Assembly: GCA_016342685.1 (NCBI GenBank)
Contig: JAEINU010000008.1
Coordinates: 79,443-143,442, forward strand
DNA from: Bacteroidales bacterium
Lineage (GTDB): Bacteria > Bacteroidota > Bacteroidia > Bacteroidales > UBA12077
Reading direction: 5' to 3'
Length of the DNA: 64,000 nucleotides
Position numbers and translations under genes: made by a program. Shown here piece by piece: positions 1 through 64,000 of this stretch (position 1 is the stretch's first letter; each line of letters starts with the position of its first letter). The notes beneath the pieces are model-generated. The model was not told where the DNA came from. It did not search any database and was given only the letters and a program-made list of their open reading frames with translations.

Positions 1-847
1 CCTGACGATATAAATTAAGTATTAATGCTTGTATTATTCTTTCCTTTTCTTCGTAGTCTGAACGTATAAGATTAATTTCTTTTGAGTATTTGTCAATTCT
101 AAATTGTGCTAAGTCATATTTGAATAATACTTTATTTTGATATTTATCTGAGATTTCTCTGCTCTCATAATCTAAGGTTGCTGTATATTCTAAAAGAATA
201 TTATCAAAATGAGCATTTAGTATTTTTAAAACGGTGCCTTCCCAACTGCCAAAAAGCTCTCCATTATTTTTCGTTGTTGAGCTTAAGTGATGAGCTTCAT
301 CAGCAATTAGAGCTATTTTCTTTTCTTTAAAATCTTCATAAGTAACACTATTTTCTTTAGTATTATTTAAATCAAGATGTAGTTGTTGTATTGTTGTAAA
401 TTTAATATTAATATTTTCGCTATCGCTTTCTTCAAAATTTTCAACTTCCTTTATAAACACTTCTTTCCCATCGACTACTAATTTGTCCTTAAAAAGATAT
501 TTATTAGCATTGGCATTTAAGAAATTATCTTTTGTTTTTTTTATAATGTTGTTACTATTAACAAAAAAAAGAAAATTACGATAACCATTTTCAAATAGGT
601 AAAGCATTAATCCAGCCATAACTAATGTTTTACCACTTCCAGTTGCCATATTGTATAATAAATGAAAGGGCTTATTTGGTTTTCCGTCAAAATCTTCATT
701 GTAGCAAAGTAAAAAGCGCTGAAATGCTTCAGTCTGATAAGGTCTAATTTCAAACTTTAAGTTATCAAAAATGCTATTTGGTATTTCTATACGTGCAAGT
801 TCTCTTTTCCCAAACTCTTGTACTAATGTCTCAAATAAAAATGCCAT
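1..847 (-). CDS. res: Type III restriction enzyme subunit (Res), 3' end outside window
   Basis: The minus strand reads from an ATG at 847-845 (MAFLFETLVQEF...) to the window edge, so only about the first 282 residues are present. They carry the helicase motor: a Walker A motif ATGSGKT and a DEAH box (ADEAHH), as in the ATP-dependent translocating subunit of type III restriction-modification enzymes. The start lies 5 nt after the mod stop codon, the usual mod-res operon order. The nuclease domain expected at the C-terminus is outside the window. The family call follows from the motifs plus the adjacent mod gene. Confidence 0.9.
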   Translation of the reverse strand, partial: MAFLFETLVQEFGKRELARIEIPNSIFDNLKFEIRPYQTEAFQRFLLCYNEDFDGKPNKPFHLLYNMATGSGKTLVMAGLMLYLFENGYRNFLFFVNSNNIIKKTKDNFLNANANKYLFKDKLVVDGKEVFIKEVENFEESDSENINIKFTTIQQLHLDLNNTKENSVTYEDFKEKKIALIADEAHHLSSTTKNNGELFGSWEGTVLKILNAHFDNILLEYTATLDYESREISDKYQNKVLFKYDLAQFRIDKYSKEINLIRSDYEEKERIIQALILNLYRQ

Positions 848-852
848 AATGT

Positions 853-2868
853 TTATTTTTCAAGTTTGTAAAAGTCTTTTGTTACTTGCTTTTCTTCTTC
901 CTTGCATTTAAAATCAGCGTCATCAAGTGAAGAAAGATTAACATACAGCTGGTTTTTATCGAGAATTGAAACTAAATGTTCTTTTTGCAGTATTAAATCT
1001 AACTTTTTAAATTCTTCAATATTTTCTTCTTGCTTTTTAATATCAACATTATAATTTATGAAAGATTTCTCTTTCATAATTTCCCATATAATTAATAGGT
1101 CGTTAGTGTTTTTTGAAGCTTCAATTTTTTCAATAAAAGTTTGGTTATACTTTTTCAGTTCTAAGTATATGAAAGAACCTCCTCCATTCCAATTTACAAA
1201 TTTTGAAATACCTGTTGTGTCTCCTTCTATGACATTTTTTAACCTTACAACACTATCATTACTTCCATAGTCTAATTGTTCAATTCCAATATATTGTCTA
1301 TTTAATTTGTGTGCAACCGCACAAGTAGTTCCACTTCCTAAATGGTAATCCAATATAATATCATTTTCCGAAGTAGTCAGTTCAATAATTCTTTTGATGA
1401 GCAATTCAGGCTTTTTTCCATTTTTTAATGTTACTCCACCTTCGTTTGCAATTCCAGTAAAACCAATATCTGTCCAAACATCAGTTAAAGCACTTGCAGG
1501 TATATATTCTCCATCTACATTTTTAAATGTATTTTCCCAAAAAACAATCATTTCACTATTTAAAATATAAAATCCTTCAATATCTTCATTGGGATGCTGC
1601 ATTACTACACGTTTATTATTCTTTGATTCAGCAACTGTTTTTTTTCTCTTCTTTAAAGCTCCTCCTCCTAATGCTGCTGTTCTAAAAACACGCTCTTTGT
1701 TTTTCAATGCAAATTCAGATAATTTTTGATTTAATTCTACATCAGAAATAGATTTTCTAAATGACTTTGAATCTTTGTATCCTTCTTCTTCTGATATTAC
1801 TTCAATGATATTCTTATATTGCCATTTTGAAAAATGTGCATCAGGATTAATTAAATAGTATTTATAAGCATTATCGTAATCTTTTCTTACATATAGTTTA
1901 TTTAATTGATTTGCATTATTCTCCTTCCCATAAATAAAAATATGATTTGCAGTGGAGAATATTTTTGCACTTGTCGCTTTAAACCCTGACGCCGCATTAG
2001 TGCTCATTGTAATGTGATTGAGATATTTTTCGCGACCGAAAATTTCATCTAATAAAACTTGCACATATGAAGCTTCTTCATTTCCGACATGTACAACAAT
2101 TATTCCTTGTTTTGCCAATAATCGTTTTGCAGCTTCAAGCCTGTTTTTCATAAATGTCAACCAAGTAGAATGGTTAAATGAGTCATTATATTTAAATTCA
2201 TCATTACCTGTATTAAATGGTGGGTCTATGTAAATTAACTTTATTTTCTCAGAAAATTCCTTTTTCAATGTATTTAAAACTAATAGATTGTTGCCTTTGA
2301 AAATAAGGTTGTTAGTTATTGTATTATCAGACAATCCTCTTTTATTATTAATTTCAGCATCTCGTGAGAAATTCTCTAAAATATGTTCACCATCTTTATC
2401 GTATAACTTAGCATTAGTAAAAACCTTAGGTTCTAACAACTGTGTAATTTCATCTTGTGCCAAAATTTCATTGAAAAATATCTCTTCCCGCTCATCTTCT
2501 TCTCTACTTTGTCCACCTTCCAATACGCAATCTTTAAAAGCCCAAGCTAAAGCAACTTCATTTCTCTGTTTTATGTATTTACCTTCGATAGTTAATCCTA
2601 CTTTATTCTTATATCTTGTATAACTATCGTTCAGGTAATTTTTTTGCTCTAAAAATTGTACAAATAAATTTTGATTAAAAACCAGAGTGCTTTGGATTTC
2701 TAAAAAGAATTTTTTCTTTAATTCTGCATTCTTAAGAATTAATTCAATTAATTCTGGGTCAAAATCAAGTGCTTTATGTATCACAACCCATTTTTTTAAT
2801 TCTCCATTATCCGAAATGTAATTAGGCTCTTTTTTAAGCTGTTCTTCTAAGGTTTCGTATAGTTTCAT
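853..2868 (-). CDS. mod: Type III DNA-methyltransferase subunit (Mod), N6-adenine
   Basis: A 671-residue protein that methylates adenine in its recognition sequence and gives specificity to the Mod-Res complex. The catalytic motif IV is a DPPF variant (about residues 215-218, in YIDPPFNTGNDEF), and the SAM-binding motif I (DYHLGSGTT, near residue 500) comes after it. This beta-class order is typical of type III Mod. The middle region between the motifs would hold the target-recognition domain. It is read together with res. The operon lies left of the first attC-like site and runs against the cassette genes, so it may be cargo of a cassette whose start is outside the window. Confidence 0.92.
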   Translation of the reverse strand: MKLYETLEEQLKKEPNYISDNGELKKWVVIHKALDFDPELIELILKNAELKKKFFLEIQSTLVFNQNLFVQFLEQKNYLNDSYTRYKNKVGLTIEGKYIKQRNEVALAWAFKDCVLEGGQSREEDEREEIFFNEILAQDEITQLLEPKVFTNAKLYDKDGEHILENFSRDAEINNKRGLSDNTITNNLIFKGNNLLVLNTLKKEFSEKIKLIYIDPPFNTGNDEFKYNDSFNHSTWLTFMKNRLEAAKRLLAKQGIIVVHVGNEEASYVQVLLDEIFGREKYLNHITMSTNAASGFKATSAKIFSTANHIFIYGKENNANQLNKLYVRKDYDNAYKYYLINPDAHFSKWQYKNIIEVISEEEGYKDSKSFRKSISDVELNQKLSEFALKNKERVFRTAALGGGALKKRKKTVAESKNNKRVVMQHPNEDIEGFYILNSEMIVFWENTFKNVDGEYIPASALTDVWTDIGFTGIANEGGVTLKNGKKPELLIKRIIELTTSENDIILDYHLGSGTTCAVAHKLNRQYIGIEQLDYGSNDSVVRLKNVIEGDTTGISKFVNWNGGGSFIYLELKKYNQTFIEKIEASKNTNDLLIIWEIMKEKSFINYNVDIKKQEENIEEFKKLDLILQKEHLVSILDKNQLYVNLSSLDDADFKCKEEEKQVTKDFYKLEK

Positions 2869-3166
2869 TTATATCTTTGTTCTATTGTTTTTAATATTTT
2901 AGCAATCTAAATTACTAATCATTTCTTAATAACTCGCCATTTATATTGAATATTTAATAGTTTAAAATTTAACCAATTATTTAAAAGGTTGTTGCCCCTA
3001 AAAGTTAATAAAAACTATTCTAACGTATTGCCTGTTGTACAACAGTTCCATTTTTTAATAATTTTTCACAAACATTTGCTAATTTCATATTCGTATTTTG
3101 TAAAAATTCATGTTATTAACTTAACCCATCCTAATAGGAACAAGAAAAGAATAGTGGCACAATGCG

Positions 3167-3357
3167 CAAGTAATGTGTTTTTATGTTTGAGTAATGTAAC
3201 TTAATTGATGAGAAATGAGCCTAAATAGAAAAGTAATGTGCCCCAGAGTTAAAGCAATGCTCCGCAACAGAAAAGCATTGTGCCTTAATGCAAAAGTAAC
3301 ATGTCGCAACGCAAGGGAAGCCTTCCTTAATAGAAAAGAAATTCTTTTTAATAAACA
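3167..3357. repeat. Degenerate tandem repeat, period 21 bp, about 9 units
   Basis: Nine consecutive units of 21-22 bp, most starting AGYAATG or similar (for example 3232-3252, 3253-3273, 3274-3294, 3295-3315, 3316-3336, 3337-3357). The shared pattern is roughly AG-Y-AATGTGCC-N-YAA-N-R-N-AAA. Every frame has stops, so it is not a coding repeat. Twenty-one bp is two helical turns, which would place each unit on the same DNA face. It ends 19 nt before the next start codon. The rest of the 2869-3376 gap is AT-rich and I see nothing else in it. Confidence 0.75.
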
Positions 3358-3376
3358 TATGTCTAACTAAAATTAA

Positions 3377-4042
3377 ATGATTATGTCAAAAAGAGCAAGC
3401 AGAGCTGAATCTGCAATCTTAGAACGCTACAGAGTAGCATTAGAAAACGTAGAAGCACAAGCAGAAATTGCAACCATCATGTCAGAGTTCGGATACGATG
3501 CTACATTAATTGAAGTTGGTAAGCAACTGTTTACAAAAACTCGTCAGGCTTACGACTTGAATGTGAAAGAAGATGACGAAACATCAGAAGCGTATAGCAA
3601 TTACAAAGCGAAAATGAAACAAATGGAAGATACTTATTCTCTTCACAGAAAGAAAGCAAAAGTTATCTTCAGGAAAGATTTACAAATAATGAAACGTTTA
3701 GTTTTAGATGGTTCAGTTCCTAAATCTTATGTTCGTTGGCTTGAAATAGTGAAAAAGTTTTATGCCGAAATGCAATCTGATACAGAATTACAAACAAAAA
3801 TTGCTCGTTTGAAAGTTACAGCGGATGATTTGAATGCTACAAGTGCACTTTTAACAGAACTGGAATCAGCAAGAGCAGAATATCTTAAAGAAAAAGGAGA
3901 ATCGCAAGATGCAACAGAGCAAAAAGATTCAACTTTTGCAAATCTTGATGATTGGATGAGCGAATTTTATGCAGTAGCAAGAATCGCTTTGGAAGATAAT
4001 ATTCAATTATTAGAATCTTTAGGAGTAATTGTAAGAAACTAA
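3377..4042 (+). CDS. Helical protein of unknown function (221 aa)
   Basis: I do not recognise the family. The protein is soluble, rich in Glu, Lys and Ala, and reads as long alpha-helices throughout, with no signal peptide or membrane segment. Two in-frame starts are possible, 3377 and 3383 (MSKRASRAES), and the second is equally likely. Directly upstream sits the 21-bp-period repeat and directly downstream a nested hairpin, so gene, repeat and hairpin may form one unit. It is divergent from the type III R-M operon. No catalytic motif is visible. Confidence 0.75.
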   Translation: MIMSKRASRAESAILERYRVALENVEAQAEIATIMSEFGYDATLIEVGKQLFTKTRQAYDLNVKEDDETSEAYSNYKAKMKQMEDTYSLHRKKAKVIFRKDLQIMKRLVLDGSVPKSYVRWLEIVKKFYAEMQSDTELQTKIARLKVTADDLNATSALLTELESARAEYLKEKGESQDATEQKDSTFANLDDWMSEFYAVARIALEDNIQLLESLGVIVRN

Positions 4043-4054
4043 TTGCCAAACACT

Positions 4055-4123
4055 ATTACAAACACATTGGTAAGCCTGCGCAAATCTAACACGCAACCAA
4101 AGGCTTACCAAAAAGTTTGTAAT
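4055..4123. other. Large nested hairpin after the 3377-4042 gene
   Basis: Outer arms ATTACAAAC (4055-4063) and GTTTGTAAT (4115-4123) and inner arms TTGGTAAGCCT (4067-4077) and AGGCTTACCAA (4101-4111) are perfect complements, separated by symmetrical 3-nt internal loops. A short TGCG/CGCA stem may extend the inside. There is no T-run after it, so a simple intrinsic terminator is not obvious. It could be a transcript end, a protein-binding cruciform, or a shorter relative of the attC-like sites. From here to S1 the sequence resembles the tails of cassettes c8 and c10. Confidence 0.65.
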
Positions 4124-4240
4124 CCAACCCAATTTTGCTGTTCCCAGCAATAAATAATCCCGCCTAAATACTAATTTTTTAGTTTTTCATGGATAGTTAA
4201 ATACTTAATTGACAGGCTTATATTACTTGCGCCCAACTTA

Positions 4241-4368
4241 TAACATGTGTTCAACAATAATGCGGGGTTTTGGTGGTTTGCTGACAAAATATTATCTTCG
4301 TTAAGTTGTTCAGCGGGGGACAATGTAACAAGGCGGAAACCCGCACAATTGTTAACACAGGACCGTTA
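4241..4368 (+). repeat. attC-like site S1
   Basis: First site. It is preceded by CGCCCAACTTA, whose complement (GTTATAAGT...) is not found as a cassette start in the window, so the preceding unit begins further left or is degenerate. Arms about 4245-4267 and 4340-4359. It opens cassette c1. Same subclass as S4, S5, S12 and S13. Confidence 0.88.
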
Positions 4369-4386
4369 CCAATAATGCTTTAAAAA

Positions 4387-4953
4387 ATGAAAAAGACACT
4401 TTATACTATCTTGATAATTATATTTTGTTTTTTGAATGTTAAATCCCAATCAATATTGGTGAAAGGACACGTCATTGAATATAAAAGTAAAAAGCCTATT
4501 GGTGAAATAAATATTCGAATTTCAGATTCTTCATTAAATGAAAACAGTGTCTTTAGTGACAGTGAGACTGGTTATTTTGAACTTTTATTAGATGACAGGT
4601 TATTATTGGATTCACTAATATTGACAGGACTTACAAATTATAGACCGCTTGTAATTACAAATATACCAAATGACAAGGATGTTATAAATTTAGATTCAGT
4701 TCCTATGTTTGGAGAATTATATTGGGAAGCTATTCCGATGTGGAATTTTCAATGTCATCCTTTAAATATTTTTTGTAAAGTCAGAGAATTCTTTTACGGT
4801 AAGAAAATTGGAAGAAATATAAAAAGAATAAATAAAGAAGCAGATAAGAATGCTTCTGAGTGTATTTTCTTTTACGAAAATGAAAATTATCTATTTGACT
4901 ATAGTGAATATATAATAGAACTTGATTTAAAATATCCAGTTAGGAAAGAATAA
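4387..4953 (+). CDS. c1: secreted protein with carboxypeptidase-regulatory-like domain
   Basis: A 188-residue protein with a signal peptide (about residues 1-20, MKKTLYTILIIIFCF...), so exported. Residues about 24-80 (VKGHVIEYKSKKPIGEINI...) fit the beta-sandwich carboxypeptidase-D regulatory-like domain common in Bacteroidota envelope proteins. The C-terminal half is unassigned. It is the sole gene of cassette c1. The start codon lies 22 nt after the GTTA boundary and the closing arm begins at the stop codon, so the arms (4365-4387 and 4955-4977) make up nearly all the untranslated sequence. No promoter is apparent. Confidence 0.8.
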   Translation: MKKTLYTILIIIFCFLNVKSQSILVKGHVIEYKSKKPIGEINIRISDSSLNENSVFSDSETGYFELLLDDRLLLDSLILTGLTNYRPLVITNIPNDKDVINLDSVPMFGELYWEAIPMWNFQCHPLNIFCKVREFFYGKKIGRNIKRINKEADKNASECIFFYENENYLFDYSEYIIELDLKYPVRKE

Positions 4954-4973
4954 TTTTTTTAAAGCACAATTGG

Positions 4974-5103
4974 TAACATGCGTTCAGGTTCAATGCGGGG
5001 TTTTGGTAGTTTAGCATAGTTTCTTTACTTTTATGTTTCATTATCAACGGGTGATAATGAAACAGGGCGGCAAACCCGCACTAAACCTAACGCAGGACCG
5101 TTA
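4974..5103 (+). repeat. attC-like site S2
   Basis: Closes c1 (ATTGGTAAC against the c1 start GTTACCAAT) and opens c2. Nearly identical to S3. It contains an inner perfect 13-bp stem TGTTTCATTATCA / TGATAATGAAACA around ACGGG (5033-5063). Confidence 0.9.
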
Positions 5104-5126
5104 TAGGTAATTTAATTTTTTCAGAT

Positions 5127-5813
5127 ATGATAGTTATTGCAGAATTTGATATTATTAATCCATTTGGAATACCAATTACTGATTGGATTCAATCGATTGG
5201 AGCTCTTGTTGCAATTCTTGGAGCAATTTATGCCTTTGCAAAATTGTTTATTAAAGACAAAGAAAAACAAATTCAAATTAATAGTTTGACTAAGATTGCT
5301 GAAGAGAGTGAAAACCAATCTGTTTATTTGGCTTATCAATTGGACCAAATGATTGAAAGTAATAAAATTCAAACTCAGTACCTAAGTCTATTACAAGAAT
5401 CTACTTCAGCAAATAAAGAAAAAGTGGAAATTGATAAAGAGAGAATAGAGCTTGAAAAGAAACAAAGGAGAATATCTTTAAAACCATATTTGCAATTTTC
5501 AACAGGTTTGGTAACACCAGAACTTCATAAACTGAACTTAATTAATAAAGGAGAAAAGGCTATAATAACCAATTTTGAAGAATTAGAAAAAAACTCTGTA
5601 AATCATAATATCAAAGGCTTGATAGGTAGTGAATTAAGTAAAAACCAGAGAATCAGTGTAATTTTTAAACCGAAACCATTTGGTCTTATGATAAGCCAAT
5701 GTTTTGTTAATATAAAAGTTATTCTTGAAGACATTGAAGGAAACAAGTATTATCAATTGATAACAGGTCCAGGGAATAGAATTAAGGTCGATTCACCAGT
5801 TGAAATTGAATAA
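5127..5813 (+). CDS. c2: membrane-anchored coiled-coil protein, unknown function
   Basis: A 228-residue protein with one N-terminal membrane segment (about residues 20-45), then a charged coiled-coil region (about 46-115) and a C-terminal globular part rich in beta-type residues. I do not recognise the family. It fills cassette c2 alone. The stop codon is followed directly by the closing arm 5814-5832, which pairs with 5100-5118 at the cassette start (interrupted at positions 10-11). The start at 5127 is the first ATG after the boundary. Confidence 0.75.
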   Translation: MIVIAEFDIINPFGIPITDWIQSIGALVAILGAIYAFAKLFIKDKEKQIQINSLTKIAEESENQSVYLAYQLDQMIESNKIQTQYLSLLQESTSANKEKVEIDKERIELEKKQRRISLKPYLQFSTGLVTPELHKLNLINKGEKAIITNFEELEKNSVNHNIKGLIGSELSKNQRISVIFKPKPFGLMISQCFVNIKVILEDIEGNKYYQLITGPGNRIKVDSPVEIE

Positions 5814-5828
5814 AAATTAAACAACCTA

Positions 5829-5958
5829 TAACATGCGTTCAGGTTCAATGCGGGGTTTTGGTGGTTTAGTATAGTTTCATTACTTTTATGTTTCATTATC
5901 AACGGGTGATAATGAAACAGGGCGGCAAACCCGCACTAAACCTAACGCAAAACCGTTA
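5829..5958 (+). repeat. attC-like site S3
   Basis: Closes c2 (ACCTATAAC against GTTATAGGT) and opens c3. Same subclass as S2 and S16, with the inner 13-bp hairpin. The bases before GTTA are AAACC instead of the common GGACC. Confidence 0.9.
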
Positions 5959-5995
5959 TGGGTAATTTAAAATTGCAACGAAAATTTTACAGATA

Positions 5996-6745
5996 ATGAA
6001 TCGTGTTTGTTTTTTACTAATTATAATTTTTCATTTTAGCAATGTGGTTTATGGACAAATTATTACTGGAACTGTTTCCTTTGATAATTATACTGAACCT
6101 GCAGTTGGAGCAGCAGTTGTATTTAAAGGTACAACTATTGGAACGTTTACTGATGCATACGGTAATTATAAGATAGATGCAGACTCGACACATAAAACAT
6201 TATGCTTTAGCTATATTGGTTTTGAGACGGTTGAAATTGATATTGAAAATAGAATCTTAATTGATGTCAGTTTAAAGAATGCACCATTAACACTTGACGA
6301 TTTCATAGTTACAAGCTTTAGGAAAACAAAAAAGCGTCCAGCTTTAGGGCATACTAATGGACAAGTAGACTCAATTCATGAAATTCAAAACTATTCTGAA
6401 ACTCATTTCACCAGGACTGAAAAAAGCTGGTTAGAAACAACTGAATATTCTAATTGGTCAAAGTTCATATTTGACAATATTAACTACCCTGATAGTGCAT
6501 TTAAAAATAATGTAAATGGTAATGTTTATGCGCAATTTGTCATTGATACTGTTGGGAGAATAAGAGAATTAGAAATTATAAAAGGTATTGACAAAGCTCT
6601 TGACCAAGAAGTCTATAAAACATTGTTGTTAATGCCTAAGTGGACGAAGCAGGAATTGAAAAATTATAGTCCTATCAAAGGGAAAAAGTATTCAGGTATT
6701 TACATTTTGCCTGTAAAATTTAAAATAAAGGAAGAACAATTTTAA
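5996..6745 (+). CDS. c3: exported protein with CarboxypepD_reg-like and TonB C-terminal domains
   Basis: A 249-residue protein. It has a signal peptide (about residues 1-20), a carboxypeptidase-regulatory-like domain (about 22-100, ITGTVSFDNYTEPAVGAAVVF...FTDAYGNYKI) and a C-terminal TonB-like domain (about 160-245, NINYPDSAFKNNVNG...PVKFKI). This pairing is common in Bacteroidota periplasmic proteins of uncertain role. It is sole cargo of c3. Its stop codon lies inside the closing arm (6737-6757), so coding and recombination-arm sequence overlap. It shares the first domain type with c1. Confidence 0.85.
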   Translation: MNRVCFLLIIIFHFSNVVYGQIITGTVSFDNYTEPAVGAAVVFKGTTIGTFTDAYGNYKIDADSTHKTLCFSYIGFETVEIDIENRILIDVSLKNAPLTLDDFIVTSFRKTKKRPALGHTNGQVDSIHEIQNYSETHFTRTEKSWLETTEYSNWSKFIFDNINYPDSAFKNNVNGNVYAQFVIDTVGRIRELEIIKGIDKALDQEVYKTLLLMPKWTKQELKNYSPIKGKKYSGIYILPVKFKIKEEQF

Positions 6746-6753
6746 ACAACCCA

Positions 6754-6881
6754 TAACACGTGTTCAACAAAAATGCGGGGTTTTGGTGGTTTGCTGACAA
6801 AATATTATCTTCGTTAAGTTGTTCAACGGGGGACAATGAAACAAGGCGGAAACCCGCACTATTGTTAACACGGGACCGTTA
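6754..6881 (+). repeat. attC-like site S4
   Basis: Closes c3 (ACCCATAAC against GTTATGGGT) and opens c4. By eye its 128 bp are identical to S5 and S13. Confidence 0.92.
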
Positions 6882-6894
6882 TAGGTAAGCGCTC

Positions 6895-7386
6895 ATGAAA
6901 CGAAGATTAACAGAAAAAGACAGAAAGCAATTGAAATATTCAACAAGGATTGGATATATTTTCGGTGCATTTATTTTCATTCCAACTTTATCCTCATGTC
7001 TTATTTCTAAATATGAAATTGTAGACAATATTCCTGACTATTTAATTCTAATAGGAATCTCTCTAAGCATCCTGATAATGTGGTTAATAAATAGAAAGTG
7101 GTGGATTGACCTGAAGAACAATGAGAAAGAAGTGGTAAGAAAAATCATTACAAAAAAAGAATCGAAAGAAGATTATGCGGCAGGCAGTTCAGTAGGCTTC
7201 TCATTTACAGGGAAAGAATCTAAGATTTATACTGGAATGAAATCTTATATGGAATATTCATTAATAATAGAGAATGTTAGGTATAAAATTGAGCAAGAAT
7301 TGTGGGAGAAAGTTAATGAAAAGGAAGAAGTCGAATTTCATTATGCACCGAAAAGCAAGTTCTTGATTGGAATATTTCCAAAGTGA
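6895..7386 (+). CDS. c4 gene 1: two-helix membrane protein, unknown
   Basis: A 163-residue protein with two membrane helices (about residues 22-40 and 50-66), then a cytosolic-type soluble domain ending IGIFPK. I do not recognise a catalytic motif. The ATG follows the GTTA boundary by only 17 nt, so the cassette arm (6878-6894) is the whole leader and must also hold any ribosome-binding sequence. It is followed 24 nt later by a second membrane-protein gene in the same cassette. Confidence 0.75.
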   Translation: MKRRLTEKDRKQLKYSTRIGYIFGAFIFIPTLSSCLISKYEIVDNIPDYLILIGISLSILIMWLINRKWWIDLKNNEKEVVRKIITKKESKEDYAAGSSVGFSFTGKESKIYTGMKSYMEYSLIIENVRYKIEQELWEKVNEKEEVEFHYAPKSKFLIGIFPK

Positions 7387-7410
7387 TATTTTAACTAATT
7401 TAATAGCAAA

Positions 7411-7749
7411 ATGAAATTATTTAGTTTGAAAAACAATTCCAAAAGTCTAAATAGAATAGGATTGATACTTGGAATGTTAGGAGTTATTATTTTGTTTCTT
7501 TGGGGTCCACCGCAACCTAAATTTGAAAAAGGGATAGGAATTATGGTTGAAGACACAACTGTAATTAATGGTAAATCAGCCGGAGAACATGATTTAACTA
7601 TTGAGAAAAGAATTAAGAAACATAGACTTTTATCAAGTTTAGGTTTAATATTTATTTTTCTTGGTTTTGCTGGACAATTAGGAGCAACCTGCATGAAAGA
7701 TGAGAATATTAAATTAGTTAAAGGGCAAGTGCTAAAAGAAAATGAATAA
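7411..7749 (+). CDS. c4 gene 2: small membrane protein, unknown
   Basis: A 112-residue protein with two predicted membrane helices (about residues 17-32 and 70-92) separated by a polar loop. No known domain recognised. It is the second gene of c4 and may act with the 6895-7386 product. The closing arm 7753-7769 pairs with 6878-6894 over 15 of 17 positions. Confidence 0.7.
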   Translation: MKLFSLKNNSKSLNRIGLILGMLGVIILFLWGPPQPKFEKGIGIMVEDTTVINGKSAGEHDLTIEKRIKKHRLLSSLGLIFIFLGFAGQLGATCMKDENIKLVKGQVLKENE

Positions 7750-7765
7750 CGTGAGCGCCAACCTA

Positions 7766-7893
7766 TAACACGTGTTCAACAAAAATGCGGGGTTTTGGTG
7801 GTTTGCTGACAAAATATTATCTTCGTTAAGTTGTTCAACGGGGGACAATGAAACAAGGCGGAAACCCGCACTATTGTTAACACGGGACCGTTA
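7766..7893 (+). repeat. attC-like site S5
   Basis: Closes c4 and opens c5. By eye identical over 128 bp to S4 and S13. Confidence 0.92.
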
Positions 7894-8258
7894 TAAATAA
7901 GGCGCGAAAAAACTAAGAATTGAGCAATTCTGCTCTTTTTGACAATCATAAAATTTAAGAGTGTTTTTTTACGATCTGTTAGTTTCTCAATTAGCAAAGG
8001 TAATTTGCTTTCTGATAATGTAAGAATAGTTTATTCGTACTGTTTGATACTGAATTTATCGAGATTGGTTCGGCAGGTTTGATAGATAAATAATTTAGAA
8101 TTCCAACGCGCTTTTGCCCTAACGGGCAAATTGGTACCTAAATTTAATCCATTATCAGCTTTGCTGATAATGGATTAAATCAGATTAACATTTATTAATT
8201 AATACAGTTTTTACAATAAAAAATATTAAATTGGTATTTGTTAAGAAAATGCTTTGTT
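7894..8258 (+). promoter_or_regulatory. Long structured leader of defence cassette c5
   Basis: About 365 bp without a gene. It starts with the extended arm (AAATAAGGCGCG), later carries AATTTAGAATTCCAACGCGC followed by a small hairpin TTTGCCC-taac-GGGCAAA, then a perfect 18-bp inverted repeat with a TTT loop (8142-8159 and 8163-8180). The block around 8085-8130 is closely matched in the c10 leader and partly in c8 and c17. It probably carries a cassette-borne promoter or RNA regulator; I cannot place a transcription start. Confidence 0.55.
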
Positions 8259-10841
8259 ATGAAGAAATTAAAAATGAACTTCAAATTAGATTCTATTTAT
8301 TTAAAACTATTTATTCTAATAAATTTTATATATTACTTATATGTCAAATTAATACCAACTGAATGGATTAAGAAGAATGTAGTACTCGAAATTTTCCATA
8401 AACTGTTGCCAAATTTAAAGGATGAAATATTGCTAATTACTTTTCTTATAATAATATTGATAAGTCTTAGTTACAAGTCAATAAAATACAAAACAAAACC
8501 AAGTTTATTTACAACATTCTTAAACCTAATCTTTTTCACAATATATTTTATGGAAAGAGTCAGGCTTTATAATGAATTTGAATTGTACAAATTAAGTTTT
8601 ATTAATATAGCAATATTTGATTTGATCATTCTTTCATTTCTGATGTTATTAATCTTTAAATGGAATTTATATTTCATTGCAAGTAATTTGAAAGTAGAAA
8701 AGTCGGAATATTTGCCTTTTGTTAAGGATAGTATCTATTTAAATAATTCAAATTCAGAACTTAAAGTTGATATATTTAATAGAACTGACTTTGTAAAGAA
8801 AATAGCAAAAAAACTAATAGGAATTCAAGCTAGTGGATCATTTAATTTAGGGATACAAGGATCCTGGGGTAGCGGGAAAACGTATATGTTAAATGCTTTA
8901 TTGAAGGAATTAGATGGAAAAGTTATCTCAATTGAGTATAATCCATGGAAATCATTTGAAGATAAGAATATTGTAAAAACTTTTTTTGACACATTATCTC
9001 AATCATTAAAATTATATGATGAAGAGATAATTCATAATATTAATCAATACTCTTCTTATCTTTTAGATTCATTGGATATCAGTGTTTGGAATATTAGCTT
9101 AAAGAAAAAAGTGGAATTAGGAAAGCTTTATGAAAACATAAATACACGCATTGGAAAACTTAAAAAACCTGTTGCAATTTTTATCGATGATTTGGATCGT
9201 TTAGACAGAAACGAGATTATGGATATTTTTAAATTAATTAGAAATACTGCAAGTTTTAGCAATATTATCTTTATTACAGCATTTGATTTAACGTATTTGG
9301 AAGATACTGTTTTTAAAAGTAATGGTAATCAAATGTATAATAGTGAAAAGTCTGATTATAATTATCTTGAGAAGATATTTCAAGTAGTTTTTACATTGCC
9401 AATAGTTGATAATTTTACAATGCATTTTGAATTAAAACAAAGTTTATTAAAAGGAAGTACTATTATTAAGCAAAAGTATTCTGAAGATGTCGAAAAAGTT
9501 ATTAACTATTCTGAAAAACTAATCTTTCGGTGTATAAAAAACTATAGGGATATAATAAGATTTTCAAATCAATTTTGTCTTGATGTTGAATTTATTGATT
9601 CTGAAGTTGACTTTGGTGATTTCTTTTTGTTTGAATTGTTGAAATACAAATCCCCCAAAATTATTGATGAAATTTATTTTAATAAAAAAGTATTAACAAG
9701 ATCTAATCAAAGCGATAGTTTCAAATTAAATATCCAAGAACTGGAAGCTAATTTTCCAGAATTATATATTGAAATTCTTGGACATTTATTTAATCACCAA
9801 AATCCTACTTCAATTAATAATGTAAATAATTTTTATAAATATTTTTCATTATCCATATTTACTCATGATATCGGTTTTGAAGAATTTAAACAAAGGGTAT
9901 TTGATTCTAATGAGAATATAATAGAACTAATTGATAGCTGGATTAGTCGCAATGTTAAAATAGACCAAATTATTTATAAGTACAAATCATTTATCGATTC
10001 TACTTACTTTGAATTTGATGAAAAAGAAAAAATACTAAATACTTTTATTCGGTTTCTTAGTGGCTATAAGTATATGATCATAAGCATTCTTAAAACTGAT
10101 GATTACTATGAACAAATACGATACTTTGCAGAATCATTATATATTCAAGCTAATAAATTAATTATTACTAAAGAGTTTCAAAGAGTATTTTTAGACGGAT
10201 ACTTTAAAGCCCCAAAAACAATATATGATTTTTATGTCTTTCACTTTTTAAAAGTTGATAAGAGAAATAATTCTGAAAGATTTAGCTGGCTTGAAGAAAA
10301 ATCTATTAAGAAAAAATTGGAAGAACTTTATATCAATTATGTAATACCGCATCCAAAATTAGAACTTTTTATTTTATTAGTTAATTATCGTTGTTTAAAT
10401 ACAAATAGTAGTTACATGAAACAGAGTACAATAAAACGTATATTTGATTTTGAAAATGTAAAGTATCTGGTAGAAAACACTAAAGATTTTGATTATAAAG
10501 TTGAAAATTATTGTATTGAACGCAGATTAGATTATATCTCTTCAGAAGAGACTCTACGAGAAATATTTAAAATAATGGATATTGTCTCTGGAATAACGGA
10601 TAGAGATTACATGGAGTTAAGTAAACTTATAAGAGAATTTCATTATAGAGAAATAAAAATGGAGCTGGCATTTAGAATTCTTTTTTCCAATTTTAATGCA
10701 ATTTTTATTGAATCAAATAAAGATGAAGAGAAGTTTTGGGATGTAATAAATACTAAAGTTTTAGATCCTGTAAATGATCGATTTTATGGTGAATTTATCT
10801 CTTATATTAAAAACAGTACATTAATAAAAACAAAAGATTAA
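8259..10841 (+). CDS. c5: KAP-family P-loop NTPase (membrane-associated)
   Basis: About 860 residues. Four N-terminal membrane helices are followed by a KAP NTPase domain with Walker A in SWGSGKT (about residue 200) and Walker B in AIFIDDLDRLD. KAP NTPases sit at the inner face of the membrane and occur in several antiphage systems. The long C-terminal region has no recognisable domain. I chose the start at 8259 (MKKLKMNF); an in-frame ATG at 8238 would add 7 residues. It is the only gene of c5. A defence role is inferred from the family and from sharing its leader with other defence cassettes. Confidence 0.85.
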   Translation: MKKLKMNFKLDSIYLKLFILINFIYYLYVKLIPTEWIKKNVVLEIFHKLLPNLKDEILLITFLIIILISLSYKSIKYKTKPSLFTTFLNLIFFTIYFMERVRLYNEFELYKLSFINIAIFDLIILSFLMLLIFKWNLYFIASNLKVEKSEYLPFVKDSIYLNNSNSELKVDIFNRTDFVKKIAKKLIGIQASGSFNLGIQGSWGSGKTYMLNALLKELDGKVISIEYNPWKSFEDKNIVKTFFDTLSQSLKLYDEEIIHNINQYSSYLLDSLDISVWNISLKKKVELGKLYENINTRIGKLKKPVAIFIDDLDRLDRNEIMDIFKLIRNTASFSNIIFITAFDLTYLEDTVFKSNGNQMYNSEKSDYNYLEKIFQVVFTLPIVDNFTMHFELKQSLLKGSTIIKQKYSEDVEKVINYSEKLIFRCIKNYRDIIRFSNQFCLDVEFIDSEVDFGDFFLFELLKYKSPKIIDEIYFNKKVLTRSNQSDSFKLNIQELEANFPELYIEILGHLFNHQNPTSINNVNNFYKYFSLSIFTHDIGFEEFKQRVFDSNENIIELIDSWISRNVKIDQIIYKYKSFIDSTYFEFDEKEKILNTFIRFLSGYKYMIISILKTDDYYEQIRYFAESLYIQANKLIITKEFQRVFLDGYFKAPKTIYDFYVFHFLKVDKRNNSERFSWLEEKSIKKKLEELYINYVIPHPKLELFILLVNYRCLNTNSSYMKQSTIKRIFDFENVKYLVENTKDFDYKVENYCIERRLDYISSEETLREIFKIMDIVSGITDRDYMELSKLIREFHYREIKMELAFRILFSNFNAIFIESNKDEEKFWDVINTKVLDPVNDRFYGEFISYIKNSTLIKTKD

Positions 10842-10843
10842 AA

Positions 10844-10862
10844 CCTTGCCTAAGCGGCAAGG
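10844..10862 (+). terminator. Hairpin just after the KAP NTPase gene
   Basis: CCTTGCC / GGCAAGG, a 7-bp stem with a 5-nt loop, 2 nt after the stop codon. There is no clean T-run, so termination is uncertain. The c10 tail has a similar small TTGCC/GGCAA hairpin. Confidence 0.45.
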
Positions 10863-10948
10863 TCTATTCCCTTCCCATTCTAAATTATTTAGTATTCCAT
10901 AGAATTTTAACTGCAAAACTGATAGGTTTGTTACGTACGCCCAATTTA

Positions 10949-11077
10949 TAACATCACATCACCAGTAATGCGGGGGTTTTGGCGGTTTGACAAAGTTTTA
11001 CTATCTTCGTTTTCGTTCAACGGTCTGACAAAGTAGAGCAGTGGAAACCCGCACTACATGGTATGTGAAGACCGTTA
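10949..11077 (+). repeat. attC-like site S6
   Basis: Closes c5 (CCCAATTTATAAC against GTTATAAATAAGG, with GGCG also matching) and opens c6. Subclass with the direct repeat GGTTTGACAAAG / GGTCTGACAAAG in the centre, shared with S9, S11, S17 and S18. Confidence 0.88.
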
Positions 11078-11120
11078 GCCCCCATTTTAGGCGAAAAAAT
11101 TGAAACATTAATCTATTTTT

Positions 11121-11813
11121 ATGAAACAGTTATTAATTATTTTTTTTGCATTTCTTTTAACATGTAATAATTCGAACGACAAATTGATAATGACAAAAGT
11201 TGGAGAAGAACTTGGTGTTTCTGGTACGATTGGATTTTATCGTTCTGAGACAGAATACTCCGAATTTCATAACTATAAAAAGTATTTTACTTGGCAGTTG
11301 GATTGCCCAAGGTTATTCGAAGTTTTTGATTCTACTTCAATACGAAAAGCTTTTGCTTATAGAACTTATATCAAATTATCTGAACTTGACAAGAAAGAAT
11401 ATGAAGCTATTAAAGTTGAATTCAAAAATGATATTAATTCGGAACTTGATACAGCAAGCTTTTTTAAAATGTCATATTTAGAAAAAATTTATAAATCTGA
11501 GATGATTGTTAGAGAATATATGAAAGCATTAAAAGATGAAAACTTGGACTATATTGAAAAGGCTTTTGATAAAACTAAATTTGGATATGCAGTTTTAGAA
11601 GTTGATAGTATCAATAATACATTCTTGGAATTTGCCAATGGAAAATTTGAAGAAAGTAGATTGATGAACTGGGCAATAATTGAAGATGCTGGCTCAAAAT
11701 ATAAACTTTTAGTCTTTTTGACTAATTCTGAAAATAATTATGGTTCTAAATTTCAGTTTGCACTTCATGATTCTTTAAAAACTGAAAAAAATATAGTAAA
11801 GATCTCTTATTGA
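11121..11813 (+). CDS. c6: lipoprotein of unknown function
   Basis: A 230-residue protein with a lipoprotein signal (MKQLLIIFFAFLLTC, lipid-modified Cys about residue 15), so membrane-anchored and periplasmic or outer-membrane facing. The mature part is acidic and mixed alpha/beta with no family I recognise. It is sole cargo of c6. The closing arm (GGCTAAC) matches the cassette start for 7 bases, then resumes after mismatches. Confidence 0.75.
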   Translation: MKQLLIIFFAFLLTCNNSNDKLIMTKVGEELGVSGTIGFYRSETEYSEFHNYKKYFTWQLDCPRLFEVFDSTSIRKAFAYRTYIKLSELDKKEYEAIKVEFKNDINSELDTASFFKMSYLEKIYKSEMIVREYMKALKDENLDYIEKAFDKTKFGYAVLEVDSINNTFLEFANGKFEESRLMNWAIIEDAGSKYKLLVFLTNSENNYGSKFQFALHDSLKTEKNIVKISY

Positions 11814-11828
11814 AATTAAAACAGTGGC

Positions 11829-11957
11829 TAACAGCATTTCAAACTACATGCGGGGGTTTTGTGGTTTGCTGACTAAATATTATCTTAGTAAAGTTGTTCA
11901 ACGGGGGACAATGAAACACAGCGGAAACCCGCACGATAGCTTAAATGCGGACCGTTA
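11829..11957 (+). repeat. attC-like site S7
   Basis: Closes c6 (GGCTAAC against GTTAGCC) and opens c7. Its last base can be the A of a possible ATG start at 11957. Confidence 0.88.
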
Positions 11958-11980
11958 TGGAGCATAGCAATTCTGAAATA

Positions 11981-12646
11981 ATGGACACAACAACAAGAAA
12001 GAAACTAAAAATCGTTTTAATTGCATTTCTAATTTTACTAATTCCATTGGGATTCGCAATGAAAATATTGTATGGTATTCATCTCAATGACAAAGCTTTA
12101 AATACATACTGGGGAGCTCATATAGGTATTAGTGACAAAGAAGCAGCAAGTCAAGCTATTTCTGAATTTGATAAAGCTAAAAAATTCAATAAAAGGAATC
12201 CAATAATTTATATTAACCAAGCGAGACTGTATGGAACTTTACATCAGTATGACAAAGCGATAAAAACGATTGAAGAATACATTGAGATAAAGCCAAATTT
12301 CGCTTATGGATACTTAATGCTTGGAGTGTTTCATGAGCAGGAAAATGAAACAAAAAGAGCGCAAGATTATTATTTGAGATATCGGAGTTTAAAAACTGAA
12401 AAATATTCTAAAAGAACATTAGACAAGGAAGAGTTGAAAACTGTTGAATTTGAAGAGTTAATGGACTTTTATTTACTAAATGACACGGTTTCTTTTAAAA
12501 AGCGTTTAATAGACTTAGAAACTAAATATCCAAATGACTGGATGATAAATGGAGTGAAACTTCAACAGGAAAGTGAAAGTAGAAAAGAAATTATTCTTGG
12601 GTTGATTGGTATGACTTCACTTCATAATATTGTTTCAGAAAATTGA
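11981..12646 (+). CDS. c7 gene 1: membrane-anchored TPR protein
   Basis: About 221 residues. An N-terminal membrane helix (KLKIVLIAFLILLIPLGF) is followed by two or three tetratricopeptide-like helical repeats (about residues 50-135, e.g. YINQARLYGTLHQYDKAIK). TPRs mediate protein contacts. I chose MDTTTRKK at 11981, 27 nt after the boundary; the in-frame ATG at 11957 overlaps the GTTA boundary itself. It is cotranscribed with the HEPN gene 19 nt downstream, so it may be the partner or sensor of that effector. That link is inferred from cassette sharing only. Confidence 0.75.
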   Translation: MDTTTRKKLKIVLIAFLILLIPLGFAMKILYGIHLNDKALNTYWGAHIGISDKEAASQAISEFDKAKKFNKRNPIIYINQARLYGTLHQYDKAIKTIEEYIEIKPNFAYGYLMLGVFHEQENETKRAQDYYLRYRSLKTEKYSKRTLDKEELKTVEFEELMDFYLLNDTVSFKKRLIDLETKYPNDWMINGVKLQQESESRKEIILGLIGMTSLHNIVSEN

Positions 12647-12665
12647 ATAATTTATAGCGTCCTAA

Positions 12666-13343
12666 ATGATAAAAGGAAGACAATACAAAGGGAAATTATC
12701 ACCAGAACAAGCTGAAAAAGGGATTGGTTTATCAGTTGAGAATGCCAATGGACTTCTTGATGATGCTAATTTGTTGTTTAATCATAACAGATATGAAAGA
12801 GCTTTTTCACTTGCAATTCTTGCAATCGAAGAATCGGGAAAGCCCAGTATTATTAGAAGTATTCTACTATTAGATGACCCAAAAGCTCTAAATAACGAAT
12901 GGAAGAATTATCGAAAACACACAGCTAAAAATACTGAATGGATTCTACCTGATTTAGTTGCTAAGGGAGCAAACAAATTAGAAGATTTTAGCTCGCTTTA
13001 TGATTCTAATAGTGAACATGGACAGATTCTCGACGATTTGAAGCAACTATCATTTTATACTGACACTTTTTCAAAATGTAAATGGAGTATCCCAAACAAT
13101 GTTGTATCAAAGGAATTAGCTGAAATGATTCTTAAGGTTGCACGAATATTAGTTCCTGCTGCTGACTCTGCTATGACAACTGCTCCTGAATTAGAATTGT
13201 GGATAAAACATCTAAAACCAATCGGTAATGAAAATATGCTTGAAATGAAACAAGCTTTGATTAATTGTTATAATGAAGCTGAGCAAAAGGGCATTTTAAA
13301 AGGAGATAAGACAACTCAGGAGTTAATTAATTTTGTATTATAA
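12666..13343 (+). CDS. c7 gene 2: AbiV-like HEPN protein
   Basis: A 225-residue all-helical protein resembling the HEPN_AbiV family (abortive infection): LLDDANLLFNHNRYERAFSL then AILAIEESGK, and a conserved-looking NYRKHTAKN segment near residue 80. AbiV-type proteins arrest phage growth, and HEPN folds are often RNases. A canonical R-x4-6-H pair is not clearly present, so RNase activity is uncertain. The closing arm (GCTCCATAAC) matches the c7 start over 10 bases. Confidence 0.78.
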   Translation: MIKGRQYKGKLSPEQAEKGIGLSVENANGLLDDANLLFNHNRYERAFSLAILAIEESGKPSIIRSILLLDDPKALNNEWKNYRKHTAKNTEWILPDLVAKGANKLEDFSSLYDSNSEHGQILDDLKQLSFYTDTFSKCKWSIPNNVVSKELAEMILKVARILVPAADSAMTTAPELELWIKHLKPIGNENMLEMKQALINCYNEAEQKGILKGDKTTQELINFVL

Positions 13344-13358
13344 TTAAGCAACGCTCCA

Positions 13359-13485
13359 TAACAGCTGTTCAAATTCAATGCGGGGTTTTGTAGTTTGCTG
13401 ACTAAGTTTTATCTTAGTAATGTTGTTCAACGGTGGACAATGAAACAGGGCGGAAACCCGCACAAAATTTAACAGCGGACCGTTA
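13359..13485 (+). repeat. attC-like site S8
   Basis: Closes c7 and opens c8. Arms read CAGCTGTTCAAATTCAATGC and its counterpart around CCCGCACAAAATTTAACAGC. Related to S15 in the arms and to S7 in the centre. Confidence 0.88.
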
Positions 13486-13857
13486 CAAATAAGGCGTCTA
13501 AAAATAATTCAGTAAATTTAATTCATTTTTATAAGTCAGTATTTCAAGAATCTATATTAACGGTTTGATAGTTTTTGGAAGTTGGAAATTCTATCTCGTT
13601 AAGAGAATCTATTTATATTCTATTCGTAGTTTTTTGATAAGTTTTTTATTTGGTTTGGTTCAATTTTTATGATAGAAAAACATTTTTTTCCTGCGCGCTT
13701 TTTGCAGCTTTCAGCTGCATTTGGAAAATGGAATGACTTTATAAATTTGTTTAATTTCATAATTAACAAATGAAACAAACATTTTTATATATATTTGTTT
13801 ATACATAAATGATGGTTCTTAGCTTTAAATGGTAAGGAATTAATTAAAAGGATATAA
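13486..13857 (+). promoter_or_regulatory. Long leader of defence cassette c8
   Basis: About 370 bp without a gene. It has an extended arm (GGCGTC), several TTTGATAG-type runs, CTGCGCGCTT followed by a TGCAGC-tttca-GCTGCA hairpin (about 13706-13722), and a Bacteroidota -7-like TATATTTG at 13790-13797. The CGCGCTT-plus-hairpin module matches the leaders of c5, c10 and c17. A promoter here is plausible, since the gene starts 60 nt further on. Confidence 0.5.
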
Positions 13858-15399
13858 ATGCAAGCTATTAGATTAAAAAATTTAAGAAGTTTTCTTGACA
13901 CAGGAGTAGTTCCTTTGAATAAAATAAATGTATTTGTTGGGCAAAATAGTTCAGGGAAGAGTACATTTTTAAGAACTTTTCCACTATTGCGACAATCAGT
14001 ATTAAGAGATACCAGGGGGCCTATTCTTTGGTATGATGATACCCTAGTTGATTTCGGAAGCTATGAAGAAGCAAAAAGCAGACATGCTAATGACAAAGAC
14101 GGTATTCATTTTGGTTTTAGAATTTCTTTAGATCCACAAAGGGGAAGATACTATTATTATGATACAATAAGTCTTAGAAATGAATCAATAGCTGATATTG
14201 ATATTGAAATTTTTGAGCATAATAAGAAAAATTACATTGGTAAGATTAGAATATTAATCGAAGACCATGAAATATTAATTGAAGCAAATAATATTGGTCA
14301 AGTTAAATCATTTCAAGTAAACGGCAGTAATATGTTGTTTACTGAAGGAACCCATAATTTGATTAAATATGATACAGTTGGCCTTATACCTCAGATGTTA
14401 ATTTTAACAAAAACTGAAAAACGCATAAATCGAGAATACTATCTTCAAAAATGTCGCGAAATAATTAAAAGTATTATTGGTAAAAGGCTTAAAAATGAAT
14501 ATCGTATTACTAGAATGATTACTGATCTTACTTTTGATAAAAAAGAGAACATTCTAAATTCTTTAAAACATGAGTCATCAATTCTTACTTGGGTCAAAAA
14601 GATAAAAAACTGGAATTTAGAAACTGCTGAATTTATTCAATTAAACAACCTAATTGTAGCGCATTATACATCTTCTATTTTAGGGGTTATTGATAATAAA
14701 CTTAAAACATATTTTGATGGTTGTCAATACATAGCACCAATTAGGGCAAAAGCAATAAGGTATTACAGACGTCAAGATTTATCTGTATCAGAGATTGATG
14801 CATATGGCGATAATTTACATATGTTTTTGGATAACTTAAATAAAAAACAAATGGAGAGTTATCAAAATTTTGTTAAAGATGTGTTTGATTTTATACCTTC
14901 AACCGAATCTTCTAAGGGGCATATTACTATTAATATCGAAGATCAAAATGGTGAAAAATTTAATATCACAGATTTAGGTTTTGGTTATTCGCAAATTTTA
15001 CCAATAATTACAAAATTATGGTATACTTTTTCAGATAATGAACGACCGAGAAATCCTTGGGAACCGAGAGAAAAAAATATTACGTTACTAATAGAGCAAC
15101 CTGAACTACATTTGCATCCAGCTATGCAAGCTCAATTAGCTGATGCATTTATTTTAGCAACAGAACATGCAAAAAGTAATGATGTCAATCTAAAATTAAT
15201 AATTGAAACGCATAGTTCAGTAATTATTAATAGAATTGGAAGACGAGTAATTGAAAAAAAGCTTGATTCATCAGCGGTTAGTGTTACATTATTTCAATTA
15301 GATGCAGAATTAAAGAATAGTACAATTAAGTCTACAAACTTTAATGAAAATGGTGTTTTAGTTAATTGGCCAATCGGCTTTTTTGAACCAAATAACTAG
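13858..15399 (+). CDS. c8 gene 1: SMC/OLD-like AAA ATPase
   Basis: A 513-residue ABC/SMC-type ATPase of the kind found in OLD-like and other antiphage systems. Walker A is GQNSSGKST (residues 28-36), Walker B with catalytic Glu is in LLIEQPELHLHP (about residue 410), and a switch-His segment IETHSS follows. A DUF3696-like C-terminus is possible but not certain. It overlaps the next gene by 17 nt, which indicates translational coupling. The start follows a weak AAAAGG-type ribosome-binding sequence. It likely binds or clamps nucleic acid and controls the partner nuclease. Confidence 0.85.
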   Translation: MQAIRLKNLRSFLDTGVVPLNKINVFVGQNSSGKSTFLRTFPLLRQSVLRDTRGPILWYDDTLVDFGSYEEAKSRHANDKDGIHFGFRISLDPQRGRYYYYDTISLRNESIADIDIEIFEHNKKNYIGKIRILIEDHEILIEANNIGQVKSFQVNGSNMLFTEGTHNLIKYDTVGLIPQMLILTKTEKRINREYYLQKCREIIKSIIGKRLKNEYRITRMITDLTFDKKENILNSLKHESSILTWVKKIKNWNLETAEFIQLNNLIVAHYTSSILGVIDNKLKTYFDGCQYIAPIRAKAIRYYRRQDLSVSEIDAYGDNLHMFLDNLNKKQMESYQNFVKDVFDFIPSTESSKGHITINIEDQNGEKFNITDLGFGYSQILPIITKLWYTFSDNERPRNPWEPREKNITLLIEQPELHLHPAMQAQLADAFILATEHAKSNDVNLKLIIETHSSVIINRIGRRVIEKKLDSSAVSVTLFQLDAELKNSTIKSTNFNENGVLVNWPIGFFEPNN

Positions 15400-16483
15400 G
15401 AATATGCTGATATATTTATCAAAATCATTATTTGATGTAGGTTTTTCTAAAGAACATCAAAAGCGAATTAATAGAGCATTAGAGAATATTTTAAGAAGTA
15501 ATTGGGAAGGAAAGCATTTAGTGCATGCTAATTTTGATACTTTAAATAAACTCAGAGAGCAAAAATTAAGTAACGATAGTAAAAGTGTTATATTAAATAT
15601 CTGCAATAACTATTCCTTACTTGATTATAGTAAAATAAAACATTTTGTTTATGTAGTTCCTGAAGAGAATACCTTAGAATTAAAAATAGAAAATGATATC
15701 GAAAAATATTGTATTTCTGTTGACTATTTTCAAAATTCAGATTTATTACAGGAATCTAGAATTTTGTGTGAGCATTTGAATGATGCAAAGTTATTTCAAC
15801 TTATTTGTAATTACTTTGTTAAGAAAGAAAATATAGGAAATATTGCATTGCGTTTTGAACCTGAGCTAGGTGGTGGAGCTACAATCTGTGATTGTTTTGA
15901 AAAGCATGTAATTAATAGAAATAAATTCTGTTTAGCATTTAGTGATAATGACAAAAGATATCCTAATGCACTAATCGGTGGCACTCTTGAAAAGTTAAAT
16001 GCAGTTGACATAAATGGAAATATTTTTTGTAAAATAATTGAGATTGATTCCCATGAGATTGAAAATTTGGTTCCTTTTAATTATCTTAATGATATTCGAA
16101 CTATACACCATCAACAAAAAGGAATAAATTTTATTGAAAGTATTAGAAATTCATCATCTTGTGAATTACTAAAGTATTTTGACATTAAAAAGGGTATTTG
16201 TAAAAAGCAAATCAATAATTGTCCTGAATATCTTAGTTATGCAGAACAACTTATTCCGTTTTGTGAGACTATAGAAAATATATCTGAAATAGAAGATAAA
16301 GCTGAAGGATTTAGTGTTATACCTCCTATAGGGAAAATAGTAAAGGACTTTATAGAGAAATCAGATCTTCTAAATTCTAAAGAGCCAGAATTTCTTTCTT
16401 TTCAAGAATTAGAATGGGATAAAATAGGATCAAACTTTTTATATTGGGCATGTTCAAGGAATTTAGAAGCATTAAATATATAA
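15383..16483 (+). CDS. c8 gene 2: partner of the ATPase, possible TOPRIM-like nuclease
   Basis: A 366-residue protein. I do not recognise a named family, but residues 157-165 (RFEPELGGG) followed by SDND at 187-190 after a hydrophobic strand resemble the Glu-Gly and Asp-x-Asp metal sites of TOPRIM nucleases. In OLD-type systems a TOPRIM domain is fused to, or encoded next to, such an ATPase. An alternative start at 15404 (MLIYLSK) removes the gene overlap. The TOPRIM reading is inference from spacing and motif shape only. Confidence 0.6.
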   Translation: MNQITRNMLIYLSKSLFDVGFSKEHQKRINRALENILRSNWEGKHLVHANFDTLNKLREQKLSNDSKSVILNICNNYSLLDYSKIKHFVYVVPEENTLELKIENDIEKYCISVDYFQNSDLLQESRILCEHLNDAKLFQLICNYFVKKENIGNIALRFEPELGGGATICDCFEKHVINRNKFCLAFSDNDKRYPNALIGGTLEKLNAVDINGNIFCKIIEIDSHEIENLVPFNYLNDIRTIHHQQKGINFIESIRNSSSCELLKYFDIKKGICKKQINNCPEYLSYAEQLIPFCETIENISEIEDKAEGFSVIPPIGKIVKDFIEKSDLLNSKEPEFLSFQELEWDKIGSNFLYWACSRNLEALNI

Positions 16484-16602
16484 TATGAAAATATTCCTTT
16501 TTTTAGAAACTAGCATTATGTGTTCCCACCTAAAAAATGTTTTTGGTTTTTCATTGGAAACAATTTACAAACTTGAAAGGTAAGGTTTTTACGCCCAATT
16601 TG

Positions 16603-16730
16603 TAACACGGCTTCAGAAAAAATGCGGGTGTTTTTGCGGTCTGACAAAGTTTTGTTACCTTCGTTTTGGTTCAACGGTTTGACAAAGTAGAGCAGTGGAA
16701 ACCCGCACTCTTCCTAAGCCGGGACCGTTA
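16603..16730 (+). repeat. attC-like site S9
   Basis: Closes c8 (CGCCCAATTTGTAAC against GTTACAAATAAGGCG) and opens c9. Nearly the same as S11. The 119 bp before it are the c8 tail, with GGTTTTTCATTGG as in other defence-cassette tails. Confidence 0.9.
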
Positions 16731-16777
16731 GCATACATAATTTTTTTTGTAAAACGAACAGTTAGAATAATATTGAA

Positions 16778-17275
16778 ATGGAAATAAAAAGCAAACTAAC
16801 GAGAAAAGATTTTTTAGAATTTAATAAGTACGTATACTACAAAAAGAGAATTAAACGAAGTATTAAGATATCACTTTTCTTTGTAGTTTTATGGTTGATA
16901 ATTCTGAATTTTAATAGACCTTTTAATTTTCTTTTAATATTAGTAGAACTTATTGTATTTTCTCTTTCTTGGGTCATATTAAATTTTCTAATTTATAAAT
17001 TTTCTTTTATTAGGATAAGTAGAATGCCAGATAAAAATGGTGAAATTTTAGGAGAAAAAACTTATTTACTATTGGAAGATGGTTTAAAACAAGTTTCTGA
17101 AAGCGGAGAGTCATTTATTAAATGGATTGGGATAAAATCTTTAGAAGAGAATGAAAATTACTTATTCGTGTTTGTAGATAAAATTGCAGCATACGTGATT
17201 CCTAAGAAATTTTTCGCTGACACTTCTGAATTAAATGAGTTTATAAGCATTGTTAATTCAAAAATACAAAAGTGA
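16778..17275 (+). CDS. c9 gene 1: YcxB-like membrane protein
   Basis: A 165-residue protein with two adjacent membrane helices (about residues 28-46 and 50-72), then a beta-rich soluble domain (LLLEDGLKQVSESGES...AYVIPKKFF) matching the YcxB-like family pattern (TM pair plus PH-like domain). Function of the family is not established. First gene of c9, 51 nt after the boundary, followed 37 nt later by a lipoprotein gene. Confidence 0.75.
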   Translation: MEIKSKLTRKDFLEFNKYVYYKKRIKRSIKISLFFVVLWLIILNFNRPFNFLLILVELIVFSLSWVILNFLIYKFSFIRISRMPDKNGEILGEKTYLLLEDGLKQVSESGESFIKWIGIKSLEENENYLFVFVDKIAAYVIPKKFFADTSELNEFISIVNSKIQK

Positions 17276-17312
17276 AATTTAATAACGTATTTTCATTAAG
17301 AATAGTCATTTT

Positions 17313-17747
17313 ATGAAACATTTTTTTTTCATTGGAATTATAATTATTGCAATTATTACACAATCATGTGATCCATTATATTCTTTGTTCTTAGTAAACA
17401 AAACTGATAAGTGCATAACATATAGAGTTAAAGAACAAGATACTTTATATGTTCTCGACTTTAAGTTATTGGATTATGAGAAGACTATTAGAATTGAAGA
17501 AGATTCATCATTTGTTAAGCATTATTTTCAGGATAGTGTTTATTATACTGAGATAATTTTGAATCCTAATGAATTCGTGAGTATTAGTGGCGGAATTGGA
17601 AATCGTCCAATAATAGGTGATAATGAAAAACATGAAGTAATAGTTGATAAAGACACTTTTAGACTGAGTGAAAATATAATATTTGAGAAAATGTTAGAAC
17701 TCGAAACGAGACGGTTTTTTTATGAATTTAAATTGAAAAAAAAATGA
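17313..17747 (+). CDS. c9 gene 2: small lipoprotein, unknown
   Basis: A 144-residue protein with a lipoprotein signal peptide ending TQSC (Cys about residue 19), so exported and lipid-anchored. The mature domain is mainly beta, with no family recognised. It may work with the YcxB-like protein encoded just upstream. Its 3' end runs into a poly-A stretch that pairs with the T-run at the c9 start; the closing arm 17735-17758 thus overlaps the last codons. Confidence 0.72.
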   Translation: MKHFFFIGIIIIAIITQSCDPLYSLFLVNKTDKCITYRVKEQDTLYVLDFKLLDYEKTIRIEEDSSFVKHYFQDSVYYTEIILNPNEFVSISGGIGNRPIIGDNEKHEVIVDKDTFRLSENIIFEKMLELETRRFFYEFKLKKK

Positions 17748-17754
17748 CATATGC

Positions 17755-17882
17755 TAACATGCAATCACCATCAATTCGGGTTTTCTTGCCGGTCTGACAA
17801 AGTTTTGTTACCTTCGGTTTCAATTATCGGTCTGACAATTATTGCGAGAAGCTCCCAAATAAATGGTATTGCAAGACCGTTA
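17755..17882 (+). repeat. attC-like site S10
   Basis: Closes c9 (CATATGCTAAC against GTTAGCATACA, mismatch at 10-11) and opens c10. Divergent subclass shared with S14: arms TGCAATCACCA / TGGTATTGCA, and TTCGGG / CTCCCA in place of GCGGG / CCCGC. Confidence 0.85.
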
Positions 17883-18345
17883 TAAATAAGGCGCGAAAAA
17901 ATTAGAAAGTAAATTTTAACACAGTTTGTTAAGTAAATAATTCATGCATCTTTTTTCACATTCTGACAGTTTATGTAAGTTCGAAACTTTATTACATTTT
18001 GATAAAGTAATTTATTTTATTCGTAGCGGTTTGATAGTAATTTCATTAGGATTGTTCGGTAGGTTTGATAAAAAATAATTTAGTATTCCAGCGCGCTTTT
18101 GCCCTGTCGTGCAAATTAAATTTAAACACATTAAAGGCTTCGCCTCTAAAGAGTTTAAAATTGAAATAGCAACTTAAGTTTAAATCTATAGTTAGTAACT
18201 TTTTATCCTATCTGCTTTTTTTGTTTAAAATTTTATTAATTTCACATGACAGAAAAATTCATGTTCGTAGAGTATTTTTTTGCACTGAATTAACTCTGTA
18301 GGAATTCAGGTTAAAAGCCTGTTTTAATTAAAACCAATTTATATT
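17883..18345 (+). promoter_or_regulatory. Long structured leader of defence cassette c10
   Basis: About 460 bp without a gene. It carries an extended arm (AAATAAGGCGCG), then AATTTAGTATTCCAGCGCGC with TTTTGCCC, closely matching the c5 leader, then an imperfect hairpin around 18120-18160 with AGGC-ttc-GCCT at its tip, in the place where c5 has its 18-bp hairpin. Conservation between otherwise unrelated cassettes suggests a shared control element. Confidence 0.55.
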
Positions 18346-19404
18346 ATGACTAAAGAAGAAATCTTATTAAAAAATTTGGAAGAAACTAAAAATAGTCTCA
18401 GTACTGATAGATTAGATATGTCCTTTGGTGAAATTATGAGTATGTACGAGAGAAAAGAAATTATAATTGACCCAATTTTCCAAAGACTTTTTCGATGGAC
18501 AGAATATCAACAGACAAGATTTATTGAATCACTTTTATTGGGTATTCCTATTCCACCGATATTTGTTGCGGAAGATAAGGATGGTCGTTGGGAACTCGTT
18601 GATGGTTTACAAAGGATATCAACAGTTTTTTCATTTTTTGGTTTACTCGAAAAATTACCTGAAAAAAATGATTGGATTTTGAAACATGGAGAGTTAATCC
18701 CAGATTTTGAAAATTTTGGTTGTAAGGATTTACCTTTAAAACTTCAGTTGAATATAAAGAGAGCTGTATGTAGAATTGAGATTGTTAAATGGAATAGTAA
18801 ATATGACATGCGTTATGAACTATTTAATAGGTTGAATACCGGCGGAGCAAGACTTACAGACCAAGAAATTAGAAATTGTATTTTCCGCGGTGTATCGAGC
18901 GACTTTAATTTGTTCTTAAGTGAAGAAGCTAAACAGCAAGCATTTATCGATTTGATTGGTCCAACAGAGAAGCAAGTGGAAGAACTATATCTTGATGAAT
19001 TAGTTTTACGATTTTGTGCTTTATACAATAATGGTGAAAATGTAAGAGAAAATATTTCTGAACATATGACTTCTTTTATGAAAAAGATTGTTACTGCTCC
19101 AGAAAGAATTGATGAATTCAAAAGTATTTTTAACCGAACAATTACACTTTTAAAACCAATTGGGAAAGAAGCATTTCGTGGCTCAAATAATGTGCTTTCT
19201 ACAAGTTTGTATGATGGAATTTCAATTGGGATAGCCCAGAATATTGAAAAATATGAAGAAAAAAATACAAGCTATTTGATTGATAAAATTAATCAATTAA
19301 AAGGTGACTCTGATTTTAGAAAAGCTTCGGGTTCTGCTGCGAATAGTAAAACAAGAATATTGAAAAGACTACAAGTTGCTCATGAATTATTCGAAAGAGA
19401 ATAG
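18346..19404 (+). CDS. c10 gene 1: DUF262 (ParB/Srx-like nuclease fold) protein
   Basis: A 352-residue protein of the DUF262 family, the N-terminal module of GmrSD-type restriction enzymes. Signature segments are visible near residues 42-90 (IDPIFQRLFRWTEYQQ, ELVDGLQRISTVFSF), including the DGLQR motif linked to NTP-dependent nuclease activity. A classical GmrD HNH part is missing. The following gene encodes a HEPN protein 2 nt later, so the two form a compact operon. A role against phage with modified DNA is possible by family analogy only. Confidence 0.88.
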   Translation: MTKEEILLKNLEETKNSLSTDRLDMSFGEIMSMYERKEIIIDPIFQRLFRWTEYQQTRFIESLLLGIPIPPIFVAEDKDGRWELVDGLQRISTVFSFFGLLEKLPEKNDWILKHGELIPDFENFGCKDLPLKLQLNIKRAVCRIEIVKWNSKYDMRYELFNRLNTGGARLTDQEIRNCIFRGVSSDFNLFLSEEAKQQAFIDLIGPTEKQVEELYLDELVLRFCALYNNGENVRENISEHMTSFMKKIVTAPERIDEFKSIFNRTITLLKPIGKEAFRGSNNVLSTSLYDGISIGIAQNIEKYEEKNTSYLIDKINQLKGDSDFRKASGSAANSKTRILKRLQVAHELFERE

Positions 19405-19406
19405 AT

Positions 19407-20033
19407 ATGAGAATGTTGCTTGCTGAAATTGAAGAAGATATTAATTGGAGAGTTTCTGAGATTGCTAACATTAAGACAATTCCCGTAAGATATAATTTGT
19501 TAGAAGCTCACAAACAGACTTTAACGTTATATTCAGTTCCATCAATATATGCACTTTGGGAAGGTTTCCTTAAAAATACATTTGAGCTTCTAACCAATTT
19601 CATAAATAAAATTGGTTTAGATTCTAAAACAGTTCATTTAAATTTACTTACACATGCAATTGAAAACAAATGTAAACTAGGGAATGAAAGGAAGTATTTT
19701 GAGAAGAAGTTGAACTTGGTAGAAATGTTTTCAGAAATTTATGATTCTCCTTTACAAATTGAACAAGGAATTCCAACTGAATCAAATGTAAATTATAAGG
19801 TTACAAATAAAATTTTAGAACGATTTAATATTCAAGAACTGGATATAAGTTTTGAAAAACCATTGAACAGGCTTTTGCTTTTTAGAAATAAAATTGCACA
19901 TGGAGAGAACTCAATAAAAGTAACACGAAATGATATAAATGAATTTTCACTTCTCGCTGAGAATCTTATGTGTGAAATATTGATATTAATTGAAAGTTGT
20001 TTAAAAAATAGTGATTATAAAAAAGTTACTTAA
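19407..20033 (+). CDS. c10 gene 2: MAE_28990-like HEPN protein
   Basis: A 208-residue helical protein of the MAE_28990/MAE_18760-like HEPN type. Near the C-terminus LLFRNKIAHGE gives the R-x4-6-H signature of HEPN RNases. It begins 2 nt after the DUF262 stop, indicating coupled expression. DUF262-plus-HEPN pairs recur in defence islands, and the HEPN protein would be the RNA-cutting effector. No toxin activity can be shown from sequence alone. Confidence 0.82.
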   Translation: MRMLLAEIEEDINWRVSEIANIKTIPVRYNLLEAHKQTLTLYSVPSIYALWEGFLKNTFELLTNFINKIGLDSKTVHLNLLTHAIENKCKLGNERKYFEKKLNLVEMFSEIYDSPLQIEQGIPTESNVNYKVTNKILERFNIQELDISFEKPLNRLLLFRNKIAHGENSIKVTRNDINEFSLLAENLMCEILILIESCLKNSDYKKVT

Positions 20034-20209
20034 TTGATATATTGGATTTTTTGGTTTTAAAGCAAGCACATTTCCAATTTGAAAATTGCAAAAGAGCTTG
20101 CTGTTTTGCCTTTTAGGCAATTAGGATTCCGACCTTAATGCTAAATTATTTCGTTTTTCATGGTTAATCTTTTGCTAACTTGAAAAGTCCAGAACTTGCG
20201 CCCAATTTA

Positions 20210-20337
20210 TAACACGGCTTCAGAAAAAATGCGGGTGTTTTTGCGGTCTGACAAAGTTTTGCTATCTTCGTTTTGGTTCAACGGTTTGACAAAGTGGAGT
20301 AGTGGAATCCCGCACTATTCCTAAGCCGAGACCGTTA
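20210..20337 (+). repeat. attC-like site S11
   Basis: Closes c10 (GCGCCCAATTTATAAC against GTTATAAATAAGGCGC) and opens c11. The 20034-20209 stretch before it is the c10 tail, with TTGCC-tttt-AGGCAA and CTAAATTATTTCGTTTTTCATGG-type sequence as seen before S1 and S9. Confidence 0.9.
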
Positions 20338-20364
20338 CAAATAATTTTTAGAAAAATCTCAGTA

Positions 20365-20910
20365 ATGAAAGACAGAATCAAAGAATCTCTTAATTTAATC
20401 TATGAATTTATAAGAAATCCATTTGCAAAACCTTTGGATAAACTTGACGATGATAAAAGCTTGGTGATTGTTGCTTCAATATTATCATATTTTACTTTTA
20501 TTGTGAAAACTATAAATAATTCTGATAGTTTCTATGCTCCTTATATGTATTTGGTGTATTTGACAATTGGTTTAATTTTATCACCGCTTTTCGGCATATT
20601 GATAGTTCATTTTAAAGGGACAATCTTTCATCTATATTTGAAATATATTGCATCGCCAATAATTAAGCAACAACTTGACAATAATTTAAAAGCAAAGCAA
20701 ATTCAAACTTTTACTACGATAGGACTGATTGTTACAGGAGTTCCAAGTTTGTATTATGTTGGACTGTTAATTGGTTTAACAATTGAATTTCTTGGAATAT
20801 ATAGACTCTTTAAGATTGACTGGAAAGTTTCATTATTAATATCAATTATCTATAATGCAATATGGTGGGGACTGATTTATCTCATTGCAAATGGAACATC
20901 TTGGATTTAG
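20365..20910 (+). CDS. c11: multi-pass membrane protein (Yip1-like)
   Basis: A 181-residue integral membrane protein with about five hydrophobic helices. The N-terminal segment (RIKESLNLIYEFIRNPFAKPL) and layout resemble Yip1-domain proteins, a tentative match. I chose the ATG at 20365; an upstream in-frame ATG at 20302 lies inside attC-like site S11 and would translate the site. Sole cargo of c11, whose arms 20334-20356 and 20928-20950 pair over about 21 of 23 positions. Confidence 0.72.
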   Translation: MKDRIKESLNLIYEFIRNPFAKPLDKLDDDKSLVIVASILSYFTFIVKTINNSDSFYAPYMYLVYLTIGLILSPLFGILIVHFKGTIFHLYLKYIASPIIKQQLDNNLKAKQIQTFTTIGLIVTGVPSLYYVGLLIGLTIEFLGIYRLFKIDWKVSLLISIIYNAIWWGLIYLIANGTSWI

Positions 20911-20946
20911 CATATGTTGATAGGTAAATTTTCTAAAAACAATTTG

Positions 20947-21074
20947 TAACATGTGTTCAACAATAATGCGGGGTTTTGGTGGTTTGCTGACAAAATATTA
21001 TCTTCGTTAAGTTGTTTAGCGGGGGATAATGAAACAGGGCGCAAACCCGCACAATTGTTAACACAGGACCGTTA
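20947..21074 (+). repeat. attC-like site S12
   Basis: Closes c11 (CAATTTGTAAC against GTTACAAATAA) and opens c12. Nearly identical to S1. Confidence 0.9.
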
Positions 21075-21089
21075 GCGGTAATAATTATT

Positions 21090-22112
21090 ATGAGAAAACT
21101 ACTTTCGATACTTCTTCTTTTAATTTCAGTTTCATTATATTCTCAGCAAACTGAATTTAGGTTCTATATTGAAAATCCATGCAATGGAGAGCGTTATATT
21201 GAAAATCTATATGTTCTTAAGGACTCGACATTGCAGAATGAATTTTCACCTGATTATACAGACACTGATCCTGTAACACTATTACCAAATACAGGAATCT
21301 ACTATTTATATGTAATTGATTTAAGCGGTTTTGGATACGGCTTTGACTCTTTGAAAGTTAATGTAAATAAGACTGGTAAATTTGACTATGTTCATGTTGA
21401 AAGTAATATTAACATATTATTGAAAAGTGCAAGTAGATCCTTAATATACCAAGAATGTGGTAATAAACTTGATGGATTTCAGATGGATACATTTCCAAAT
21501 GGAAATATTAAGGTTTGTGGTAATTTTAAAAATAGAAAAGTAAAAGACAGTTTAGTATATTTTTATGAGAATGGTAATGTTAAGAAACGTTTATTATATT
21601 CAAAAAGAAATATTCGTATTCAAGAATTTGACAAAGCTTCCAATTTACTTTTTTTACATAAAAATAGTAGAAAGTCTTATTATTTGACTGACTATAAAAA
21701 GACAGGATTTTATTTAGATGGAAATGTGAAATTTAAAGAGAGAAAAAAGAAACACTTTAAATATTTATTTGAATATTATCCAAATGGAAATCTTAAGACA
21801 AAGCAAAAAAGAAGCAAAAGGATAGAATTCCATGAAAGTGGAGAAGTAAAACTGAAATATAAAAGAAGAAGAGTAAATATTATAGAAGACATTTATTTGG
21901 GTGGTTATCATACCTATGACATTGAAAAGAAAGAGTTTGACAAGTATGGAGTATTAATTTTAGATGCAAAATATCAAATTTGGGGAAACGAAACAGCATT
22001 TAACGAATTCTTAATGAAAGAGTGTGACTGGATAATATATTTGTATAGGTATGAAAACGGTGTGAAAATATATAGCTTAGAAGACATCGAAAGTATAAAA
22101 GTGAATGAATAA
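21090..22112 (+). CDS. c12: exported YwqK/MORN-like repeat protein
   Basis: A 340-residue protein with a signal peptide (MRKLLSILLLLISVSLYSQQ). From about residue 128 it has several YPNGN-type repeats (FPNGNIKVCG, YENGNVKK, YLDGNVKF, YPNGNLKT, HESGEVKL), as in YwqK/MORN_2 proteins, an extended beta-repeat fold of unknown role common in Bacteroidota. The ATG immediately follows the 19-nt arm (21071-21089), and the stop is 1 nt before the partner arm (22114-22132), so the cassette has almost no other untranslated sequence. Confidence 0.82.
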   Translation: MRKLLSILLLLISVSLYSQQTEFRFYIENPCNGERYIENLYVLKDSTLQNEFSPDYTDTDPVTLLPNTGIYYLYVIDLSGFGYGFDSLKVNVNKTGKFDYVHVESNINILLKSASRSLIYQECGNKLDGFQMDTFPNGNIKVCGNFKNRKVKDSLVYFYENGNVKKRLLYSKRNIRIQEFDKASNLLFLHKNSRKSYYLTDYKKTGFYLDGNVKFKERKKKHFKYLFEYYPNGNLKTKQKRSKRIEFHESGEVKLKYKRRRVNIIEDIYLGGYHTYDIEKKEFDKYGVLILDAKYQIWGNETAFNEFLMKECDWIIYLYRYENGVKIYSLEDIESIKVNE

Positions 22113-22128
22113 TAATAATTACAACCGC

Positions 22129-22256
22129 TAACACGTGTTCAACAAAAATGCGGGGTTTTGGTGGTTTGCTGACAAAATATTATCTTCGTTAAGTTGTTCA
22201 ACGGGGGACAATGAAACAAGGCGGAAACCCGCACTATTGTTAACACGGGACCGTTA
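22129..22256 (+). repeat. attC-like site S13
   Basis: Closes c12 and opens c13. By eye identical over 128 bp to S4 and S5, more than 14 kb away. Confidence 0.92.
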
Positions 22257-22300
22257 TATGTAATTTTATTAAAAATAGTGCTGTCGTAAAACAAATCGAA

Positions 22301-23410
22301 ATGAAAAAACATAACTATTTAATTCTTTTATTGGTTCTTTTATTTATACAATGTAATTCTGGGAAAAAGACTGAATCACTTGATAATAATGAAAAAAAGG
22401 TTGAAGAAAACATTACGAAAGTAAAGGAAAATCAAACTGTTAAGGAAACTATATCTGATACGGTTTTTCTAATTAAATGTAAAAATCACTATGATACTTT
22501 ATATACAAAGAAATTTGTTTCAAAAGTTGGCGAAGAGCTTTTAATGACTCAAATATCATATATTGATTCACAAAAGGTTTTATCATTTGATTCAATTTTT
22601 GAAACCAAGTCGCATAAATATAATCGTCATTATGAATCATATGATGCAAGAACAGAAGTAAAGATTTATGAAAACGATTCAATACTATTTTCGTATACAT
22701 TTAATCCTATTCAAAGAAAAATTGATGAAAATAAGGTATTAGATTTAAATGACATATTCTACTTTGGTCATATGTATAGCCTGTATTATTTTGATAGGAA
22801 TGATAATACTATTGTAATTCGAAGTCATGGAACTAACGATTATTATGTATTTGACATTACTGGTAAATTAATATATATAGGTGAAGTTCGTGATGCAAAT
22901 ACAACATTTGATGTTAATTTGAATTTAAATGCTATTATCACAAATTTTGAATTGTATGATATTGAAAAAAGAGAATCTTTTAGTTTTAATAAATTAAGTA
23001 GGTATCCATTATTAAAACATATATTACTTAATAATGAAAATTTACTGTTAATCTTTAATGAAAATGAAGATAAAGAAAATACCTATTCTATAGTATCTAA
23101 AGAATTAGAAGTTATTAATAAAGGGACATTAAGAATTTGTGATTATAGAACTGAAGTATTTAATGAAATTTATGATGGTAGAATCTTAATGTTTTCGAAT
23201 AAGGAAGATAAATTGCAAATTATTGATAATAAGTTTCCATTTGACAGCAAAACAATCTCAATTGATGACATTAAGGAATATGATGATAATTTTTCATATC
23301 ATAAGAGTTATGGTTTTGATTGTGAAGACATGTTAACAAGTCAAATTATTTATATGGACACATTAAATAATGAATTTAGACGAAGCAAATACAGTCGACC
23401 AGGAGATTGA
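22301..23410 (+). CDS. c13: lipoprotein, possible beta-propeller
   Basis: A 369-residue protein with a lipoprotein signal ending FIQC (Cys about residue 18), then a short Lys/Glu-rich linker and a large mainly-beta domain with repeated short strand patterns (for example ENTYSIVSKELEVINKG), which could be a propeller. Function unknown. Sole cargo of c13. The closing arm starts at the base after the stop codon and pairs over 22 of 25 positions with the cassette start, one of the longest arms in the array. Confidence 0.75.
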   Translation: MKKHNYLILLLVLLFIQCNSGKKTESLDNNEKKVEENITKVKENQTVKETISDTVFLIKCKNHYDTLYTKKFVSKVGEELLMTQISYIDSQKVLSFDSIFETKSHKYNRHYESYDARTEVKIYENDSILFSYTFNPIQRKIDENKVLDLNDIFYFGHMYSLYYFDRNDNTIVIRSHGTNDYYVFDITGKLIYIGEVRDANTTFDVNLNLNAIITNFELYDIEKRESFSFNKLSRYPLLKHILLNNENLLLIFNENEDKENTYSIVSKELEVINKGTLRICDYRTEVFNEIYDGRILMFSNKEDKLQIIDNKFPFDSKTISIDDIKEYDDNFSYHKSYGFDCEDMLTSQIIYMDTLNNEFRRSKYSRPGD

Positions 23411-23431
23411 TTTTTTTAATAAAACAACATA

Positions 23432-23561
23432 TAACATGCAATCACCAGATAATTTGGGTGTCCTTGCGTTTTGATAAAGTTTTGGTATCTTCGAGTTTAA
23501 ATTATCGGTCTGACAGTTTTTTGCGGAAAACTCCCAAACTACTGGTATTGCAAGACCGTTA
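23432..23561 (+). repeat. attC-like site S14
   Basis: Closes c13 (ACATATAAC against GTTATATGT) and opens c14. Same divergent subclass as S10. Confidence 0.87.
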
Positions 23562-23682
23562 TAGGGCATTTTTGACGAACGAAAACGCAATCAATTTATA
23601 TGAAAATATTTACTAATTGTAAAAAAAGCAAGTCTGAAATTAGATTAAATTGAGATGCTAGTTAAATAAATATGTAATAGGA

Positions 23683-24003
23683 ATGAAAAAATTAAAAATA
23701 GTTGGAATTATTTTAGGTATTCTAATGGTCACCATCTTTATTATTAATATGTTGTTATTGAATAAAAAAGGAGTCAAGGAATTTTTAAATTATAACTATT
23801 CAGGTAAAGTAGAAAAAATAAGATATACAACACAAGGTTTTGCAAATATAAAGATAGATGAAAATTGGTATTATTTAGGACATAATGTTGAGATAGCTAA
23901 ATACATTAATATTGGCGATTCAATTTGTAAAAGAAGAGGTGAAAAAAAAATAATTGTTTATAAAAAAGTCAATAATACTTACAAAGTCAAAAAAGAATTT
24001 TAA
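23683..24003 (+). CDS. c14: small membrane protein, unknown
   Basis: A 106-residue protein with one N-terminal membrane helix (about residues 5-25) and a basic soluble domain (YSGKVEKIRYTTQGFANIKI...) with beta character. It is preceded by a 121-bp leader with no other gene and followed by an 88-bp tail. No family recognised. The closing arm (GCCCTATAAC) matches the c14 start for 10 bases; position 11 is A against C as elsewhere. Confidence 0.68.
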   Translation: MKKLKIVGIILGILMVTIFIINMLLLNKKGVKEFLNYNYSGKVEKIRYTTQGFANIKIDENWYYLGHNVEIAKYINIGDSICKRRGEKKIIVYKKVNNTYKVKKEF

Positions 24004-24091
24004 AATGTATTAAGCCACAACTAGCCCAATCGACTTCACTTGTGCTAAAAATGAAGCTAAAAAATAAAAAGAAAATTATACAAACGCCCTA

Positions 24092-24218
24092 TAACAGCTG
24101 TTCAAATTCAAGCGGGGTTTTAGGCAGTATTTTGACAAATAATGCTACCTTTAACTTTCTTAACGGGTGATAGGGAAACAGGGCGGAAATCCCCGCCAAA
24201 ATTTAACAGCGAACCGTT
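24092..24218 (+). repeat. attC-like site S15
   Basis: Closes c14 and opens c15. A singular variant: arms CAGCTGTTCAAATTCAAGCGGGG / CCCCGCCAAAATTTAACAGCG, centre TTGACAAATAATGCTACC. Confidence 0.85.
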
Positions 24219-24241
24219 ACACATAATATTATTTTGGCGCA

Positions 24242-25162
24242 ATGTATACAATAATTACGGAAAATGACATTTCAAATTGGAAAGATGAGACAGGTGCTCG
24301 TTATCATTTCCCTAATAAATATTTGAAAATCCTAAAACCTGGAACAAAAGTTATTTACTATAAAGGTAGGTTAACTGACAATAGTTTTAAAAAGGATAGG
24401 AAGTTGAATACTCCGCACTATTTTGGTACTGCTATTATTGGTGAAATTTATTCTGACACTAATAATAAAAGAAATTACTTTGCTGAAATTGAAAACTACA
24501 AAGAGTTTGACAAAGGTATAAATTTTAAAAATTCACAAGGAGACTATTTAGAACCTGTTCAAGGTGTTAATTATTGGAGAAATGGTGTTCGGAAAATAAA
24601 TAAGGAAATCTATGAATCAATTTTATCTGATAAATCAATTCGAAATGATAATCCTGTAAAACAAATAGAATCTCCTAAGGAAAGAAAGATTGAACTAAGT
24701 GAAAATGAACTGTTAATAATTAAGCCTTCTGATAAAAATAAAAATAGCGTAAGTGACCCTTCAGTTAAATATTCAAAAAACGCCAAAAAGGTCGGCGATA
24801 TTGGCGAAAAGATAGTTTTAGAATACCTTGAGTCAGTTTTAACAGAAAGTGAAAAAAAGACGCTAAAATGGTTGGCAAACTTGGGCGAAACTCCAGGATA
24901 CGATATTGAATATGAAAATGACTTAGAGCAGAAAATTCGAATTGAAGTTAAAGCTACAACAGCAAAAAAGTTTCCTTATTTCAATTTGACAATTAATGAA
25001 CTTAATTCAGCAAAGCAATTTGATAATTATTACATTTATCTTGTTTCAGAATGTTTGACAGAGAATCCAAAGATTGAAATAGTTGAAAATCCATTTAAAG
25101 GTGAAAGTGTGAATAAATTTTCGGTTGAACCAATTGCTTTTAAAGTTTATAAAACAAAATAA
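24242..25162 (+). CDS. c15: EVE/SRA-like sensor fused to DUF3883 (PD-(D/E)XK-like) nuclease
   Basis: A 306-residue protein. Residues about 1-130 (YHFPNKYLKILKPGTKVIYYKG...) look like the PUA/EVE-like or ScoMcrA-type N-terminal domain that reads modified bases. Residues about 185-300 fit DUF3883, with a nuclease-like core GYDIEYE...IRIEVKATT. A modification-dependent restriction endonuclease is the natural reading, but by analogy. Sole cargo of c15; arms 24215-24235 and 25155-25175 pair over 19 of 21 positions, the latter overlapping the stop codon. Confidence 0.8.
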   Translation: MYTIITENDISNWKDETGARYHFPNKYLKILKPGTKVIYYKGRLTDNSFKKDRKLNTPHYFGTAIIGEIYSDTNNKRNYFAEIENYKEFDKGINFKNSQGDYLEPVQGVNYWRNGVRKINKEIYESILSDKSIRNDNPVKQIESPKERKIELSENELLIIKPSDKNKNSVSDPSVKYSKNAKKVGDIGEKIVLEYLESVLTESEKKTLKWLANLGETPGYDIEYENDLEQKIRIEVKATTAKKFPYFNLTINELNSAKQFDNYYIYLVSECLTENPKIEIVENPFKGESVNKFSVEPIAFKVYKTK

Positions 25163-25171
25163 TACAATGTG

Positions 25172-25300
25172 TAACATGCGTTCAACAAAAATGCGGGGTT
25201 TTGTAGTTTAGTATTGTTTTGTTACTTTTATGTTTCATTATCAACGGGTGATAATGAAACAAGGCGGCAAACCCGCACTATTGTTAACGCAGGACCGTTA
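25172..25300 (+). repeat. attC-like site S16
   Basis: Closes c15 (ACAATGTGTAAC against GTTACACATAAT) and opens c16. Same centre as S2 and S3, including the 13-bp inner hairpin. Confidence 0.9.
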
Positions 25301-25333
25301 GGCAACATTAAGTCGCACATTTAGAAAATTAAT

Positions 25334-26212
25334 ATGAAGAAATTCTTTTTATTATTCATATGTATGAATTCATTTATAATATTTGGACAAGACATATGTG
25401 ATTATGGTTTACATTCGATTGGTAAGCTCAAAGTAAAAAAAAATATGAAGGTTGTTCCATATACTGATGAGAATGGAAACTATGGATTGAAAGAAAGATC
25501 AAATGATAGTATTATTATTTCGGCTAAATATCACAAGATACTAGATAACTATAATGATACTAGCTTTGTCGTTATTTCTAATAATTATTATTGGGGAGTA
25601 ATTAATTTAAAAGGAGATACATTAGCGCCTTTTTATAGTGGTTCTTATCACTTTAATGATACTATGAATTTAGTAAGTAAAATAATGGCATGTCCAGTTT
25701 GTATTAATAATAAATATAATCTTAGCTATTTTTATTTTGTAAATTCAAAGGGAGAATGTTTAATTACTGATTATTACCCTTGTCCAGAAGGTGTGGAAAC
25801 TGATAATTCAGAATTACCAAAATATTTACAGTATATTCAATTGGCTGAGAAAGCAAAATTAGAAAATAAGGTTGGTGCAATCTACTATTGCAATAAAGCT
25901 ATCCGATGTGATACTTCCAATGCAGCAACTTACTTTTGGGGAATTAAGTTGTTTATGGATATGAATGACATTAAAGAATCAAGTATATTAAACGCTAAGT
26001 ATAATGAATGTTTTCCTTGGGTCGCAGGTTGTATTGAAAAGAGTTTAGAGAATGAAAAGAATACATTTTATCTGATAAGGTTAAATCGATACAAGAAAGC
26101 ATTCTATAAATATTATATGAAAGATAAGAGCAGGTATGATGAAGCATGTTCTGATTTAAAAAGACTAAAAAAGTTAGTTACTTTCGGGGAATTTTATACA
26201 ACCTATAATTAA
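25334..26212 (+). CDS. c16: secreted WG-repeat-like protein
   Basis: A 292-residue protein with a signal peptide (MKKFFLLFICMNSFIIFGQD). Residues about 40-105 contain WG-type repeats (NYGLKERSNDSIIISAKYHKI, YYWGVINLKGDTLAPFYSG), followed by a helical, possibly TPR-like C-terminus (AKLENKVGAIYYCNKAI). WG-repeat proteins are common in Bacteroidota envelopes with unknown role. Sole cargo of c16; the closing arm overlaps the stop codon region. Confidence 0.78.
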   Translation: MKKFFLLFICMNSFIIFGQDICDYGLHSIGKLKVKKNMKVVPYTDENGNYGLKERSNDSIIISAKYHKILDNYNDTSFVVISNNYYWGVINLKGDTLAPFYSGSYHFNDTMNLVSKIMACPVCINNKYNLSYFYFVNSKGECLITDYYPCPEGVETDNSELPKYLQYIQLAEKAKLENKVGAIYYCNKAIRCDTSNAATYFWGIKLFMDMNDIKESSILNAKYNECFPWVAGCIEKSLENEKNTFYLIRLNRYKKAFYKYYMKDKSRYDEACSDLKRLKKLVTFGEFYTTYN

Positions 26213-26219
26213 CGTTGCC

Positions 26220-26348
26220 TAACCCAACATCACCAGATAATGCGGGAGTTTTGGCGGTCTGACAAAGTTTTGCTATCTTCGTTTTTGTTCAACGGTCTGA
26301 CAAAGTAGAGCAATGGAAACCCGCACTACTGGTATGTTTAAATCGTTA
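26220..26348 (+). repeat. attC-like site S17
   Basis: Closes c16 (TTAACGTTGCCTAAC against GTTAGGCAACATTAA) and opens c17. Differs from S18, at the other end of the interrupted cassette, by about three bases. Last bases before GTTA are AAATC. Confidence 0.9.
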
Positions 26349-26598
26349 GCTGCAAGTGTAATCGAAACGAGCATTGTAACTAGAATAGAAATATTAAGAA
26401 AATTTAGTAATAAGAATGATTCATTGATTGAAAATTGAAGCAAGAAAAAATAGTTTTTGCTCGCCCGCTTCTGCCCTTCAGGACAGTTGAGGAAGCCAAC
26501 ACACATTACACACATTCGCAAATCACATGGACCGACACACAAACCAAAATTTGCAAAAGAGTGTAATTCTTGCCAATGATCAGAAAGACAATAATATT
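26349..26598 (+). promoter_or_regulatory. Leader of cassette c17
   Basis: About 250 bp without a gene. It contains GCCCGCTTCTGCCC-ttca-GGACAG, matching the CGCTT-plus-hairpin module of the c5, c8 and c10 leaders, then a C-rich stretch (GGAAGCCAACACACATTACAC). A block at about 26529-26579 resembles 61942-61985 on the far side of the gene. An in-frame ATG at 26527 could extend the ATPase by 24 residues. Confidence 0.5.
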
Positions 26599-26892
26599 AT
26601 GATAGCAAAAATAAAATTACATAAGACAGCTTCTTATAACGATTTAGTGGAATTTGAACCAAAAGAAATCAATTATTTTTTTGGAGGTAACGGTGTTGGA
26701 AAATCATCAATGGGTAAAGTGATTTATAATGTTTCAGCATATCCTCATTGTGAATTAAGTTGGAGAAATTCGCCAATTGAAGTTTTGACATATAATAAAC
26801 AATTTGTTAAATCAAGTTTTTCACATAGCAATCAAATTCAAGGTATTTTCACATTAGGAAAAGACGCAACGGAAGTTCAAAGTTTTATAGAA
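26599..26892 (+). pseudogene. c17: RloC/PrrC-like ATPase, 5' fragment cut by prophage
   Basis: The first 98 codons of an AAA_13-type ATPase: MIAKIKLHKTAS..., with Walker A GGNGVGKSS. Reading continues 20 codons into the prophage left end before a stop at 26955. The rest of the gene is at 60014-61894 in the matching frame. RloC/PrrC proteins are tRNA anticodon nucleases triggered by phage; the intact product would be about 724 residues. The lysogen should lack its function. Confidence 0.85.
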
Positions 26893-27499
26893 GAATTATG
26901 GGGGTTAAAACGAAATGTACAATTGATTATTTATATTTTTGCCTGTTTTTCTTAATGATAACAAGAGATACATTATATTTTTGCCCTATTTCGGTTATAA
27001 AACCAAATGTCATTTAGTTGAATTTTGATTGAATTTTAATTGAATTATTAAACGGTTTAAACACCTTATTTAAACGTTTAGTGTAAATATTCCTCCAAAT
27101 ATACGCAAAAGCCGCTAAAAAAGCGAAAAAACAACCATTCTGACAATTTATTAAGTAGTTTTATGTTGCCTTTTTATACTATAAAAGAAGCAAGGAGTAC
27201 TAACCCTCAAATAGTATAGAAAAGTATGTTTAAACGTAGTTGGATATTCAGTTGGATATTCAGTTGGATATTCAAAAAGAAATAAAAAAAAGCCTGTAAA
27301 GAAAACTAAACAGGTTAATTAATAAACAAAAAACGCAATAAAATGACATTTAAAGGCACGTAAATACACACGAAATCAACCTTGATTAATATACAACGTA
27401 TAGTATATCAACTTTTTATGAGAAAAACGCTAATAAATGTGTGTGTGCGTGGGCTTTTTCTAAGAAATAAGTCTTAGTATAACTTTGTCTGTAGGTAAA
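26893..27499. other. Prophage left end with candidate transposase-binding repeats
   Basis: About 600 bp without a gene. The motif TTAAAACGAAATGTAC near 26905 and ATAAAACCAAATGTC near 26977 recur inverted at the right end (GACATTTGGTTTTAT, about 59965-59980), so these are the best candidates for MuA-type end sites. ATTTATATTTTTGCC also occurs twice about 48 bp apart. Further in are GTTTAAAC motifs (27055, 27228) and a 12-bp triplicate. Confidence 0.6.
27239..27274. repeat. Three exact tandem copies of GTTGGATATTCA
   Basis: A 12-bp unit repeated three times without change, in the prophage left-end non-coding region. It could be a protein-binding array such as a transpositional enhancer, which in Mu lies between the left end and the early genes. 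Position is consistent; function is inferred. Confidence 0.7.
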
Positions 27500-27949
27500 T
27501 TAACTTGCCTTTCTTTTTTGCTCACCCGGCTTCTCTTGGTGAGCTTCGAAAAGTTGTTTCTTTAAATCTTCAATGTACTCTTTAAGTATTGTTCTTTCCG
27601 ATTGAAGACTTTCGATCGTAATGTCTTTAGTCTTTAAACAATCCTCAAGTTTTTGAATGATCCTCTCCTTTTCTTTACATAGTAGACATTGTTTACTGTA
27701 AGGTGGAGGTTCTGAATCTTCAACTATTGCCGGCTCTTTTATTGTTGATTCCTTACCTGTTATAACCCAACCTGTATTGAGGTCTGGATATGCGGCGAAT
27801 AATTTCGCCAAAGTATCTTCTGTAATTCCTGTTTTACTTTCAAGAGTGCCACGAGATATGCCAGTTTTCGCATAGAATTCCCTTTTGCTAATACCGAGCG
27901 TATCAACAAACTGCAAAATTCTTTGTTTTATTGGCGAAATATTTTGCAT
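27500..27949 (-). CDS. Prophage repressor (HTH plus coiled coil)
   Basis: A 149-residue protein. The N-terminal half is a lambda-repressor-like helix-turn-helix (ILQFVDTLGISKREFYAKTG...SRGTLESKTGITEDTLAKLF), and the C-terminal half (about 80-140) is a coiled coil likely to dimerise. It is divergent from the early operon across a 79-bp region with matching direct repeats, the standard layout of a lysogeny switch. The start codon is covered by one of those repeats, suggesting autoregulation. Confidence 0.85.
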   Translation of the reverse strand: MQNISPIKQRILQFVDTLGISKREFYAKTGISRGTLESKTGITEDTLAKLFAAYPDLNTGWVITGKESTIKEPAIVEDSEPPPYSKQCLLCKEKERIIQKLEDCLKTKDITIESLQSERTILKEYIEDLKKQLFEAHQEKPGEQKRKAS

Positions 27950-27977
27950 AAATATTTGTTAGTGGCGAAATCTTTTG
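27932..27977. promoter_or_regulatory. Candidate repressor operators
   Basis: TGGCGAAATATTTTG (27932-27946) and TGGCGAAATCTTTTG (27963-27977) are direct repeats 31 bp apart, about three helical turns. One covers the repressor start, the other abuts the rightward -7 box. A palindromic relative GGCGAATAATTTCGCC lies at 27794-27809 inside the repressor gene. Confidence 0.6.
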
Positions 27978-27985
27978 TATTTTTG
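27955..27985 (+). promoter_or_regulatory. Early rightward promoter, Bacteroidota type
   Basis: TTTG (27955-27958) and TATTTTTG (27978-27985) are spaced 19 nt, matching the Bacteroidota consensus TTTG-N19-21-TAnnTTTG. It faces the Ner-like and transposase genes and overlaps the operators. Confidence 0.62.
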
Positions 27986-28028
27986 TTTACATATTTAATA
28001 CAACAAATGTAATTAAAAAAAACAGTTT

Positions 28029-28265
28029 ATGTCAATAGGCAAAGAAAAAAAGAAAGGAACCTACTCTTACTATTACCCTGAACAGGTTGAATTGTTTAAG
28101 GATTTGGAGAGTGGAGATGTTTCATATATAGCTCGTAAAGTTGGAAAATCGAGACAATATATTGATTTGGTGTCGAAAGGTAAGCGAAAAATTACGCCAA
28201 CGGTTAAGAAGGTGGTTGAGAAATTAACCAGTTTAAGAAAAGAAATCAGCGAACTTGAAATTTAA
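28029..28265 (+). CDS. Small HTH regulator (Ner/Cro-like)
   Basis: A 78-residue protein with a helix-turn-helix-like segment (VSYIARKVGKSRQYIDLVSKGKRKI) and a short C-terminal coiled coil. First gene of the early operon, directly before the transposase, the place held by ner in Mu, where Ner limits early transcription. Identity is by position and fold guess. Confidence 0.72.
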   Translation: MSIGKEKKKGTYSYYYPEQVELFKDLESGDVSYIARKVGKSRQYIDLVSKGKRKITPTVKKVVEKLTSLRKEISELEI

Positions 28266-28277
28266 CTTACCATATTA

Positions 28278-30305
28278 ATGCCACAACTCTATAATAATAT
28301 AGTATGTCTTACACATGAGGAATTAGTTCCTAATTTTTTATCAGTGTACGATTACAGGAACGGAACCAACCGCAAAAAATTCAAGGTTGCTCGTCGTGGT
28401 TGTTATGGAACTCCTGCATTAGTTGAATTTGAAAGTTTACCTACTCGAATAAAGGAACATTTTATAGAAGTAAATGGAGATCCTTCTGATTTAGCAAAAA
28501 ACTACATGTTAAAATCATTGATACTCCCTGATGCCAAAGCGGCTCACTTCTTTAGTAATTATAAACTTCCCGACGGTAGATTTTTACCATTTGAAAATCA
28601 AAAAGAATACACTGCTAATGCATCTTTATTAAATGCTATTGCAAAGCTTGCAGGAAATCGCAAAGCAATGATTAAAGCCCTTGGAGGTTCGAATCGTGGA
28701 TTATGGCAACAGCTTACTAAAGAAGTTGCGAAGCTAAAACTTGACTTTGAACACACCCTACCCGAAGCTGATAGAAGATTACGACAAAAATTAACGGATT
28801 ATCAAAAAGATGGTTACGAGTCGCTTATATCGGGTAAGTTCTTAAATAAAAATAGTCAGAAAGTTGATGATAGCCAGAAAGAAGCTGTATTACGCAGCTT
28901 GTTATCTAATTACAGAAACCTAGATAATGTTCAGATAGCAAAAATGTATAACACCGTTGCTGAAACTATGCAATGGAAACGAATAACATCATCTAGTGTT
29001 AATAATTACCGTGAAAAGTGGAGCATGCAAATATTTGGTGGCTTAAAAGGTGAGGTCGCATTTGATAATAAGGTAAGTATGCAACATAAGCGAAAAGCTC
29101 CTTCATATCCTTTACAATTTTGGACAGTTGACGGTTGGGATGTTGAATTATTGTATCAACTAACAAGTGTAAATAAAGAAGGAAAAACTGTTACCACTTA
29201 CCACAATAGACCAACGGCTGTATTTGTTTTAGATCCATGTTGCAAATACCCAATCGGATATGCAATAGGAACTCACGAAACGAAAGAGTTAATTAAGCAA
29301 GCCATTAGAAATGCAGTGAAGCATACAGGTGAATTGTTTGGAAATATGTACACGCCTTTGCAACTTCAAACAGACAACTACGGTAGAGGAACTTTAACAC
29401 CATTTTACGAAGCTGCTACACAAAAGTACACTCCTGCCAAAGTCAAGAATGCAAAATCGAAAGTTATTGAGCCTTGGTTTAGGTTTTTTAACAAGAAATA
29501 TTGCCAACTGGCTCCTAACTGGTCAGGACATGGAGTAAAATCGAAACAACAGCCTAATCAGGAATATTTAAATAAGATACGACATAGTTTTCCAACTTAC
29601 GACGAGGTGGCACATCAATTAGAGGTTATGATTGCTTTAGAGCGTAATGAGTTAAGGGAACAATACTTAAAATTATTTAACGAAGCTCCTGTAGGTGATA
29701 AAATTAACATTCTACCTCACGACTTTCTTTATAAGCTTGGTGAAACTACTGGTAATACAAACCGACTTGAACCTTCGGGCTTGAGACCAACCATTGAAAA
29801 GGTAAAACGGGAGTATGATTCGTTCGATCCTAAATTTAGAGAGCTTTCATCAATCGATTGGCAAGTAAGATATGATCCTGATAATTTATCTGAAATTCTT
29901 GCTGTAAGTTCTGATGGTTCACAGCAGTTTATTTTAGAAGAAAAATACACTCAGCCAATGGCACTTCGTGAACGTACGGAAATCGACAATTTCGAGCTTA
30001 AAAAGATAAACGGCTATAACAAAGGTTTAAAAGAATCGATCATACAAAAGAATACTACTGATTTAAAAGCAATCGACACGCTTTTTACTGAAAATCCAGA
30101 ATTAAACAATACGCTTGCTAAAATGATACTAGTTGACAGCAACGGACAGCATAAAAATCGCAGAAATGATAACCGACTTGCTTCTGCAGGTGAGAAAGTA
30201 TTAAAAAAGCAGACTCAAAACGATCAGCTTGAAGAAATAAAGGAATTAAAACAAATGCAGGAGGAGTACTTAAAGAATAAAGTAAACATTGATAACTATT
30301 TATAA
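28278..30305 (+). CDS. Mu-type DDE transposase (MuA-like)
   Basis: A 675-residue integrase/transposase that would join prophage ends to target DNA for both integration and replicative transposition. The DDE core is visible: Asp at about 285 (FWTVDGWD), Asp at about 366 (LQTDNYGRG) and Glu at about 429 (QQPNQEYL). The N-terminal part would bind end sites. A C-terminal Mu-type domain and a charged tail follow, which in MuA contacts MuB and ClpX. It sits 12 nt after the Ner-like gene. Confidence 0.93.
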   Translation: MPQLYNNIVCLTHEELVPNFLSVYDYRNGTNRKKFKVARRGCYGTPALVEFESLPTRIKEHFIEVNGDPSDLAKNYMLKSLILPDAKAAHFFSNYKLPDGRFLPFENQKEYTANASLLNAIAKLAGNRKAMIKALGGSNRGLWQQLTKEVAKLKLDFEHTLPEADRRLRQKLTDYQKDGYESLISGKFLNKNSQKVDDSQKEAVLRSLLSNYRNLDNVQIAKMYNTVAETMQWKRITSSSVNNYREKWSMQIFGGLKGEVAFDNKVSMQHKRKAPSYPLQFWTVDGWDVELLYQLTSVNKEGKTVTTYHNRPTAVFVLDPCCKYPIGYAIGTHETKELIKQAIRNAVKHTGELFGNMYTPLQLQTDNYGRGTLTPFYEAATQKYTPAKVKNAKSKVIEPWFRFFNKKYCQLAPNWSGHGVKSKQQPNQEYLNKIRHSFPTYDEVAHQLEVMIALERNELREQYLKLFNEAPVGDKINILPHDFLYKLGETTGNTNRLEPSGLRPTIEKVKREYDSFDPKFRELSSIDWQVRYDPDNLSEILAVSSDGSQQFILEEKYTQPMALRERTEIDNFELKKINGYNKGLKESIIQKNTTDLKAIDTLFTENPELNNTLAKMILVDSNGQHKNRRNDNRLASAGEKVLKKQTQNDQLEEIKELKQMQEEYLKNKVNIDNYL

Positions 30306-30313
30306 ATAAAAAA

Positions 30314-30327
30314 GCCCCGTAAGGGGC
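30314..30327 (-). terminator. GCCCC/GGGGC hairpin with T-run on the minus strand
   Basis: Stem GCCCC-gtaa-GGGGC between the MuA and MuB-like genes. On the minus strand it is followed by TTTTTTATTT, so it would stop antisense, not sense, transcripts. It may protect the early operon from opposing transcription, or simply fold in the mRNA. Confidence 0.45.
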
Positions 30328-30350
30328 AGTAATTAAAGCAATACAAATAT

Positions 30351-31286
30351 ATGAAAACAGAGATTAAAAACAAAATCGTTAAGGAATTCGAAAGCTACTT
30401 GGATCAGCATAAAATGAGCCAAAACAGTTTTGCAAAAAAATCTGGAATTAATGTAAGCTATCTAAGCGCAATGCGTTCGGGTGAGTATGTAATTAATGCC
30501 GGAGGTGGCAAAAAGGTGCCAATTTCTGACAAGTACTTTGAAACGCTTGCCGACTTTTTAGGTATGAAAACCGAGAAAGTATACTGGCAAACAGTTCCCA
30601 CAATGCAAATGCAACGCATTTTGGCAACTCTTCAAGATGCCCGTGAGTTTGGTTACACCAATGTGATTATAGGTGAAACTGGCTGTGGCAAAACATATGT
30701 TTCGAACATATTTGCTAAGGCAAACCCTATTGATGTTGTTTTGGTAACCGTTAGTCAGAGCGACAATATTGGTGATTTACTGGATAAGATTTTGGATAAG
30801 CTTAAAATTGGATCCGGGAAAACAAAAAGCAAGAAACTTAGAGATATTGTTTCTGCATTACGTGCTCGTAAGTTCGACGGAGGTAAACCAATGATCATAT
30901 TTGATGAAGCTGAATATATGAAGCAACCTGCTTTATGTGCAATGAAAGAATTTTACGACAATCTAATAGGCATCTGTTCAATTGTAATGGCAGGAACGGA
31001 TCAGTTAACTCGAAATCTTGAACGTTTACGTCGTAGAAATAAAGATGGTATACCCCAATTATATCGTAGAATTAAATTCGGGATTCGAGTTTTACCAAGC
31101 ATTGACAGGACGTTTAAACAGTTTTTAAACGATGTTGAAGACAAGGACTTAATAAGATTTATACGTACAAATTGCGACAATTACGGTGAGTTACATGATG
31201 TACTTGTTCCTGCAATGCGTGAAGCTGACAGAACCGGAACTCCTTTAACCGAAAAATTTGTAAGAACTATTTTAAACTTCATGTAA
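30351..31286 (+). CDS. MuB-like AAA+ ATPase, transposition target factor
   Basis: A 311-residue protein. An N-terminal HTH (about residues 14-60, MSQNSFAKKSGINVSYLSAM) precedes an AAA+ domain with Walker A GETGCGKT (about 107-114), Walker B MIIFDEAE (about 181-188) and a sensor Asn/Asp-type MAGTD. MuB binds DNA as ATP filaments, delivers targets to MuA and gives target immunity. Gene order and architecture match. Confidence 0.92.
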   Translation: MKTEIKNKIVKEFESYLDQHKMSQNSFAKKSGINVSYLSAMRSGEYVINAGGGKKVPISDKYFETLADFLGMKTEKVYWQTVPTMQMQRILATLQDAREFGYTNVIIGETGCGKTYVSNIFAKANPIDVVLVTVSQSDNIGDLLDKILDKLKIGSGKTKSKKLRDIVSALRARKFDGGKPMIIFDEAEYMKQPALCAMKEFYDNLIGICSIVMAGTDQLTRNLERLRRRNKDGIPQLYRRIKFGIRVLPSIDRTFKQFLNDVEDKDLIRFIRTNCDNYGELHDVLVPAMREADRTGTPLTEKFVRTILNFM

Positions 31287-31288
31287 TA

Positions 31289-31927
31289 ATGGGACGAGCC
31301 TACAGCGTAAATCAGGTATTACAAATGAATAAAAAAACCTTTCCTTTTGAAGGCGACTGGCATGCTGCTTTCGGTGAACCTGAGCGAGTTGGTGTGTGGT
31401 TTATTTGGGGCAATTCTGGAAATGGGAAAAGTTCTTTTGTAATGCAATTATGCAAAGAGCTTACAAAGTATGGTAAGGTGGGTTATAACTCGCTTGAGGA
31501 AGGAACCGCCCTTACTATGCAGGCAAGTTTAGAACGCTTTCAAATGCAGGAAGTAAGCCGCCGTATGATTATTCTCAACTGCGAGCCAATTAATGAAATG
31601 AGTGAAAGGCTTACAAAGAGGAAAAGTCCTGACATTATGGTTATTGACAGTTTTCAGTATTCGCAACTGAACTATAGATCCTATCTTCAATTAAAACAAA
31701 AGCACAAAAATAAGCTGCTTATTTTCATTAGCCATGCCGATGGTAAACAACCTTCGGGGCGTTCCGCAAAATCTGTTATGTACGATGCAACCTTAAAAGT
31801 TTGGGTTGAAGGTTATACAGCATTTTCAAAAGGTCGCTTTATTGGCGAAACAGGTAAGTATGTGATTTGGGATAAAGGATCATATATCTATTGGGGAGTT
31901 CAGGAAGAAAGCCCCGAAAGTGTTTAA
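31289..31927 (+). CDS. RecA/KaiC-like P-loop ATPase
   Basis: A 212-residue ATPase with Walker A GNSGNGKSS (about residues 39-47), a Glu after strand 2 (NSLEEG) and Walker B MVIDSF (about 115-120), as in RecA/DnaB-like folds. Starts 2 nt after the MuB-like stop, so translationally coupled. Probably assists phage DNA transactions; the exact role is unknown to me. Confidence 0.78.
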   Translation: MGRAYSVNQVLQMNKKTFPFEGDWHAAFGEPERVGVWFIWGNSGNGKSSFVMQLCKELTKYGKVGYNSLEEGTALTMQASLERFQMQEVSRRMIILNCEPINEMSERLTKRKSPDIMVIDSFQYSQLNYRSYLQLKQKHKNKLLIFISHADGKQPSGRSAKSVMYDATLKVWVEGYTAFSKGRFIGETGKYVIWDKGSYIYWGVQEESPESV

Positions 31928-31959
31928 AAAGTGTTTAAATCATTAAAAAAAATAAAGAT

Positions 31960-32178
31960 ATGACAGTAAAAACATTATCACGAAACTTACCCTTAGTTGA
32001 TGCCGAACTAAGGGCATTGAATGCACTAATCACTAAGCGTGAAAAGTGGTTAAACGAGCCTTTAAATAAATCGAAAGGTACTTTTCAGGCTGTTAAAGCA
32101 GACACTGATCAAATGAAGCAAAAACTTGCTGAATTAAATGAAGAAAAAAGCGACTTATTAAAACCTAATACACATTAA
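31960..32178 (+). CDS. Small helical early protein
   Basis: A 72-residue coiled-coil-like protein (AELRALNALITKREKWLNEP...DQMKQKLAELNEEKSDLL). No family recognised. It lies in the continuous early operon and ends 1 nt before the next small gene. Confidence 0.7.
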   Translation: MTVKTLSRNLPLVDAELRALNALITKREKWLNEPLNKSKGTFQAVKADTDQMKQKLAELNEEKSDLLKPNTH

Positions 32179-32179
32179 A

Positions 32180-32341
32180 ATGAAAGGATATTTCTGGAAA
32201 CACGAACAATGCCACATTATACCACGAATTGGAATATATGTTGATCCCATTGCAAAAAATTGGTGGTTAAGTATTGATTTGAGCTGGCTAACAAGAACAG
32301 CATCGTTAGATATTAAAATTCCCAAATTTCAAACTAAATAA
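32180..32341 (+). CDS. Small hypothetical protein (53 aa)
   Basis: An ORF starting MKGYFWKHEQCHIIP and rich in Trp (WWLSIDLSWL). It fits exactly between its neighbours: the ATG comes 1 nt after the previous stop and its stop is 1 nt before the next start. Function unknown. Confidence 0.65.
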   Translation: MKGYFWKHEQCHIIPRIGIYVDPIAKNWWLSIDLSWLTRTASLDIKIPKFQTK

Positions 32342-32342
32342 A

Positions 32343-32957
32343 ATGATACAAAAAGTTAAAGACAAAGAGTGGACTGATGAAACAGGGCGTGTGGTTCCTA
32401 TTGATTATATCAGTCCGGGCAATCGTTTAAAAGAACGATCTGCAGGTACATTACATCGTAAGGCAAAATCAATAAATGAAAAGCTTGTTGATTTTAAAGC
32501 CGAGGTTCAAGAGATCTGCGATAAGGTGTATAAGAAAATGATCGAAGAGTTTAAAGCCAAGCCCGACGGCAAAGGGAACTTTACCTGGTTTAATTTTGAT
32601 CGTAGTATAAAGATTGATGTGACCGTGAATCCACGCATTGAGTTTGATGATTTAACCATTCAGGCATGTAAGCAAAAACTTGACGAATTTTTGAATGAGA
32701 ATCTCGACTCGAAACAGGAGTTTGTTAAAGAAATGGTAAAAGATGCCTTTAGTACTTCACGTGGTAAGCTTGATAATAAAAAAGTGATGAACCTTTTAAA
32801 ATGGAGAACTAAGGTTAAAGATCCGTTATTTCAAGCTGCTCTTGATTTAATCGAGGACTCTATTAGAAACCCTTCAAGTAAGGTTTATTTCCGTATTTGG
32901 GAGCAGGATAAATCGGGAGAATACAAATTAATTGATTTAAACTTTTCAAGCATATAG
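32343..32957 (+). CDS. DUF3164 family protein
   Basis: A 204-residue protein matching the DUF3164 family of Mu-like phages: N-terminal WTDETGRVVPIDYISP, a helical middle and ...VKDPLFQAALDLIEDSI near residue 160. The molecular role is not established; the family is a marker of transposable phage early regions. Confidence 0.85.
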   Translation: MIQKVKDKEWTDETGRVVPIDYISPGNRLKERSAGTLHRKAKSINEKLVDFKAEVQEICDKVYKKMIEEFKAKPDGKGNFTWFNFDRSIKIDVTVNPRIEFDDLTIQACKQKLDEFLNENLDSKQEFVKEMVKDAFSTSRGKLDNKKVMNLLKWRTKVKDPLFQAALDLIEDSIRNPSSKVYFRIWEQDKSGEYKLIDLNFSSI

Positions 32958-32961
32958 TGTT

Positions 32962-33393
32962 ATGGTAACATCGCAAAGAAATATTTTATATCGCAAATTT
33001 CATGCAATCCTTGGCGAACTTGGATTAAAGGAAAGTAAACACGATTTGCTTTCTGGGTATGGAGTAAATAGCACCCGTTTTCTTACCGATAGTGAATTGA
33101 TTGACGTGGTTGAGCGAGTGCAAAATATGAAACTACAAAAGTTAAGTGCCGATTCAAGACTGCGGGAGCTCCGCAGTCAGGTGCTTACTATTCTCAATCA
33201 GATGGGTATTTATGCAACCAATAACAACTGGTCGCAGGTTAATGCCTTCTTGTTAGACAATCGTATTGCAGGCAAATTGCTTTATGAACTTACGGTTGCA
33301 GAATTAGAAAGCTTAAGACCAAAACTGCAGAGTATCGCTACTAAGTTTCGAGAAAAGCAGGAAACGGAAAAGCATTTAATGATAATGAATTAG
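32962..33393 (+). CDS. GemA-like regulatory protein
   Basis: A 143-residue protein whose start (ILYRKFHAILGELGLKESKHDLLSGYGVNSTR) resembles the Mu GemA/gp16 family, which modulates host gene expression and supercoiling. Located in the early region as gemA is in Mu. A fairly divergent match. Confidence 0.62.
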   Translation: MVTSQRNILYRKFHAILGELGLKESKHDLLSGYGVNSTRFLTDSELIDVVERVQNMKLQKLSADSRLRELRSQVLTILNQMGIYATNNNWSQVNAFLLDNRIAGKLLYELTVAELESLRPKLQSIATKFREKQETEKHLMIMN

Positions 33394-33395
33394 TT

Positions 33396-33539
33396 ATGAA
33401 ACTAGCACTAATAATATTTTTCTGGGTGATGCTGTTCGTGCATGTTGTATATGTTTACCGTAAAGGCAAGCCAACAAACGAAGAGTTAGAAAATTTTAAA
33501 ACTGGTTTAAAACAAGCCAGAGAAAAAGGACTTATATAA
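33396..33539 (+). CDS. Small single-pass membrane protein (47 aa)
   Basis: An ORF with a hydrophobic N-terminus (LALIIFFWVMLFVHVVYVY) followed by a basic tail. It fits between adjacent genes with 2-nt and 1-nt gaps. Could be an inner-membrane phage factor; function unknown. Confidence 0.65.
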   Translation: MKLALIIFFWVMLFVHVVYVYRKGKPTNEELENFKTGLKQAREKGLI

Positions 33540-33540
33540 A

Positions 33541-33960
33541 ATGGCAATATTTCATCTTACATCGGACAATTTTGAGGGATTTGTTGAATTTGAGTTTAAC
33601 AAGGATGGTTATTTAACTCGCTACGACACAGAAAACGCTACAATGAGCAAGGAGCATCTTGTTTTTTTGTTAAAACGATTTCCACGCCATATTGATCAGG
33701 CAGAGGAGTTAATGAGCAAATCTGATACGGCAACATTTACCGAAATAGTTTCCGAGGTAACATTTGAAATGTTTTGGAACAAGTACAACGAAAAAGTAAA
33801 CTCATCAAGAAAACGTGCCTTGCAAAAGTGGAACCGCATGAGTAAATCTGACAGGATTAAGGCATATCAATATATAAACAAGTATTTTATGAGCATACCT
33901 TATGGAACCCGTAAGAAATATGCCGAAACATACTTGAATGCTGAATTGTGGAACAATTAA
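33541..33960 (+). CDS. Hypothetical early phage protein (139 aa)
   Basis: No named family recognised. The C-terminal half (FEMFWNKYNEKVNSSRKRALQKWNRMSKSDR...) is basic, helical and aromatic-rich, with the look of a nucleic-acid-binding or primase-associated domain. Part of the early operon. Confidence 0.65.
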   Translation: MAIFHLTSDNFEGFVEFEFNKDGYLTRYDTENATMSKEHLVFLLKRFPRHIDQAEELMSKSDTATFTEIVSEVTFEMFWNKYNEKVNSSRKRALQKWNRMSKSDRIKAYQYINKYFMSIPYGTRKKYAETYLNAELWNN

Positions 33961-33972
33961 ATAAACCAGAAA

Positions 33973-34179
33973 ATGGCTTATACGAATCAAAATCAATTAC
34001 AACGCATGAAACTTGTGCAAAATCTTGTTCAAAAGCATTACGAACCGGGCATAAGTACTTACAAAGGAGTTTGGCGTAAGTATGTTAAACCAGTTTATCC
34101 GATGTGTTATGCAACTTTTCTTAAGATCATCAACACTCCAATAAAAAGTTCAGAATTAGAAACTAAGAGTTATGAATAA
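33973..34179 (+). CDS. Small basic phage protein (68 aa)
   Basis: A 68-residue basic protein (MAYTNQNQLQRMKLVQNLVQ...). It overlaps the next start by 8 nt, so coupled to it. May be a small DNA-binding protein; no family recognised. Confidence 0.65.
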   Translation: MAYTNQNQLQRMKLVQNLVQKHYEPGISTYKGVWRKYVKPVYPMCYATFLKIINTPIKSSELETKSYE

Positions 34180-34750
34180 AGAAACATTTAGCCTGATAAC
34201 TACCAAAGTAACATTGGTTACAGGTATTACAGAAGCCGAAATGACAGGCAAAAGTCGCAAAGGTGGTATAATGGAGGCAAAGCGTATAGCTCGTTACTTA
34301 TGTGTACGCAATGGTATGAATGTAACACATGTAGCTTCTTTTTTTAACATCAGTCATGGATCAGTAAGTTCCGGTGTTAAGACAATGGAAAACTTGATGT
34401 TTACCGATCGTAAATTCAGGGAGAAAATTGAGAAAAATTACAGCGATTACTTAATTAAACGAGTACGTAAGCCTGTTTACATTATTGGTAAGGTAACAGG
34501 CGAACCATACCGAAAATGCTTAGATAAGTTCGAGCAGCGTGAAAAACAACTTAACGAAGCCGGATTTATGGCAATCAATCCTATGAAACTTGTCCCTCCC
34601 GAAACTCCTTGGACAGAAGCAATGCGAATATGTATCGCTTCATTGGTACAATGCTATGCCGTAAGTCCTTTATGTGGATGGAACCACAGCAAGGGAGCTA
34701 ATCTTGAAATGAACATTGCAAAACAACTCGATTTGGCGATTATGCCCTAA
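34172..34750 (+). CDS. Fusion of DnaA domain IV-like HTH and DUF4406
   Basis: A 192-residue protein. Residues about 5-90 (AKRIARYLCVRNGMNVTHVA...SHGSVSSGVKTME) match the DnaA C-terminal DNA-binding domain, which reads DnaA boxes in duplex DNA. Residues about 98-192 (PVYIIGKVTGEPY...GFMAINPMKL...GANLEMNIA) match DUF4406, related to nucleoside 2-deoxyribosyltransferases. The AAA+ part of DnaA is absent. It could link origin-like sites with nucleotide chemistry or titrate host DnaA; this is inference. Confidence 0.78.
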   Translation: MNKETFSLITTKVTLVTGITEAEMTGKSRKGGIMEAKRIARYLCVRNGMNVTHVASFFNISHGSVSSGVKTMENLMFTDRKFREKIEKNYSDYLIKRVRKPVYIIGKVTGEPYRKCLDKFEQREKQLNEAGFMAINPMKLVPPETPWTEAMRICIASLVQCYAVSPLCGWNHSKGANLEMNIAKQLDLAIMP

Positions 34751-34760
34751 TAATAATATT

Positions 34761-34943
34761 ATGAGAGACTACATTAATAAACTACTAAACGACCGATTGC
34801 AGCACTCGCAGCAAATTAAAGATATTGATGCTGCCATTGAAGCTATACAAAACCTTTGTACACATAACTACGAAAAGACAGGACAGGATCACAACTACAC
34901 TTATTATACCTGTTCGGAATGTGGACACGAAAAGCAAGAGTAA
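34761..34943 (+). CDS. Small zinc-ribbon-like protein (60 aa)
   Basis: Helical N-terminus, then CTHNYEKTGQDHNYTYYTCSECGHEK, a likely Cys/His zinc site. The start MRDYINK at 34761 follows TAATAATATT; an in-frame ATG at 34716 lies inside the upstream gene and is less likely. Confidence 0.68.
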   Translation: MRDYINKLLNDRLQHSQQIKDIDAAIEAIQNLCTHNYEKTGQDHNYTYYTCSECGHEKQE

Positions 34944-34971
34944 ACAAGATAAAAGTTAAAAGTAAAAAGTT

Positions 34972-35148
34972 ATGAAAACAACATTAGAAGTACTTACAGA
35001 AGATTTACAATCAATGCAAAAAGAACGTGAAGAGGCTATTGTAACTGTTCAGATGTATAACGGAGCAGTGCAGTATCTTGAAACGAAGATTCAAGAACTT
35101 ACTCCTAAAGCTCCTAAAGGTGATATAACTAAACCTGATAAAAAATAA
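34972..35148 (+). CDS. Small coiled-coil protein (58 aa)
   Basis: An ORF: MKTTLEVLTEDLQSMQKERE...PDKK, predicted helical with a Lys/Pro tail. Its stop is 2 nt before the next start. No family recognised. Confidence 0.62.
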   Translation: MKTTLEVLTEDLQSMQKEREEAIVTVQMYNGAVQYLETKIQELTPKAPKGDITKPDKK

Positions 35149-35150
35149 CG

Positions 35151-35639
35151 ATGGAAACGGGCGGTTTAAAATGTTATGTACTTATGCTCTCAAGAGTATT
35201 TCCTGTAAATCATTACAGAGCAGGTTCTGAAACCTTTTTTAAGGATGCTCTTGATTTAGGAATTAAGATTCACACAATACGTGCAAATTATGATCTATGG
35301 GCGAAACGAGTACAAGACATTAACGACGGCAAAGCCTATTTATCTGTTCGACAATGGAGCGATAAACCTTACCGAAGCAAGCAAGTTGAGATTAAGCAAT
35401 TTTTTAAGCTTGGCATTGAGCGCATAAGTATGCAATTGAAAAAGCATCAGATAAAATGGCTCGTTCAAAACTCAACTACACCCTATTTTTTACATGAAGT
35501 GGCGAGTAACGATGGACTTGAATATAATGAGTTTGTTGATTGGTTCTTTCCGGGTTTTGACAATGGAGAGTTCGAAGGTGCTATACTTCATTTTACCGAT
35601 TTTAGGTATGTGGATCCTAATAAACAAATTCAAAGATAA
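35151..35639 (+). CDS. ASCH/PUA-like domain protein
   Basis: A 162-residue protein. Residues about 38-75 (IKIHTIRANYDLWAKRVQDINDGKAYLSVRQW) resemble the ASCH/PUA-like pattern K-x-HTIR...W, a fold that binds RNA or nucleotides. Second half unassigned. Part of the middle phage operon. Moderate confidence in the domain. Confidence 0.6.
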   Translation: METGGLKCYVLMLSRVFPVNHYRAGSETFFKDALDLGIKIHTIRANYDLWAKRVQDINDGKAYLSVRQWSDKPYRSKQVEIKQFFKLGIERISMQLKKHQIKWLVQNSTTPYFLHEVASNDGLEYNEFVDWFFPGFDNGEFEGAILHFTDFRYVDPNKQIQR

Positions 35640-35644
35640 AAGTT

Positions 35645-36013
35645 ATGCAAAACAAAGAATTAGAGCAAAAAGTAATCGATAAACTAAATGCTTCATTTAA
35701 AAAGCTTGTAGAGTCTTCGAGTAATGATATGTATCGGGATATTCTCGGTGTAATGTGTATTTACTTAACCGAAAGCTTATGGATACATGATAATCGATTT
35801 TGGAAACACATTCCTACGTTTGGTATAAGTAATATGTTAGGCATGAAAACATCTGTAATTAGGTGTCATTTAAATAAAATGGAGAAAGAAGGATTAGTCA
35901 GAAGTTATAGGAGTAGTAACAATATCTTATGGTCGGTTGAAAATTTGGAAGGATTTCCCCATTCTCAATACAAGGATTATTATGAGATAATTGACATTAA
36001 TACTATAAAATAA
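35645..36013 (+). CDS. Winged-helix DNA-binding protein
   Basis: A 122-residue protein with a winged-helix pattern (FGISNMLGMKTSVIRCHLNKMEKEGLVRSYRSSNN). It sits at the end of the first early segment and could be the middle or late regulator, the place of Mor in Mu, though the family differs. Followed by a perfect hairpin at 36022-36045. Confidence 0.72.
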   Translation: MQNKELEQKVIDKLNASFKKLVESSSNDMYRDILGVMCIYLTESLWIHDNRFWKHIPTFGISNMLGMKTSVIRCHLNKMEKEGLVRSYRSSNNILWSVENLEGFPHSQYKDYYEIIDINTIK

Positions 36014-36021
36014 ACCCCTAT

Positions 36022-36045
36022 TGTTCCGTGGGTGAAAACGGAACA
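36022..36045 (+). terminator. Perfect hairpin TGTTCCGT / ACGGAACA
   Basis: An 8-bp perfect stem with an 8-nt loop between two phage genes. There is no T-run, so it may be an operator of the adjacent winged-helix protein rather than a terminator. Confidence 0.5.
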
Positions 36046-36066
36046 TAATTAAATATATTTTGAATA

Positions 36067-36498
36067 ATGAAAACAACCATTGGAAGAGTAGTTATTTACA
36101 AAACTACCGAAGCGGATCAGGAATTAATGAAAATTACTCCTAATTGCAATGTTGCAGAAGAATTGCCTGCATTAATAGTAGCAGTTCACAGCGATGAGTG
36201 TGTAAACCTAAAAGTTATTGCTGACGGTGAACTGGATATATGGGTTACTTCTGCTCAAAAAGGAGATGAACCAATGAATTGGGATTTCCCTGAGTTAGTA
36301 CCGAGTGCTGCAAAACTTGATCCTAAAGGATTTTTTACTCCTGAAGTTAAGAAGGAGATTGTATTAGAAGTTCAGAAAAGTGTTATTACTCCTGAGATTA
36401 AGGCGGAGCTTATTGGCGAAGTAACCGAAAAGGTAATTGATGAAGTTAAAAAGTTAATGCCTACAGGAGAGACTAAAGAACCTGAAAAGAAAAAGTAA
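36067..36498 (+). CDS. Hypothetical phage protein (143 aa)
   Basis: The N-terminal half (TTIGRVVIYKTTEAD...LPALIVAVHSDECVNLKVIADG) looks like a small beta-barrel; the C-terminal half has repeated helical TPEVKKEIVLEV / TPEIKAELIGEV segments and a Lys-rich tail. No named family recognised; typical of Bacteroidota Mu-like phages as far as I recall. Confidence 0.65.
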   Translation: MKTTIGRVVIYKTTEADQELMKITPNCNVAEELPALIVAVHSDECVNLKVIADGELDIWVTSAQKGDEPMNWDFPELVPSAAKLDPKGFFTPEVKKEIVLEVQKSVITPEIKAELIGEVTEKVIDEVKKLMPTGETKEPEKKK

Positions 36499-36561
36499 AT
36501 TAATTAGTTAATGCAAGTGGGTTTCGGCTCACTTGCATTGCTGTTTAAACACTATTTAAAC

Positions 36562-36936
36562 ATGAAATTAATAAAACAAAAACTATGCAGTAAAAGACTG
36601 GTTGCATTTACAAATGGAATTATTTCTTATGGTAAGAATTTTTACAATCAGTATAGAATCGAAATGCAGATCCCTTTTATTAAAACACCTATCAAATTAT
36701 ATGAAAGCACCAAAAAACCAATATTTAAAAATATCTCTGTATTAACCGCAGTTCTAACACCAATTATACCCCTAGTAATTGTTGGTTTGGTTATAATGGG
36801 ATTAATAAATATTTACATAACAGGAGCTATCAATTTCTACAGAGATAAAGCGTGGCAAGATAATGTGCGAGAGTTTAATTGGGTGAATATTGTTTTAGTA
36901 ATATTATTAACTATTGCATTTATTTTTAAAAGATGA
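36562..36936 (+). CDS. Membrane protein, two helices
   Basis: A 124-residue protein with two strong membrane segments (about residues 55-80 and 105-122). Start chosen at MKLIKQKL (36562), just after a GTTTAAAC motif; a longer in-frame start exists at 36511. It overlaps the next gene by 4 nt. Role unknown; possibly superinfection exclusion. Confidence 0.62.
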   Translation: MKLIKQKLCSKRLVAFTNGIISYGKNFYNQYRIEMQIPFIKTPIKLYESTKKPIFKNISVLTAVLTPIIPLVIVGLVIMGLINIYITGAINFYRDKAWQDNVREFNWVNIVLVILLTIAFIFKR

Positions 36937-37175
36937 GTATAACAATATCAGAAAAGGATTTTTGCAAAGCATATACCGAGATCTACGGCGAACCACTCGA
37001 TAATTTAGAGCAGTTGACAAAACAAACTTTTACAGGACAGGAGCTTTTTGAGTTTGTGAATGATATAATAAAGCTGCAACATGATCCCACAGTTTGTCCA
37101 AATTGTGGCAAAAAACACCCTTTAGTTGCCGAGTTTGGATACTGCGGTAGTTGTGCCGAAAAGATATATAAGTAA
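36933..37175 (+). CDS. Small zinc-ribbon protein (80 aa)
   Basis: The C-terminus has CPNCGKKHP...YCGSC, a four-Cys zinc ribbon; the N-terminus is helical. Coupled by ATGA overlap to the upstream membrane protein gene. It directly precedes the radical SAM gene. Confidence 0.7.
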   Translation: MSITISEKDFCKAYTEIYGEPLDNLEQLTKQTFTGQELFEFVNDIIKLQHDPTVCPNCGKKHPLVAEFGYCGSCAEKIYK

Positions 37176-37195
37176 CCGTTTAATAACTGTTTAAA

Positions 37196-38008
37196 ATGAA
37201 AGAGTTTAAAGGAAAAGCAATATATAATCCGGGTGGCAAAGCCCGAGAATACAGCGAGTGGGCTGTTAATTTTTACAATGGTTGTTCGGCTCGTTGCGAG
37301 TACTGTTACAACCGTAAAGGTAGATCTGCAAAAGTGCTGGGTGGCGATAAACCAACGTTGAAAAAAACTTTAATAGACGAGAATACAGCTTACGAAATAT
37401 TTAAAAGGGAGCTTTACGATCATGGGAAAGAGATCCAAAAAACAGGTTTGTTTTTTAACTTCGTTTCGGATCCGATGTTACCCGAAACATTTCTGTTAAA
37501 TTCAATGGCAATGCGATTGTGTGTTACAAACAATATTCCCGTTAAGATTCTTACAAAGCAAACATGGTGGGTGGATGAGTTTATTCGTGAAGAAAATCAT
37601 AACGGAACCATTTGGAACTGTACAGGCACTAAAGACAAGTTTTTCATTGGCTTTACCCTTACCGGGCACGATGAACTTGAACCCGGAGCAGCAAGAAACC
37701 AAGAGCGTATAATTGCAATGCACAAATTACACAACCACGGTTTTAAAACGTGGGCTAGTATTGAGCCGATTATTGATTTTGTAAGTGCAAGAGATATGAT
37801 TATAAGAACACTAGGATATTGCGATTTACTTAAAGTTGGCTTGCAAAGTGGCAAAAAGTATGATGTTGTAGAAGCGCAAAGCTTTGTTGAATGGTTAGAT
37901 GAGTTGCAAACACCGAAGATATATCTTAAAGAATCCTTACAGAAATTAACAAGATACACTACCGAAGATCTTGACGAGTTTTTTGTGTATCCTGATTATT
38001 TATGGTAA
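37196..38008 (+). CDS. Radical SAM enzyme
   Basis: A 270-residue protein with the iron-sulfur cluster motif CSARCEYC (Cys 30, 34, 37), followed by YNRKGR and TIM-barrel-like strands (FFNFVSDPM, IPVKILTKQT, IGFTLTG, TWASIEPI). It resembles stand-alone radical SAM proteins related to the spore-photoproduct-lyase-like and phage Gp37/Gp68 groups. Substrate unknown; could modify nucleic acid or a peptide. Unusual cargo for a Mu-like phage. Confidence 0.85.
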   Translation: MKEFKGKAIYNPGGKAREYSEWAVNFYNGCSARCEYCYNRKGRSAKVLGGDKPTLKKTLIDENTAYEIFKRELYDHGKEIQKTGLFFNFVSDPMLPETFLLNSMAMRLCVTNNIPVKILTKQTWWVDEFIREENHNGTIWNCTGTKDKFFIGFTLTGHDELEPGAARNQERIIAMHKLHNHGFKTWASIEPIIDFVSARDMIIRTLGYCDLLKVGLQSGKKYDVVEAQSFVEWLDELQTPKIYLKESLQKLTRYTTEDLDEFFVYPDYLW

Positions 38009-38035
38009 TTTTAATCTTCAATTAAAACTCAGATT

Positions 38036-38230
38036 ATGACAATAGAAGAAATTAAACAAAAATACCCATCTTTTTACAAGAGAGTAGAAGCGCAGAAACC
38101 AGTTAGCGTCTCTTTATTTGACTATGGTATTGGGCTTAATTTTGCGGATGGCAGAGAAAGGCGCACATACTACATTGAAGATATTGAAATAATGGAAAAA
38201 GGATTAAATGTAATCAACAAAACTCAATAA
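38036..38230 (+). CDS. Small phage protein (64 aa), possible DUF2442-like
   Basis: MTIEEIKQKYPSFYKRVEAQ... with a beta-strand region (VSVSLFDYGIGLNFADGRERRTYY) reminiscent of DUF2442-type small proteins. No function assigned. Confidence 0.6.
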   Translation: MTIEEIKQKYPSFYKRVEAQKPVSVSLFDYGIGLNFADGRERRTYYIEDIEIMEKGLNVINKTQ

Positions 38231-38234
38231 AACC

Positions 38235-38750
38235 ATGAGAAAATTAACTTACCTATTGGCAATTATAGTATTAACAAGCTCCTGCAGTAAGATTGCAGAG
38301 CATAAAGAAAACAGGCGTTTAATCAGGCAAAGCGAATTAGAGCAAAAGTTCCTGCAGAATGCCGATAAGCACTCAAGAAAAGATACTCTTACTTTTGGCT
38401 TTGTGTTGGGATGGGATCGTGAGCAATACACCGAGCATTTAAACAATTTAGAAAGCACTTATTTAAACGCAAACGAATATCACCAGTATAAAGCTACTTT
38501 TTACCCACAATTTAAAGACGAAAAGCTTGCAGGCTTAGATCTATTCCTTGAGGGCGATTACTTAAACGTTTCGGGTATTATGTTGTATTTTGTTAAGGAA
38601 TACAGCGCATCATTACTTTGCCAAAACAATGCAGTTGTGTCACATGAGTGGATCTATTCTGGATCCAATTTAAAGCTCGATGTATACCGTAAACTCAACG
38701 AAAAAGGGGTTTGGGTAGAGATTAGAGACAGGCTTTTAATTATAAACTAA
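38235..38750 (+). CDS. Phage-encoded lipoprotein
   Basis: A 171-residue protein with a lipoprotein signal (MRKLTYLLAIIVLTSSC, Cys 17). The mature part is mixed alpha/beta with no family recognised. A lysogenic lipoprotein often blocks superinfection or changes the surface; at this position it could be a moron. It does not resemble an Rz1 spanin, being much longer and not Pro-rich. Confidence 0.72.
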   Translation: MRKLTYLLAIIVLTSSCSKIAEHKENRRLIRQSELEQKFLQNADKHSRKDTLTFGFVLGWDREQYTEHLNNLESTYLNANEYHQYKATFYPQFKDEKLAGLDLFLEGDYLNVSGIMLYFVKEYSASLLCQNNAVVSHEWIYSGSNLKLDVYRKLNEKGVWVEIRDRLLIIN

Positions 38751-38755
38751 TAATT

Positions 38756-39049
38756 ATGAATGACGAATGGAAAGATGTTAAGGTAAAATTAGGAGATCAA
38801 GTTATTGAAACTACTAATCTTGTATACACTACTGCAGAATTCGAAAAACAGTTTCCTTTTGATTCAGATGAAATAAAAAAGATCTATGATCAGCTTGCCG
38901 AGATTAATCATAAAATGAATGTAGATCACTCCAAATACTTAATTGCTGTTTGTAAATTTTCACTTGAAAAGGCTATTGATATAACAGAAGGATTAAGGCA
39001 GTTTCGTTTAAAATTCGGAACGACTATATCAAAGAGATATTCAATATAG
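38756..39049 (+). CDS. Hypothetical phage protein (97 aa)
   Basis: A soluble, acidic, helical protein, last gene of the leftmost plus-strand block, converging on the minus-strand head genes across a bidirectional terminator. No family recognised. Confidence 0.65.
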   Translation: MNDEWKDVKVKLGDQVIETTNLVYTTAEFEKQFPFDSDEIKKIYDQLAEINHKMNVDHSKYLIAVCKFSLEKAIDITEGLRQFRLKFGTTISKRYSI

Positions 39050-39070
39050 CAACCTCGCTTATAACAACAG

Positions 39071-39096
39071 AAAAGCCGCACTAAGCGGCTTTTTTA
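39071..39096. terminator. Bidirectional terminator between convergent phage operons
   Basis: AAAAGCCGC-actaa-GCGGCTTTTTT gives a GC stem with A/T tails usable from both strands. It lies exactly where the plus-strand early block meets the minus-strand head block. Confidence 0.85.
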
Positions 39097-39099
39097 TGT

Positions 39100-39606
39100 T
39101 TATTCTGTTTCCTGTTCTGTAATCTTAGGCTTTGCGTTCACTTCGGTATAATTACCCTGTATTGCTTGTACTTGTACAAGACCTGTGTACTCTTCCACGC
39201 TATCTACATAACGCTCGTGGTTGTGATTTACCACGCTTCGCACTCTTACAAACTGGTTGCTGTTGGCAATGCTAAACTTATGCATGGCATCAAACACTTT
39301 CCCTGGTAAGTCTAAATAATCAAGTGCTGCACTTTGCTTGGGATTGTATTTTGCTGTTTGTGCAAACCATTGAGTAACCAAATGCAATCGAATAGTAACT
39401 TCGGCTTGTTGGTATCCACCACTCAATTGTTGCCATTGTATAGGCAAAATCTCAACAAAAGCTGCAGGAGTATTAAAAGGGGTTTCTTCTTCGATAAAAT
39501 TAACCTGCTGGTTCCATAAATCGAAATGAGTTAAAATAAAGTTATTTTCGGCATCTTTTATGGCTTCAAGCCTTGTTTGAATGTCGGTGTAAATTTGTTT
39601 TATCAT
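39100..39606 (-). CDS. Tail terminator / gp37-like protein
   Basis: A 168-residue protein (MIKQIYTDIQTRLEAI...FVEILPIQWQQLSGGYQQAEVTIRLHLVTQW) with the pattern of tail-completion or tail-terminator proteins that cap the tail tube before head joining. It is last in the minus-strand head operon and overlaps the previous gene by 4 nt. Confidence 0.7.
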   Translation of the reverse strand: MIKQIYTDIQTRLEAIKDAENNFILTHFDLWNQQVNFIEEETPFNTPAAFVEILPIQWQQLSGGYQQAEVTIRLHLVTQWFAQTAKYNPKQSAALDYLDLPGKVFDAMHKFSIANSNQFVRVRSVVNHNHERYVDSVEEYTGLVQVQAIQGNYTEVNAKPKITEQETE

Positions 39607-40085
39607 GATTTTAAGAGTTGATTCGTTGCACTTATTATTTCGTCTTTAATAATCTGGTTAAGCTCCTTATCCATACCAACAGATTGTCTGCGTGGCATTT
39701 TAAACTGATGTCCTTTGCGACCTGCCATTAAACCTTTATTATGCACTCTGAAATATGGCACGTCCGATGTTATATTTACTTTTGCTGCTTGCGGAACATA
39801 CTGCAAGCTTCTTTTCATATCTCCTGTATCGCCCGATAAAATATTACGTGAAATTCGTGCCGGGTGTTTTCTTGAATTATAATTGTATTCTTGAGTTCCG
39901 GGAGTACGACGGTTCACTTCTTTCCACCTTGTTCGTCCCCAAGCTTGTTTCTCAAAATTGCTCTTAAAATGATCCACGGCAGCTTTACCAATAACAATAG
40001 GTAATTGTTTATCGGTTAGCTTTCGCATTCCTGCGGCTTTTTGATCTATTTTAGCTTTAAACTGCTCGGGTGTAAGATTTAACAT
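39603..40085 (-). CDS. Phage virion morphogenesis protein (Mu gpG-like)
   Basis: A 160-residue protein like the virion-morphogenesis/tail-completion family (gpG): KAAVDHFKSNFEKQAWG, then SGDTGDMKRSLQY and a C-terminal KGHQFKMPRRQSVGMD. These proteins form the head-tail connector. Gene order after gpF matches Mu. Confidence 0.85.
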   Translation of the reverse strand: MLNLTPEQFKAKIDQKAAGMRKLTDKQLPIVIGKAAVDHFKSNFEKQAWGRTRWKEVNRRTPGTQEYNYNSRKHPARISRNILSGDTGDMKRSLQYVPQAAKVNITSDVPYFRVHNKGLMAGRKGHQFKMPRRQSVGMDKELNQIIKDEIISATNQLLKS

Positions 40086-40087
40086 AA

Positions 40088-40798
40088 TTACTTCTTGTCT
40101 TTATCGAGCTCTTTAATAAACTTTTCGATATCCTTATTCTTTTTAACATTGAAATAAGGGTGATTGTCTGTAAATATTTCGCCAGTTACTGCAGGGTTAC
40201 CTTCTAATCCTGTTGCAGGTGTAACTAAATTACCCGGTGATTTTGTAACTGCTTTGTTGGTAGTACGCCAGTCGCATTTACAACCCCATAAGCTGCCCGG
40301 TTGGTTATCAATCCAGAAAGGATCCCCCTGGGGCAAAATAGTACCCACATATTTTTTATGCAGTTCACGAGGGTTGGCAGAGCTTGTGGCTAACCATTCT
40401 AAATTTGGATAAAGCTCTTTTTCTTCCTGAAACTGTATAAACTGTTTTGCTGTTCGGGATCTTGCAACAGAGGCATGATGCTCCGCAGCCTGATATCGGT
40501 TATACTTTTTAACAACTCCGCTTGCCTGCTTTTTAAAAAGAGCCTTATCCTTTGTTTTAATCGACTTTAACTGCTTAGTGGCATGATAAGCCTTGTGAGC
40601 TGCAAATCGGGTAAGGTTCGCCTTAAAATCAGTCACTAACTCAAAATATGGCTCGTCCTTTTTGGGGTTTCCAAATATGGCTAATGTTTTAAGGTAATTT
40701 TTGATATAAACATCAAAGAGATCAGGATGGATACTTTTTTTATATCCTTTTTGAATATCGTCGATAACAGAAGTAAACGCTTTTGCGGCATTTACCAA
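40088..40798 (-). CDS. Head morphogenesis protein (Mu gpF / SPP1 gp7-like), start uncertain
   Basis: At least 236 residues. The C-terminal PGSLWGCKCDWRTTN motif is the mark of the gpF/gp7 head-morphogenesis family. The only usable start codon is a TTG at 40798, yet the same frame is open upstream with a plausible family N-terminus (SGLENLDKLYSEHQCTDTEC) back into the portal gene, and contains no ATG, GTG or TTG there. This suggests expression by -1 frameshifting from the portal gene (see 40876-40906). Confidence 0.82.
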   Translation of the reverse strand: MVNAAKAFTSVIDDIQKGYKKSIHPDLFDVYIKNYLKTLAIFGNPKKDEPYFELVTDFKANLTRFAAHKAYHATKQLKSIKTKDKALFKKQASGVVKKYNRYQAAEHHASVARSRTAKQFIQFQEEKELYPNLEWLATSSANPRELHKKYVGTILPQGDPFWIDNQPGSLWGCKCDWRTTNKAVTKSPGNLVTPATGLEGNPAVTGEIFTDNHPYFNVKKNKDIEKFIKELDKDKK

Positions 40799-40875
40799 AT
40801 TATCGGCTCCGTAAGTGTGTATACATTCAGTATCTGTACACTGATGTTCACTGTAAAGTTTATCCAGATTTTCGA

Positions 40876-40906
40876 GCCCCGAACCTGCGGGGCTTATACG
40901 AAAAAA
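40876..40906 (-). promoter_or_regulatory. Candidate -1 ribosomal frameshift signal
   Basis: On the minus strand the portal frame reads GAT TTT TTC GTA TAA. T-TTT-TTC (40906-40900) is a slippery heptamer of X-XXY-YYZ form in the correct phase. After a 6-nt spacer comes a GC-rich stem GCCCCG-caggtt-CGGGGC (40893-40876). A -1 slip bypasses the stop and enters the head-morphogenesis frame. Confidence 0.55.
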
Positions 40907-42198
40907 TCTTTTATATTTTGAAGGATGTTTAAACGGTTTTTCAAGTCTGTTTTATCATCGTTTAAATTACTGTTTAAACCGTTTAAACCTGCCAGTTTAT
41001 TGGCTTCCATTGCCTGTTTTAACTCTTCGTAATTGTCGGGCTTTGGAATATTAAATTCCTCATAAATGTAATCGTCGCTGACAGGTACTCGTGTTGCTAT
41101 ACCGTCAATTACTTTCCATTTCTTATCGATAACATCCCAATTAGCATCGGGTTGCTTGTAACTTATTTCGCCACCGTTAACATTAAAGCCAAAAAGTTTA
41201 AGAATAGCTTTAAGCTTGCCATTAAGTATAGAAAGAATAAAACGCTCGTCGGCAAGAGCTTTGTTTCCTTCAACTTTCATGTGTACTTCGCCTAAGCTTC
41301 TGGCTCCTTTCTCGCCCTGCTCGGTTGTAAGTGTATTACCTAAAACAATTTTACTTATCTCGTCGTTACAGGCATTTTTCAATTCTTTGTATAAGTCACC
41401 TGCAGTACCTTTCACCGCTTCGTGTAATTTAAAGTCGGCACCCTTTGGTAATATGGCATAATTTGCACCACCGTAAGCTTCCATCATTTGTTCAAGAGCT
41501 ATACGAGTATTATCGTCGTAGTCGTCATAACGCCCCTCACGGAACGGCATGCCAAACATTTCGGCAAACTGAGCCCAGTCGCCAAAATTACCACGCTTAT
41601 AAATTACGTATTGAGCAGCTATTGTAAGTAATCCAAAATCTTTAGGATCACCAGCCCAAATCATATACTTGCTTAATGGGGGTTCTTTAAAAAAGGTATC
41701 TTTAGTAATCTGATTTTGCTCTTTACTAATGCACTCAAAGCCTTTTTCGGGATGTACGTGTTTGCGAGGTATTAGATCATAATCAATTACATATTGCTCT
41801 TGGTCTTCGTCGTAATTAATGCTATTAACCTGTAAAAGAGTATATCCCCAGAAAATGGTATGATGTAGATCTTTTAAGATCTCGATCATATCAGGCGAGT
41901 TTAACAGCTTATTTATTTCGAGATCCTCTTTGCCATCTTTAGCGAATACCAATTCACGGTTAATAACTGCTTCGGTACGTTTAGCCGTTACAGCTTCGAG
42001 GTGACCATCCAACTTAATGTCTGATAATAAATCATAAAGAGCTGTACGAATTGGATTGTCTTTATTTTCGAACTGTTTAAGAGCACTACGCCAGTTCTCA
42101 ATATCTTGCGATTTACGATTAACCGCTTTAATAGTAATATTTTGAATAACTACATCTTTACCCTGTTTGGGTTTATTTCGTTTTACTGTTCCTGCCAT
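40894..42198 (-). CDS. Portal protein (DUF935, Mu gp29-like)
   Basis: A 434-residue protein matching the DUF935 portal family: RGNFGDWAQFAEMFGMPFR near residue 205, DDNTRIALEQMMEAYGG, ISKIVLGNTLTTEQGEKGARSLGEVH near residue 285. It forms the ring at the capsid vertex through which DNA passes. The gene lies after the terminases, as in Mu. Its 3' end has the possible frameshift signal. Confidence 0.92.
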   Translation of the reverse strand: MAGTVKRNKPKQGKDVVIQNITIKAVNRKSQDIENWRSALKQFENKDNPIRTALYDLLSDIKLDGHLEAVTAKRTEAVINRELVFAKDGKEDLEINKLLNSPDMIEILKDLHHTIFWGYTLLQVNSINYDEDQEQYVIDYDLIPRKHVHPEKGFECISKEQNQITKDTFFKEPPLSKYMIWAGDPKDFGLLTIAAQYVIYKRGNFGDWAQFAEMFGMPFREGRYDDYDDNTRIALEQMMEAYGGANYAILPKGADFKLHEAVKGTAGDLYKELKNACNDEISKIVLGNTLTTEQGEKGARSLGEVHMKVEGNKALADERFILSILNGKLKAILKLFGFNVNGGEISYKQPDANWDVIDKKWKVIDGIATRVPVSDDYIYEEFNIPKPDNYEELKQAMEANKLAGLNGLNSNLNDDKTDLKNRLNILQNIKDFFV

Positions 42199-42200
42199 GA

Positions 42201-42614
42201 TTAATAATGATTATTGCGTTTATCATTTCCACCGTATTTGAGATAAGAACTACCCGAAACAGCATCGCTTAAGCGTTCTAAACCATCGATGTTTGTACGT
42301 TCGGCTTGTGCCTTGGTTAAAAAGCTTATTGCATCTTTATAAGCAGCTATTTGAGCATCGGGCATATTAACGGGATTGCTGCTTTTATAACAATTATAAA
42401 TAGCAATATCACGAACCAATTTTACAATTAATGTATTTCGTGTGGATCCTATTTTCATTAATTCGTTATCGATATTATAACGAGCCCCGAGATATGCCCC
42501 CATTTCGGCAACCGCTTCATTTATGGCAGTATTAATGTTGCTATCGTTCCGAGAAATTACCGTAAGGATTTCGGGCTGTATTCCTTTTTCAATATCTATT
42601 TTTTCTAAATACAT
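42201..42614 (-). CDS. DUF1320 protein (Mu gp36-like)
   Basis: A 137-residue protein like DUF1320, a head-tail connector component of Mu-type phages: AINEAVAEMGAYLGARYNID then LVKLVRDIAIYNCY, typical of the helical gp6/gp36 adaptor fold. It lies between terminase and portal genes, whereas in Mu gp36 comes after the capsid gene, so local order differs. Confidence 0.82.
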   Translation of the reverse strand: MYLEKIDIEKGIQPEILTVISRNDSNINTAINEAVAEMGAYLGARYNIDNELMKIGSTRNTLIVKLVRDIAIYNCYKSSNPVNMPDAQIAAYKDAISFLTKAQAERTNIDGLERLSDAVSGSSYLKYGGNDKRNNHY

Positions 42615-42622
42615 GACTTTAG

Positions 42623-42859
42623 TTATTTAGTGAAATACAAACAAACCTTTTCAAGTTCGATCGCTTTTCTTAATTTTTGATGCAATAAACCTTCGTTAAT
42701 TAAGAAATCGATATGATTACGGTCGTATACACGTATCTTTTTTAAGATCTTAATAACATAGTATCTTTTTTTTGTTAGCTCCTTCATTTTATCAGCTTGC
42801 TTAATGGCAGCCTTCAATCTTAAGTAATTCCAAAGTCTCTTTAATAATGTAAAAATCAT
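42623..42859 (-). CDS. Small basic phage protein (78 aa)
   Basis: A basic helical protein (MIFTLLKRLWNYLRLKAAIKQADKMKEL...). It overlaps the terminase gene by 4 nt. No family recognised; a short N-terminal amphipathic helix may touch membrane. Confidence 0.62.
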   Translation of the reverse strand: MIFTLLKRLWNYLRLKAAIKQADKMKELTKKRYYVIKILKKIRVYDRNHIDFLINEGLLHQKLRKAIELEKVCLYFTK

Positions 42860-44379
42860 ACTCTTTTACTGTTAGGTTTAAATTTTCCAAATCTTATATT
42901 ACTTGCAGCAATGCTGCGTGATTTTGCATTAATAATAAATACTCCACCTTCTATACAATCGGGTCCATCAGCAGGAGCGTTTAATCTTGGATTAACCAAA
43001 AGAAACTGCTCTTCGAGTCGTTTCATGTGTGGGTTATCCTTTTGATCTATATTTAAAATAAGTCTGCTTTGCTTATTGAGTGGTTCGAGATTACCCTCGA
43101 TACGACTAAACTTATCGGGTTTTTTGCGATCGTCGGCAGCAATACTAAGAAAGTGCCCTTTTTCTCGTCCTTTTTCTACAAACAAGGGTAAAAACACCTG
43201 TTGGTAAAAAGGATCCTGCAGCGTATTGTTTTCGGTAAAGAAGTATGTTTGTGTTTTACCGTTAACAAAATCGTGTAAATAGTAATACCAATCAACATAC
43301 TCGGCATTCGTTACATGATCGAGATATCCGGTAATAATATAAAAGTTACCGTTCAGCTCTCCAATTAAGAAGTTTGATTTAAAAGAATTTGATTTATTCT
43401 TACTATTACTCGGGGCGGGATCGCCATACGAAATAAGGAACCTAAACTTATTAAGCATGGGAACTTTGCCCCAGTACATTTCTTCGAAAGTATCCCCTAC
43501 AGAAAGTGGATTATTGAAATACTCTTGTTGAGCAGCACGAGTACTTATTTTACTTAAGATACGATCAATTTGCTCTTCAGAGTTTTTTTCAATCCAAGAG
43601 CTTTTCCCATTCTTATCCCGAATATTAATAACATCCCAATGGTCGGCTTTTTCACCAGCCCGAGTAATGCAGCAATCTTTTGCAATTTTATTACCACAAA
43701 ATATAACCAGGAGAGGATTAGAAATAGATCGTGTTGGATAAAGAGCCTGTTCAAACCAATCCCACTTTTTGTTTATTATATCAATATTTCGGCATTCCTC
43801 GTCAGTGTCGAAGTCATCAACCAAAATAAGATCTGGACGAATTTGTTCATTTTTGTTACCCCTTGGACTTTGACCTGCTCCAAGAGCCAAAAAGTTTACT
43901 CCTGATGCGGTGGCAAAATCACCAGTTCGCCATGTTAAACCTTGTTGTTTACCATAGTAAGTTATAATTCGTTGATTGCTGTCAAAATTAGCTCGGTATG
44001 GTTCCAACAATCGTTCAGCATTATCGTATGAATTTGAAGTAAGGATTACGTTTTTCTTTTTACCTGTAAGTGTAAGGTGTGAAACCACAAACATGGTAAT
44101 TGTGGATTTTGCAAGCTCACGACTCCACGAAAGTACTTCGTACCATTCCTCATTGTCAATTAATCGCTTTATTGCTTTTGTTTGGAATTTGGCGAAATCT
44201 GCAGAAGCATATTTTGGATAAAAAAACTTAATCCATTCAATGGGATTTTTTTCAAGTTCTTGTCTGTGCTTTAGTATATCAGCAGCCGACATAGAATGAT
44301 CAATGGTAGTATCTTCATAAAGTGATTTGCGATACTTTTCCCAATGGTCAGCCAGTTGTAATTTAGTCAATTTAGACAT
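42856..44379 (-). CDS. Terminase large subunit (Mu gp28-like)
   Basis: A 507-residue DNA-packaging motor. An atypical Walker A SRELAKST (about residues 86-93), Walker B LILVDD (about 184-189) and a C-terminal RNase H-like nuclease beginning FLISYGDPAPS (about 318) are visible. It pumps DNA through the portal by headful packaging. It overlaps the small subunit gene by 8 nt. Confidence 0.92.
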   Translation of the reverse strand: MSKLTKLQLADHWEKYRKSLYEDTTIDHSMSAADILKHRQELEKNPIEWIKFFYPKYASADFAKFQTKAIKRLIDNEEWYEVLSWSRELAKSTITMFVVSHLTLTGKKKNVILTSNSYDNAERLLEPYRANFDSNQRIITYYGKQQGLTWRTGDFATASGVNFLALGAGQSPRGNKNEQIRPDLILVDDFDTDEECRNIDIINKKWDWFEQALYPTRSISNPLLVIFCGNKIAKDCCITRAGEKADHWDVINIRDKNGKSSWIEKNSEEQIDRILSKISTRAAQQEYFNNPLSVGDTFEEMYWGKVPMLNKFRFLISYGDPAPSNSKNKSNSFKSNFLIGELNGNFYIITGYLDHVTNAEYVDWYYYLHDFVNGKTQTYFFTENNTLQDPFYQQVFLPLFVEKGREKGHFLSIAADDRKKPDKFSRIEGNLEPLNKQSRLILNIDQKDNPHMKRLEEQFLLVNPRLNAPADGPDCIEGGVFIINAKSRSIAASNIRFGKFKPNSKRV

Positions 44380-44827
44380 TTAACGAATCCTTTATAAATG
44401 CATCAAATAAAATACTCATTTCTTTTGCTTTCTCAATATCGAAACCACGAAGCCAGTCAAGAAAGCGCATACTCACTGATATGATATCGGCAAGGCTTGT
44501 GTCACGCTCCATTTTATCAATAGCTGCAGCCAGTTTATTAATAGTATCAGATTCTGAAGGTGAAGGGTATTTTTTTTCACGCTCGGCAATAACCTTATTT
44601 ATTTCGGCTATCTGCATATATAAGCGTTGTAATTGCTGCTCACGAGTAATTGTTAAGCTTGCTTTTTGCTCATCCCACTTATCCTGTTTCGCCCACTTGT
44701 TAATTGTTGTTTTACTAACACCAACCTTTTCGGCAATTTCCACCTGTGAAAGGTTCTGAGCTATGAATAAGAGTTTAGCCCAATCCCGCTTTTCTTTTAA
44801 AGTAACAGCCATTTCTTTTTTAAACAA
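44372..44827 (-). CDS. Terminase small subunit (HTH)
   Basis: A 151-residue protein. An N-terminal helix-turn-helix (LSQVEIAEKVGVSKTTINKWAKQDKWDEQ) recognises phage ends; the central coiled coil would oligomerise. First gene of the minus-strand head operon, divergent from the protease gene at 44988, so 44828-44987 should hold back-to-back late promoters; I could not identify a clear consensus there. Confidence 0.85.
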   Translation of the reverse strand: MFKKEMAVTLKEKRDWAKLLFIAQNLSQVEIAEKVGVSKTTINKWAKQDKWDEQKASLTITREQQLQRLYMQIAEINKVIAEREKKYPSPSESDTINKLAAAIDKMERDTSLADIISVSMRFLDWLRGFDIEKAKEMSILFDAFIKDSLNV

Positions 44828-44987
44828 AAAAACGGATTTGAGATATAATTTTTATAAATCACTCAAAGGCTTTGTACTATTATCCAAAGGGTTTAAGCGA
44901 TTTCAAAATAAAATAAATGTGGTTTGTAAACTTGCATTAAAATACACGGACAAAACCGAAACAAAATTTTAAAGCCATGTAATCGCG

Positions 44988-46103
44988 ATGAATAAACCAA
45001 AATTAATCAACCAAACAAACAGCCAGCAAGCCGACATTTATATGTATGGAATTATTGGTCGTTATATGGATGTTGACATAAACTACCTTATAAAAGAGCT
45101 TGAACAGCTCCGAAAAGCAGGAGTTAAGAAACTTTTCTTTTATGTAAACTGTGATGGTGGCGAGGTTGTGCAAGGTCAAACTTTGTGGGCTTACTTAGAT
45201 CGCAACGACTTTGATGTTACTTTCATTATAGATGGTATTGCAGCCAGTATTATGGCTATGATTCTTACTAATCCCAAGTTTATAATTATTGCCAATCCTT
45301 ATTCAAAATTCATGTACCATCGGGTACAGGGCGGAGTTAACGGAAATAGCGACGAGGTAAGAAGTTATGCCGATATGATGGATAAGTTTGAAGCCGATTT
45401 GGTGGATATGTTTTCTAAACGTACCAAGTTAGATCCTAAGAAAGTTAAGAAAGAATACTTCGGCAATCAAAATAAGTGGTTAAATGCCGAGGAAGCAAGA
45501 GACTTAGGGCTTGTAAATGAAATTCGTGAAGGTAACGAAGATATTACTGAACCACAAAATCTTGATTCAAGTCGGGATGTATACCAATATTTCGAAAATC
45601 AATTAACTAATTGTATAACTAAAGAACAAAACATGAAGAAAGTTGCATTACTTCTGAATTTGTCTGAAGATTCTACTGAACAAGCTGTTCAAACGGCTGT
45701 TCAAAATTTGATTAATACTAATAATCAACAAGTAGTAGACCTTGGAAAAAAGGACAATCAGATTACAGAATTAAATAACACCATTAAAGAGACTAACACT
45801 GCTAAGGTTAAGAATCTTATTGATGGTGCTATTGAAGCCAAGAAATTTGGCGAGGATATGAGAGAATCATATACCGAAATGGCTGTTGAAAACTACGACC
45901 GTACAGAAAAGATTATATCTAAGATGTCCGGTGTTAAACCTGTTATTGACGGATTAGAAGGAGGAGGTGTTCCAGATGCTGAAAAGAACTGGAAATATGA
46001 CGACTATTTTAAAGCTAACAAGCTTGAGAACTTAAAAAACACAAACCAAGACAGGTTTGCTGCATTGTACAAAGAAAAGTTTAACCGAGAATATAAAGCA
46101 TAG
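44988..46103 (+). CDS. ClpP-like head maturation protease fused to scaffold
   Basis: A 371-residue protein. Residues about 15-185 are a ClpP/S14-type protease: catalytic Ser 87 in DGIAASIMAM and His 111 in KFMYHRVQGG. The C-terminal half is acidic and coiled-coil, fitting a fused scaffold that is cut away during capsid maturation. In Mu this pair is the protease I / scaffold Z. It lies directly before decoration and capsid genes. Confidence 0.9.
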   Translation: MNKPKLINQTNSQQADIYMYGIIGRYMDVDINYLIKELEQLRKAGVKKLFFYVNCDGGEVVQGQTLWAYLDRNDFDVTFIIDGIAASIMAMILTNPKFIIIANPYSKFMYHRVQGGVNGNSDEVRSYADMMDKFEADLVDMFSKRTKLDPKKVKKEYFGNQNKWLNAEEARDLGLVNEIREGNEDITEPQNLDSSRDVYQYFENQLTNCITKEQNMKKVALLLNLSEDSTEQAVQTAVQNLINTNNQQVVDLGKKDNQITELNNTIKETNTAKVKNLIDGAIEAKKFGEDMRESYTEMAVENYDRTEKIISKMSGVKPVIDGLEGGGVPDAEKNWKYDDYFKANKLENLKNTNQDRFAALYKEKFNREYKA

Positions 46104-46114
46104 GAGAAAAAGCC

Positions 46115-46519
46115 ATGTCATATATTAACATGAATCAAAATTCGAGCTATAATTTTAAAGCTCCAAATATTGCAGCAGATGCCGACAAAAAGATCGAGGT
46201 GGTATTTCCAACTCAAGAGGCTTTAGCTCCTGCCGTTGCAGCAGCCACAGCAGTAGAAATTAACAGGCAAACCACGGTTATCGATCTTGGTGAGCTTGCT
46301 GCGAACATTACTCTTAACGCAACTCTCGGCACCGATCTTGAAAGAGGTGCAATTATAACTGTAAAAGCAAAAAGCGACGGTACTGCACGCAGTGTCACTT
46401 TCGGTGATGGCTTTACAGCTCCTGCAGTTGCAGGTACTATCAGTAAAACTAAGGTGGTAAGCCTTATTTATGATGGTGCGAGTTTCTTACCAATGGCGGC
46501 AGCCGTTCAAATTGATTAA
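46115..46519 (+). CDS. Likely capsid decoration protein
   Basis: A 134-residue Ala/Thr-rich, mainly-beta protein with no cysteine. It sits between protease and major capsid genes, the usual place of a head decoration protein. Assigned by position and composition only. Confidence 0.6.
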   Translation: MSYINMNQNSSYNFKAPNIAADADKKIEVVFPTQEALAPAVAAATAVEINRQTTVIDLGELAANITLNATLGTDLERGAIITVKAKSDGTARSVTFGDGFTAPAVAGTISKTKVVSLIYDGASFLPMAAAVQID

Positions 46520-46539
46520 TTCACTAAAAATAACTAAAA

Positions 46540-47643
46540 ATGAAAGCAAGTAAATTTATAATGAGCTTACTGGTTGCAGTCTTATTTGCAAGTGGTATTG
46601 GGTCGGTTTTCGGTGCAGGCATTGGAGCGGCAACCTTTGGGGCGTCCTTTTTCTTAAAAAATCCTAATGGAGTGATGTTAACGACTCTTACTCCTGAAAT
46701 ATGGACGGATTATATAATAGGTAATTTGTTTAAAGATAATGAGTTCTTACTCCAATCTGTCGACGAAAGCCAGTATGTAATTGGTGCAGGAGTTGTACAC
46801 ATTCCACAGGCAGGAAGTCCTAGCGGTGTAAAACGAAACCGTAAAACATTGCCAGCAACTATAACAAGGCGTAAAGACATCGATGTTACTTATGTATTAG
46901 ACGAGTTTACAACAGATCCTCGCTTTATTCCGAATATCGATCAAGCAGAGTTATCTTACGATAAGATGGATAGCTGCATGAGCGAAGATATGATGTATTT
47001 AAAACAATTTGTTGTTGAGTGCATGTTATATAACTGGAAACCTACTTTCTTTATGAAAACCACAGGAGCAGCAACGACAGCACATATTGGTACTGGAAAC
47101 CGAAAAGCTGTTAAGATTGCTGATTTTATGGCTGCAAAGGAAGTGTTCAATAAGTGGAAGGTTCCTAAATCAGATCGTCACTGTATTATAGATACAGATA
47201 TGAAAGGACAGCTTGTTAGAGAGTTGGCAGCAACAGAATCAAAAGATTTTTCTGTAATATATGATCCAATTTCTGGTGACATTAAAAAGCTAGAGAGTTT
47301 CACTATTCATGAACGAAGCGGATTAATTGCATCAAATTCAACTTTAAGTTCGGTTTCGAACACTAAATACTTTAAGTGGACGAGTACCGACTTGTTGTAT
47401 ACTCCTGAAGAGATTGCCGATATTGAAACCGAAGAAATGGCAGCAGCTACAACTTCTGCAGCAGTAGCCTTATTCTATCAAAAAGGCATGGTTGCACGTG
47501 CATTAGGTGATACCAAGATGTTTGATGATCAAGGTAATCCTCAATATTATGGTGATATCTTCTCTTTCTTACAAAGAGCAGGTGGACGATCACGACGTGG
47601 CGATGGAAAAGGAGTATTAGGATTAATTCAATCTCAGATATAG
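46540..47643 (+). CDS. Major capsid protein
   Basis: A 367-residue protein following the protease and decoration genes. Family-typical segments include NPNGVMLTTLTPEIWTDYI and a conserved-looking C-terminal SAAVALFYQKGMVARALGD. It would form the HK97-fold shell. Oddly it begins with a signal-peptide-like stretch (MKASKFIMSLLVAVLFASG); in many HK97-type phages the N-terminus is cleaved by the head protease, which may explain it. Confidence 0.85.
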   Translation: MKASKFIMSLLVAVLFASGIGSVFGAGIGAATFGASFFLKNPNGVMLTTLTPEIWTDYIIGNLFKDNEFLLQSVDESQYVIGAGVVHIPQAGSPSGVKRNRKTLPATITRRKDIDVTYVLDEFTTDPRFIPNIDQAELSYDKMDSCMSEDMMYLKQFVVECMLYNWKPTFFMKTTGAATTAHIGTGNRKAVKIADFMAAKEVFNKWKVPKSDRHCIIDTDMKGQLVRELAATESKDFSVIYDPISGDIKKLESFTIHERSGLIASNSTLSSVSNTKYFKWTSTDLLYTPEEIADIETEEMAAATTSAAVALFYQKGMVARALGDTKMFDDQGNPQYYGDIFSFLQRAGGRSRRGDGKGVLGLIQSQI

Positions 47644-47674
47644 CATAACTAAAATATAAAAACCACCCAGAGAA

Positions 47675-47712
47675 AACAGCCGAAGAGCAGGTGAAAGTGC
47701 CGATCGGCTGTT
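47675..47712 (+). terminator. Hairpin after the capsid gene
   Basis: AACAGCCGA / TCGGCTGTT, a 9-bp stem with a 20-nt loop, then TGTTAAAACC. Probably a terminator or processing site that keeps capsid mRNA abundant relative to lysis and tail genes. Confidence 0.6.
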
Positions 47713-47730
47713 TGTTAAAACCTTTTAATT

Positions 47731-48294
47731 ATGGCAAATTTTGAATTAGCACACAAAAAGACACTACTTATTGAAGGCGGATATGTAAACGATCCTAACG
47801 ATCGTGGTGGTGAGACTTACCGTGGAATTTCTCGAAAGTTTCATCCTAACTGGCAAGGATGGGAATACATTGATGAGCTTAAGCGCAACGGTGGCAATAT
47901 TCCACGCAATACCATATTGCAAATACCTGAACTTGAAAATCTTGTTAACGAGTTTTACAAAGTCAAGTTTTGGGATGTTAACCGCTTAGATTATATCGAA
48001 AGTCAGGAAATTGCCGAGGAGATATTCGACACCGGGGTTAATATGGGTGTGAAAACAGCATCTAAAATGCTCCAATCTGCTTTAAACCTTTTAAACAGAA
48101 ATGAAAGGGACTTTAAAGACTTGGTAGTTGATGGTGCTATAGGTCGTATTACATTAAGCATTGTGAATGCAATTAATGATTACAGACCATTATTAAAGAC
48201 ATTAAACGGCTTACAGTTTACGAGATATGTAAATATCTGTAAATCGAGACCTGATCAGGAAAAATTCTTTATTGGCTGGTTAAAGAGAGTTTAA
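47731..48294 (+). CDS. Endolysin, GH108 N-acetylmuramidase
   Basis: A 187-residue lysozyme of glycoside hydrolase family 108. The catalytic segment EGGYVNDPNDRGGETYRGIS (Glu 15) and the C-terminal peptidoglycan-binding-like region (FDTGVNMGVKTASKMLQSALN) are present. It cuts the glycan chain of the host wall at lysis. No signal peptide, so release depends on the holin genes that follow within 3 nt. Confidence 0.93.
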   Translation: MANFELAHKKTLLIEGGYVNDPNDRGGETYRGISRKFHPNWQGWEYIDELKRNGGNIPRNTILQIPELENLVNEFYKVKFWDVNRLDYIESQEIAEEIFDTGVNMGVKTASKMLQSALNLLNRNERDFKDLVVDGAIGRITLSIVNAINDYRPLLKTLNGLQFTRYVNICKSRPDQEKFFIGWLKRV

Positions 48295-48296
48295 AC

Positions 48297-48590
48297 ATGG
48301 AACAAACAGGACAAACAATTCAAGCAGTTTCTGCAGTTTATATCTGGGTTTTAGGTGGAGTTTTAGGGTTTGTTCTTATAATTCTCATTTATGTAGGCAA
48401 AACCATTGCCAAACGAGTTGGTGATAAACTTGACGAATTGGTTAAAGCGACAATACAGCAAACAGAGCAAATCGGTCAAATATTCAAAGGGCTTGAAAAG
48501 CAAGAATCAAAACTGGGGGTATTAAAAAAAGAAATTGTTGATATTAAATTAAATCAACACGGCTGTAAAAACTTCATTCCCAAGAAATGA
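48297..48590 (+). CDS. Small membrane protein, possible holin partner or spanin
   Basis: A 97-residue protein with one membrane helix (about residues 14-36) and a C-terminal coiled coil (LVKATIQQTEQIGQIFKGLEKQESKLGVLKKEI). Between endolysin and holin it fits an i-spanin-like or antiholin role. Coupled by a 4-nt overlap to the holin gene. Confidence 0.65.
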   Translation: MEQTGQTIQAVSAVYIWVLGGVLGFVLIILIYVGKTIAKRVGDKLDELVKATIQQTEQIGQIFKGLEKQESKLGVLKKEIVDIKLNQHGCKNFIPKK

Positions 48591-48961
48591 TAGCTATAAT
48601 TAAAACCGGTGCAAAGATGCTTAAAGGACTTTTTAATAAAAACAAAATGGATATTAATTTAGACAATACTGTTGATAAGGCGGGTGATATAATTCAATCT
48701 GCAAGTAATAAAGAGCAGGGCACACGCAGGCTCAATATTGATATGCTTTCCGATAGTTGGTTATCCAAGAATATAAGACCAATCATTTTAATATGGTTAA
48801 TGTCTTTATTCACCTTTATTTTTATTGGCAAGGCTTGTGGATTAGATCTTGACATTGCTCAAGGGCAAACCATAGGAACTCTCCTTCTAATGGCTGTAGG
48901 GTTTTATTTCCCAATGCGATCAGCTGAAAAGTACTTAAAGAAACGTTCTAAAAATTTATAA
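48587..48961 (+). CDS. Holin (3TM-type)
   Basis: A 124-residue protein with N-terminal soluble region, then hydrophobic segments about 66-85 and 93-110 (IRPIILIWLMSLFTFIFIG, GQTIGTLLLMAVGFYFPMRSAEK), resembling 3TM holins. It would form the membrane lesion that triggers lysis. Lies in the lysis cassette. Confidence 0.82.
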   Translation: MIAIIKTGAKMLKGLFNKNKMDINLDNTVDKAGDIIQSASNKEQGTRRLNIDMLSDSWLSKNIRPIILIWLMSLFTFIFIGKACGLDLDIAQGQTIGTLLLMAVGFYFPMRSAEKYLKKRSKNL

Positions 48962-48964
48962 ATC

Positions 48965-49156
48965 ATGTCACGAGAAACCAAATTAAAACAAGCTTTTGCC
49001 AACTGGGATAAAACCAATATGTTTTGGCAAACCAGTGATGGCGAGTGCTTTTTTACTGAGCCAAGAGCCAGAAGGCATGCTCAAAAATTAGAAGACAAAA
49101 GCGTAATGCCTTGTCGTAGAGCTGATCAAAATAAAACAACCAAAAAAACTAAATAA
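48965..49156 (+). CDS. Small basic phage protein (63 aa)
   Basis: Sequence MSRETKLKQAFANWDKTNMFWQTSDGECFFTEPRARRHAQKLED... is basic with aromatic residues; common beside holins in Bacteroidota phages. Function unknown. Tightly packed between holin and sheath genes. Confidence 0.65.
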   Translation: MSRETKLKQAFANWDKTNMFWQTSDGECFFTEPRARRHAQKLEDKSVMPCRRADQNKTTKKTK

Positions 49157-49158
49157 TT

Positions 49159-50337
49159 ATGAACGGAATTGTTTTTGTTAAAGAATCAGGCGGTATTGTT
49201 CGCAGTATTGCGGGCGAGGATCATATAAGTGGATTTGTTGCATATATTGCCGATGCACAATTACCTGCAGGTTTTACAACTGCAGACAGAATTAAGGAAA
49301 TAGGTACCATTGAATCAGCAGAGGCTTTGGGTATTGTTTCAACTTCTGAAAATTGGTTAGTAAAAGTATTACACTATCATATTTCAAAAGCATTTAGCAT
49401 TAATCCAAATGCCAGTATATTTCTTGGTTTATTCACAACCCCAGTAACTACCTATGATTTTACTGAATTAAAAACAGTGCAAAATTATGCCGAAGGTAGA
49501 ATTAGACAAGCTGCTATTTATGCTCCCGATAAAGAATTTGCGGCAGGTGATATTACAGCCATAAAAGCGGTATGTACAACGCTTGAGTCAGAGCACATGC
49601 CATTGTCTGTATTGTATGCTGCAACTATTGCCAATGTTACAGGAATAGAAACAATAGCAGCTACCGGACAAAAACGAGTTTCGTTGGTTGTTGGTCAGGA
49701 TGGTTCTGATTTGGGATCCCAATTATACGAAGCTTCGGCAGCAGGCGAAGATCCTAAAAAATCAGTAACAGAAGTTGGTTTGGCGTTAGGAGCAGTTTCA
49801 TTAGCTGCAGTTAATGAAAGTATTGGATGGATAGAGAAATTCCCTGCAGGAATTAATACTCCTGCATTATGCGATGGTACTTTAATTAAAGAAATGGATC
49901 AAGCAACACTAACTACTTTAGACGGTAAGCGAGTGTTATTCCTTCGTAAACATGGAGGTATTGCAGGTTCATACTTCAACGACTCACATAATTTAGATCT
50001 TGCAACTTATGATGAAGCATACATTGAGAATGTACGCACAATGGATAAGGCTACACGTGGAATGCGTACTTATTTATTGCCTAAATTAAGTTCTCCGCTT
50101 ACGGTTGATACCGCAACAGGATTACTTGACTCTTTAACTGTTTCAAATTTAGAACTAATTGCAAAAAAAGCTTTGGAGGATATGGAAAAATCGGCAGAGC
50201 TAAGCGGTTACTCTTGTGAGATTGACAACACTACCAACGTGCTTGAAACTGGTGAGGTTGTATTTGTAGTTAAGAAGGTTGACATTGGAGTGGCACGTAA
50301 TTTCAAAGTTAAAATAAGTAATGTAACTAATATTTAG
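49159..50337 (+). CDS. Tail sheath protein (DUF2586-like)
   Basis: A 392-residue protein resembling DUF2586 contractile-tail sheath proteins, with a central DHISGFVAYIADAQLP start and a C-terminal domain (YDEAYIENVRTMDKATRGMRTYLLPKLSSPL) typical of sheath subunits. Its presence indicates a contractile, Mu-like (myovirus) tail. The tube gene follows 4 nt later. Confidence 0.85.
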   Translation: MNGIVFVKESGGIVRSIAGEDHISGFVAYIADAQLPAGFTTADRIKEIGTIESAEALGIVSTSENWLVKVLHYHISKAFSINPNASIFLGLFTTPVTTYDFTELKTVQNYAEGRIRQAAIYAPDKEFAAGDITAIKAVCTTLESEHMPLSVLYAATIANVTGIETIAATGQKRVSLVVGQDGSDLGSQLYEASAAGEDPKKSVTEVGLALGAVSLAAVNESIGWIEKFPAGINTPALCDGTLIKEMDQATLTTLDGKRVLFLRKHGGIAGSYFNDSHNLDLATYDEAYIENVRTMDKATRGMRTYLLPKLSSPLTVDTATGLLDSLTVSNLELIAKKALEDMEKSAELSGYSCEIDNTTNVLETGEVVFVVKKVDIGVARNFKVKISNVTNI

Positions 50338-50341
50338 TACT

Positions 50342-50776
50342 ATGAACGGATTAAGACAAGTGCCACTTATTAACGGTGCAGAGCCATCGTGGGCAAACTT
50401 AACAGTAAGTATTGCAAGTCTTCCTGAAAATGCAATTACATCCATTGATTATGAAGATGATCAGGACATGGAAAATATATATGCTGCTGGGCAAACGCCT
50501 GTAGCTCGTGGATATGGACAGATAAAGCCAAGTGCTAAAGTAGGTCTTTTAAGATCTGCCGTTGAAGCTATTCGTGTAAGTTCACCAACAGGCAGATTAC
50601 AGGATATTGCTCCTTTTGATATCGTGGTTCAATTCGTTCCACTGGAAGGTGGAACAATTATCACTCATAAGATCAGAAACTGTCAATTCAAAAAAGACAG
50701 TCTTAGTACTAAAAAAGGTGATATGAGTATTGAAACCGACTTTGATTTATTACCAAGTCATATTGAGTGGAAATAA
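50342..50776 (+). CDS. Tail tube protein
   Basis: A 144-residue mainly-beta protein immediately after the sheath gene, the standard place and size for the inner tail tube. Contains VPLINGAEPSWANLTVSI and FKKDSLSTKKGDMSIETDFDLL. Assigned by position, size and fold type. Confidence 0.8.
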   Translation: MNGLRQVPLINGAEPSWANLTVSIASLPENAITSIDYEDDQDMENIYAAGQTPVARGYGQIKPSAKVGLLRSAVEAIRVSSPTGRLQDIAPFDIVVQFVPLEGGTIITHKIRNCQFKKDSLSTKKGDMSIETDFDLLPSHIEWK

Positions 50777-50787
50777 AAGCAGTTAAA

Positions 50788-51081
50788 ATGGAGTTTATAA
50801 AAGCACAAATAAAAAAATATAAGGACGACTTTGGTGGTGTATATAAATATACCACCAAGGACGGCAAATCCTGTTTATTACGCAGTCCAGATCTAAACAT
50901 ATTAGATGCCTGCAGAACCATTAGTGGTGGCAGCTCAATTAAGTTTGATAAGGCTCTTTTAGATAATTGCTGGCTTGAGGGTGACGAGGAGTTAAGAACA
51001 ATTGATAAATACCAGATCGGCTTATTCGACTGGTTAGGTGGCATTATTCAAAAAGTTGATGGTGCGTTGGAAGAGCTTTAG
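50788..51081 (+). CDS. Tail assembly chaperone (first frame)
   Basis: About 97 residues, a small tail-assembly chaperone between tube and tape-measure genes, the place of lambda gpG or Mu gp41. I chose MEFIKAQIKK at 50788; an upstream in-frame ATG at 50767 overlaps the tube gene. A second frame (-1) follows at 51060-51296. Confidence 0.75.
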   Translation: MEFIKAQIKKYKDDFGGVYKYTTKDGKSCLLRSPDLNILDACRTISGGSSIKFDKALLDNCWLEGDEELRTIDKYQIGLFDWLGGIIQKVDGALEEL

Positions 51082-51296
51082 CCTCTGCAGAAATACAAAC
51101 ACCCGGCGTTAGTGAGCGCCATAATGTTGCGAAGGCTGTAACCTACAAGTATAGGGTTATGAGAGCTTATATCAGGTATTACCTGAAATATGAGCCCGAT
51201 GTTCTGGAAAGTATGACCATGCAACAGCTTGCAGAGGCTTTTCAGGACTTGTTATATATAAGGAGTCACAAAAGTAAATTTGAACCCGAAGAGTAA
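51060..51296 (+). CDS. Second tail-chaperone frame (-1), start unclear
   Basis: In the -1 frame relative to the chaperone, reading is open from just after a TGA at 51057-51059 to TAA at 51294-51296: ...SAEIQTPGVSERHNVAKAVTYKYRVMRAYIRYYLKYEPD... The first ATG is at 51159 (45 codons), but protein-like sequence extends upstream of it. This matches the G/GT arrangement of tail chaperones, where a frameshift gives a longer minor product. I see no canonical slippery heptamer in the short overlap. Confidence 0.6.
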   Translation, partial: WCVGRALASAEIQTPGVSERHNVAKAVTYKYRVMRAYIRYYLKYEPDVLESMTMQQLAEAFQDLLYIRSHKSKFEPEE

Positions 51297-51305
51297 AGCT
51301 TAACA

Positions 51306-53357
51306 ATGGATAATGTACAATATGCCATAGAGATTGTTGATAAATGGGGGCAGCCGATGAAAAGATTTAAGTCGGAACTTGCTTCTGTTGATCGCATGCG
51401 CATAAAGGATCCATTCCGAAATATGCCCCGCAGTGTTGATCAATTAAAAAATAATATTAATCGATACAAACGAGCTGCTGACAATACTTTTCGTACCGAT
51501 CACCTTCGAAAATACAATATGCTTATCGGGCAAACCGAAAAGAAAATACGCATGTTGGAAGGAGCCTCGCAAAGTGCCAGTGTTAAAACTAATATGTTAG
51601 GTGGTGCAATGAAAATGTTGCCTGCTATTGGCGTTGCAGGTGGTATTATGTTGGCTTCAAGATCTGTTTCTGGGTTTGGTAAAGACAGTATTATGGCTGC
51701 TGCCGCTTTCGAGAAGTACGGTGTTACTTTGCGAACCATGCTCGGTTCACAAGGAGCAGCACGAGAGCGTATGACCGAGTATGCCGATATTGCTAAAAAG
51801 ACTCCTTTTGAATTACAACAAGTAGTTGAATCTGGTAACCAATTGCAAGCAATCGGCAGATATAGCCGTGGTAATGTAACCATGTTGGGCGACCTTGCAG
51901 CAGCAAGTGGCAAGCCTATTGAACAGGTTATGAATGCCTATGCTAAGTTGAGTACCGGGCAAAAAGGCGAATCTGTTAATATGTTCCGAGATCTTTTGAT
52001 TAGTTCAGAAGATTGGGCGAAAGCTACCGGGAAAGGAATTAAGAAAAATGGTGAGTTAGCAGCCACAACAGAAGAAATGATTACTGCTCTTCCAAAGATC
52101 CTTAAAAAGAAGGGTTTCTTTGGTATGATGGATCAGCAGGCAAAAACTACTGAAGGTAAAATAAGCAATTTATCAGATTCGTTCTATATGTTGAAAGAAT
52201 CTGCAGGAGAGAAAATGAAACCTGCCTTTGATGAGTTCTTATCGGGTACTGCCAACATAGTGGAAAGTATGAATAAGTGGGTAGCCGTTCCAGTACCTGA
52301 AAAAATTGCTCGTGAAAAAGCCGAGTTAAACGCTTTAGTTGGTGTTATTACCGATGCTAATACAGGTGAGCAGGTTCGATCTGATTTGATCAATAATTTA
52401 CAACAGCAATATCCTGAATTTTTAAAAGGTATTGATTTGGAAACTATCAAGAATGAAGATCTAAGAAAGAAACTTGCCGAAGTAAATAAAGAGTATGAGA
52501 ACAAACTCAGGCTTGCATCAATGAAAGGACTTTATTCTCAAGTTGAGCAGGATTATGAGGAAGCAAAAACCAAATTGGGTGATGCTCAGCTTGCATTATA
52601 TGCTAAAAACGAATTCACTAAAACAAAAAGTGATATAATTTCGCTTATGAACGATAAAGGCTTTGCCGATACACAATCGGGTGTTGTAAGCTCTGTTTTA
52701 GCCGATAATGTGAGCAAAGCAATAAAAAGTTATTACAGTGGTCAAACTCTAAATTATAGCGAGGCAGATATTCAAAAACTAATTGAGTGGAGTTCGAATT
52801 ATGCCACTTACGAAAAGTTTGACTCCATGTGGTCGTCGCCTGAAAATGCTGTTAAAAAATATGGTGCTGAATTGAACATACTTCAACAGCATAAAGATGC
52901 TAAAGGAAGGATGCTTTCAACAGAAGAGCACAAAGCTTTACTTGATAGGGCAAAGCGTATTGACACTAAAGATAAAAGTACTTACGATAAGTTGTTTGGT
53001 AAACAAGATCTTGCTTCAGAATTTGATGGCATAAGGCAAAAAGGGCTTAAAGGTATTGATGCAGTTAATATGGACGAGTGGCAAAGGCTTGCTTCGTTTC
53101 TTTCGGGAGATCTGAAATACAAAGAAGGATCCGGCACGGATGGAGGAAATGGTTTGGATCTTGGCAAAGCCAGTGCAACGATTGATGGGGGCGGCAAGAA
53201 TGTAAAACAGGTTAATGTACACATAGATTCTTTATTAGGTAATGTAACCAATCAGTTTAGAGATACTGATACTGTACAGGATGCCGATAACTTTTTAGAA
53301 AAGCTTTCGACAGCATTACAACTGGTTGTTAACGATGTAAATTATTCAGCAAAATGA
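51306..53357 (+). CDS. Tape measure protein
   Basis: A 683-residue helical protein that sets tail length. It has a hydrophobic segment near residues 100-125 (GGAMKMLPAIGVAGGIMLA), then the conserved tape-measure region (FEKYGVTLRTMLGSQGAARERMTEYADIAKKTPFELQQVVES) and long helical C-terminus. Position between chaperones and baseplate genes agrees. Predicted tail near 100 nm by the usual residue-to-length rule. Confidence 0.93.
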   Translation: MDNVQYAIEIVDKWGQPMKRFKSELASVDRMRIKDPFRNMPRSVDQLKNNINRYKRAADNTFRTDHLRKYNMLIGQTEKKIRMLEGASQSASVKTNMLGGAMKMLPAIGVAGGIMLASRSVSGFGKDSIMAAAAFEKYGVTLRTMLGSQGAARERMTEYADIAKKTPFELQQVVESGNQLQAIGRYSRGNVTMLGDLAAASGKPIEQVMNAYAKLSTGQKGESVNMFRDLLISSEDWAKATGKGIKKNGELAATTEEMITALPKILKKKGFFGMMDQQAKTTEGKISNLSDSFYMLKESAGEKMKPAFDEFLSGTANIVESMNKWVAVPVPEKIAREKAELNALVGVITDANTGEQVRSDLINNLQQQYPEFLKGIDLETIKNEDLRKKLAEVNKEYENKLRLASMKGLYSQVEQDYEEAKTKLGDAQLALYAKNEFTKTKSDIISLMNDKGFADTQSGVVSSVLADNVSKAIKSYYSGQTLNYSEADIQKLIEWSSNYATYEKFDSMWSSPENAVKKYGAELNILQQHKDAKGRMLSTEEHKALLDRAKRIDTKDKSTYDKLFGKQDLASEFDGIRQKGLKGIDAVNMDEWQRLASFLSGDLKYKEGSGTDGGNGLDLGKASATIDGGGKNVKQVNVHIDSLLGNVTNQFRDTDTVQDADNFLEKLSTALQLVVNDVNYSAK

Positions 53358-53989
53358 GTATAATTAAGATATACTACCGTAAGCCTACTGATTTGGAAAG
53401 AGTTGGTATTAATGCAGCTAATCAGGCTGCTTTAACGGCATCAACCACAGCCATACAGTTTATTAAAACTTCGGCTTATGCTCAAAGAATGCTGACTTTA
53501 CCTGAAGTCTTAACAAACGAAGAAATGTTAAGTCTGGATGGTAGTAAATCACCGTACAAAACCAGTGCGGGTGATGTAGCTCGTAATGTACTTATGCTTT
53601 CGACTATTGATGATTCATTGCAGATTCAACTTATTGATGTTGGCATAAAAGCTAGTCAGGCAAATACAATAAAACAAACCCCATTAACAGGCAGAAAAGG
53701 TACAATAAAAGAGTATATCCAAGCAATGGATCACAATGTGGTGGTTAAAGGAAATCTTATTTCAGGTACTGCAGGAGCTTTCCCTTTTGATATGCTTCAT
53801 GCGCTTGTTAGAATATTAAAAGAACCTGCCGCTTTAAAGGTGGCAAATAAGTATCTTGAGGCTTTTGATATTTCGAAATTAGTATTAAGAACAGCCGATT
53901 ATGATCAATCGGCTCAAAAATACATGAATGTGTTGCCGTTTAGTTTAAACTTCGTTAGTGACGAGGATTACGAGTTACAAATTGATTAA
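53354..53989 (+). CDS. Tail/baseplate protein, DUF6046-like
   Basis: A 211-residue protein overlapping the tape-measure stop by 4 nt. It takes the place of the DNA circularisation / gp43 protein in Mu but differs in sequence; I recall the DUF6046 family in Bacteroidota phages, and this resembles it (YIQAMDHNVVVKGNL). Tentative. Confidence 0.65.
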   Translation: MSIIKIYYRKPTDLERVGINAANQAALTASTTAIQFIKTSAYAQRMLTLPEVLTNEEMLSLDGSKSPYKTSAGDVARNVLMLSTIDDSLQIQLIDVGIKASQANTIKQTPLTGRKGTIKEYIQAMDHNVVVKGNLISGTAGAFPFDMLHALVRILKEPAALKVANKYLEAFDISKLVLRTADYDQSAQKYMNVLPFSLNFVSDEDYELQID

Positions 53990-53991
53990 TT

Positions 53992-54969
53992 ATGTTTGTA
54001 TTAAATTGTTATATATCCATAAAAAGCGCAAAAACACAACAAACCGTATCTTACGATTATGTAAGTGATGTAAACATTATTACTTCGCTTAAATCGTTTA
54101 CCGATACGTGCAAATTAATTGTGCCTCGCAAATTGAAATATAAGGGAAAGGATATTACCAACTACATAAGAAGGAACGATGCAATTGAGGTACAACTTGG
54201 TTATGATGATCGTTTAAATACACTATTTAAAGGCTATATAAAAACTGTTTCAACAGGAACGCCTGTTGTTATTGAGTGTGAAAATGAAGCTTGGAAATTA
54301 AAGCAGACACCTGGTACACCTAAGTTATATCCATCGTTAAAATTGAGTGATTTTATTGCTGAATATATGAGCAATTATGAGTGTGTAACGGCAGATGTCA
54401 ACTTAGGCGAGGTTCGTATTAAAAACGAGACTACAGTTGCTAAGGTATTTGCGTATTTTCAAAAGAATTACCCACTTCGTTTTTTCTTTAAAGATGATAT
54501 TTTTTATGCAGGCTTACCTTCTGCATTAATTGTGAACGAGCAAAAGACTGTTAACTTTGAAACAGGCTATAACTATATAAGTGATACGCTAAAATATACC
54601 TGTGCCGACGATGTTAATTTACAGATTATTTCAAAGGCTATTTTAAAAGATAATACCAATCTGGAATGGAAAGAGCCAATCAAAGTCGACGGAGCCGAAG
54701 TAAGAACTTTTTATCTTCCGGGAGCAAAAACGATTGATGATTTAAAAGTGCATTCAAAAGAAATGCTTTTAAAATATAAGGTTGATAAAATGGAGGGCGA
54801 CTTACTTGCCTTCGGTGAGCCTTTAATTACAAAGGGAGACATTGTTCATTTATTTGATGATGATTCTATTGAGCGAAACGATAAGAAGTTTATAGCAGAA
54901 TCTGTTAATTATAGATTTAATAAAGACGGGTTTCGTCAAAGTGTCAAATTAGGAGATCAAGTAGCATGA
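53992..54969 (+). CDS. Baseplate hub protein (Mu gp44/P-like)
   Basis: A 325-residue protein with the hub-like N-terminus (SYDYVSDVNIITSLKSFTDTCKLIVPRKLKYKGKDI, RNDAIEVQLGYDDRLNTLFKGYI), as in phage late control D / gp44 hub proteins, which form the baseplate centre around the spike. Overlaps the spike gene by 4 nt. Confidence 0.85.
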   Translation: MFVLNCYISIKSAKTQQTVSYDYVSDVNIITSLKSFTDTCKLIVPRKLKYKGKDITNYIRRNDAIEVQLGYDDRLNTLFKGYIKTVSTGTPVVIECENEAWKLKQTPGTPKLYPSLKLSDFIAEYMSNYECVTADVNLGEVRIKNETTVAKVFAYFQKNYPLRFFFKDDIFYAGLPSALIVNEQKTVNFETGYNYISDTLKYTCADDVNLQIISKAILKDNTNLEWKEPIKVDGAEVRTFYLPGAKTIDDLKVHSKEMLLKYKVDKMEGDLLAFGEPLITKGDIVHLFDDDSIERNDKKFIAESVNYRFNKDGFRQSVKLGDQVA

Positions 54970-55508
54970 AAAACGAAATAGCAGAAGCCATAAAGGAGCT
55001 TGCAGGATTAGCATTAATGCCTTTCATTATTGGAAAAGTTGAGAGTGTTGATGGTCGTACCTGTACGGTTAACCCGGTTGATGGTGGAGCAGCTATTGAA
55101 AATGTTCGCTTAAATGCTTACACCGATGGTAATAAAGGGATTGTTATAACTCCGAAGAAAGATTCTTTTGTTATTGTTGGAATGCTTGACGAGGTTGATG
55201 CAATGGTACTCATGAGCGATGAAGTTGAAATTATTGAGGCTATTATTGCCAACACATCTTTTAAAATGAGCGATGGCGAAATGCTTTTTAATGGAGGTGG
55301 TAACGGTGGACTTATTATAGTTGCCAATTTGGTTGATAAAATGAACGCTATTGAATCAAAGTTGAACGATGTTATTAACACATTGAAAACTGTTACTATT
55401 CCATTAGCACCCTCGGGAACTTACCCCTTGGCTACCGATTTTGGAGATATGACAGTATTAAGCGAAACTAGTACTAGCGATATTGAAAACGAAGATATAA
55501 AACATTAG
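54966..55508 (+). CDS. Baseplate spike/assembly protein (Mu gp45-like)
   Basis: A 180-residue protein with an OB-like N-terminus (IIGKVESVDGRTCTVNPVDGG) and beta-helical-type middle (VEIIEAIIANTSFKMSDGEMLFNGG). This matches membrane-piercing spike proteins (gpV/gp45) of contractile tails. A hairy C-terminal tail follows. Confidence 0.82.
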   Translation: MKNEIAEAIKELAGLALMPFIIGKVESVDGRTCTVNPVDGGAAIENVRLNAYTDGNKGIVITPKKDSFVIVGMLDEVDAMVLMSDEVEIIEAIIANTSFKMSDGEMLFNGGGNGGLIIVANLVDKMNAIESKLNDVINTLKTVTIPLAPSGTYPLATDFGDMTVLSETSTSDIENEDIKH

Positions 55509-55510
55509 TT

Positions 55511-55792
55511 ATGGACGGTATATTACAAGACGACGAAGGTGATTTATTAGTACAGAATGGTGATTTTGTAACTGGTGATATTAGTCAGGATATTGTTGCC
55601 GATACAATATTGGCTTTGCCCGGTGATTATAAAACTTATCCTTTGTTTGGAGCAGGTTTAAGAAAAGCTTTTAATGGCAAACCCAATGTATTCTTTGCAG
55701 GTAAACTTCGGTCTCAATTAAATGCCCAGGGCATACAGGCAAGTAAGGTAAGTATTAACGATCAGGATGGATCTATACAAGTAGAATTATGA
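55511..55792 (+). CDS. Baseplate wedge protein (gp46/gp25/W-like)
   Basis: A 93-residue protein (MDGILQDDEGDLLVQNGDFVTGDISQDIVADTILALPGDYKTYPLFG...) of the gp25/gp46-type sheath-initiator family. It caps the sheath onto the baseplate. Compact order with the hub, spike and J-like genes matches Mu. Confidence 0.85.
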   Translation: MDGILQDDEGDLLVQNGDFVTGDISQDIVADTILALPGDYKTYPLFGAGLRKAFNGKPNVFFAGKLRSQLNAQGIQASKVSINDQDGSIQVEL

Positions 55793-56130
55793 TGATATCA
55801 ATAAGTATACAGGGCGAACAAACATTATTTGATATTGCTATTCAGGAATACGGCAAGGCAGATTATGAAGCTTTATGGAAGCTTCTCGATGATAATCCAG
55901 ACATTGCTTTTGATTATAAAGCAATGCAAACCGATGCTGTTGCAGAGGAAAGAGTTCTTGTTGATAATTACGAGATAATTGAATCTGGGTTTAAAGATAT
56001 TGCTTACCCTCTAACCGAAGGTCAGAGTATAAATATTGACAGCGACTACTCAGGTAAAGATAATAATGTATTAAAACAAATTGAGGGATCTGTTATAGCA
56101 ACAGGCTATGCGGAACCAATAAATAATTAG
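55789..56130 (+). CDS. LysM-like baseplate/tail protein
   Basis: A 113-residue protein starting with a LysM-like region (GEQTLFDIAIQEYGKADYEALWKLLDDNPDI). LysM-type proteins bind tail tube or peptidoglycan in many contractile systems. Overlaps neighbours by 4 nt. Role by analogy. Confidence 0.7.
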   Translation: MMISISIQGEQTLFDIAIQEYGKADYEALWKLLDDNPDIAFDYKAMQTDAVAEERVLVDNYEIIESGFKDIAYPLTEGQSINIDSDYSGKDNNVLKQIEGSVIATGYAEPINN

Positions 56131-56134
56131 AGAT

Positions 56135-56995
56135 ATGGCACAAACAGAACAGGAAATTATTGACGATATGGGCGCAGCACCTTCGGGTTTTGTGTTTGCT
56201 CAGTTGGCGGATTGGGTATTGTGGCGAAGCTTTTTCGCTAATGCTATTGCTCTTTTTGAGAGTATTCTTGATCGAACTAAGAGTGATATAGATACTATTA
56301 TTGCCACGCAAAAATTAGGCTCAAAGTCATGGTATGCAAAAAAAATCATGGAGTTTCAGAATGGTGATAGTTTGACAATGAATGAAGATACTGGCATGCT
56401 TGAATATGTTAACATCGATACAAGTAAACAAATAATTGCAAGGTGTTCGGTAGGTGAAAAAGTTGTTGAGAACGTTAGTCATGTGGTATTTAAAGCCGCT
56501 AAATACAATAATCTTGATGATAAGGTTCTTGTGCCACTAGATGTATCAACGGAGCTTCCAAACTTGGAGACTTATGTTGAGAATGTGAAAATTACAGGAA
56601 CCGATACACTTGTTGTAAGTACCGCTTCCGATCTTGTTAAAATGATTGGATCTATTTATTATGATCCGGCATATAATCCTGCCGAAGTAATTTTCGCTGT
56701 TAAGCAAGCTTTAATTAATTATCGTGATACTTTGGGAGGTGGTGCATTAAGTGGGATTGTAAAAAAACACGAATTTTATACTAAAATAGCAGGGTGTTTG
56801 GGTGTATATGCTGTAGATCTTGATACACTTCAACATAAAACAAGTACAGGAGAGTACGGTTCGATTGAAAGTTCTGCCGAATTAGAAGCCGGGTATTTTA
56901 ATTACGATGTTGATAATGCAGGCTTTTCATTAGCATTTAAGAACTATAAAACAGATGTAGTAAATACAACCATAACAGATCTTAATTTAACTTAA
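56135..56995 (+). CDS. Baseplate J-like protein (Mu gp47-like)
   Basis: A 286-residue protein in the baseplate J position. The C-terminal part contains strands and VIFAVKQALINYRDTLGGGALSGIVKKHEF, resembling the J-family wedge. Divergent, so assigned largely by gene order. Confidence 0.72.
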   Translation: MAQTEQEIIDDMGAAPSGFVFAQLADWVLWRSFFANAIALFESILDRTKSDIDTIIATQKLGSKSWYAKKIMEFQNGDSLTMNEDTGMLEYVNIDTSKQIIARCSVGEKVVENVSHVVFKAAKYNNLDDKVLVPLDVSTELPNLETYVENVKITGTDTLVVSTASDLVKMIGSIYYDPAYNPAEVIFAVKQALINYRDTLGGGALSGIVKKHEFYTKIAGCLGVYAVDLDTLQHKTSTGEYGSIESSAELEAGYFNYDVDNAGFSLAFKNYKTDVVNTTITDLNLT

Positions 56996-56996
56996 A

Positions 56997-57491
56997 ATGA
57001 TAACCGTTAATTTTCGCAACTTAGCATTTTATTTAACTCCACCTTCGAAGCGATATCGAAGCGATGGTTCTCTTTCTACTCGAGTTAAGTGGTTACAATA
57101 TTTAGCAAAGCCATTAAATACATTAATGGACTCTTTTAACGAGTATCGAAAAGAATCGTTAATAGCTGCGAATGTAACTAGTCAAACGGCTTCTTTGGAA
57201 TGGTATTTACGGAGAAAGTACCACCCATCAATTAGGATCTATCATTATAGTGATCATGGAGTATATATATGCAACGATAATGAACTTTCAGAATACGGTG
57301 TTGATTTAAAACCCGAGTATGCTGATGCAGTAGATGGCTTGGTAGTCGTTCCATTACATGGCGAAATAGTTAGACTCGAAGGTGTAAGTTTTATGGTGGA
57401 TATTCCATCGTCAGTAAATGTCGATGCGGTAATAACAGACTTAGAAATATATAAAATAGCAGGTAAAAAGTATAATATTAATACAGTATAA
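56997..57491 (+). CDS. Tail protein (Mu gp48/I position)
   Basis: A 164-residue protein with N-terminal helical part (LAFYLTPPSKRYRSDGSLSTRVKWLQYLAKPLNTLMDSFNEYRKES) and beta C-terminus. It occupies the place of the last baseplate wedge protein that joins fibre to baseplate. No named family recognised. Confidence 0.68.
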   Translation: MITVNFRNLAFYLTPPSKRYRSDGSLSTRVKWLQYLAKPLNTLMDSFNEYRKESLIAANVTSQTASLEWYLRRKYHPSIRIYHYSDHGVYICNDNELSEYGVDLKPEYADAVDGLVVVPLHGEIVRLEGVSFMVDIPSSVNVDAVITDLEIYKIAGKKYNINTV

Positions 57492-57492
57492 C

Positions 57493-58968
57493 ATGAAAAG
57501 GCACATACAAAATTCAGGTTTTAAAAAGTGGTTTGGTAACTATTTTGTTGAGTTAGAATCAGAGCCATTAAAAGCCATTGATCAATGGGCATCTGCTTAC
57601 GAAGGGTGTATTATATCAGGTGTATTATTAAGCTTGATTTCAGGCACGACATATAATGTTGCTGCAGGAATGGTCGTATTAAAAATTGACGATGAATATA
57701 AGGTGGCTCCTTTGCTTGCTGCAAACAATGTTAATGTTTCAGTGCAAAAAGCCATTCGTTTAAAAAAGACTGCTGTAACAGGGCAATATCAAAACCCTTC
57801 GGACTTAACTATTGCCTACGATTATAGTGCCGAAATAATTGATTATACATCCGGGCTAGGTACGCTTAATCAGGATTACTTATTAATTCCAACGAATGGA
57901 GGAGCAATAAGATCGTATGCTGATGTTCTAAAAGATGCAATAGCGATCGTTACAACTGCGGCAAAAGGTTTAATGAGTGCTGCTGATAAGACTAAGTTAG
58001 ACGGTGTTGCAACAAATGCAAATAATTATGTACATCCATCCAGTCATGTAGCTTCAATGATAACCGAAAGCACAACAAAGCGTTTTGTAACCGATACCCA
58101 AATAATTAATTGGAATAGTAAAGCAAACGGATCACATACTCATTCGGCTAATGATATTGGCGAAACTACAACAAAAAGGTTTGTTACGGATGTTGAAAAG
58201 CAAGGTTTTTGGGATGGTACGTCAACGGTTTTGAGTACTATTAAAAAGGTAGGAATAGGAACGGCGGCACCTTTAACTAAATTGGAAATAAAAGGAGAGA
58301 CAGGAGCTGCAAGTGTTTTAACAATTGGAAGTAGTAATGTAATTTCAGAAGTAGGTCAGGAAATTGCATCTTTACAATTTAGACAAGGAGACGGGTCAAT
58401 AGGAATACCTGACAATATTACAAGTAGAATAGTTGCTGTTTCTGAGGTTTCAAATGGAGCTTGGGTAGGTTTAGGATTTGAGACAGGAGCACAAGGCGTT
58501 TTATCTGAAAAGATGAGAATTGATAAATTTGGTAATATTGGCATTGGTACAACTGCGCCATTATATAAATTACATGTAGTTTCAGATAGTGGCGCTTCAT
58601 TTTGGGAAAGTTCAAGTGAAGATCGAAACAACAGATTAATAATTGGAGCAAACTCTGTAAGTTCATTTATTCAGGGTAATTATTCAAGTGGAGGAACGAA
58701 AAATATTTCAATAAACGCAAACGGCGGCAATGTTGGAATTGGTACTGCACCATCATATAAATTAGATGTTGAAGGCTCAACAAGATTTAACGGGAATATT
58801 GGATTTTTCAACACAACTCCCATTGCAAAAAAAGCTTTAACACAATACCCTAGTCAGGTAGGAATAGACACGACTTGGGGAGGTAATGAGATCGAAGCTC
58901 TTGAAACAACTAGAGATTCATTACAGGAAGTGATAGACGCTTTAAAAGCTTACGGATTACTATCTTAA
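57493..58968 (+). CDS. Tail fibre protein
   Basis: A 491-residue protein, probably the host-receptor fibre. It has the fibre motif SHTHSANDIGETTTKRFVTD, with repeated TTKRFVTD segments (about 190-235), and later repeated GIGTxAP-x-KL motifs (three copies, about 255, 350, 415), typical of trimeric fibre shafts. A C-terminal coiled coil (IEALETTRDSLQEVIDAL) could trimerise. No diversity-generating repeat pair seen. Confidence 0.85.
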   Translation: MKRHIQNSGFKKWFGNYFVELESEPLKAIDQWASAYEGCIISGVLLSLISGTTYNVAAGMVVLKIDDEYKVAPLLAANNVNVSVQKAIRLKKTAVTGQYQNPSDLTIAYDYSAEIIDYTSGLGTLNQDYLLIPTNGGAIRSYADVLKDAIAIVTTAAKGLMSAADKTKLDGVATNANNYVHPSSHVASMITESTTKRFVTDTQIINWNSKANGSHTHSANDIGETTTKRFVTDVEKQGFWDGTSTVLSTIKKVGIGTAAPLTKLEIKGETGAASVLTIGSSNVISEVGQEIASLQFRQGDGSIGIPDNITSRIVAVSEVSNGAWVGLGFETGAQGVLSEKMRIDKFGNIGIGTTAPLYKLHVVSDSGASFWESSSEDRNNRLIIGANSVSSFIQGNYSSGGTKNISINANGGNVGIGTAPSYKLDVEGSTRFNGNIGFFNTTPIAKKALTQYPSQVGIDTTWGGNEIEALETTRDSLQEVIDALKAYGLLS

Positions 58969-58985
58969 TAATAATATATAAATAA

Positions 58986-59783
58986 ATGTGTGACAAAATG
59001 AAAACACCAATTACTTATTATGGTGGCAAACAAACTATGCTCAAGCATATCAAGCCACGAATTCCAAAACATAAAATTTATACAGAAGCTTTTTGCGGAG
59101 GGGCTGCGGTTTTCTTCGAAAAAGAAGCTTCTGATATAGAAGTGCTAAACGATATTAACGGAGAGTTAATTAACTTTTATCAGGTATTTAGACAGCATTC
59201 AAGCGAATTTAAACAGGAGCTTGAAGGTACTCTGCATAGCAGAAATTTACACTTGTATGCCCAAATGATTTACCAATTGCCAGAGCATTTTAGTAAAGTG
59301 AAACGTGCTTGGGCTTTGTGGTATCTATCCAAAACAAGTTTTGCATCTAAGCTAGATGGTTCGTTTGGTTATGATAAGTCGAAGAATACAATGGTTAAAA
59401 AGCTTTGCAATGCCAAAGAGTATGCAATTGCTGAAGCTGTTGCAAAACGATTAGAAAATGTACAACTTGAGTGCACCGATGCTTTACGTATTATTAGATC
59501 GAGAGACACTATAGATGCATTTCATTTTGTTGATCCTCCTTATGTAGGTACTAATTGTGGTCATTATAACGGATACAACGAACAGCATTTTAAAGAGTTG
59601 TTAGACCTTTTAAGCAATCTTGAAGGTAAGTTTATGTTAACCATGTTTCCTAACGATATGCTGCAAGAATACATCGATCAGTACGGTTGGCATAAAGTAG
59701 AAATAACCAGGACTATTTCTGTTAGTACATCAAACAGGAGAAAACAAGCAGAGTGGATTATTATGAATTACAATACTGTTTAA
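58986..59783 (+). CDS. DNA adenine methyltransferase (D12/Dam class)
   Basis: A 265-residue N6-adenine methyltransferase. Motif X YYGGK (about residue 11-15), SAM-binding TEAFCGGAA (33-41) and catalytic DPPY (183-186) are present in the alpha-class order. It likely protects phage DNA from host restriction, in analogy with Mu mom in role only. A start at 59001 (MKTPITYYGGK) is equally possible. Last gene of the prophage, and a plausible counter to restriction systems like those in the array. Confidence 0.9.
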   Translation: MCDKMKTPITYYGGKQTMLKHIKPRIPKHKIYTEAFCGGAAVFFEKEASDIEVLNDINGELINFYQVFRQHSSEFKQELEGTLHSRNLHLYAQMIYQLPEHFSKVKRAWALWYLSKTSFASKLDGSFGYDKSKNTMVKKLCNAKEYAIAEAVAKRLENVQLECTDALRIIRSRDTIDAFHFVDPPYVGTNCGHYNGYNEQHFKELLDLLSNLEGKFMLTMFPNDMLQEYIDQYGWHKVEITRTISVSTSNRRKQAEWIIMNYNTV

Positions 59784-59799
59784 ACAGTATTTAAAGAGT

Positions 59800-59888
59800 G
59801 GGTGGGGCTGTTGTCACACATCTTCAAAGCAAAAGCCAAAAAGCTACCCGGGGGTAGACCCCACCCGAATATTTTTACTTTTTGGCTT
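59800..59888. other. Structured region near the prophage right end
   Basis: Nested or competing inverted repeats: GGGTGGGG (59800-59807) with CCCCACCC (59859-59866), AAGCCAAAAAG (59833-59843) with CTTTTTGGCTT (59878-59888), and CTACCC (59844-59849) with GGGTAG (59852-59857). Could be the terminator of the late operon or an end-associated element. The rest up to 60005 holds the right-end inverted repeat. Confidence 0.65.
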
Positions 59889-60013
59889 GCTAATAAATGT
59901 GTGACTTTGCAAATATATGCTAAATAATCATACTAAAATAGTGTGTGTGATTATTGATTTTTTAGGACATTTGGTTTTATATTTGTGTACTTTTGGATTT
60001 TGCGATTATAGAA

Positions 60014-61894
60014 TCAAATAAAAAAATTAAGGAATTAAAAACTAAAATTGATGGCTTAGAAATTTCAAAAACAAAGTTAGAAGAGAAATTAGACACCAAA
60101 GTTATAGAAATGCAAGAAAAGGCTTGGGTATTGAAAAAGAAATATGAGCCATTTTTTAAACCTGCTTTTATTGGTTTTATGGGTGGCGGTGAGAGTTTTT
60201 TTAATAAATGTCTAAACGAGCAAACAAACAGTTCTAAACTAATATCTGACAAAGAAATAAAAGATAAATGCCGCAAAATTTTTAATGACAATATTAAATC
60301 TTATGATCCAATTGTAGAATTTAATTTCGATGAACTCTCTGAAAAGGAAACTTCGGATATTTTAGAAACAAAAATTATCGGTAAAGAAGATATCGAGATT
60401 GCAAAACTAATACATCAGCTTGAAAATAGTGATTGGGTAAAAGATGGTGTTGATTATCTTCAAAAAACAGAAAATAAATGCCCATTCTGTCAACAAACTA
60501 TAAATTCTGATCTGCGAGAAGAAATCGAATCATTTTTTGATGAAACTTATGAGAATCAAAAAAGAGAATTAAATAGATTTATTGCCAGTTATAAAAGCTA
60601 TGTTTTTGGTTTAATTTCCGAATTACAAATTCTTACAAGTCGAGAAATATCTATTATAGATTTCAGAGAACTAAACGATAAAATTGAATTACTGCAGGAG
60701 CTTTACAAGAATAATCTGAACAAATTAGAAACAAAACTAAAAACTCCAAGCATTCCAACAACGATTGATAGTTTAAAATTTATTTTAAAAGACATATCAA
60801 TTCTGATAAGTATTTATAAGAAAGCAGTTGAAGAAAACAACAAGACAGTTCTAAATATTATAACAGAAAAAGACAATTTAAAATCTGAGATTTGGCGTTT
60901 TATCATTAACTTATTGGATGTTGATTTAAAATCATACAATTCAATAAAACAAGGTGTTGGTAAAGCAATTAAAGGTATTTCAGAATCAATAGAAACAACC
61001 AAAGAAGAAAAGATTAAACTTGAATCACAAGTTAAAGAGAAAGAATCAGAAGTTACGAGTGTTAAGCCAACGGTAAATGAAATAAACAAAATTCTGAAAT
61101 TGTTTGGCTTCACTAATTTCAGTCTTGATGAAGCTGATAAAAAAGGTTTTTATAAGGTTATAAGAGAAGATGGCTCTGAAGTTAAGGAAACATTAAGCGA
61201 AGGTGAATCTACCTTTTTAACCTATTTGTATTTCTATCATATGTTGAGAGGTAGTACAACCGACACAGGAATTGGGAAAGATAAAATTGTAGTAATTGAC
61301 GACCCTATTTCAAGTTTAGACAGCAATGTACTTTTCATTGTGTGTAACTTAACAAAAGAATTGGTTAGAGATGTAAAAAACAAAACGAATGGAATAAAAC
61401 AGATATTTATTTTGTCTCATAATGTTTATTTCTTCAAAGAAGTAACCTTTAAAGGTAATGGTAACAATAAATGGAAGGAAGAGGCATATTGGGTTATTAG
61501 AAAACTTGATAATAAAACAAAGATTAATGAACACGGACAAAATCCAATAAAAACAACCTATGAATTATTGTGGCGAGAATTAGATGATATAGAATCAATT
61601 AATTCAGCTACAATTTTCAATACACTGCGTAGGATTTTGGAATATTATTTCAATATTCTTGGTGGATTAGATTATGAAAAAGCAATAAGTGAATTTGAGG
61701 GTGAGGAACAGATTATTTGCAAATCATTAATTTCATGGATAAATGATGGTTCTCATTTTATAAATGACGATTTGGTTGTTGATTCAGAACTTGAAAATAT
61801 TGAGAAATATTTAAAAGTATTTAAATTAATATTTGAAAGATTAGGGCATGAAAGTCATTATAACATGATGTTAACTAAAAATATAAATTCATAA
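60014..61894 (+). pseudogene. c17: RloC/PrrC-like ATPase, 3' fragment
   Basis: Continuation of the gene begun at 26599: about 626 codons with long coiled coils around a zinc-hook-like CPFC (ENKCPFCQQTINSD), ABC signature LSEGEST, and Walker B IVVIDDPISSLDS with D-loop, then a helical C-terminal effector region. In RloC the zinc hook and C-terminal nuclease sense DNA damage and cut tRNA. An open frame starts at a TTG (59993), but the fragment lacks Walker A and should be inactive. Confidence 0.85.
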
Positions 61895-62089
61895 ATGTCC
61901 ACGCTTAAAACCATACACGTTGCCAAGTCGCCAAAAGCCTACCGCAAAGACCAAAACTTGTCAAAGAGTATGTTTTATGCCAACGCTTTTTCCCCACTCA
62001 AAACTTATTTTTTCGGAAACGACAGTGTTCAAACTGGGCTGACTAATGATTGCAGAAAGATAAATTGTAACTAAATAAACACCAACAGC
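61895..62089 (+). other. Tail of cassette c17
   Basis: An open frame of 59 codons (61895-62074, MSTLKTIHVAKSPKAYRK...) is present but looks non-coding: it is more GC-rich than its neighbours and resembles the c17 leader near 26529-26579. The end CACCAACAGC before TAAC pairs with the c17 start at 26345 across the prophage. Confidence 0.5.
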
Positions 62090-62218
62090 TAACCCAACAT
62101 CACCAGATAATGCGGGGGTTTTGGCGGTCTGACAAAGTTTTGCTATCTTCGTTTTCGTTCAACGGTCTGACAAAGTAGAGTAATGGAAACCCGCACTACT
62201 GGTATGTTTAAATCGTTA
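62090..62218 (+). repeat. attC-like site S18
   Basis: Closes c17 (CACCAACAGCTAAC against GTTAGCTGCAAGTG, 35.7 kb apart because of the prophage) and opens c18. Almost identical to S17. Confidence 0.9.
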
Positions 62219-62240
62219 GCGGTAACTCTAAAAATCGAAA

Positions 62241-62927
62241 ATGAAGATATTTAGCTTTTTAAAACAACAGACAAAAACAGACCTGATACCTGAGCATGTA
62301 ATCAGACGGGTAGTTGATTATATGCCCGATTTCTATAAAACCCATAGACAATATATAAACTGTCTTGAATATATAAATAATAGAGAGTGGGAACTTGCCC
62401 TTGATAGTTTGATAGAACTTGCAGATGAGACTGAACATTACTTTTCGGAAGAGTTTTGGATTGGACTTGCTAACTCTGCTGATAAAATGAAACTGAGTGA
62501 TAAAGCAAAATATTGTAGGAAGCAAATTAAAAGAAATGCACGAGACATAAAATCAAATATACCATTTGGTTGGACAACAATAAAATATGATAACGATCAT
62601 TTTCAACATTACATTTCTGAAAAACTTAAGGAAGAGTTAGCGTCTGAAAGACGAGTAAAAGATAAAGTTAAGGAATTGATAAAAAAAGATGGAGTGCATT
62701 TAAAATCTCATGGTCGTAGTGGATTTTTATATATTGCAGAAAATGGAAAAATAGCTGAAATAGAGTTTGAGTTAGGAGTAAATGGACTTATTTTATATTT
62801 TAACAATATGACAAATTGGTCTTTACCTATAAAACAGTCAATTACTAAAGAAGAAAAACAAGGTATAAAAAGCAAAATCATTAATTGGGCTGCAGAAACA
62901 AAAAATGCAATTGAGTTTTATCATTAA
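62241..62927 (+). CDS. c18: soluble protein of unknown function
   Basis: A 228-residue protein with no signal peptide or membrane helix. The N-terminal half (about 15-95) is helical with a TPR-like look (YINCLEYINNREWELALDSLIELADETEHYFSEEFW); the C-terminal part is alpha/beta. I do not recognise it. Resembles small immunity-type proteins in size, but this is only an impression. Sole cargo of c18; the closing arm (GAGCAACCGC before TAAC) pairs with the start over about 12 bases. Confidence 0.7.
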   Translation: MKIFSFLKQQTKTDLIPEHVIRRVVDYMPDFYKTHRQYINCLEYINNREWELALDSLIELADETEHYFSEEFWIGLANSADKMKLSDKAKYCRKQIKRNARDIKSNIPFGWTTIKYDNDHFQHYISEKLKEELASERRVKDKVKELIKKDGVHLKSHGRSGFLYIAENGKIAEIEFELGVNGLILYFNNMTNWSLPIKQSITKEEKQGIKSKIINWAAETKNAIEFYH

Positions 62928-62944
62928 TGAAGTCGAGCAACCGC

Positions 62945-63071
62945 TAACACGTAATCAACAGATAATGCGGGAGTTTTGTGTTTTGCAAGCTTTTTACTAT
63001 CTTCAAACTTTATTAACGGGTGATACTGAAACGCGGCGAAAACCCGCACTACTGTTATTACGGGACCGTTA
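62945..63071 (+). repeat. attC-like site S19
   Basis: Closes c18 and opens c19. Forms a subclass with S20: centre TTTGCAAGCTTTTTACTA, GGGTGATACTGAAACGCGGCG. Confidence 0.9.
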
Positions 63072-63096
63072 CGGGTAATACTTTTAGGGAGAAAAT

Positions 63097-63789
63097 ATGA
63101 AACGAATTCTTTTTATTGGATTGTTAATCACAATTTTTTCTTGTCAAAATGAGACAAGCAATGAAATTGATAAAGAAATTGAAGTTATAAATGACATTTT
63201 CTTACAATTACCTGAATATATTCAGTTTTACAATTTTAGTTTACCAATTCCACCACCGCCGCCACCAATTTATAATGAAAAAGGAGAATTTGTTGGTATT
63301 GACACGGTTGCACAGCTGGAAATACTTGATAAAATTGAAAAAGAGTTTAAAGCTCGGAATATAGATACTTCTAAGATTGTTCTTGCAGTTTTTGATACTT
63401 TAGTAAATAATGACCATTTTGAGCTTAATGAAAGTTATGCAGTTGATACAATTTTTAATAATTACCATTCCATCACCAAATCAATAATTGAAAATGAAAA
63501 AGCTCCAATGAAGTTGGTGCTTAATGATATTGTTGAAACAGGAAAATATGAATTAAAATCTTATTCAGAATTTCCATCAGGTAGAGAAATATTCAGTAAA
63601 AAGTATGATTTCAATTTTAGCGGTGTTATAACTTTATCAAGAGTTTATTTTAACAATAGAAATGACAAAGCAGTAATTTTTTGTGATTATTGGTGTGGTA
63701 TTGATTGCTGGACAGGTAATGCATTATTTCTTGAAAAAATTGATGGTAAATGGAAAATTGTGAATTCAGAACTATTATGGATTGCCTAA
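63097..63789 (+). CDS. c19: lipoprotein of unknown function
   Basis: A 230-residue protein with a lipoprotein signal (MKRILFIGLLITIFSC, Cys 16) and a Pro-rich stretch (PIPPPPPPIY, about 51-60). The C-terminal half has a Cys-containing segment (FCDYWCGIDCWTGNALFLEK) typical of exported Bacteroidota proteins I cannot name. Sole cargo of c19. The stop codon lies within the closing arm (63785-63805), which pairs with 63068-63088 over 19 of 21 positions. Confidence 0.75.
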   Translation: MKRILFIGLLITIFSCQNETSNEIDKEIEVINDIFLQLPEYIQFYNFSLPIPPPPPPIYNEKGEFVGIDTVAQLEILDKIEKEFKARNIDTSKIVLAVFDTLVNNDHFELNESYAVDTIFNNYHSITKSIIENEKAPMKLVLNDIVETGKYELKSYSEFPSGREIFSKKYDFNFSGVITLSRVYFNNRNDKAVIFCDYWCGIDCWTGNALFLEKIDGKWKIVNSELLWIA

Positions 63790-63801
63790 AAGTACAACCC
63801 G

Positions 63802-63928
63802 TAACATTGCTTCAACAGATAATGCGGGGTCTTGGTGGTTTGCAAGCTTTTTACTACATTTAAACTTTCTTAACGGGTGATACTGAAACGCGGCGAAATC
63901 CCGCACTACTGTTAAGCAAAAAACGTTA
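63802..63928 (+). repeat. attC-like site S20
   Basis: Closes c19 and opens c20, which runs off the window. The c20 start GTTAGCAATAATGCCGCGA has the GCCGCG-type extension seen in defence-cassette leaders, and 63929-64000 holds no gene start I can support. The bases before GTTA are AAAAC. Confidence 0.88.
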
Positions 63929-64000
63929 GCAATAATGCCGCGATTTTTTCAAATAAACCCTTTTAGAGCTTCGTTTTTTACATAAATTTCAAAATAGAAT

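Follow-up and report, generated by a model that had tools for sequence, protein, structure and literature searches.

Integrons, including the super-integrons of Vibrio, hold tandem cassettes in one orientation, with sites of core GTT and an attI site at the array end next to the integrase. Their attC sites are described in PMC2727003 as having R and L boxes, an unpaired central spacer, an extrahelical base in the R''–L'' arm and a variable terminal structure, and PMC8138268 calls the insertion specific to IntI essential for integrons to function. The integrons of Archaea, as presented in PMC9668308, have their attI site directly downstream of the integrase gene, and their integrases contain the IntI-specific domain; archaeal XerA, according to PMC8371274, resolves chromosome dimers. 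For Bacteroidetes proper, the IntegronFinder 2.0 article mentions one complete integron, that of Salinibacter ruber (PMC9024848). The Bacteroidales locus described here shares with integrons the tandem cassettes, the single orientation, the GTT core, the attC-type features and an attI-like site at the integrase end. It differs from integrons as follows: the IntI-specific insertion is missing from its integrase, the N-terminal domain of which is also different; the integrase gene points towards the array and is followed, behind its 3' end, by the attI-like site; and a promoter is predicted in the sites of this genus. The position of attI downstream of the integrase is shared with the archaeal integrons, whereas their IntI-specific domain is not. 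Based on sequence comparison, the locus is very probably a cassette array, the cassettes of which are likely captured at the attI-like site behind the neighbouring non-IntI tyrosine recombinase, and we class it as an integron-like platform whose recombinase is of another kind.

The window (the whole analysed stretch, 64,000 nt) contains 20 imperfect palindromes of the form TAAC...CGTTA between positions 4241 and 63928, all of them 127–130 nt long and on the + strand, in agreement with the first-pass annotation. These attC-like sites occupy positions 4241–4368 (site 1, 128 nt, which closes the first cassette), 4974–5103 (site 2, 130 nt), 5829–5958 (site 3, 130 nt), 6754–6881 (site 4, 128 nt), 7766–7893 (site 5, 128 nt), 10949–11077 (site 6, 129 nt), 11829–11957 (site 7, 129 nt), 13359–13485 (site 8, 127 nt), 16603–16730 (site 9, 128 nt), 17755–17882 (site 10, 128 nt), 20210–20337 (site 11, 128 nt), 20947–21074 (site 12, 128 nt), 22129–22256 (site 13, 128 nt), 23432–23561 (site 14, 130 nt), 24092–24219 (site 15, 128 nt), 25172–25300 (site 16, 129 nt), 26220–26348 (site 17, 129 nt), 62090–62218 (site 18, 129 nt), 62945–63071 (site 19, 127 nt) and 63802–63928 (site 20, 127 nt). 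The contig ends 72 nt beyond the last site, at the right edge of the window. A pattern comprising both stem halves has 91 matches in the source genome, and the reversed control pattern has none in each of 25 genomes. Using a site profile (E-value ≤ 1e-3), 98 matches were found on 19 contigs of the source genome (stretches examined: the window, L005 and L066–L085), 20 of which are in the window, and the sites share one orientation on every stretch. The window yielded no matches in the Rfam search and none in the tRNA search, and one exact site pattern searched in viral contigs gave no matches.

In most units, the two ends are reverse complements of each other, GTTA-N4 at the start matching N4'-TAAC at the end of the same unit, and a complete folded site would hence exist only in the excised circle. 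The four nucleotides beyond GTTA and TAAC are perfectly complementary in 18 of the 19 window units, the exception being unit 11077–11828, and across the genus end complementarity was observed in 107/127 units (2000 shuffles: mean, 5.7; maximum, 16). When the left and right flanks of a single site are compared in situ, only 8/162 are complementary; for the end-pairing test, 24 of 188 sites without TAAC or GTTA near one end were set aside, and 2 of the remaining 164 were dropped because of impossible lengths. The earlier suggestion that each unit is self-contained by the complementarity of its ends is borne out in the window with that one exception. In the R' core, GTTA is kept and the bases following it vary (51 different N4 words). 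The Vibrio set treated in PMC11014356 likewise does not exactly follow RRRY after GTT (consensus, GTTRRRY). Cassettes identical over 567 and 780 nt are found on different contigs, where the cassettes next to them differ. In a cross-genome comparison limited to units under 6 kb, only three unit pairs from different genomes share at least 250 nt.

The first-pass annotation had likened the sites to folded attC sites, and sequence analysis and calculated folding revealed attC anatomy in them: R and L boxes, an unpaired spacer (1 against 5 nt), one extrahelical base and a variable terminal part. Among 156 sites of 122–135 nt, used for counting boxes and extrahelical bases, all six L bases are paired in 111 (shuffled arms: mean, 5.8; maximum, 15), and the extrahelical base is C in 153; the companion test of folded sites covered 124 units. 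In total, 36 different L boxes were observed. The single extrahelical base is claimed for this genus only, because some sites of other genera, inspected by eye, show a mismatch in its place.

The flank CTTA-TAAC on the left of site 1 predicts that the first cassette should start with the word GTTATAAG, and this word was found 104 nt after the last codon of a tyrosine recombinase gene located 2.9 kb left of the window (C5:75443–76540, 366 aa, reading towards the array). The attI-like core at this position, 104 nt behind the last integrase codon, is ...ATAAACAA-GTTA. In 84 kb, GTTATAAG occurs three times, two of the copies being directly behind the integrase (C5:76613 and C5:76645), and the copy at C5:76645 is followed by TAAG, as at other cassette starts. 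The recombinase that had been expected to the left is accordingly present, together with an attI-like site. The array extent given by the first-pass annotation holds for the sites, which do begin at 4241; the array itself, by the attI reading, starts at C5:76645, 2.8 kb left of the window.

The arrangement is not limited to the source genome. In all of G000, G022, G017, G023 and G009, GTTA begins 101–104 nt behind the last integrase codon, and in the six genomes of the genus with integrase and sites on one contig, the sites are downstream in the direction of the integrase, with none upstream in the stretch examined. The best 80 of at least 566 integrase relatives were kept as named loci, and the 50 of them in which 1000 nt or more follow the integrase match were used for the attI and walk tests. 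A blind rule gave a candidate attI in 22/50 loci, and the complement word was then present in 19 of these 22 (27/448 with the words of other loci). A walk by complement words reached 47 sites in 26/50 loci (control, 0.67); for 21 of these 26 loci, the start is 77–125 nt past the integrase match. This layout of integrase, attI-like site and sites was found in many other Bacteroidota. These results bear on the reading of the palindromes as REP/MITE-like repeats or terminators between genes, with no cassette movement. Imperfect intergenic palindromes are what such elements look like, and repeat families are common, but they give no reason why distant ends, separated by hundreds to thousands of bases, should pair specifically within a unit, why all sites on a stretch share one orientation, or why an attI could be predicted; we consider this explanation extremely improbable.

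The array recombinase, judged by its sequence, is not an IntI. It scores 190 bits with TIGR02249, compared to a curated cut-off of 265 (190 to 205 bits across four congeners), and at the 48 alignment columns of the IntI-specific insertion, selected for being occupied in IntI but almost unoccupied in array integrases, 40 array integrases have 0–5 residues vs. 43–48 in 13 IntI. The tree from that alignment takes in the 26 of the 80 named loci that have a chain step. In the alignment to the solved structure 2a3v, residues 196–242 of the latter face three residues of the array integrase. With the insertion absent and TIGR02249 below its cut-off, the array does not count among the known IntI-type superintegrons, and the initial interpretation is changed on this point. 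Residues R222, K247, H311, R314, H337 and Y346, which we take to be the catalytic ones, are invariant in 14/14 aligned integrases.

The best NCBIfam model of the integrase is NF040815 (XerA) with 193.6 bits, and four congeners score 193.6, 198.4, 198.7 and 219.6 bits, all below the cut-off of 220. XerA structures 5hxy and 4a8e are among the best solved structures in a search where one domain takes every row, so that the absence of other folds carries no information. Unlike XerA, the array integrase lies next to a row of cassettes and carries an additional N-terminal domain (about residues 1–75). This domain shows a weak HARP/XPB-like sequence likeness, ranking first among 177635 distinct chain sequences, and an also weak fold likeness to HARP (PF07443) of SMARCAL1 and the N-terminal part of XPB; there the domain belongs to helicases, whereas here it stands at the front of a tyrosine recombinase, and the HARP-like link is treated as a lead. 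No match to the integrase was found in phage records at 1e-45. Five proteins encoded upstream of the integrase, searched against stretches of 12 congeners, gave one match only (29% identity, G022), which gives no sign of conserved upstream genes or of a fixed chromosomal location.

An integrase core closest to XerA/Xer recombinases, together with the missing insertion that is called essential for integron function (PMC8138268), would suit shufflon- or Xer-like site-specific shuffling of double-stranded DNA, in which the hairpin plays no part. Recognition of a duplex, however, needs no pairing, and here pairing is kept at freely varying positions (36 L boxes, 51 N4 words); the single orientation shared by the sites also argues against such shuffling, which we regard as highly improbable.

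This integrase family is present in 119/247 genomes of the class, and IntI above the cut-off in 1/247. The proposal that IntI is rare across the whole phylum was dropped: in its other classes, 105/395 genomes have IntI above the cut-off, and the rarity is confined to this class. The results also point to plasmid-borne versions of the platform in Chryseobacterium. The attC anatomy of the sites and the frequency of true IntI in the other classes would both be expected if this were an ordinary integron array with its IntI elsewhere in the genome or lost, and with an unrelated recombinase as a neighbour. Against this stand the profile search of the source genome, with no match above the IntI cut-off (TIGR02249), the near absence of IntI from the class, and the attI-like site, which in many genera follows integrases of this family at a comparable spacing; an ordinary array is accordingly improbable, and capture by the neighbouring recombinase is preferred.

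By the attI reading, the first cassette is ~7 kb long and includes the sequence before 4241, with a type III DNA methyltransferase gene (853–2868, − strand), adjoined on the left of the window by a REase_III-like gene (L005:18295–19422). Further cassettes, all with genes on the + strand, encode a protein with CarboxypepD_reg-like and TonB C-terminal domains (5996–6745), a KAP family P-loop NTPase matching a PifA-like defence model (8238–10841), a defence-like AbiV-type HEPN protein (12666–13343) and a NOV_C domain protein matching part of the TmtA defence models (24242–25162). Two-gene cassettes combine an AAA_15 ATPase (AriA/NsnB-like defence models) with a protein without family match (13858–16483), and a GmrSD_N protein (NsnA/PD-T4-2_A defence models) with a HEPN protein (18346–20033). 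The earlier description of 19 units of one or two genes fits except for unit 26348–62090, a cassette in which a Mu-like prophage of ~33 kb interrupts an AAA_13 gene. The interrupted first part of this gene (26527–26955, +) covers profile positions 14–103 and the remainder (59993–61894, +) positions 100–713. The prophage genes (28278–59783) include those for transposase, transposition ATPase, portal, terminase, head protease, major head, sheath, tape measure and D12 methyltransferase; no clear target duplication emerged when the prophage ends were scanned in a simple way, and the exact ends were not found.

The promoter consensus used here is TTG-N17-23-TAnnTT. It occurs in 22 of the 25 site clusters of the genus, compared with a mean of 2.7 and a maximum of 8 in shuffles, and the site loops of this genus are predicted to carry a promoter; in the loop of site 1 it would span 4270–4298 (+ strand; TTG, 4270–4272; TATCTT, 4293–4298). 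A general promoter in sites across the phylum was rejected, as TTG-N17-23-TAnnTT[TCG] is found in 2/35 named-locus sites, the same as in shuffles. In Vibrio, transcription starts are reported for cassettes that carry no gene and, in one case, within an attC site (PMC11014356).

In the proposed mechanism, the integrase would bind a circular cassette in its folded single-stranded form, cut it at G^TTA and join it to attI, which would place the newest cassette first, next to attI, and recombination between two sites would excise cassettes. The HARP/XPB-like N-terminal domain might conceivably replace the IntI insertion in recognising structured DNA. In this genus, the site of each cassette would be predicted to transcribe the next one. 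A wider reading, to which we give slightly less than an even chance, is that the class has its own integron platform, with a recombinase of XerA stock and folded single-strand sites without the IntI insertion, and with a HARP-like domain for structured DNA, standing class-wide in the place of IntI; the sites of the genus would double as promoters, and the arrays would be self-expressed without a single Pc.

An IntI-based survey would miss this platform, or at most see attC clusters without an integrase. The platform also suggests that large pools of cassettes exist, defence-like genes among them. If the folded sites are recombined, the IntI insertion that is held to be essential would be dispensable, and the origin of single-strand cassette recombination would become testable.

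The first-pass annotation had described twenty palindromes in a single orientation, and this count was confirmed: 20 attC-like sites of the form TAAC...CGTTA, 127–130 nt in length, are found on the plus strand of the window, which spans C5:79443-143442 and the end of which is also the end of contig JAEINU010000008.1 (C5) in a source genome of 4.77 Mb and 54 contigs. A profile built on the window sites was run against retrieved stretches of 14 congeneric genomes and gave 188 matches (summed over stretches). These matches are confined to six of the genomes, with 98 in the window's own, and are uniformly oriented within each stretch. A pattern of both stem halves matched 91 times in the window's genome; of the 25 family genomes searched, 20 had at least one match, and none matched the reversed control pattern. 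Elsewhere in the window's genome, a lone site (G000:C37:221912-222014, stretch L080) and a different tyrosine recombinase (431 aa, C37:220192) are roughly 1.5 kb apart.

Each unit between two successive sites had been proposed to be self-contained by the complementarity of its ends. In 107 out of 127 units, the 4 nt following the start GTTA are indeed the reverse complement of the 4 nt preceding the end TAAC (shuffle control: mean 5.7, maximum 16), the words at unit ends being of 51 kinds, and the same complementarity across a single site in situ is seen in only 8 of 162. Sequences separated by a gene in the array thus pair with one another only in a circular unit. The same within-cassette end pairing is characteristic of integron attC sites, the R' box of which is split at G^TT according to a passage of PMC11014356.

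In the sites of the genus, TAAC is followed by one unpaired base, six paired bases, one extrahelical base and five further paired bases, whereas five unpaired bases precede GTTA in the opposite arm. All six bases pair between the arms in 111 of the 156 sites, against a mean of 5.8 for shuffled arms. On the top strand, 153 of the 156 sites have C as the extrahelical base, which makes it a G on the bottom strand. The attC features listed in a part of PMC2727003 include an unpaired central spacer, extrahelical bases with a conserved G in L'', and a variable terminal structure. The simple parallel to attC is weakened by the calculated energies, according to which the bottom strand is more stable in just 7 of 124 cases. 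An AACGG motif is conserved in the site loops of the window and its congeners, and is flanked by short complementary arms in some sites.

The 156 genus sites were grouped into 25 clusters at 75% identity. TAnnTT was found at loop offset 24–29 in 24 clusters (shuffles: mean 2.2, maximum 7), and TTG is located 17–23 nt ahead of such a motif in 22 of 25 (shuffles: mean 2.7, maximum 8). The motif resembles Bacteroidota promoters (TTG/TTTG and TAnnTTTG), and fails in sites of other genera. Because the clusters are related, these counts reflect conservation and are not independent proof.

A recombinase had been expected to the left of the array, and the best IntI-like match of the genome is a 366-aa tyrosine recombinase encoded there, outside the window (C5:75443-76540). 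The end of the window's first cassette, CTTA-TAAC, led to the prediction that the array starts with the word GTTATAAG. The leftward search for attI located this word three times in 84 kb of the contig, two of them directly behind the integrase (C5:76613 and 76645). The second copy lies 104 nt past the last integrase codon and is followed by TAAGG, as at other cassette starts. In five genomes of the genus (G000, G022, G017, G023, and G009) the GTTA start is found 101–104 nt past the last codon, preceded by a similar stretch that ends in ATAAACAA, ATAAAAACAA or alike, and in G020, G014 and G016 a different stretch, common to all three, precedes a GTTA at 162–166 nt. An attI at a comparable distance behind the integrase was not confirmed in G010 and G007, and G006 and G008 either have a contig that stops early or lack a GTTA behind the integrase. 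Six genomes (G000, G022, G017, G013, G010, and G007) have integrase and sites on one contig, with the sites downstream in all of them and none in the fetched stretch upstream. In several draft genomes of relatives, the contig stops approximately 70–250 nt behind the integrase, near attI, where assemblies would be expected to break if the array is variable. A repeat, AAATAATTTAG..TTCCA.CGCGCTTTTGCCC, is present early in two cassettes (8088-8132 and 18073-18117 of the window), and a similar stretch is found behind attI (L005).

On sequence grounds, the array integrase is not an IntI. Its alignment to the Vibrio integrase 2a3v is interrupted by 47 residues in 2a3v versus three here, and 48 alignment columns hold 43–48 residues in each of 13 IntI but 0–5 in 40 array integrases, i.e., the insertion is present in IntI and nearly absent from array integrases. 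As stated in a passage of PMC8138268, the insertion is essential for integron function, and not fully conserved in the subgroup of that paper. The TIGR02249 score is 190 bits, under the cut-off of 265. In the tree, the IntI group in a single clade (support 1.0) that contains no array integrase. The array integrases do not form one clade, with other tyrosine recombinases interspersed. IntI over the cut-off occur in 105 of 395 Bacteroidota genomes, but in 1 of 247 Bacteroidia genomes. The array integrase family, a match to which is alone no proof of an array, was detected in 119 of 247 genomes of the class (E ≤ 1e-90) and 52 of 148 of the phylum (E ≤ 1e-65); by row count, the match starts at model position ≤43 in 109 of the 119. 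Some genomes from other classes of the phylum (G025, G030, and G122) have a true IntI plus a match to this family.

Approximately residues 1–75 of the integrase form a separate domain in predicted models. With a profile of 19 relatives, the top-ranked of 177635 distinct chain sequences was the SMARCAL1 HARP domain (4o66; E-value, 0.0039); another profile placed it fourth (E-value, 0.37). Pfam HARP matched 6 of 60 relatives at E ≤ 1. Foldseek ranked 4o66 first (E-value, 0.11), with no match at 0.001, and fold comparison by Z put XPB (6.0) ahead of 4o66 (4.7, rank 22). The HARP likeness is a lead towards a domain for structured DNA.

Named genomes were scanned with 14 integrases; the best 80 of 566 relatives, which were kept, come from Flavobacterium, Kaistella, Algoriphagus, Pedobacter, Rufibacter, Marinilabilia and many MAGs. 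A blind rule, the first AGTTA 70–140 nt behind the integrase match, gave a candidate attI in 22 of 50 loci drawn from these 80, and AGTTA was found elsewhere in 28 of 275 equal-sized windows. The complement of the candidate's 8-nt word recurs further on in 19 of the 22 loci (words of other loci, 27 of 448). A walk that started at a GTTA past the integrase and proceeded by complement words and arm pairing, with lengths of 48–193 permitted, yielded 47 sites (altered-word control, 0.67). These come from 26 of the 50 loci, with at least two steps in seven loci and three in four; the other 24 gave no site. For 21 of these 26 loci, the distance from the integrase match to the starting GTTA is 77–125 nt, and 35 of the 47 sites are 120–131 nt long. 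Across genera, site length in the named loci is held at about 126 nt despite differing loop sequence, and several loops contain ~17-nt repeats, e.g., ACAGTTTTGTGCTCCG.

The plasmid of Chryseobacterium sp. SNU WT5 (NZ_CP041688.1, L166) carries a family integrase with a similar attI stretch (then GTTG), three strong sites of 126–127 nt and one more on the opposite strand; an IS110 transposase and a group II intron gene are also present. In the walk, no chain step was obtained from the C. oryzae plasmid (L167), although its attI stretch is near-identical. Acinetobacter and Klebsiella plasmids encode recombinases matching this integrase, those of Klebsiella, among the matches listed, with 43% identity over approximately residues 111–364 and the N-terminal domain outside the match.

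In a library of open-access papers without preprints, searches on Bacteroidota integrons and on integrons using a different integrase turned up no title or abstract that describes such a platform. A passage of PMC9024848 mentions for Bacteroidetes earlier only In0 elements, and later one complete integron, in Salinibacter ruber.

Several of the cassettes contain defence-like genes: a type III methyltransferase with restriction enzyme, KAP/PifA, AbiV, AAA_15, GmrSD with HEPN, and NOV_C, while 10 of 25 cassette proteins scanned had no Pfam match at 0.01. The AAA_13 gene of one cassette is split by a Mu-like prophage of ~33 kb (about 26.9–60.0 kb of the window); the outer ends of this cassette still pair. 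Within the window's genome, a 567-nt cassette is present in three identical copies and a 780-nt cassette in two, and the next cassette differs between copies. Between genomes, three unit pairs have at least 250 nt in common, at 68–76% identity. Both observations speak for turnover of the cassettes, although assembly effects may contribute.
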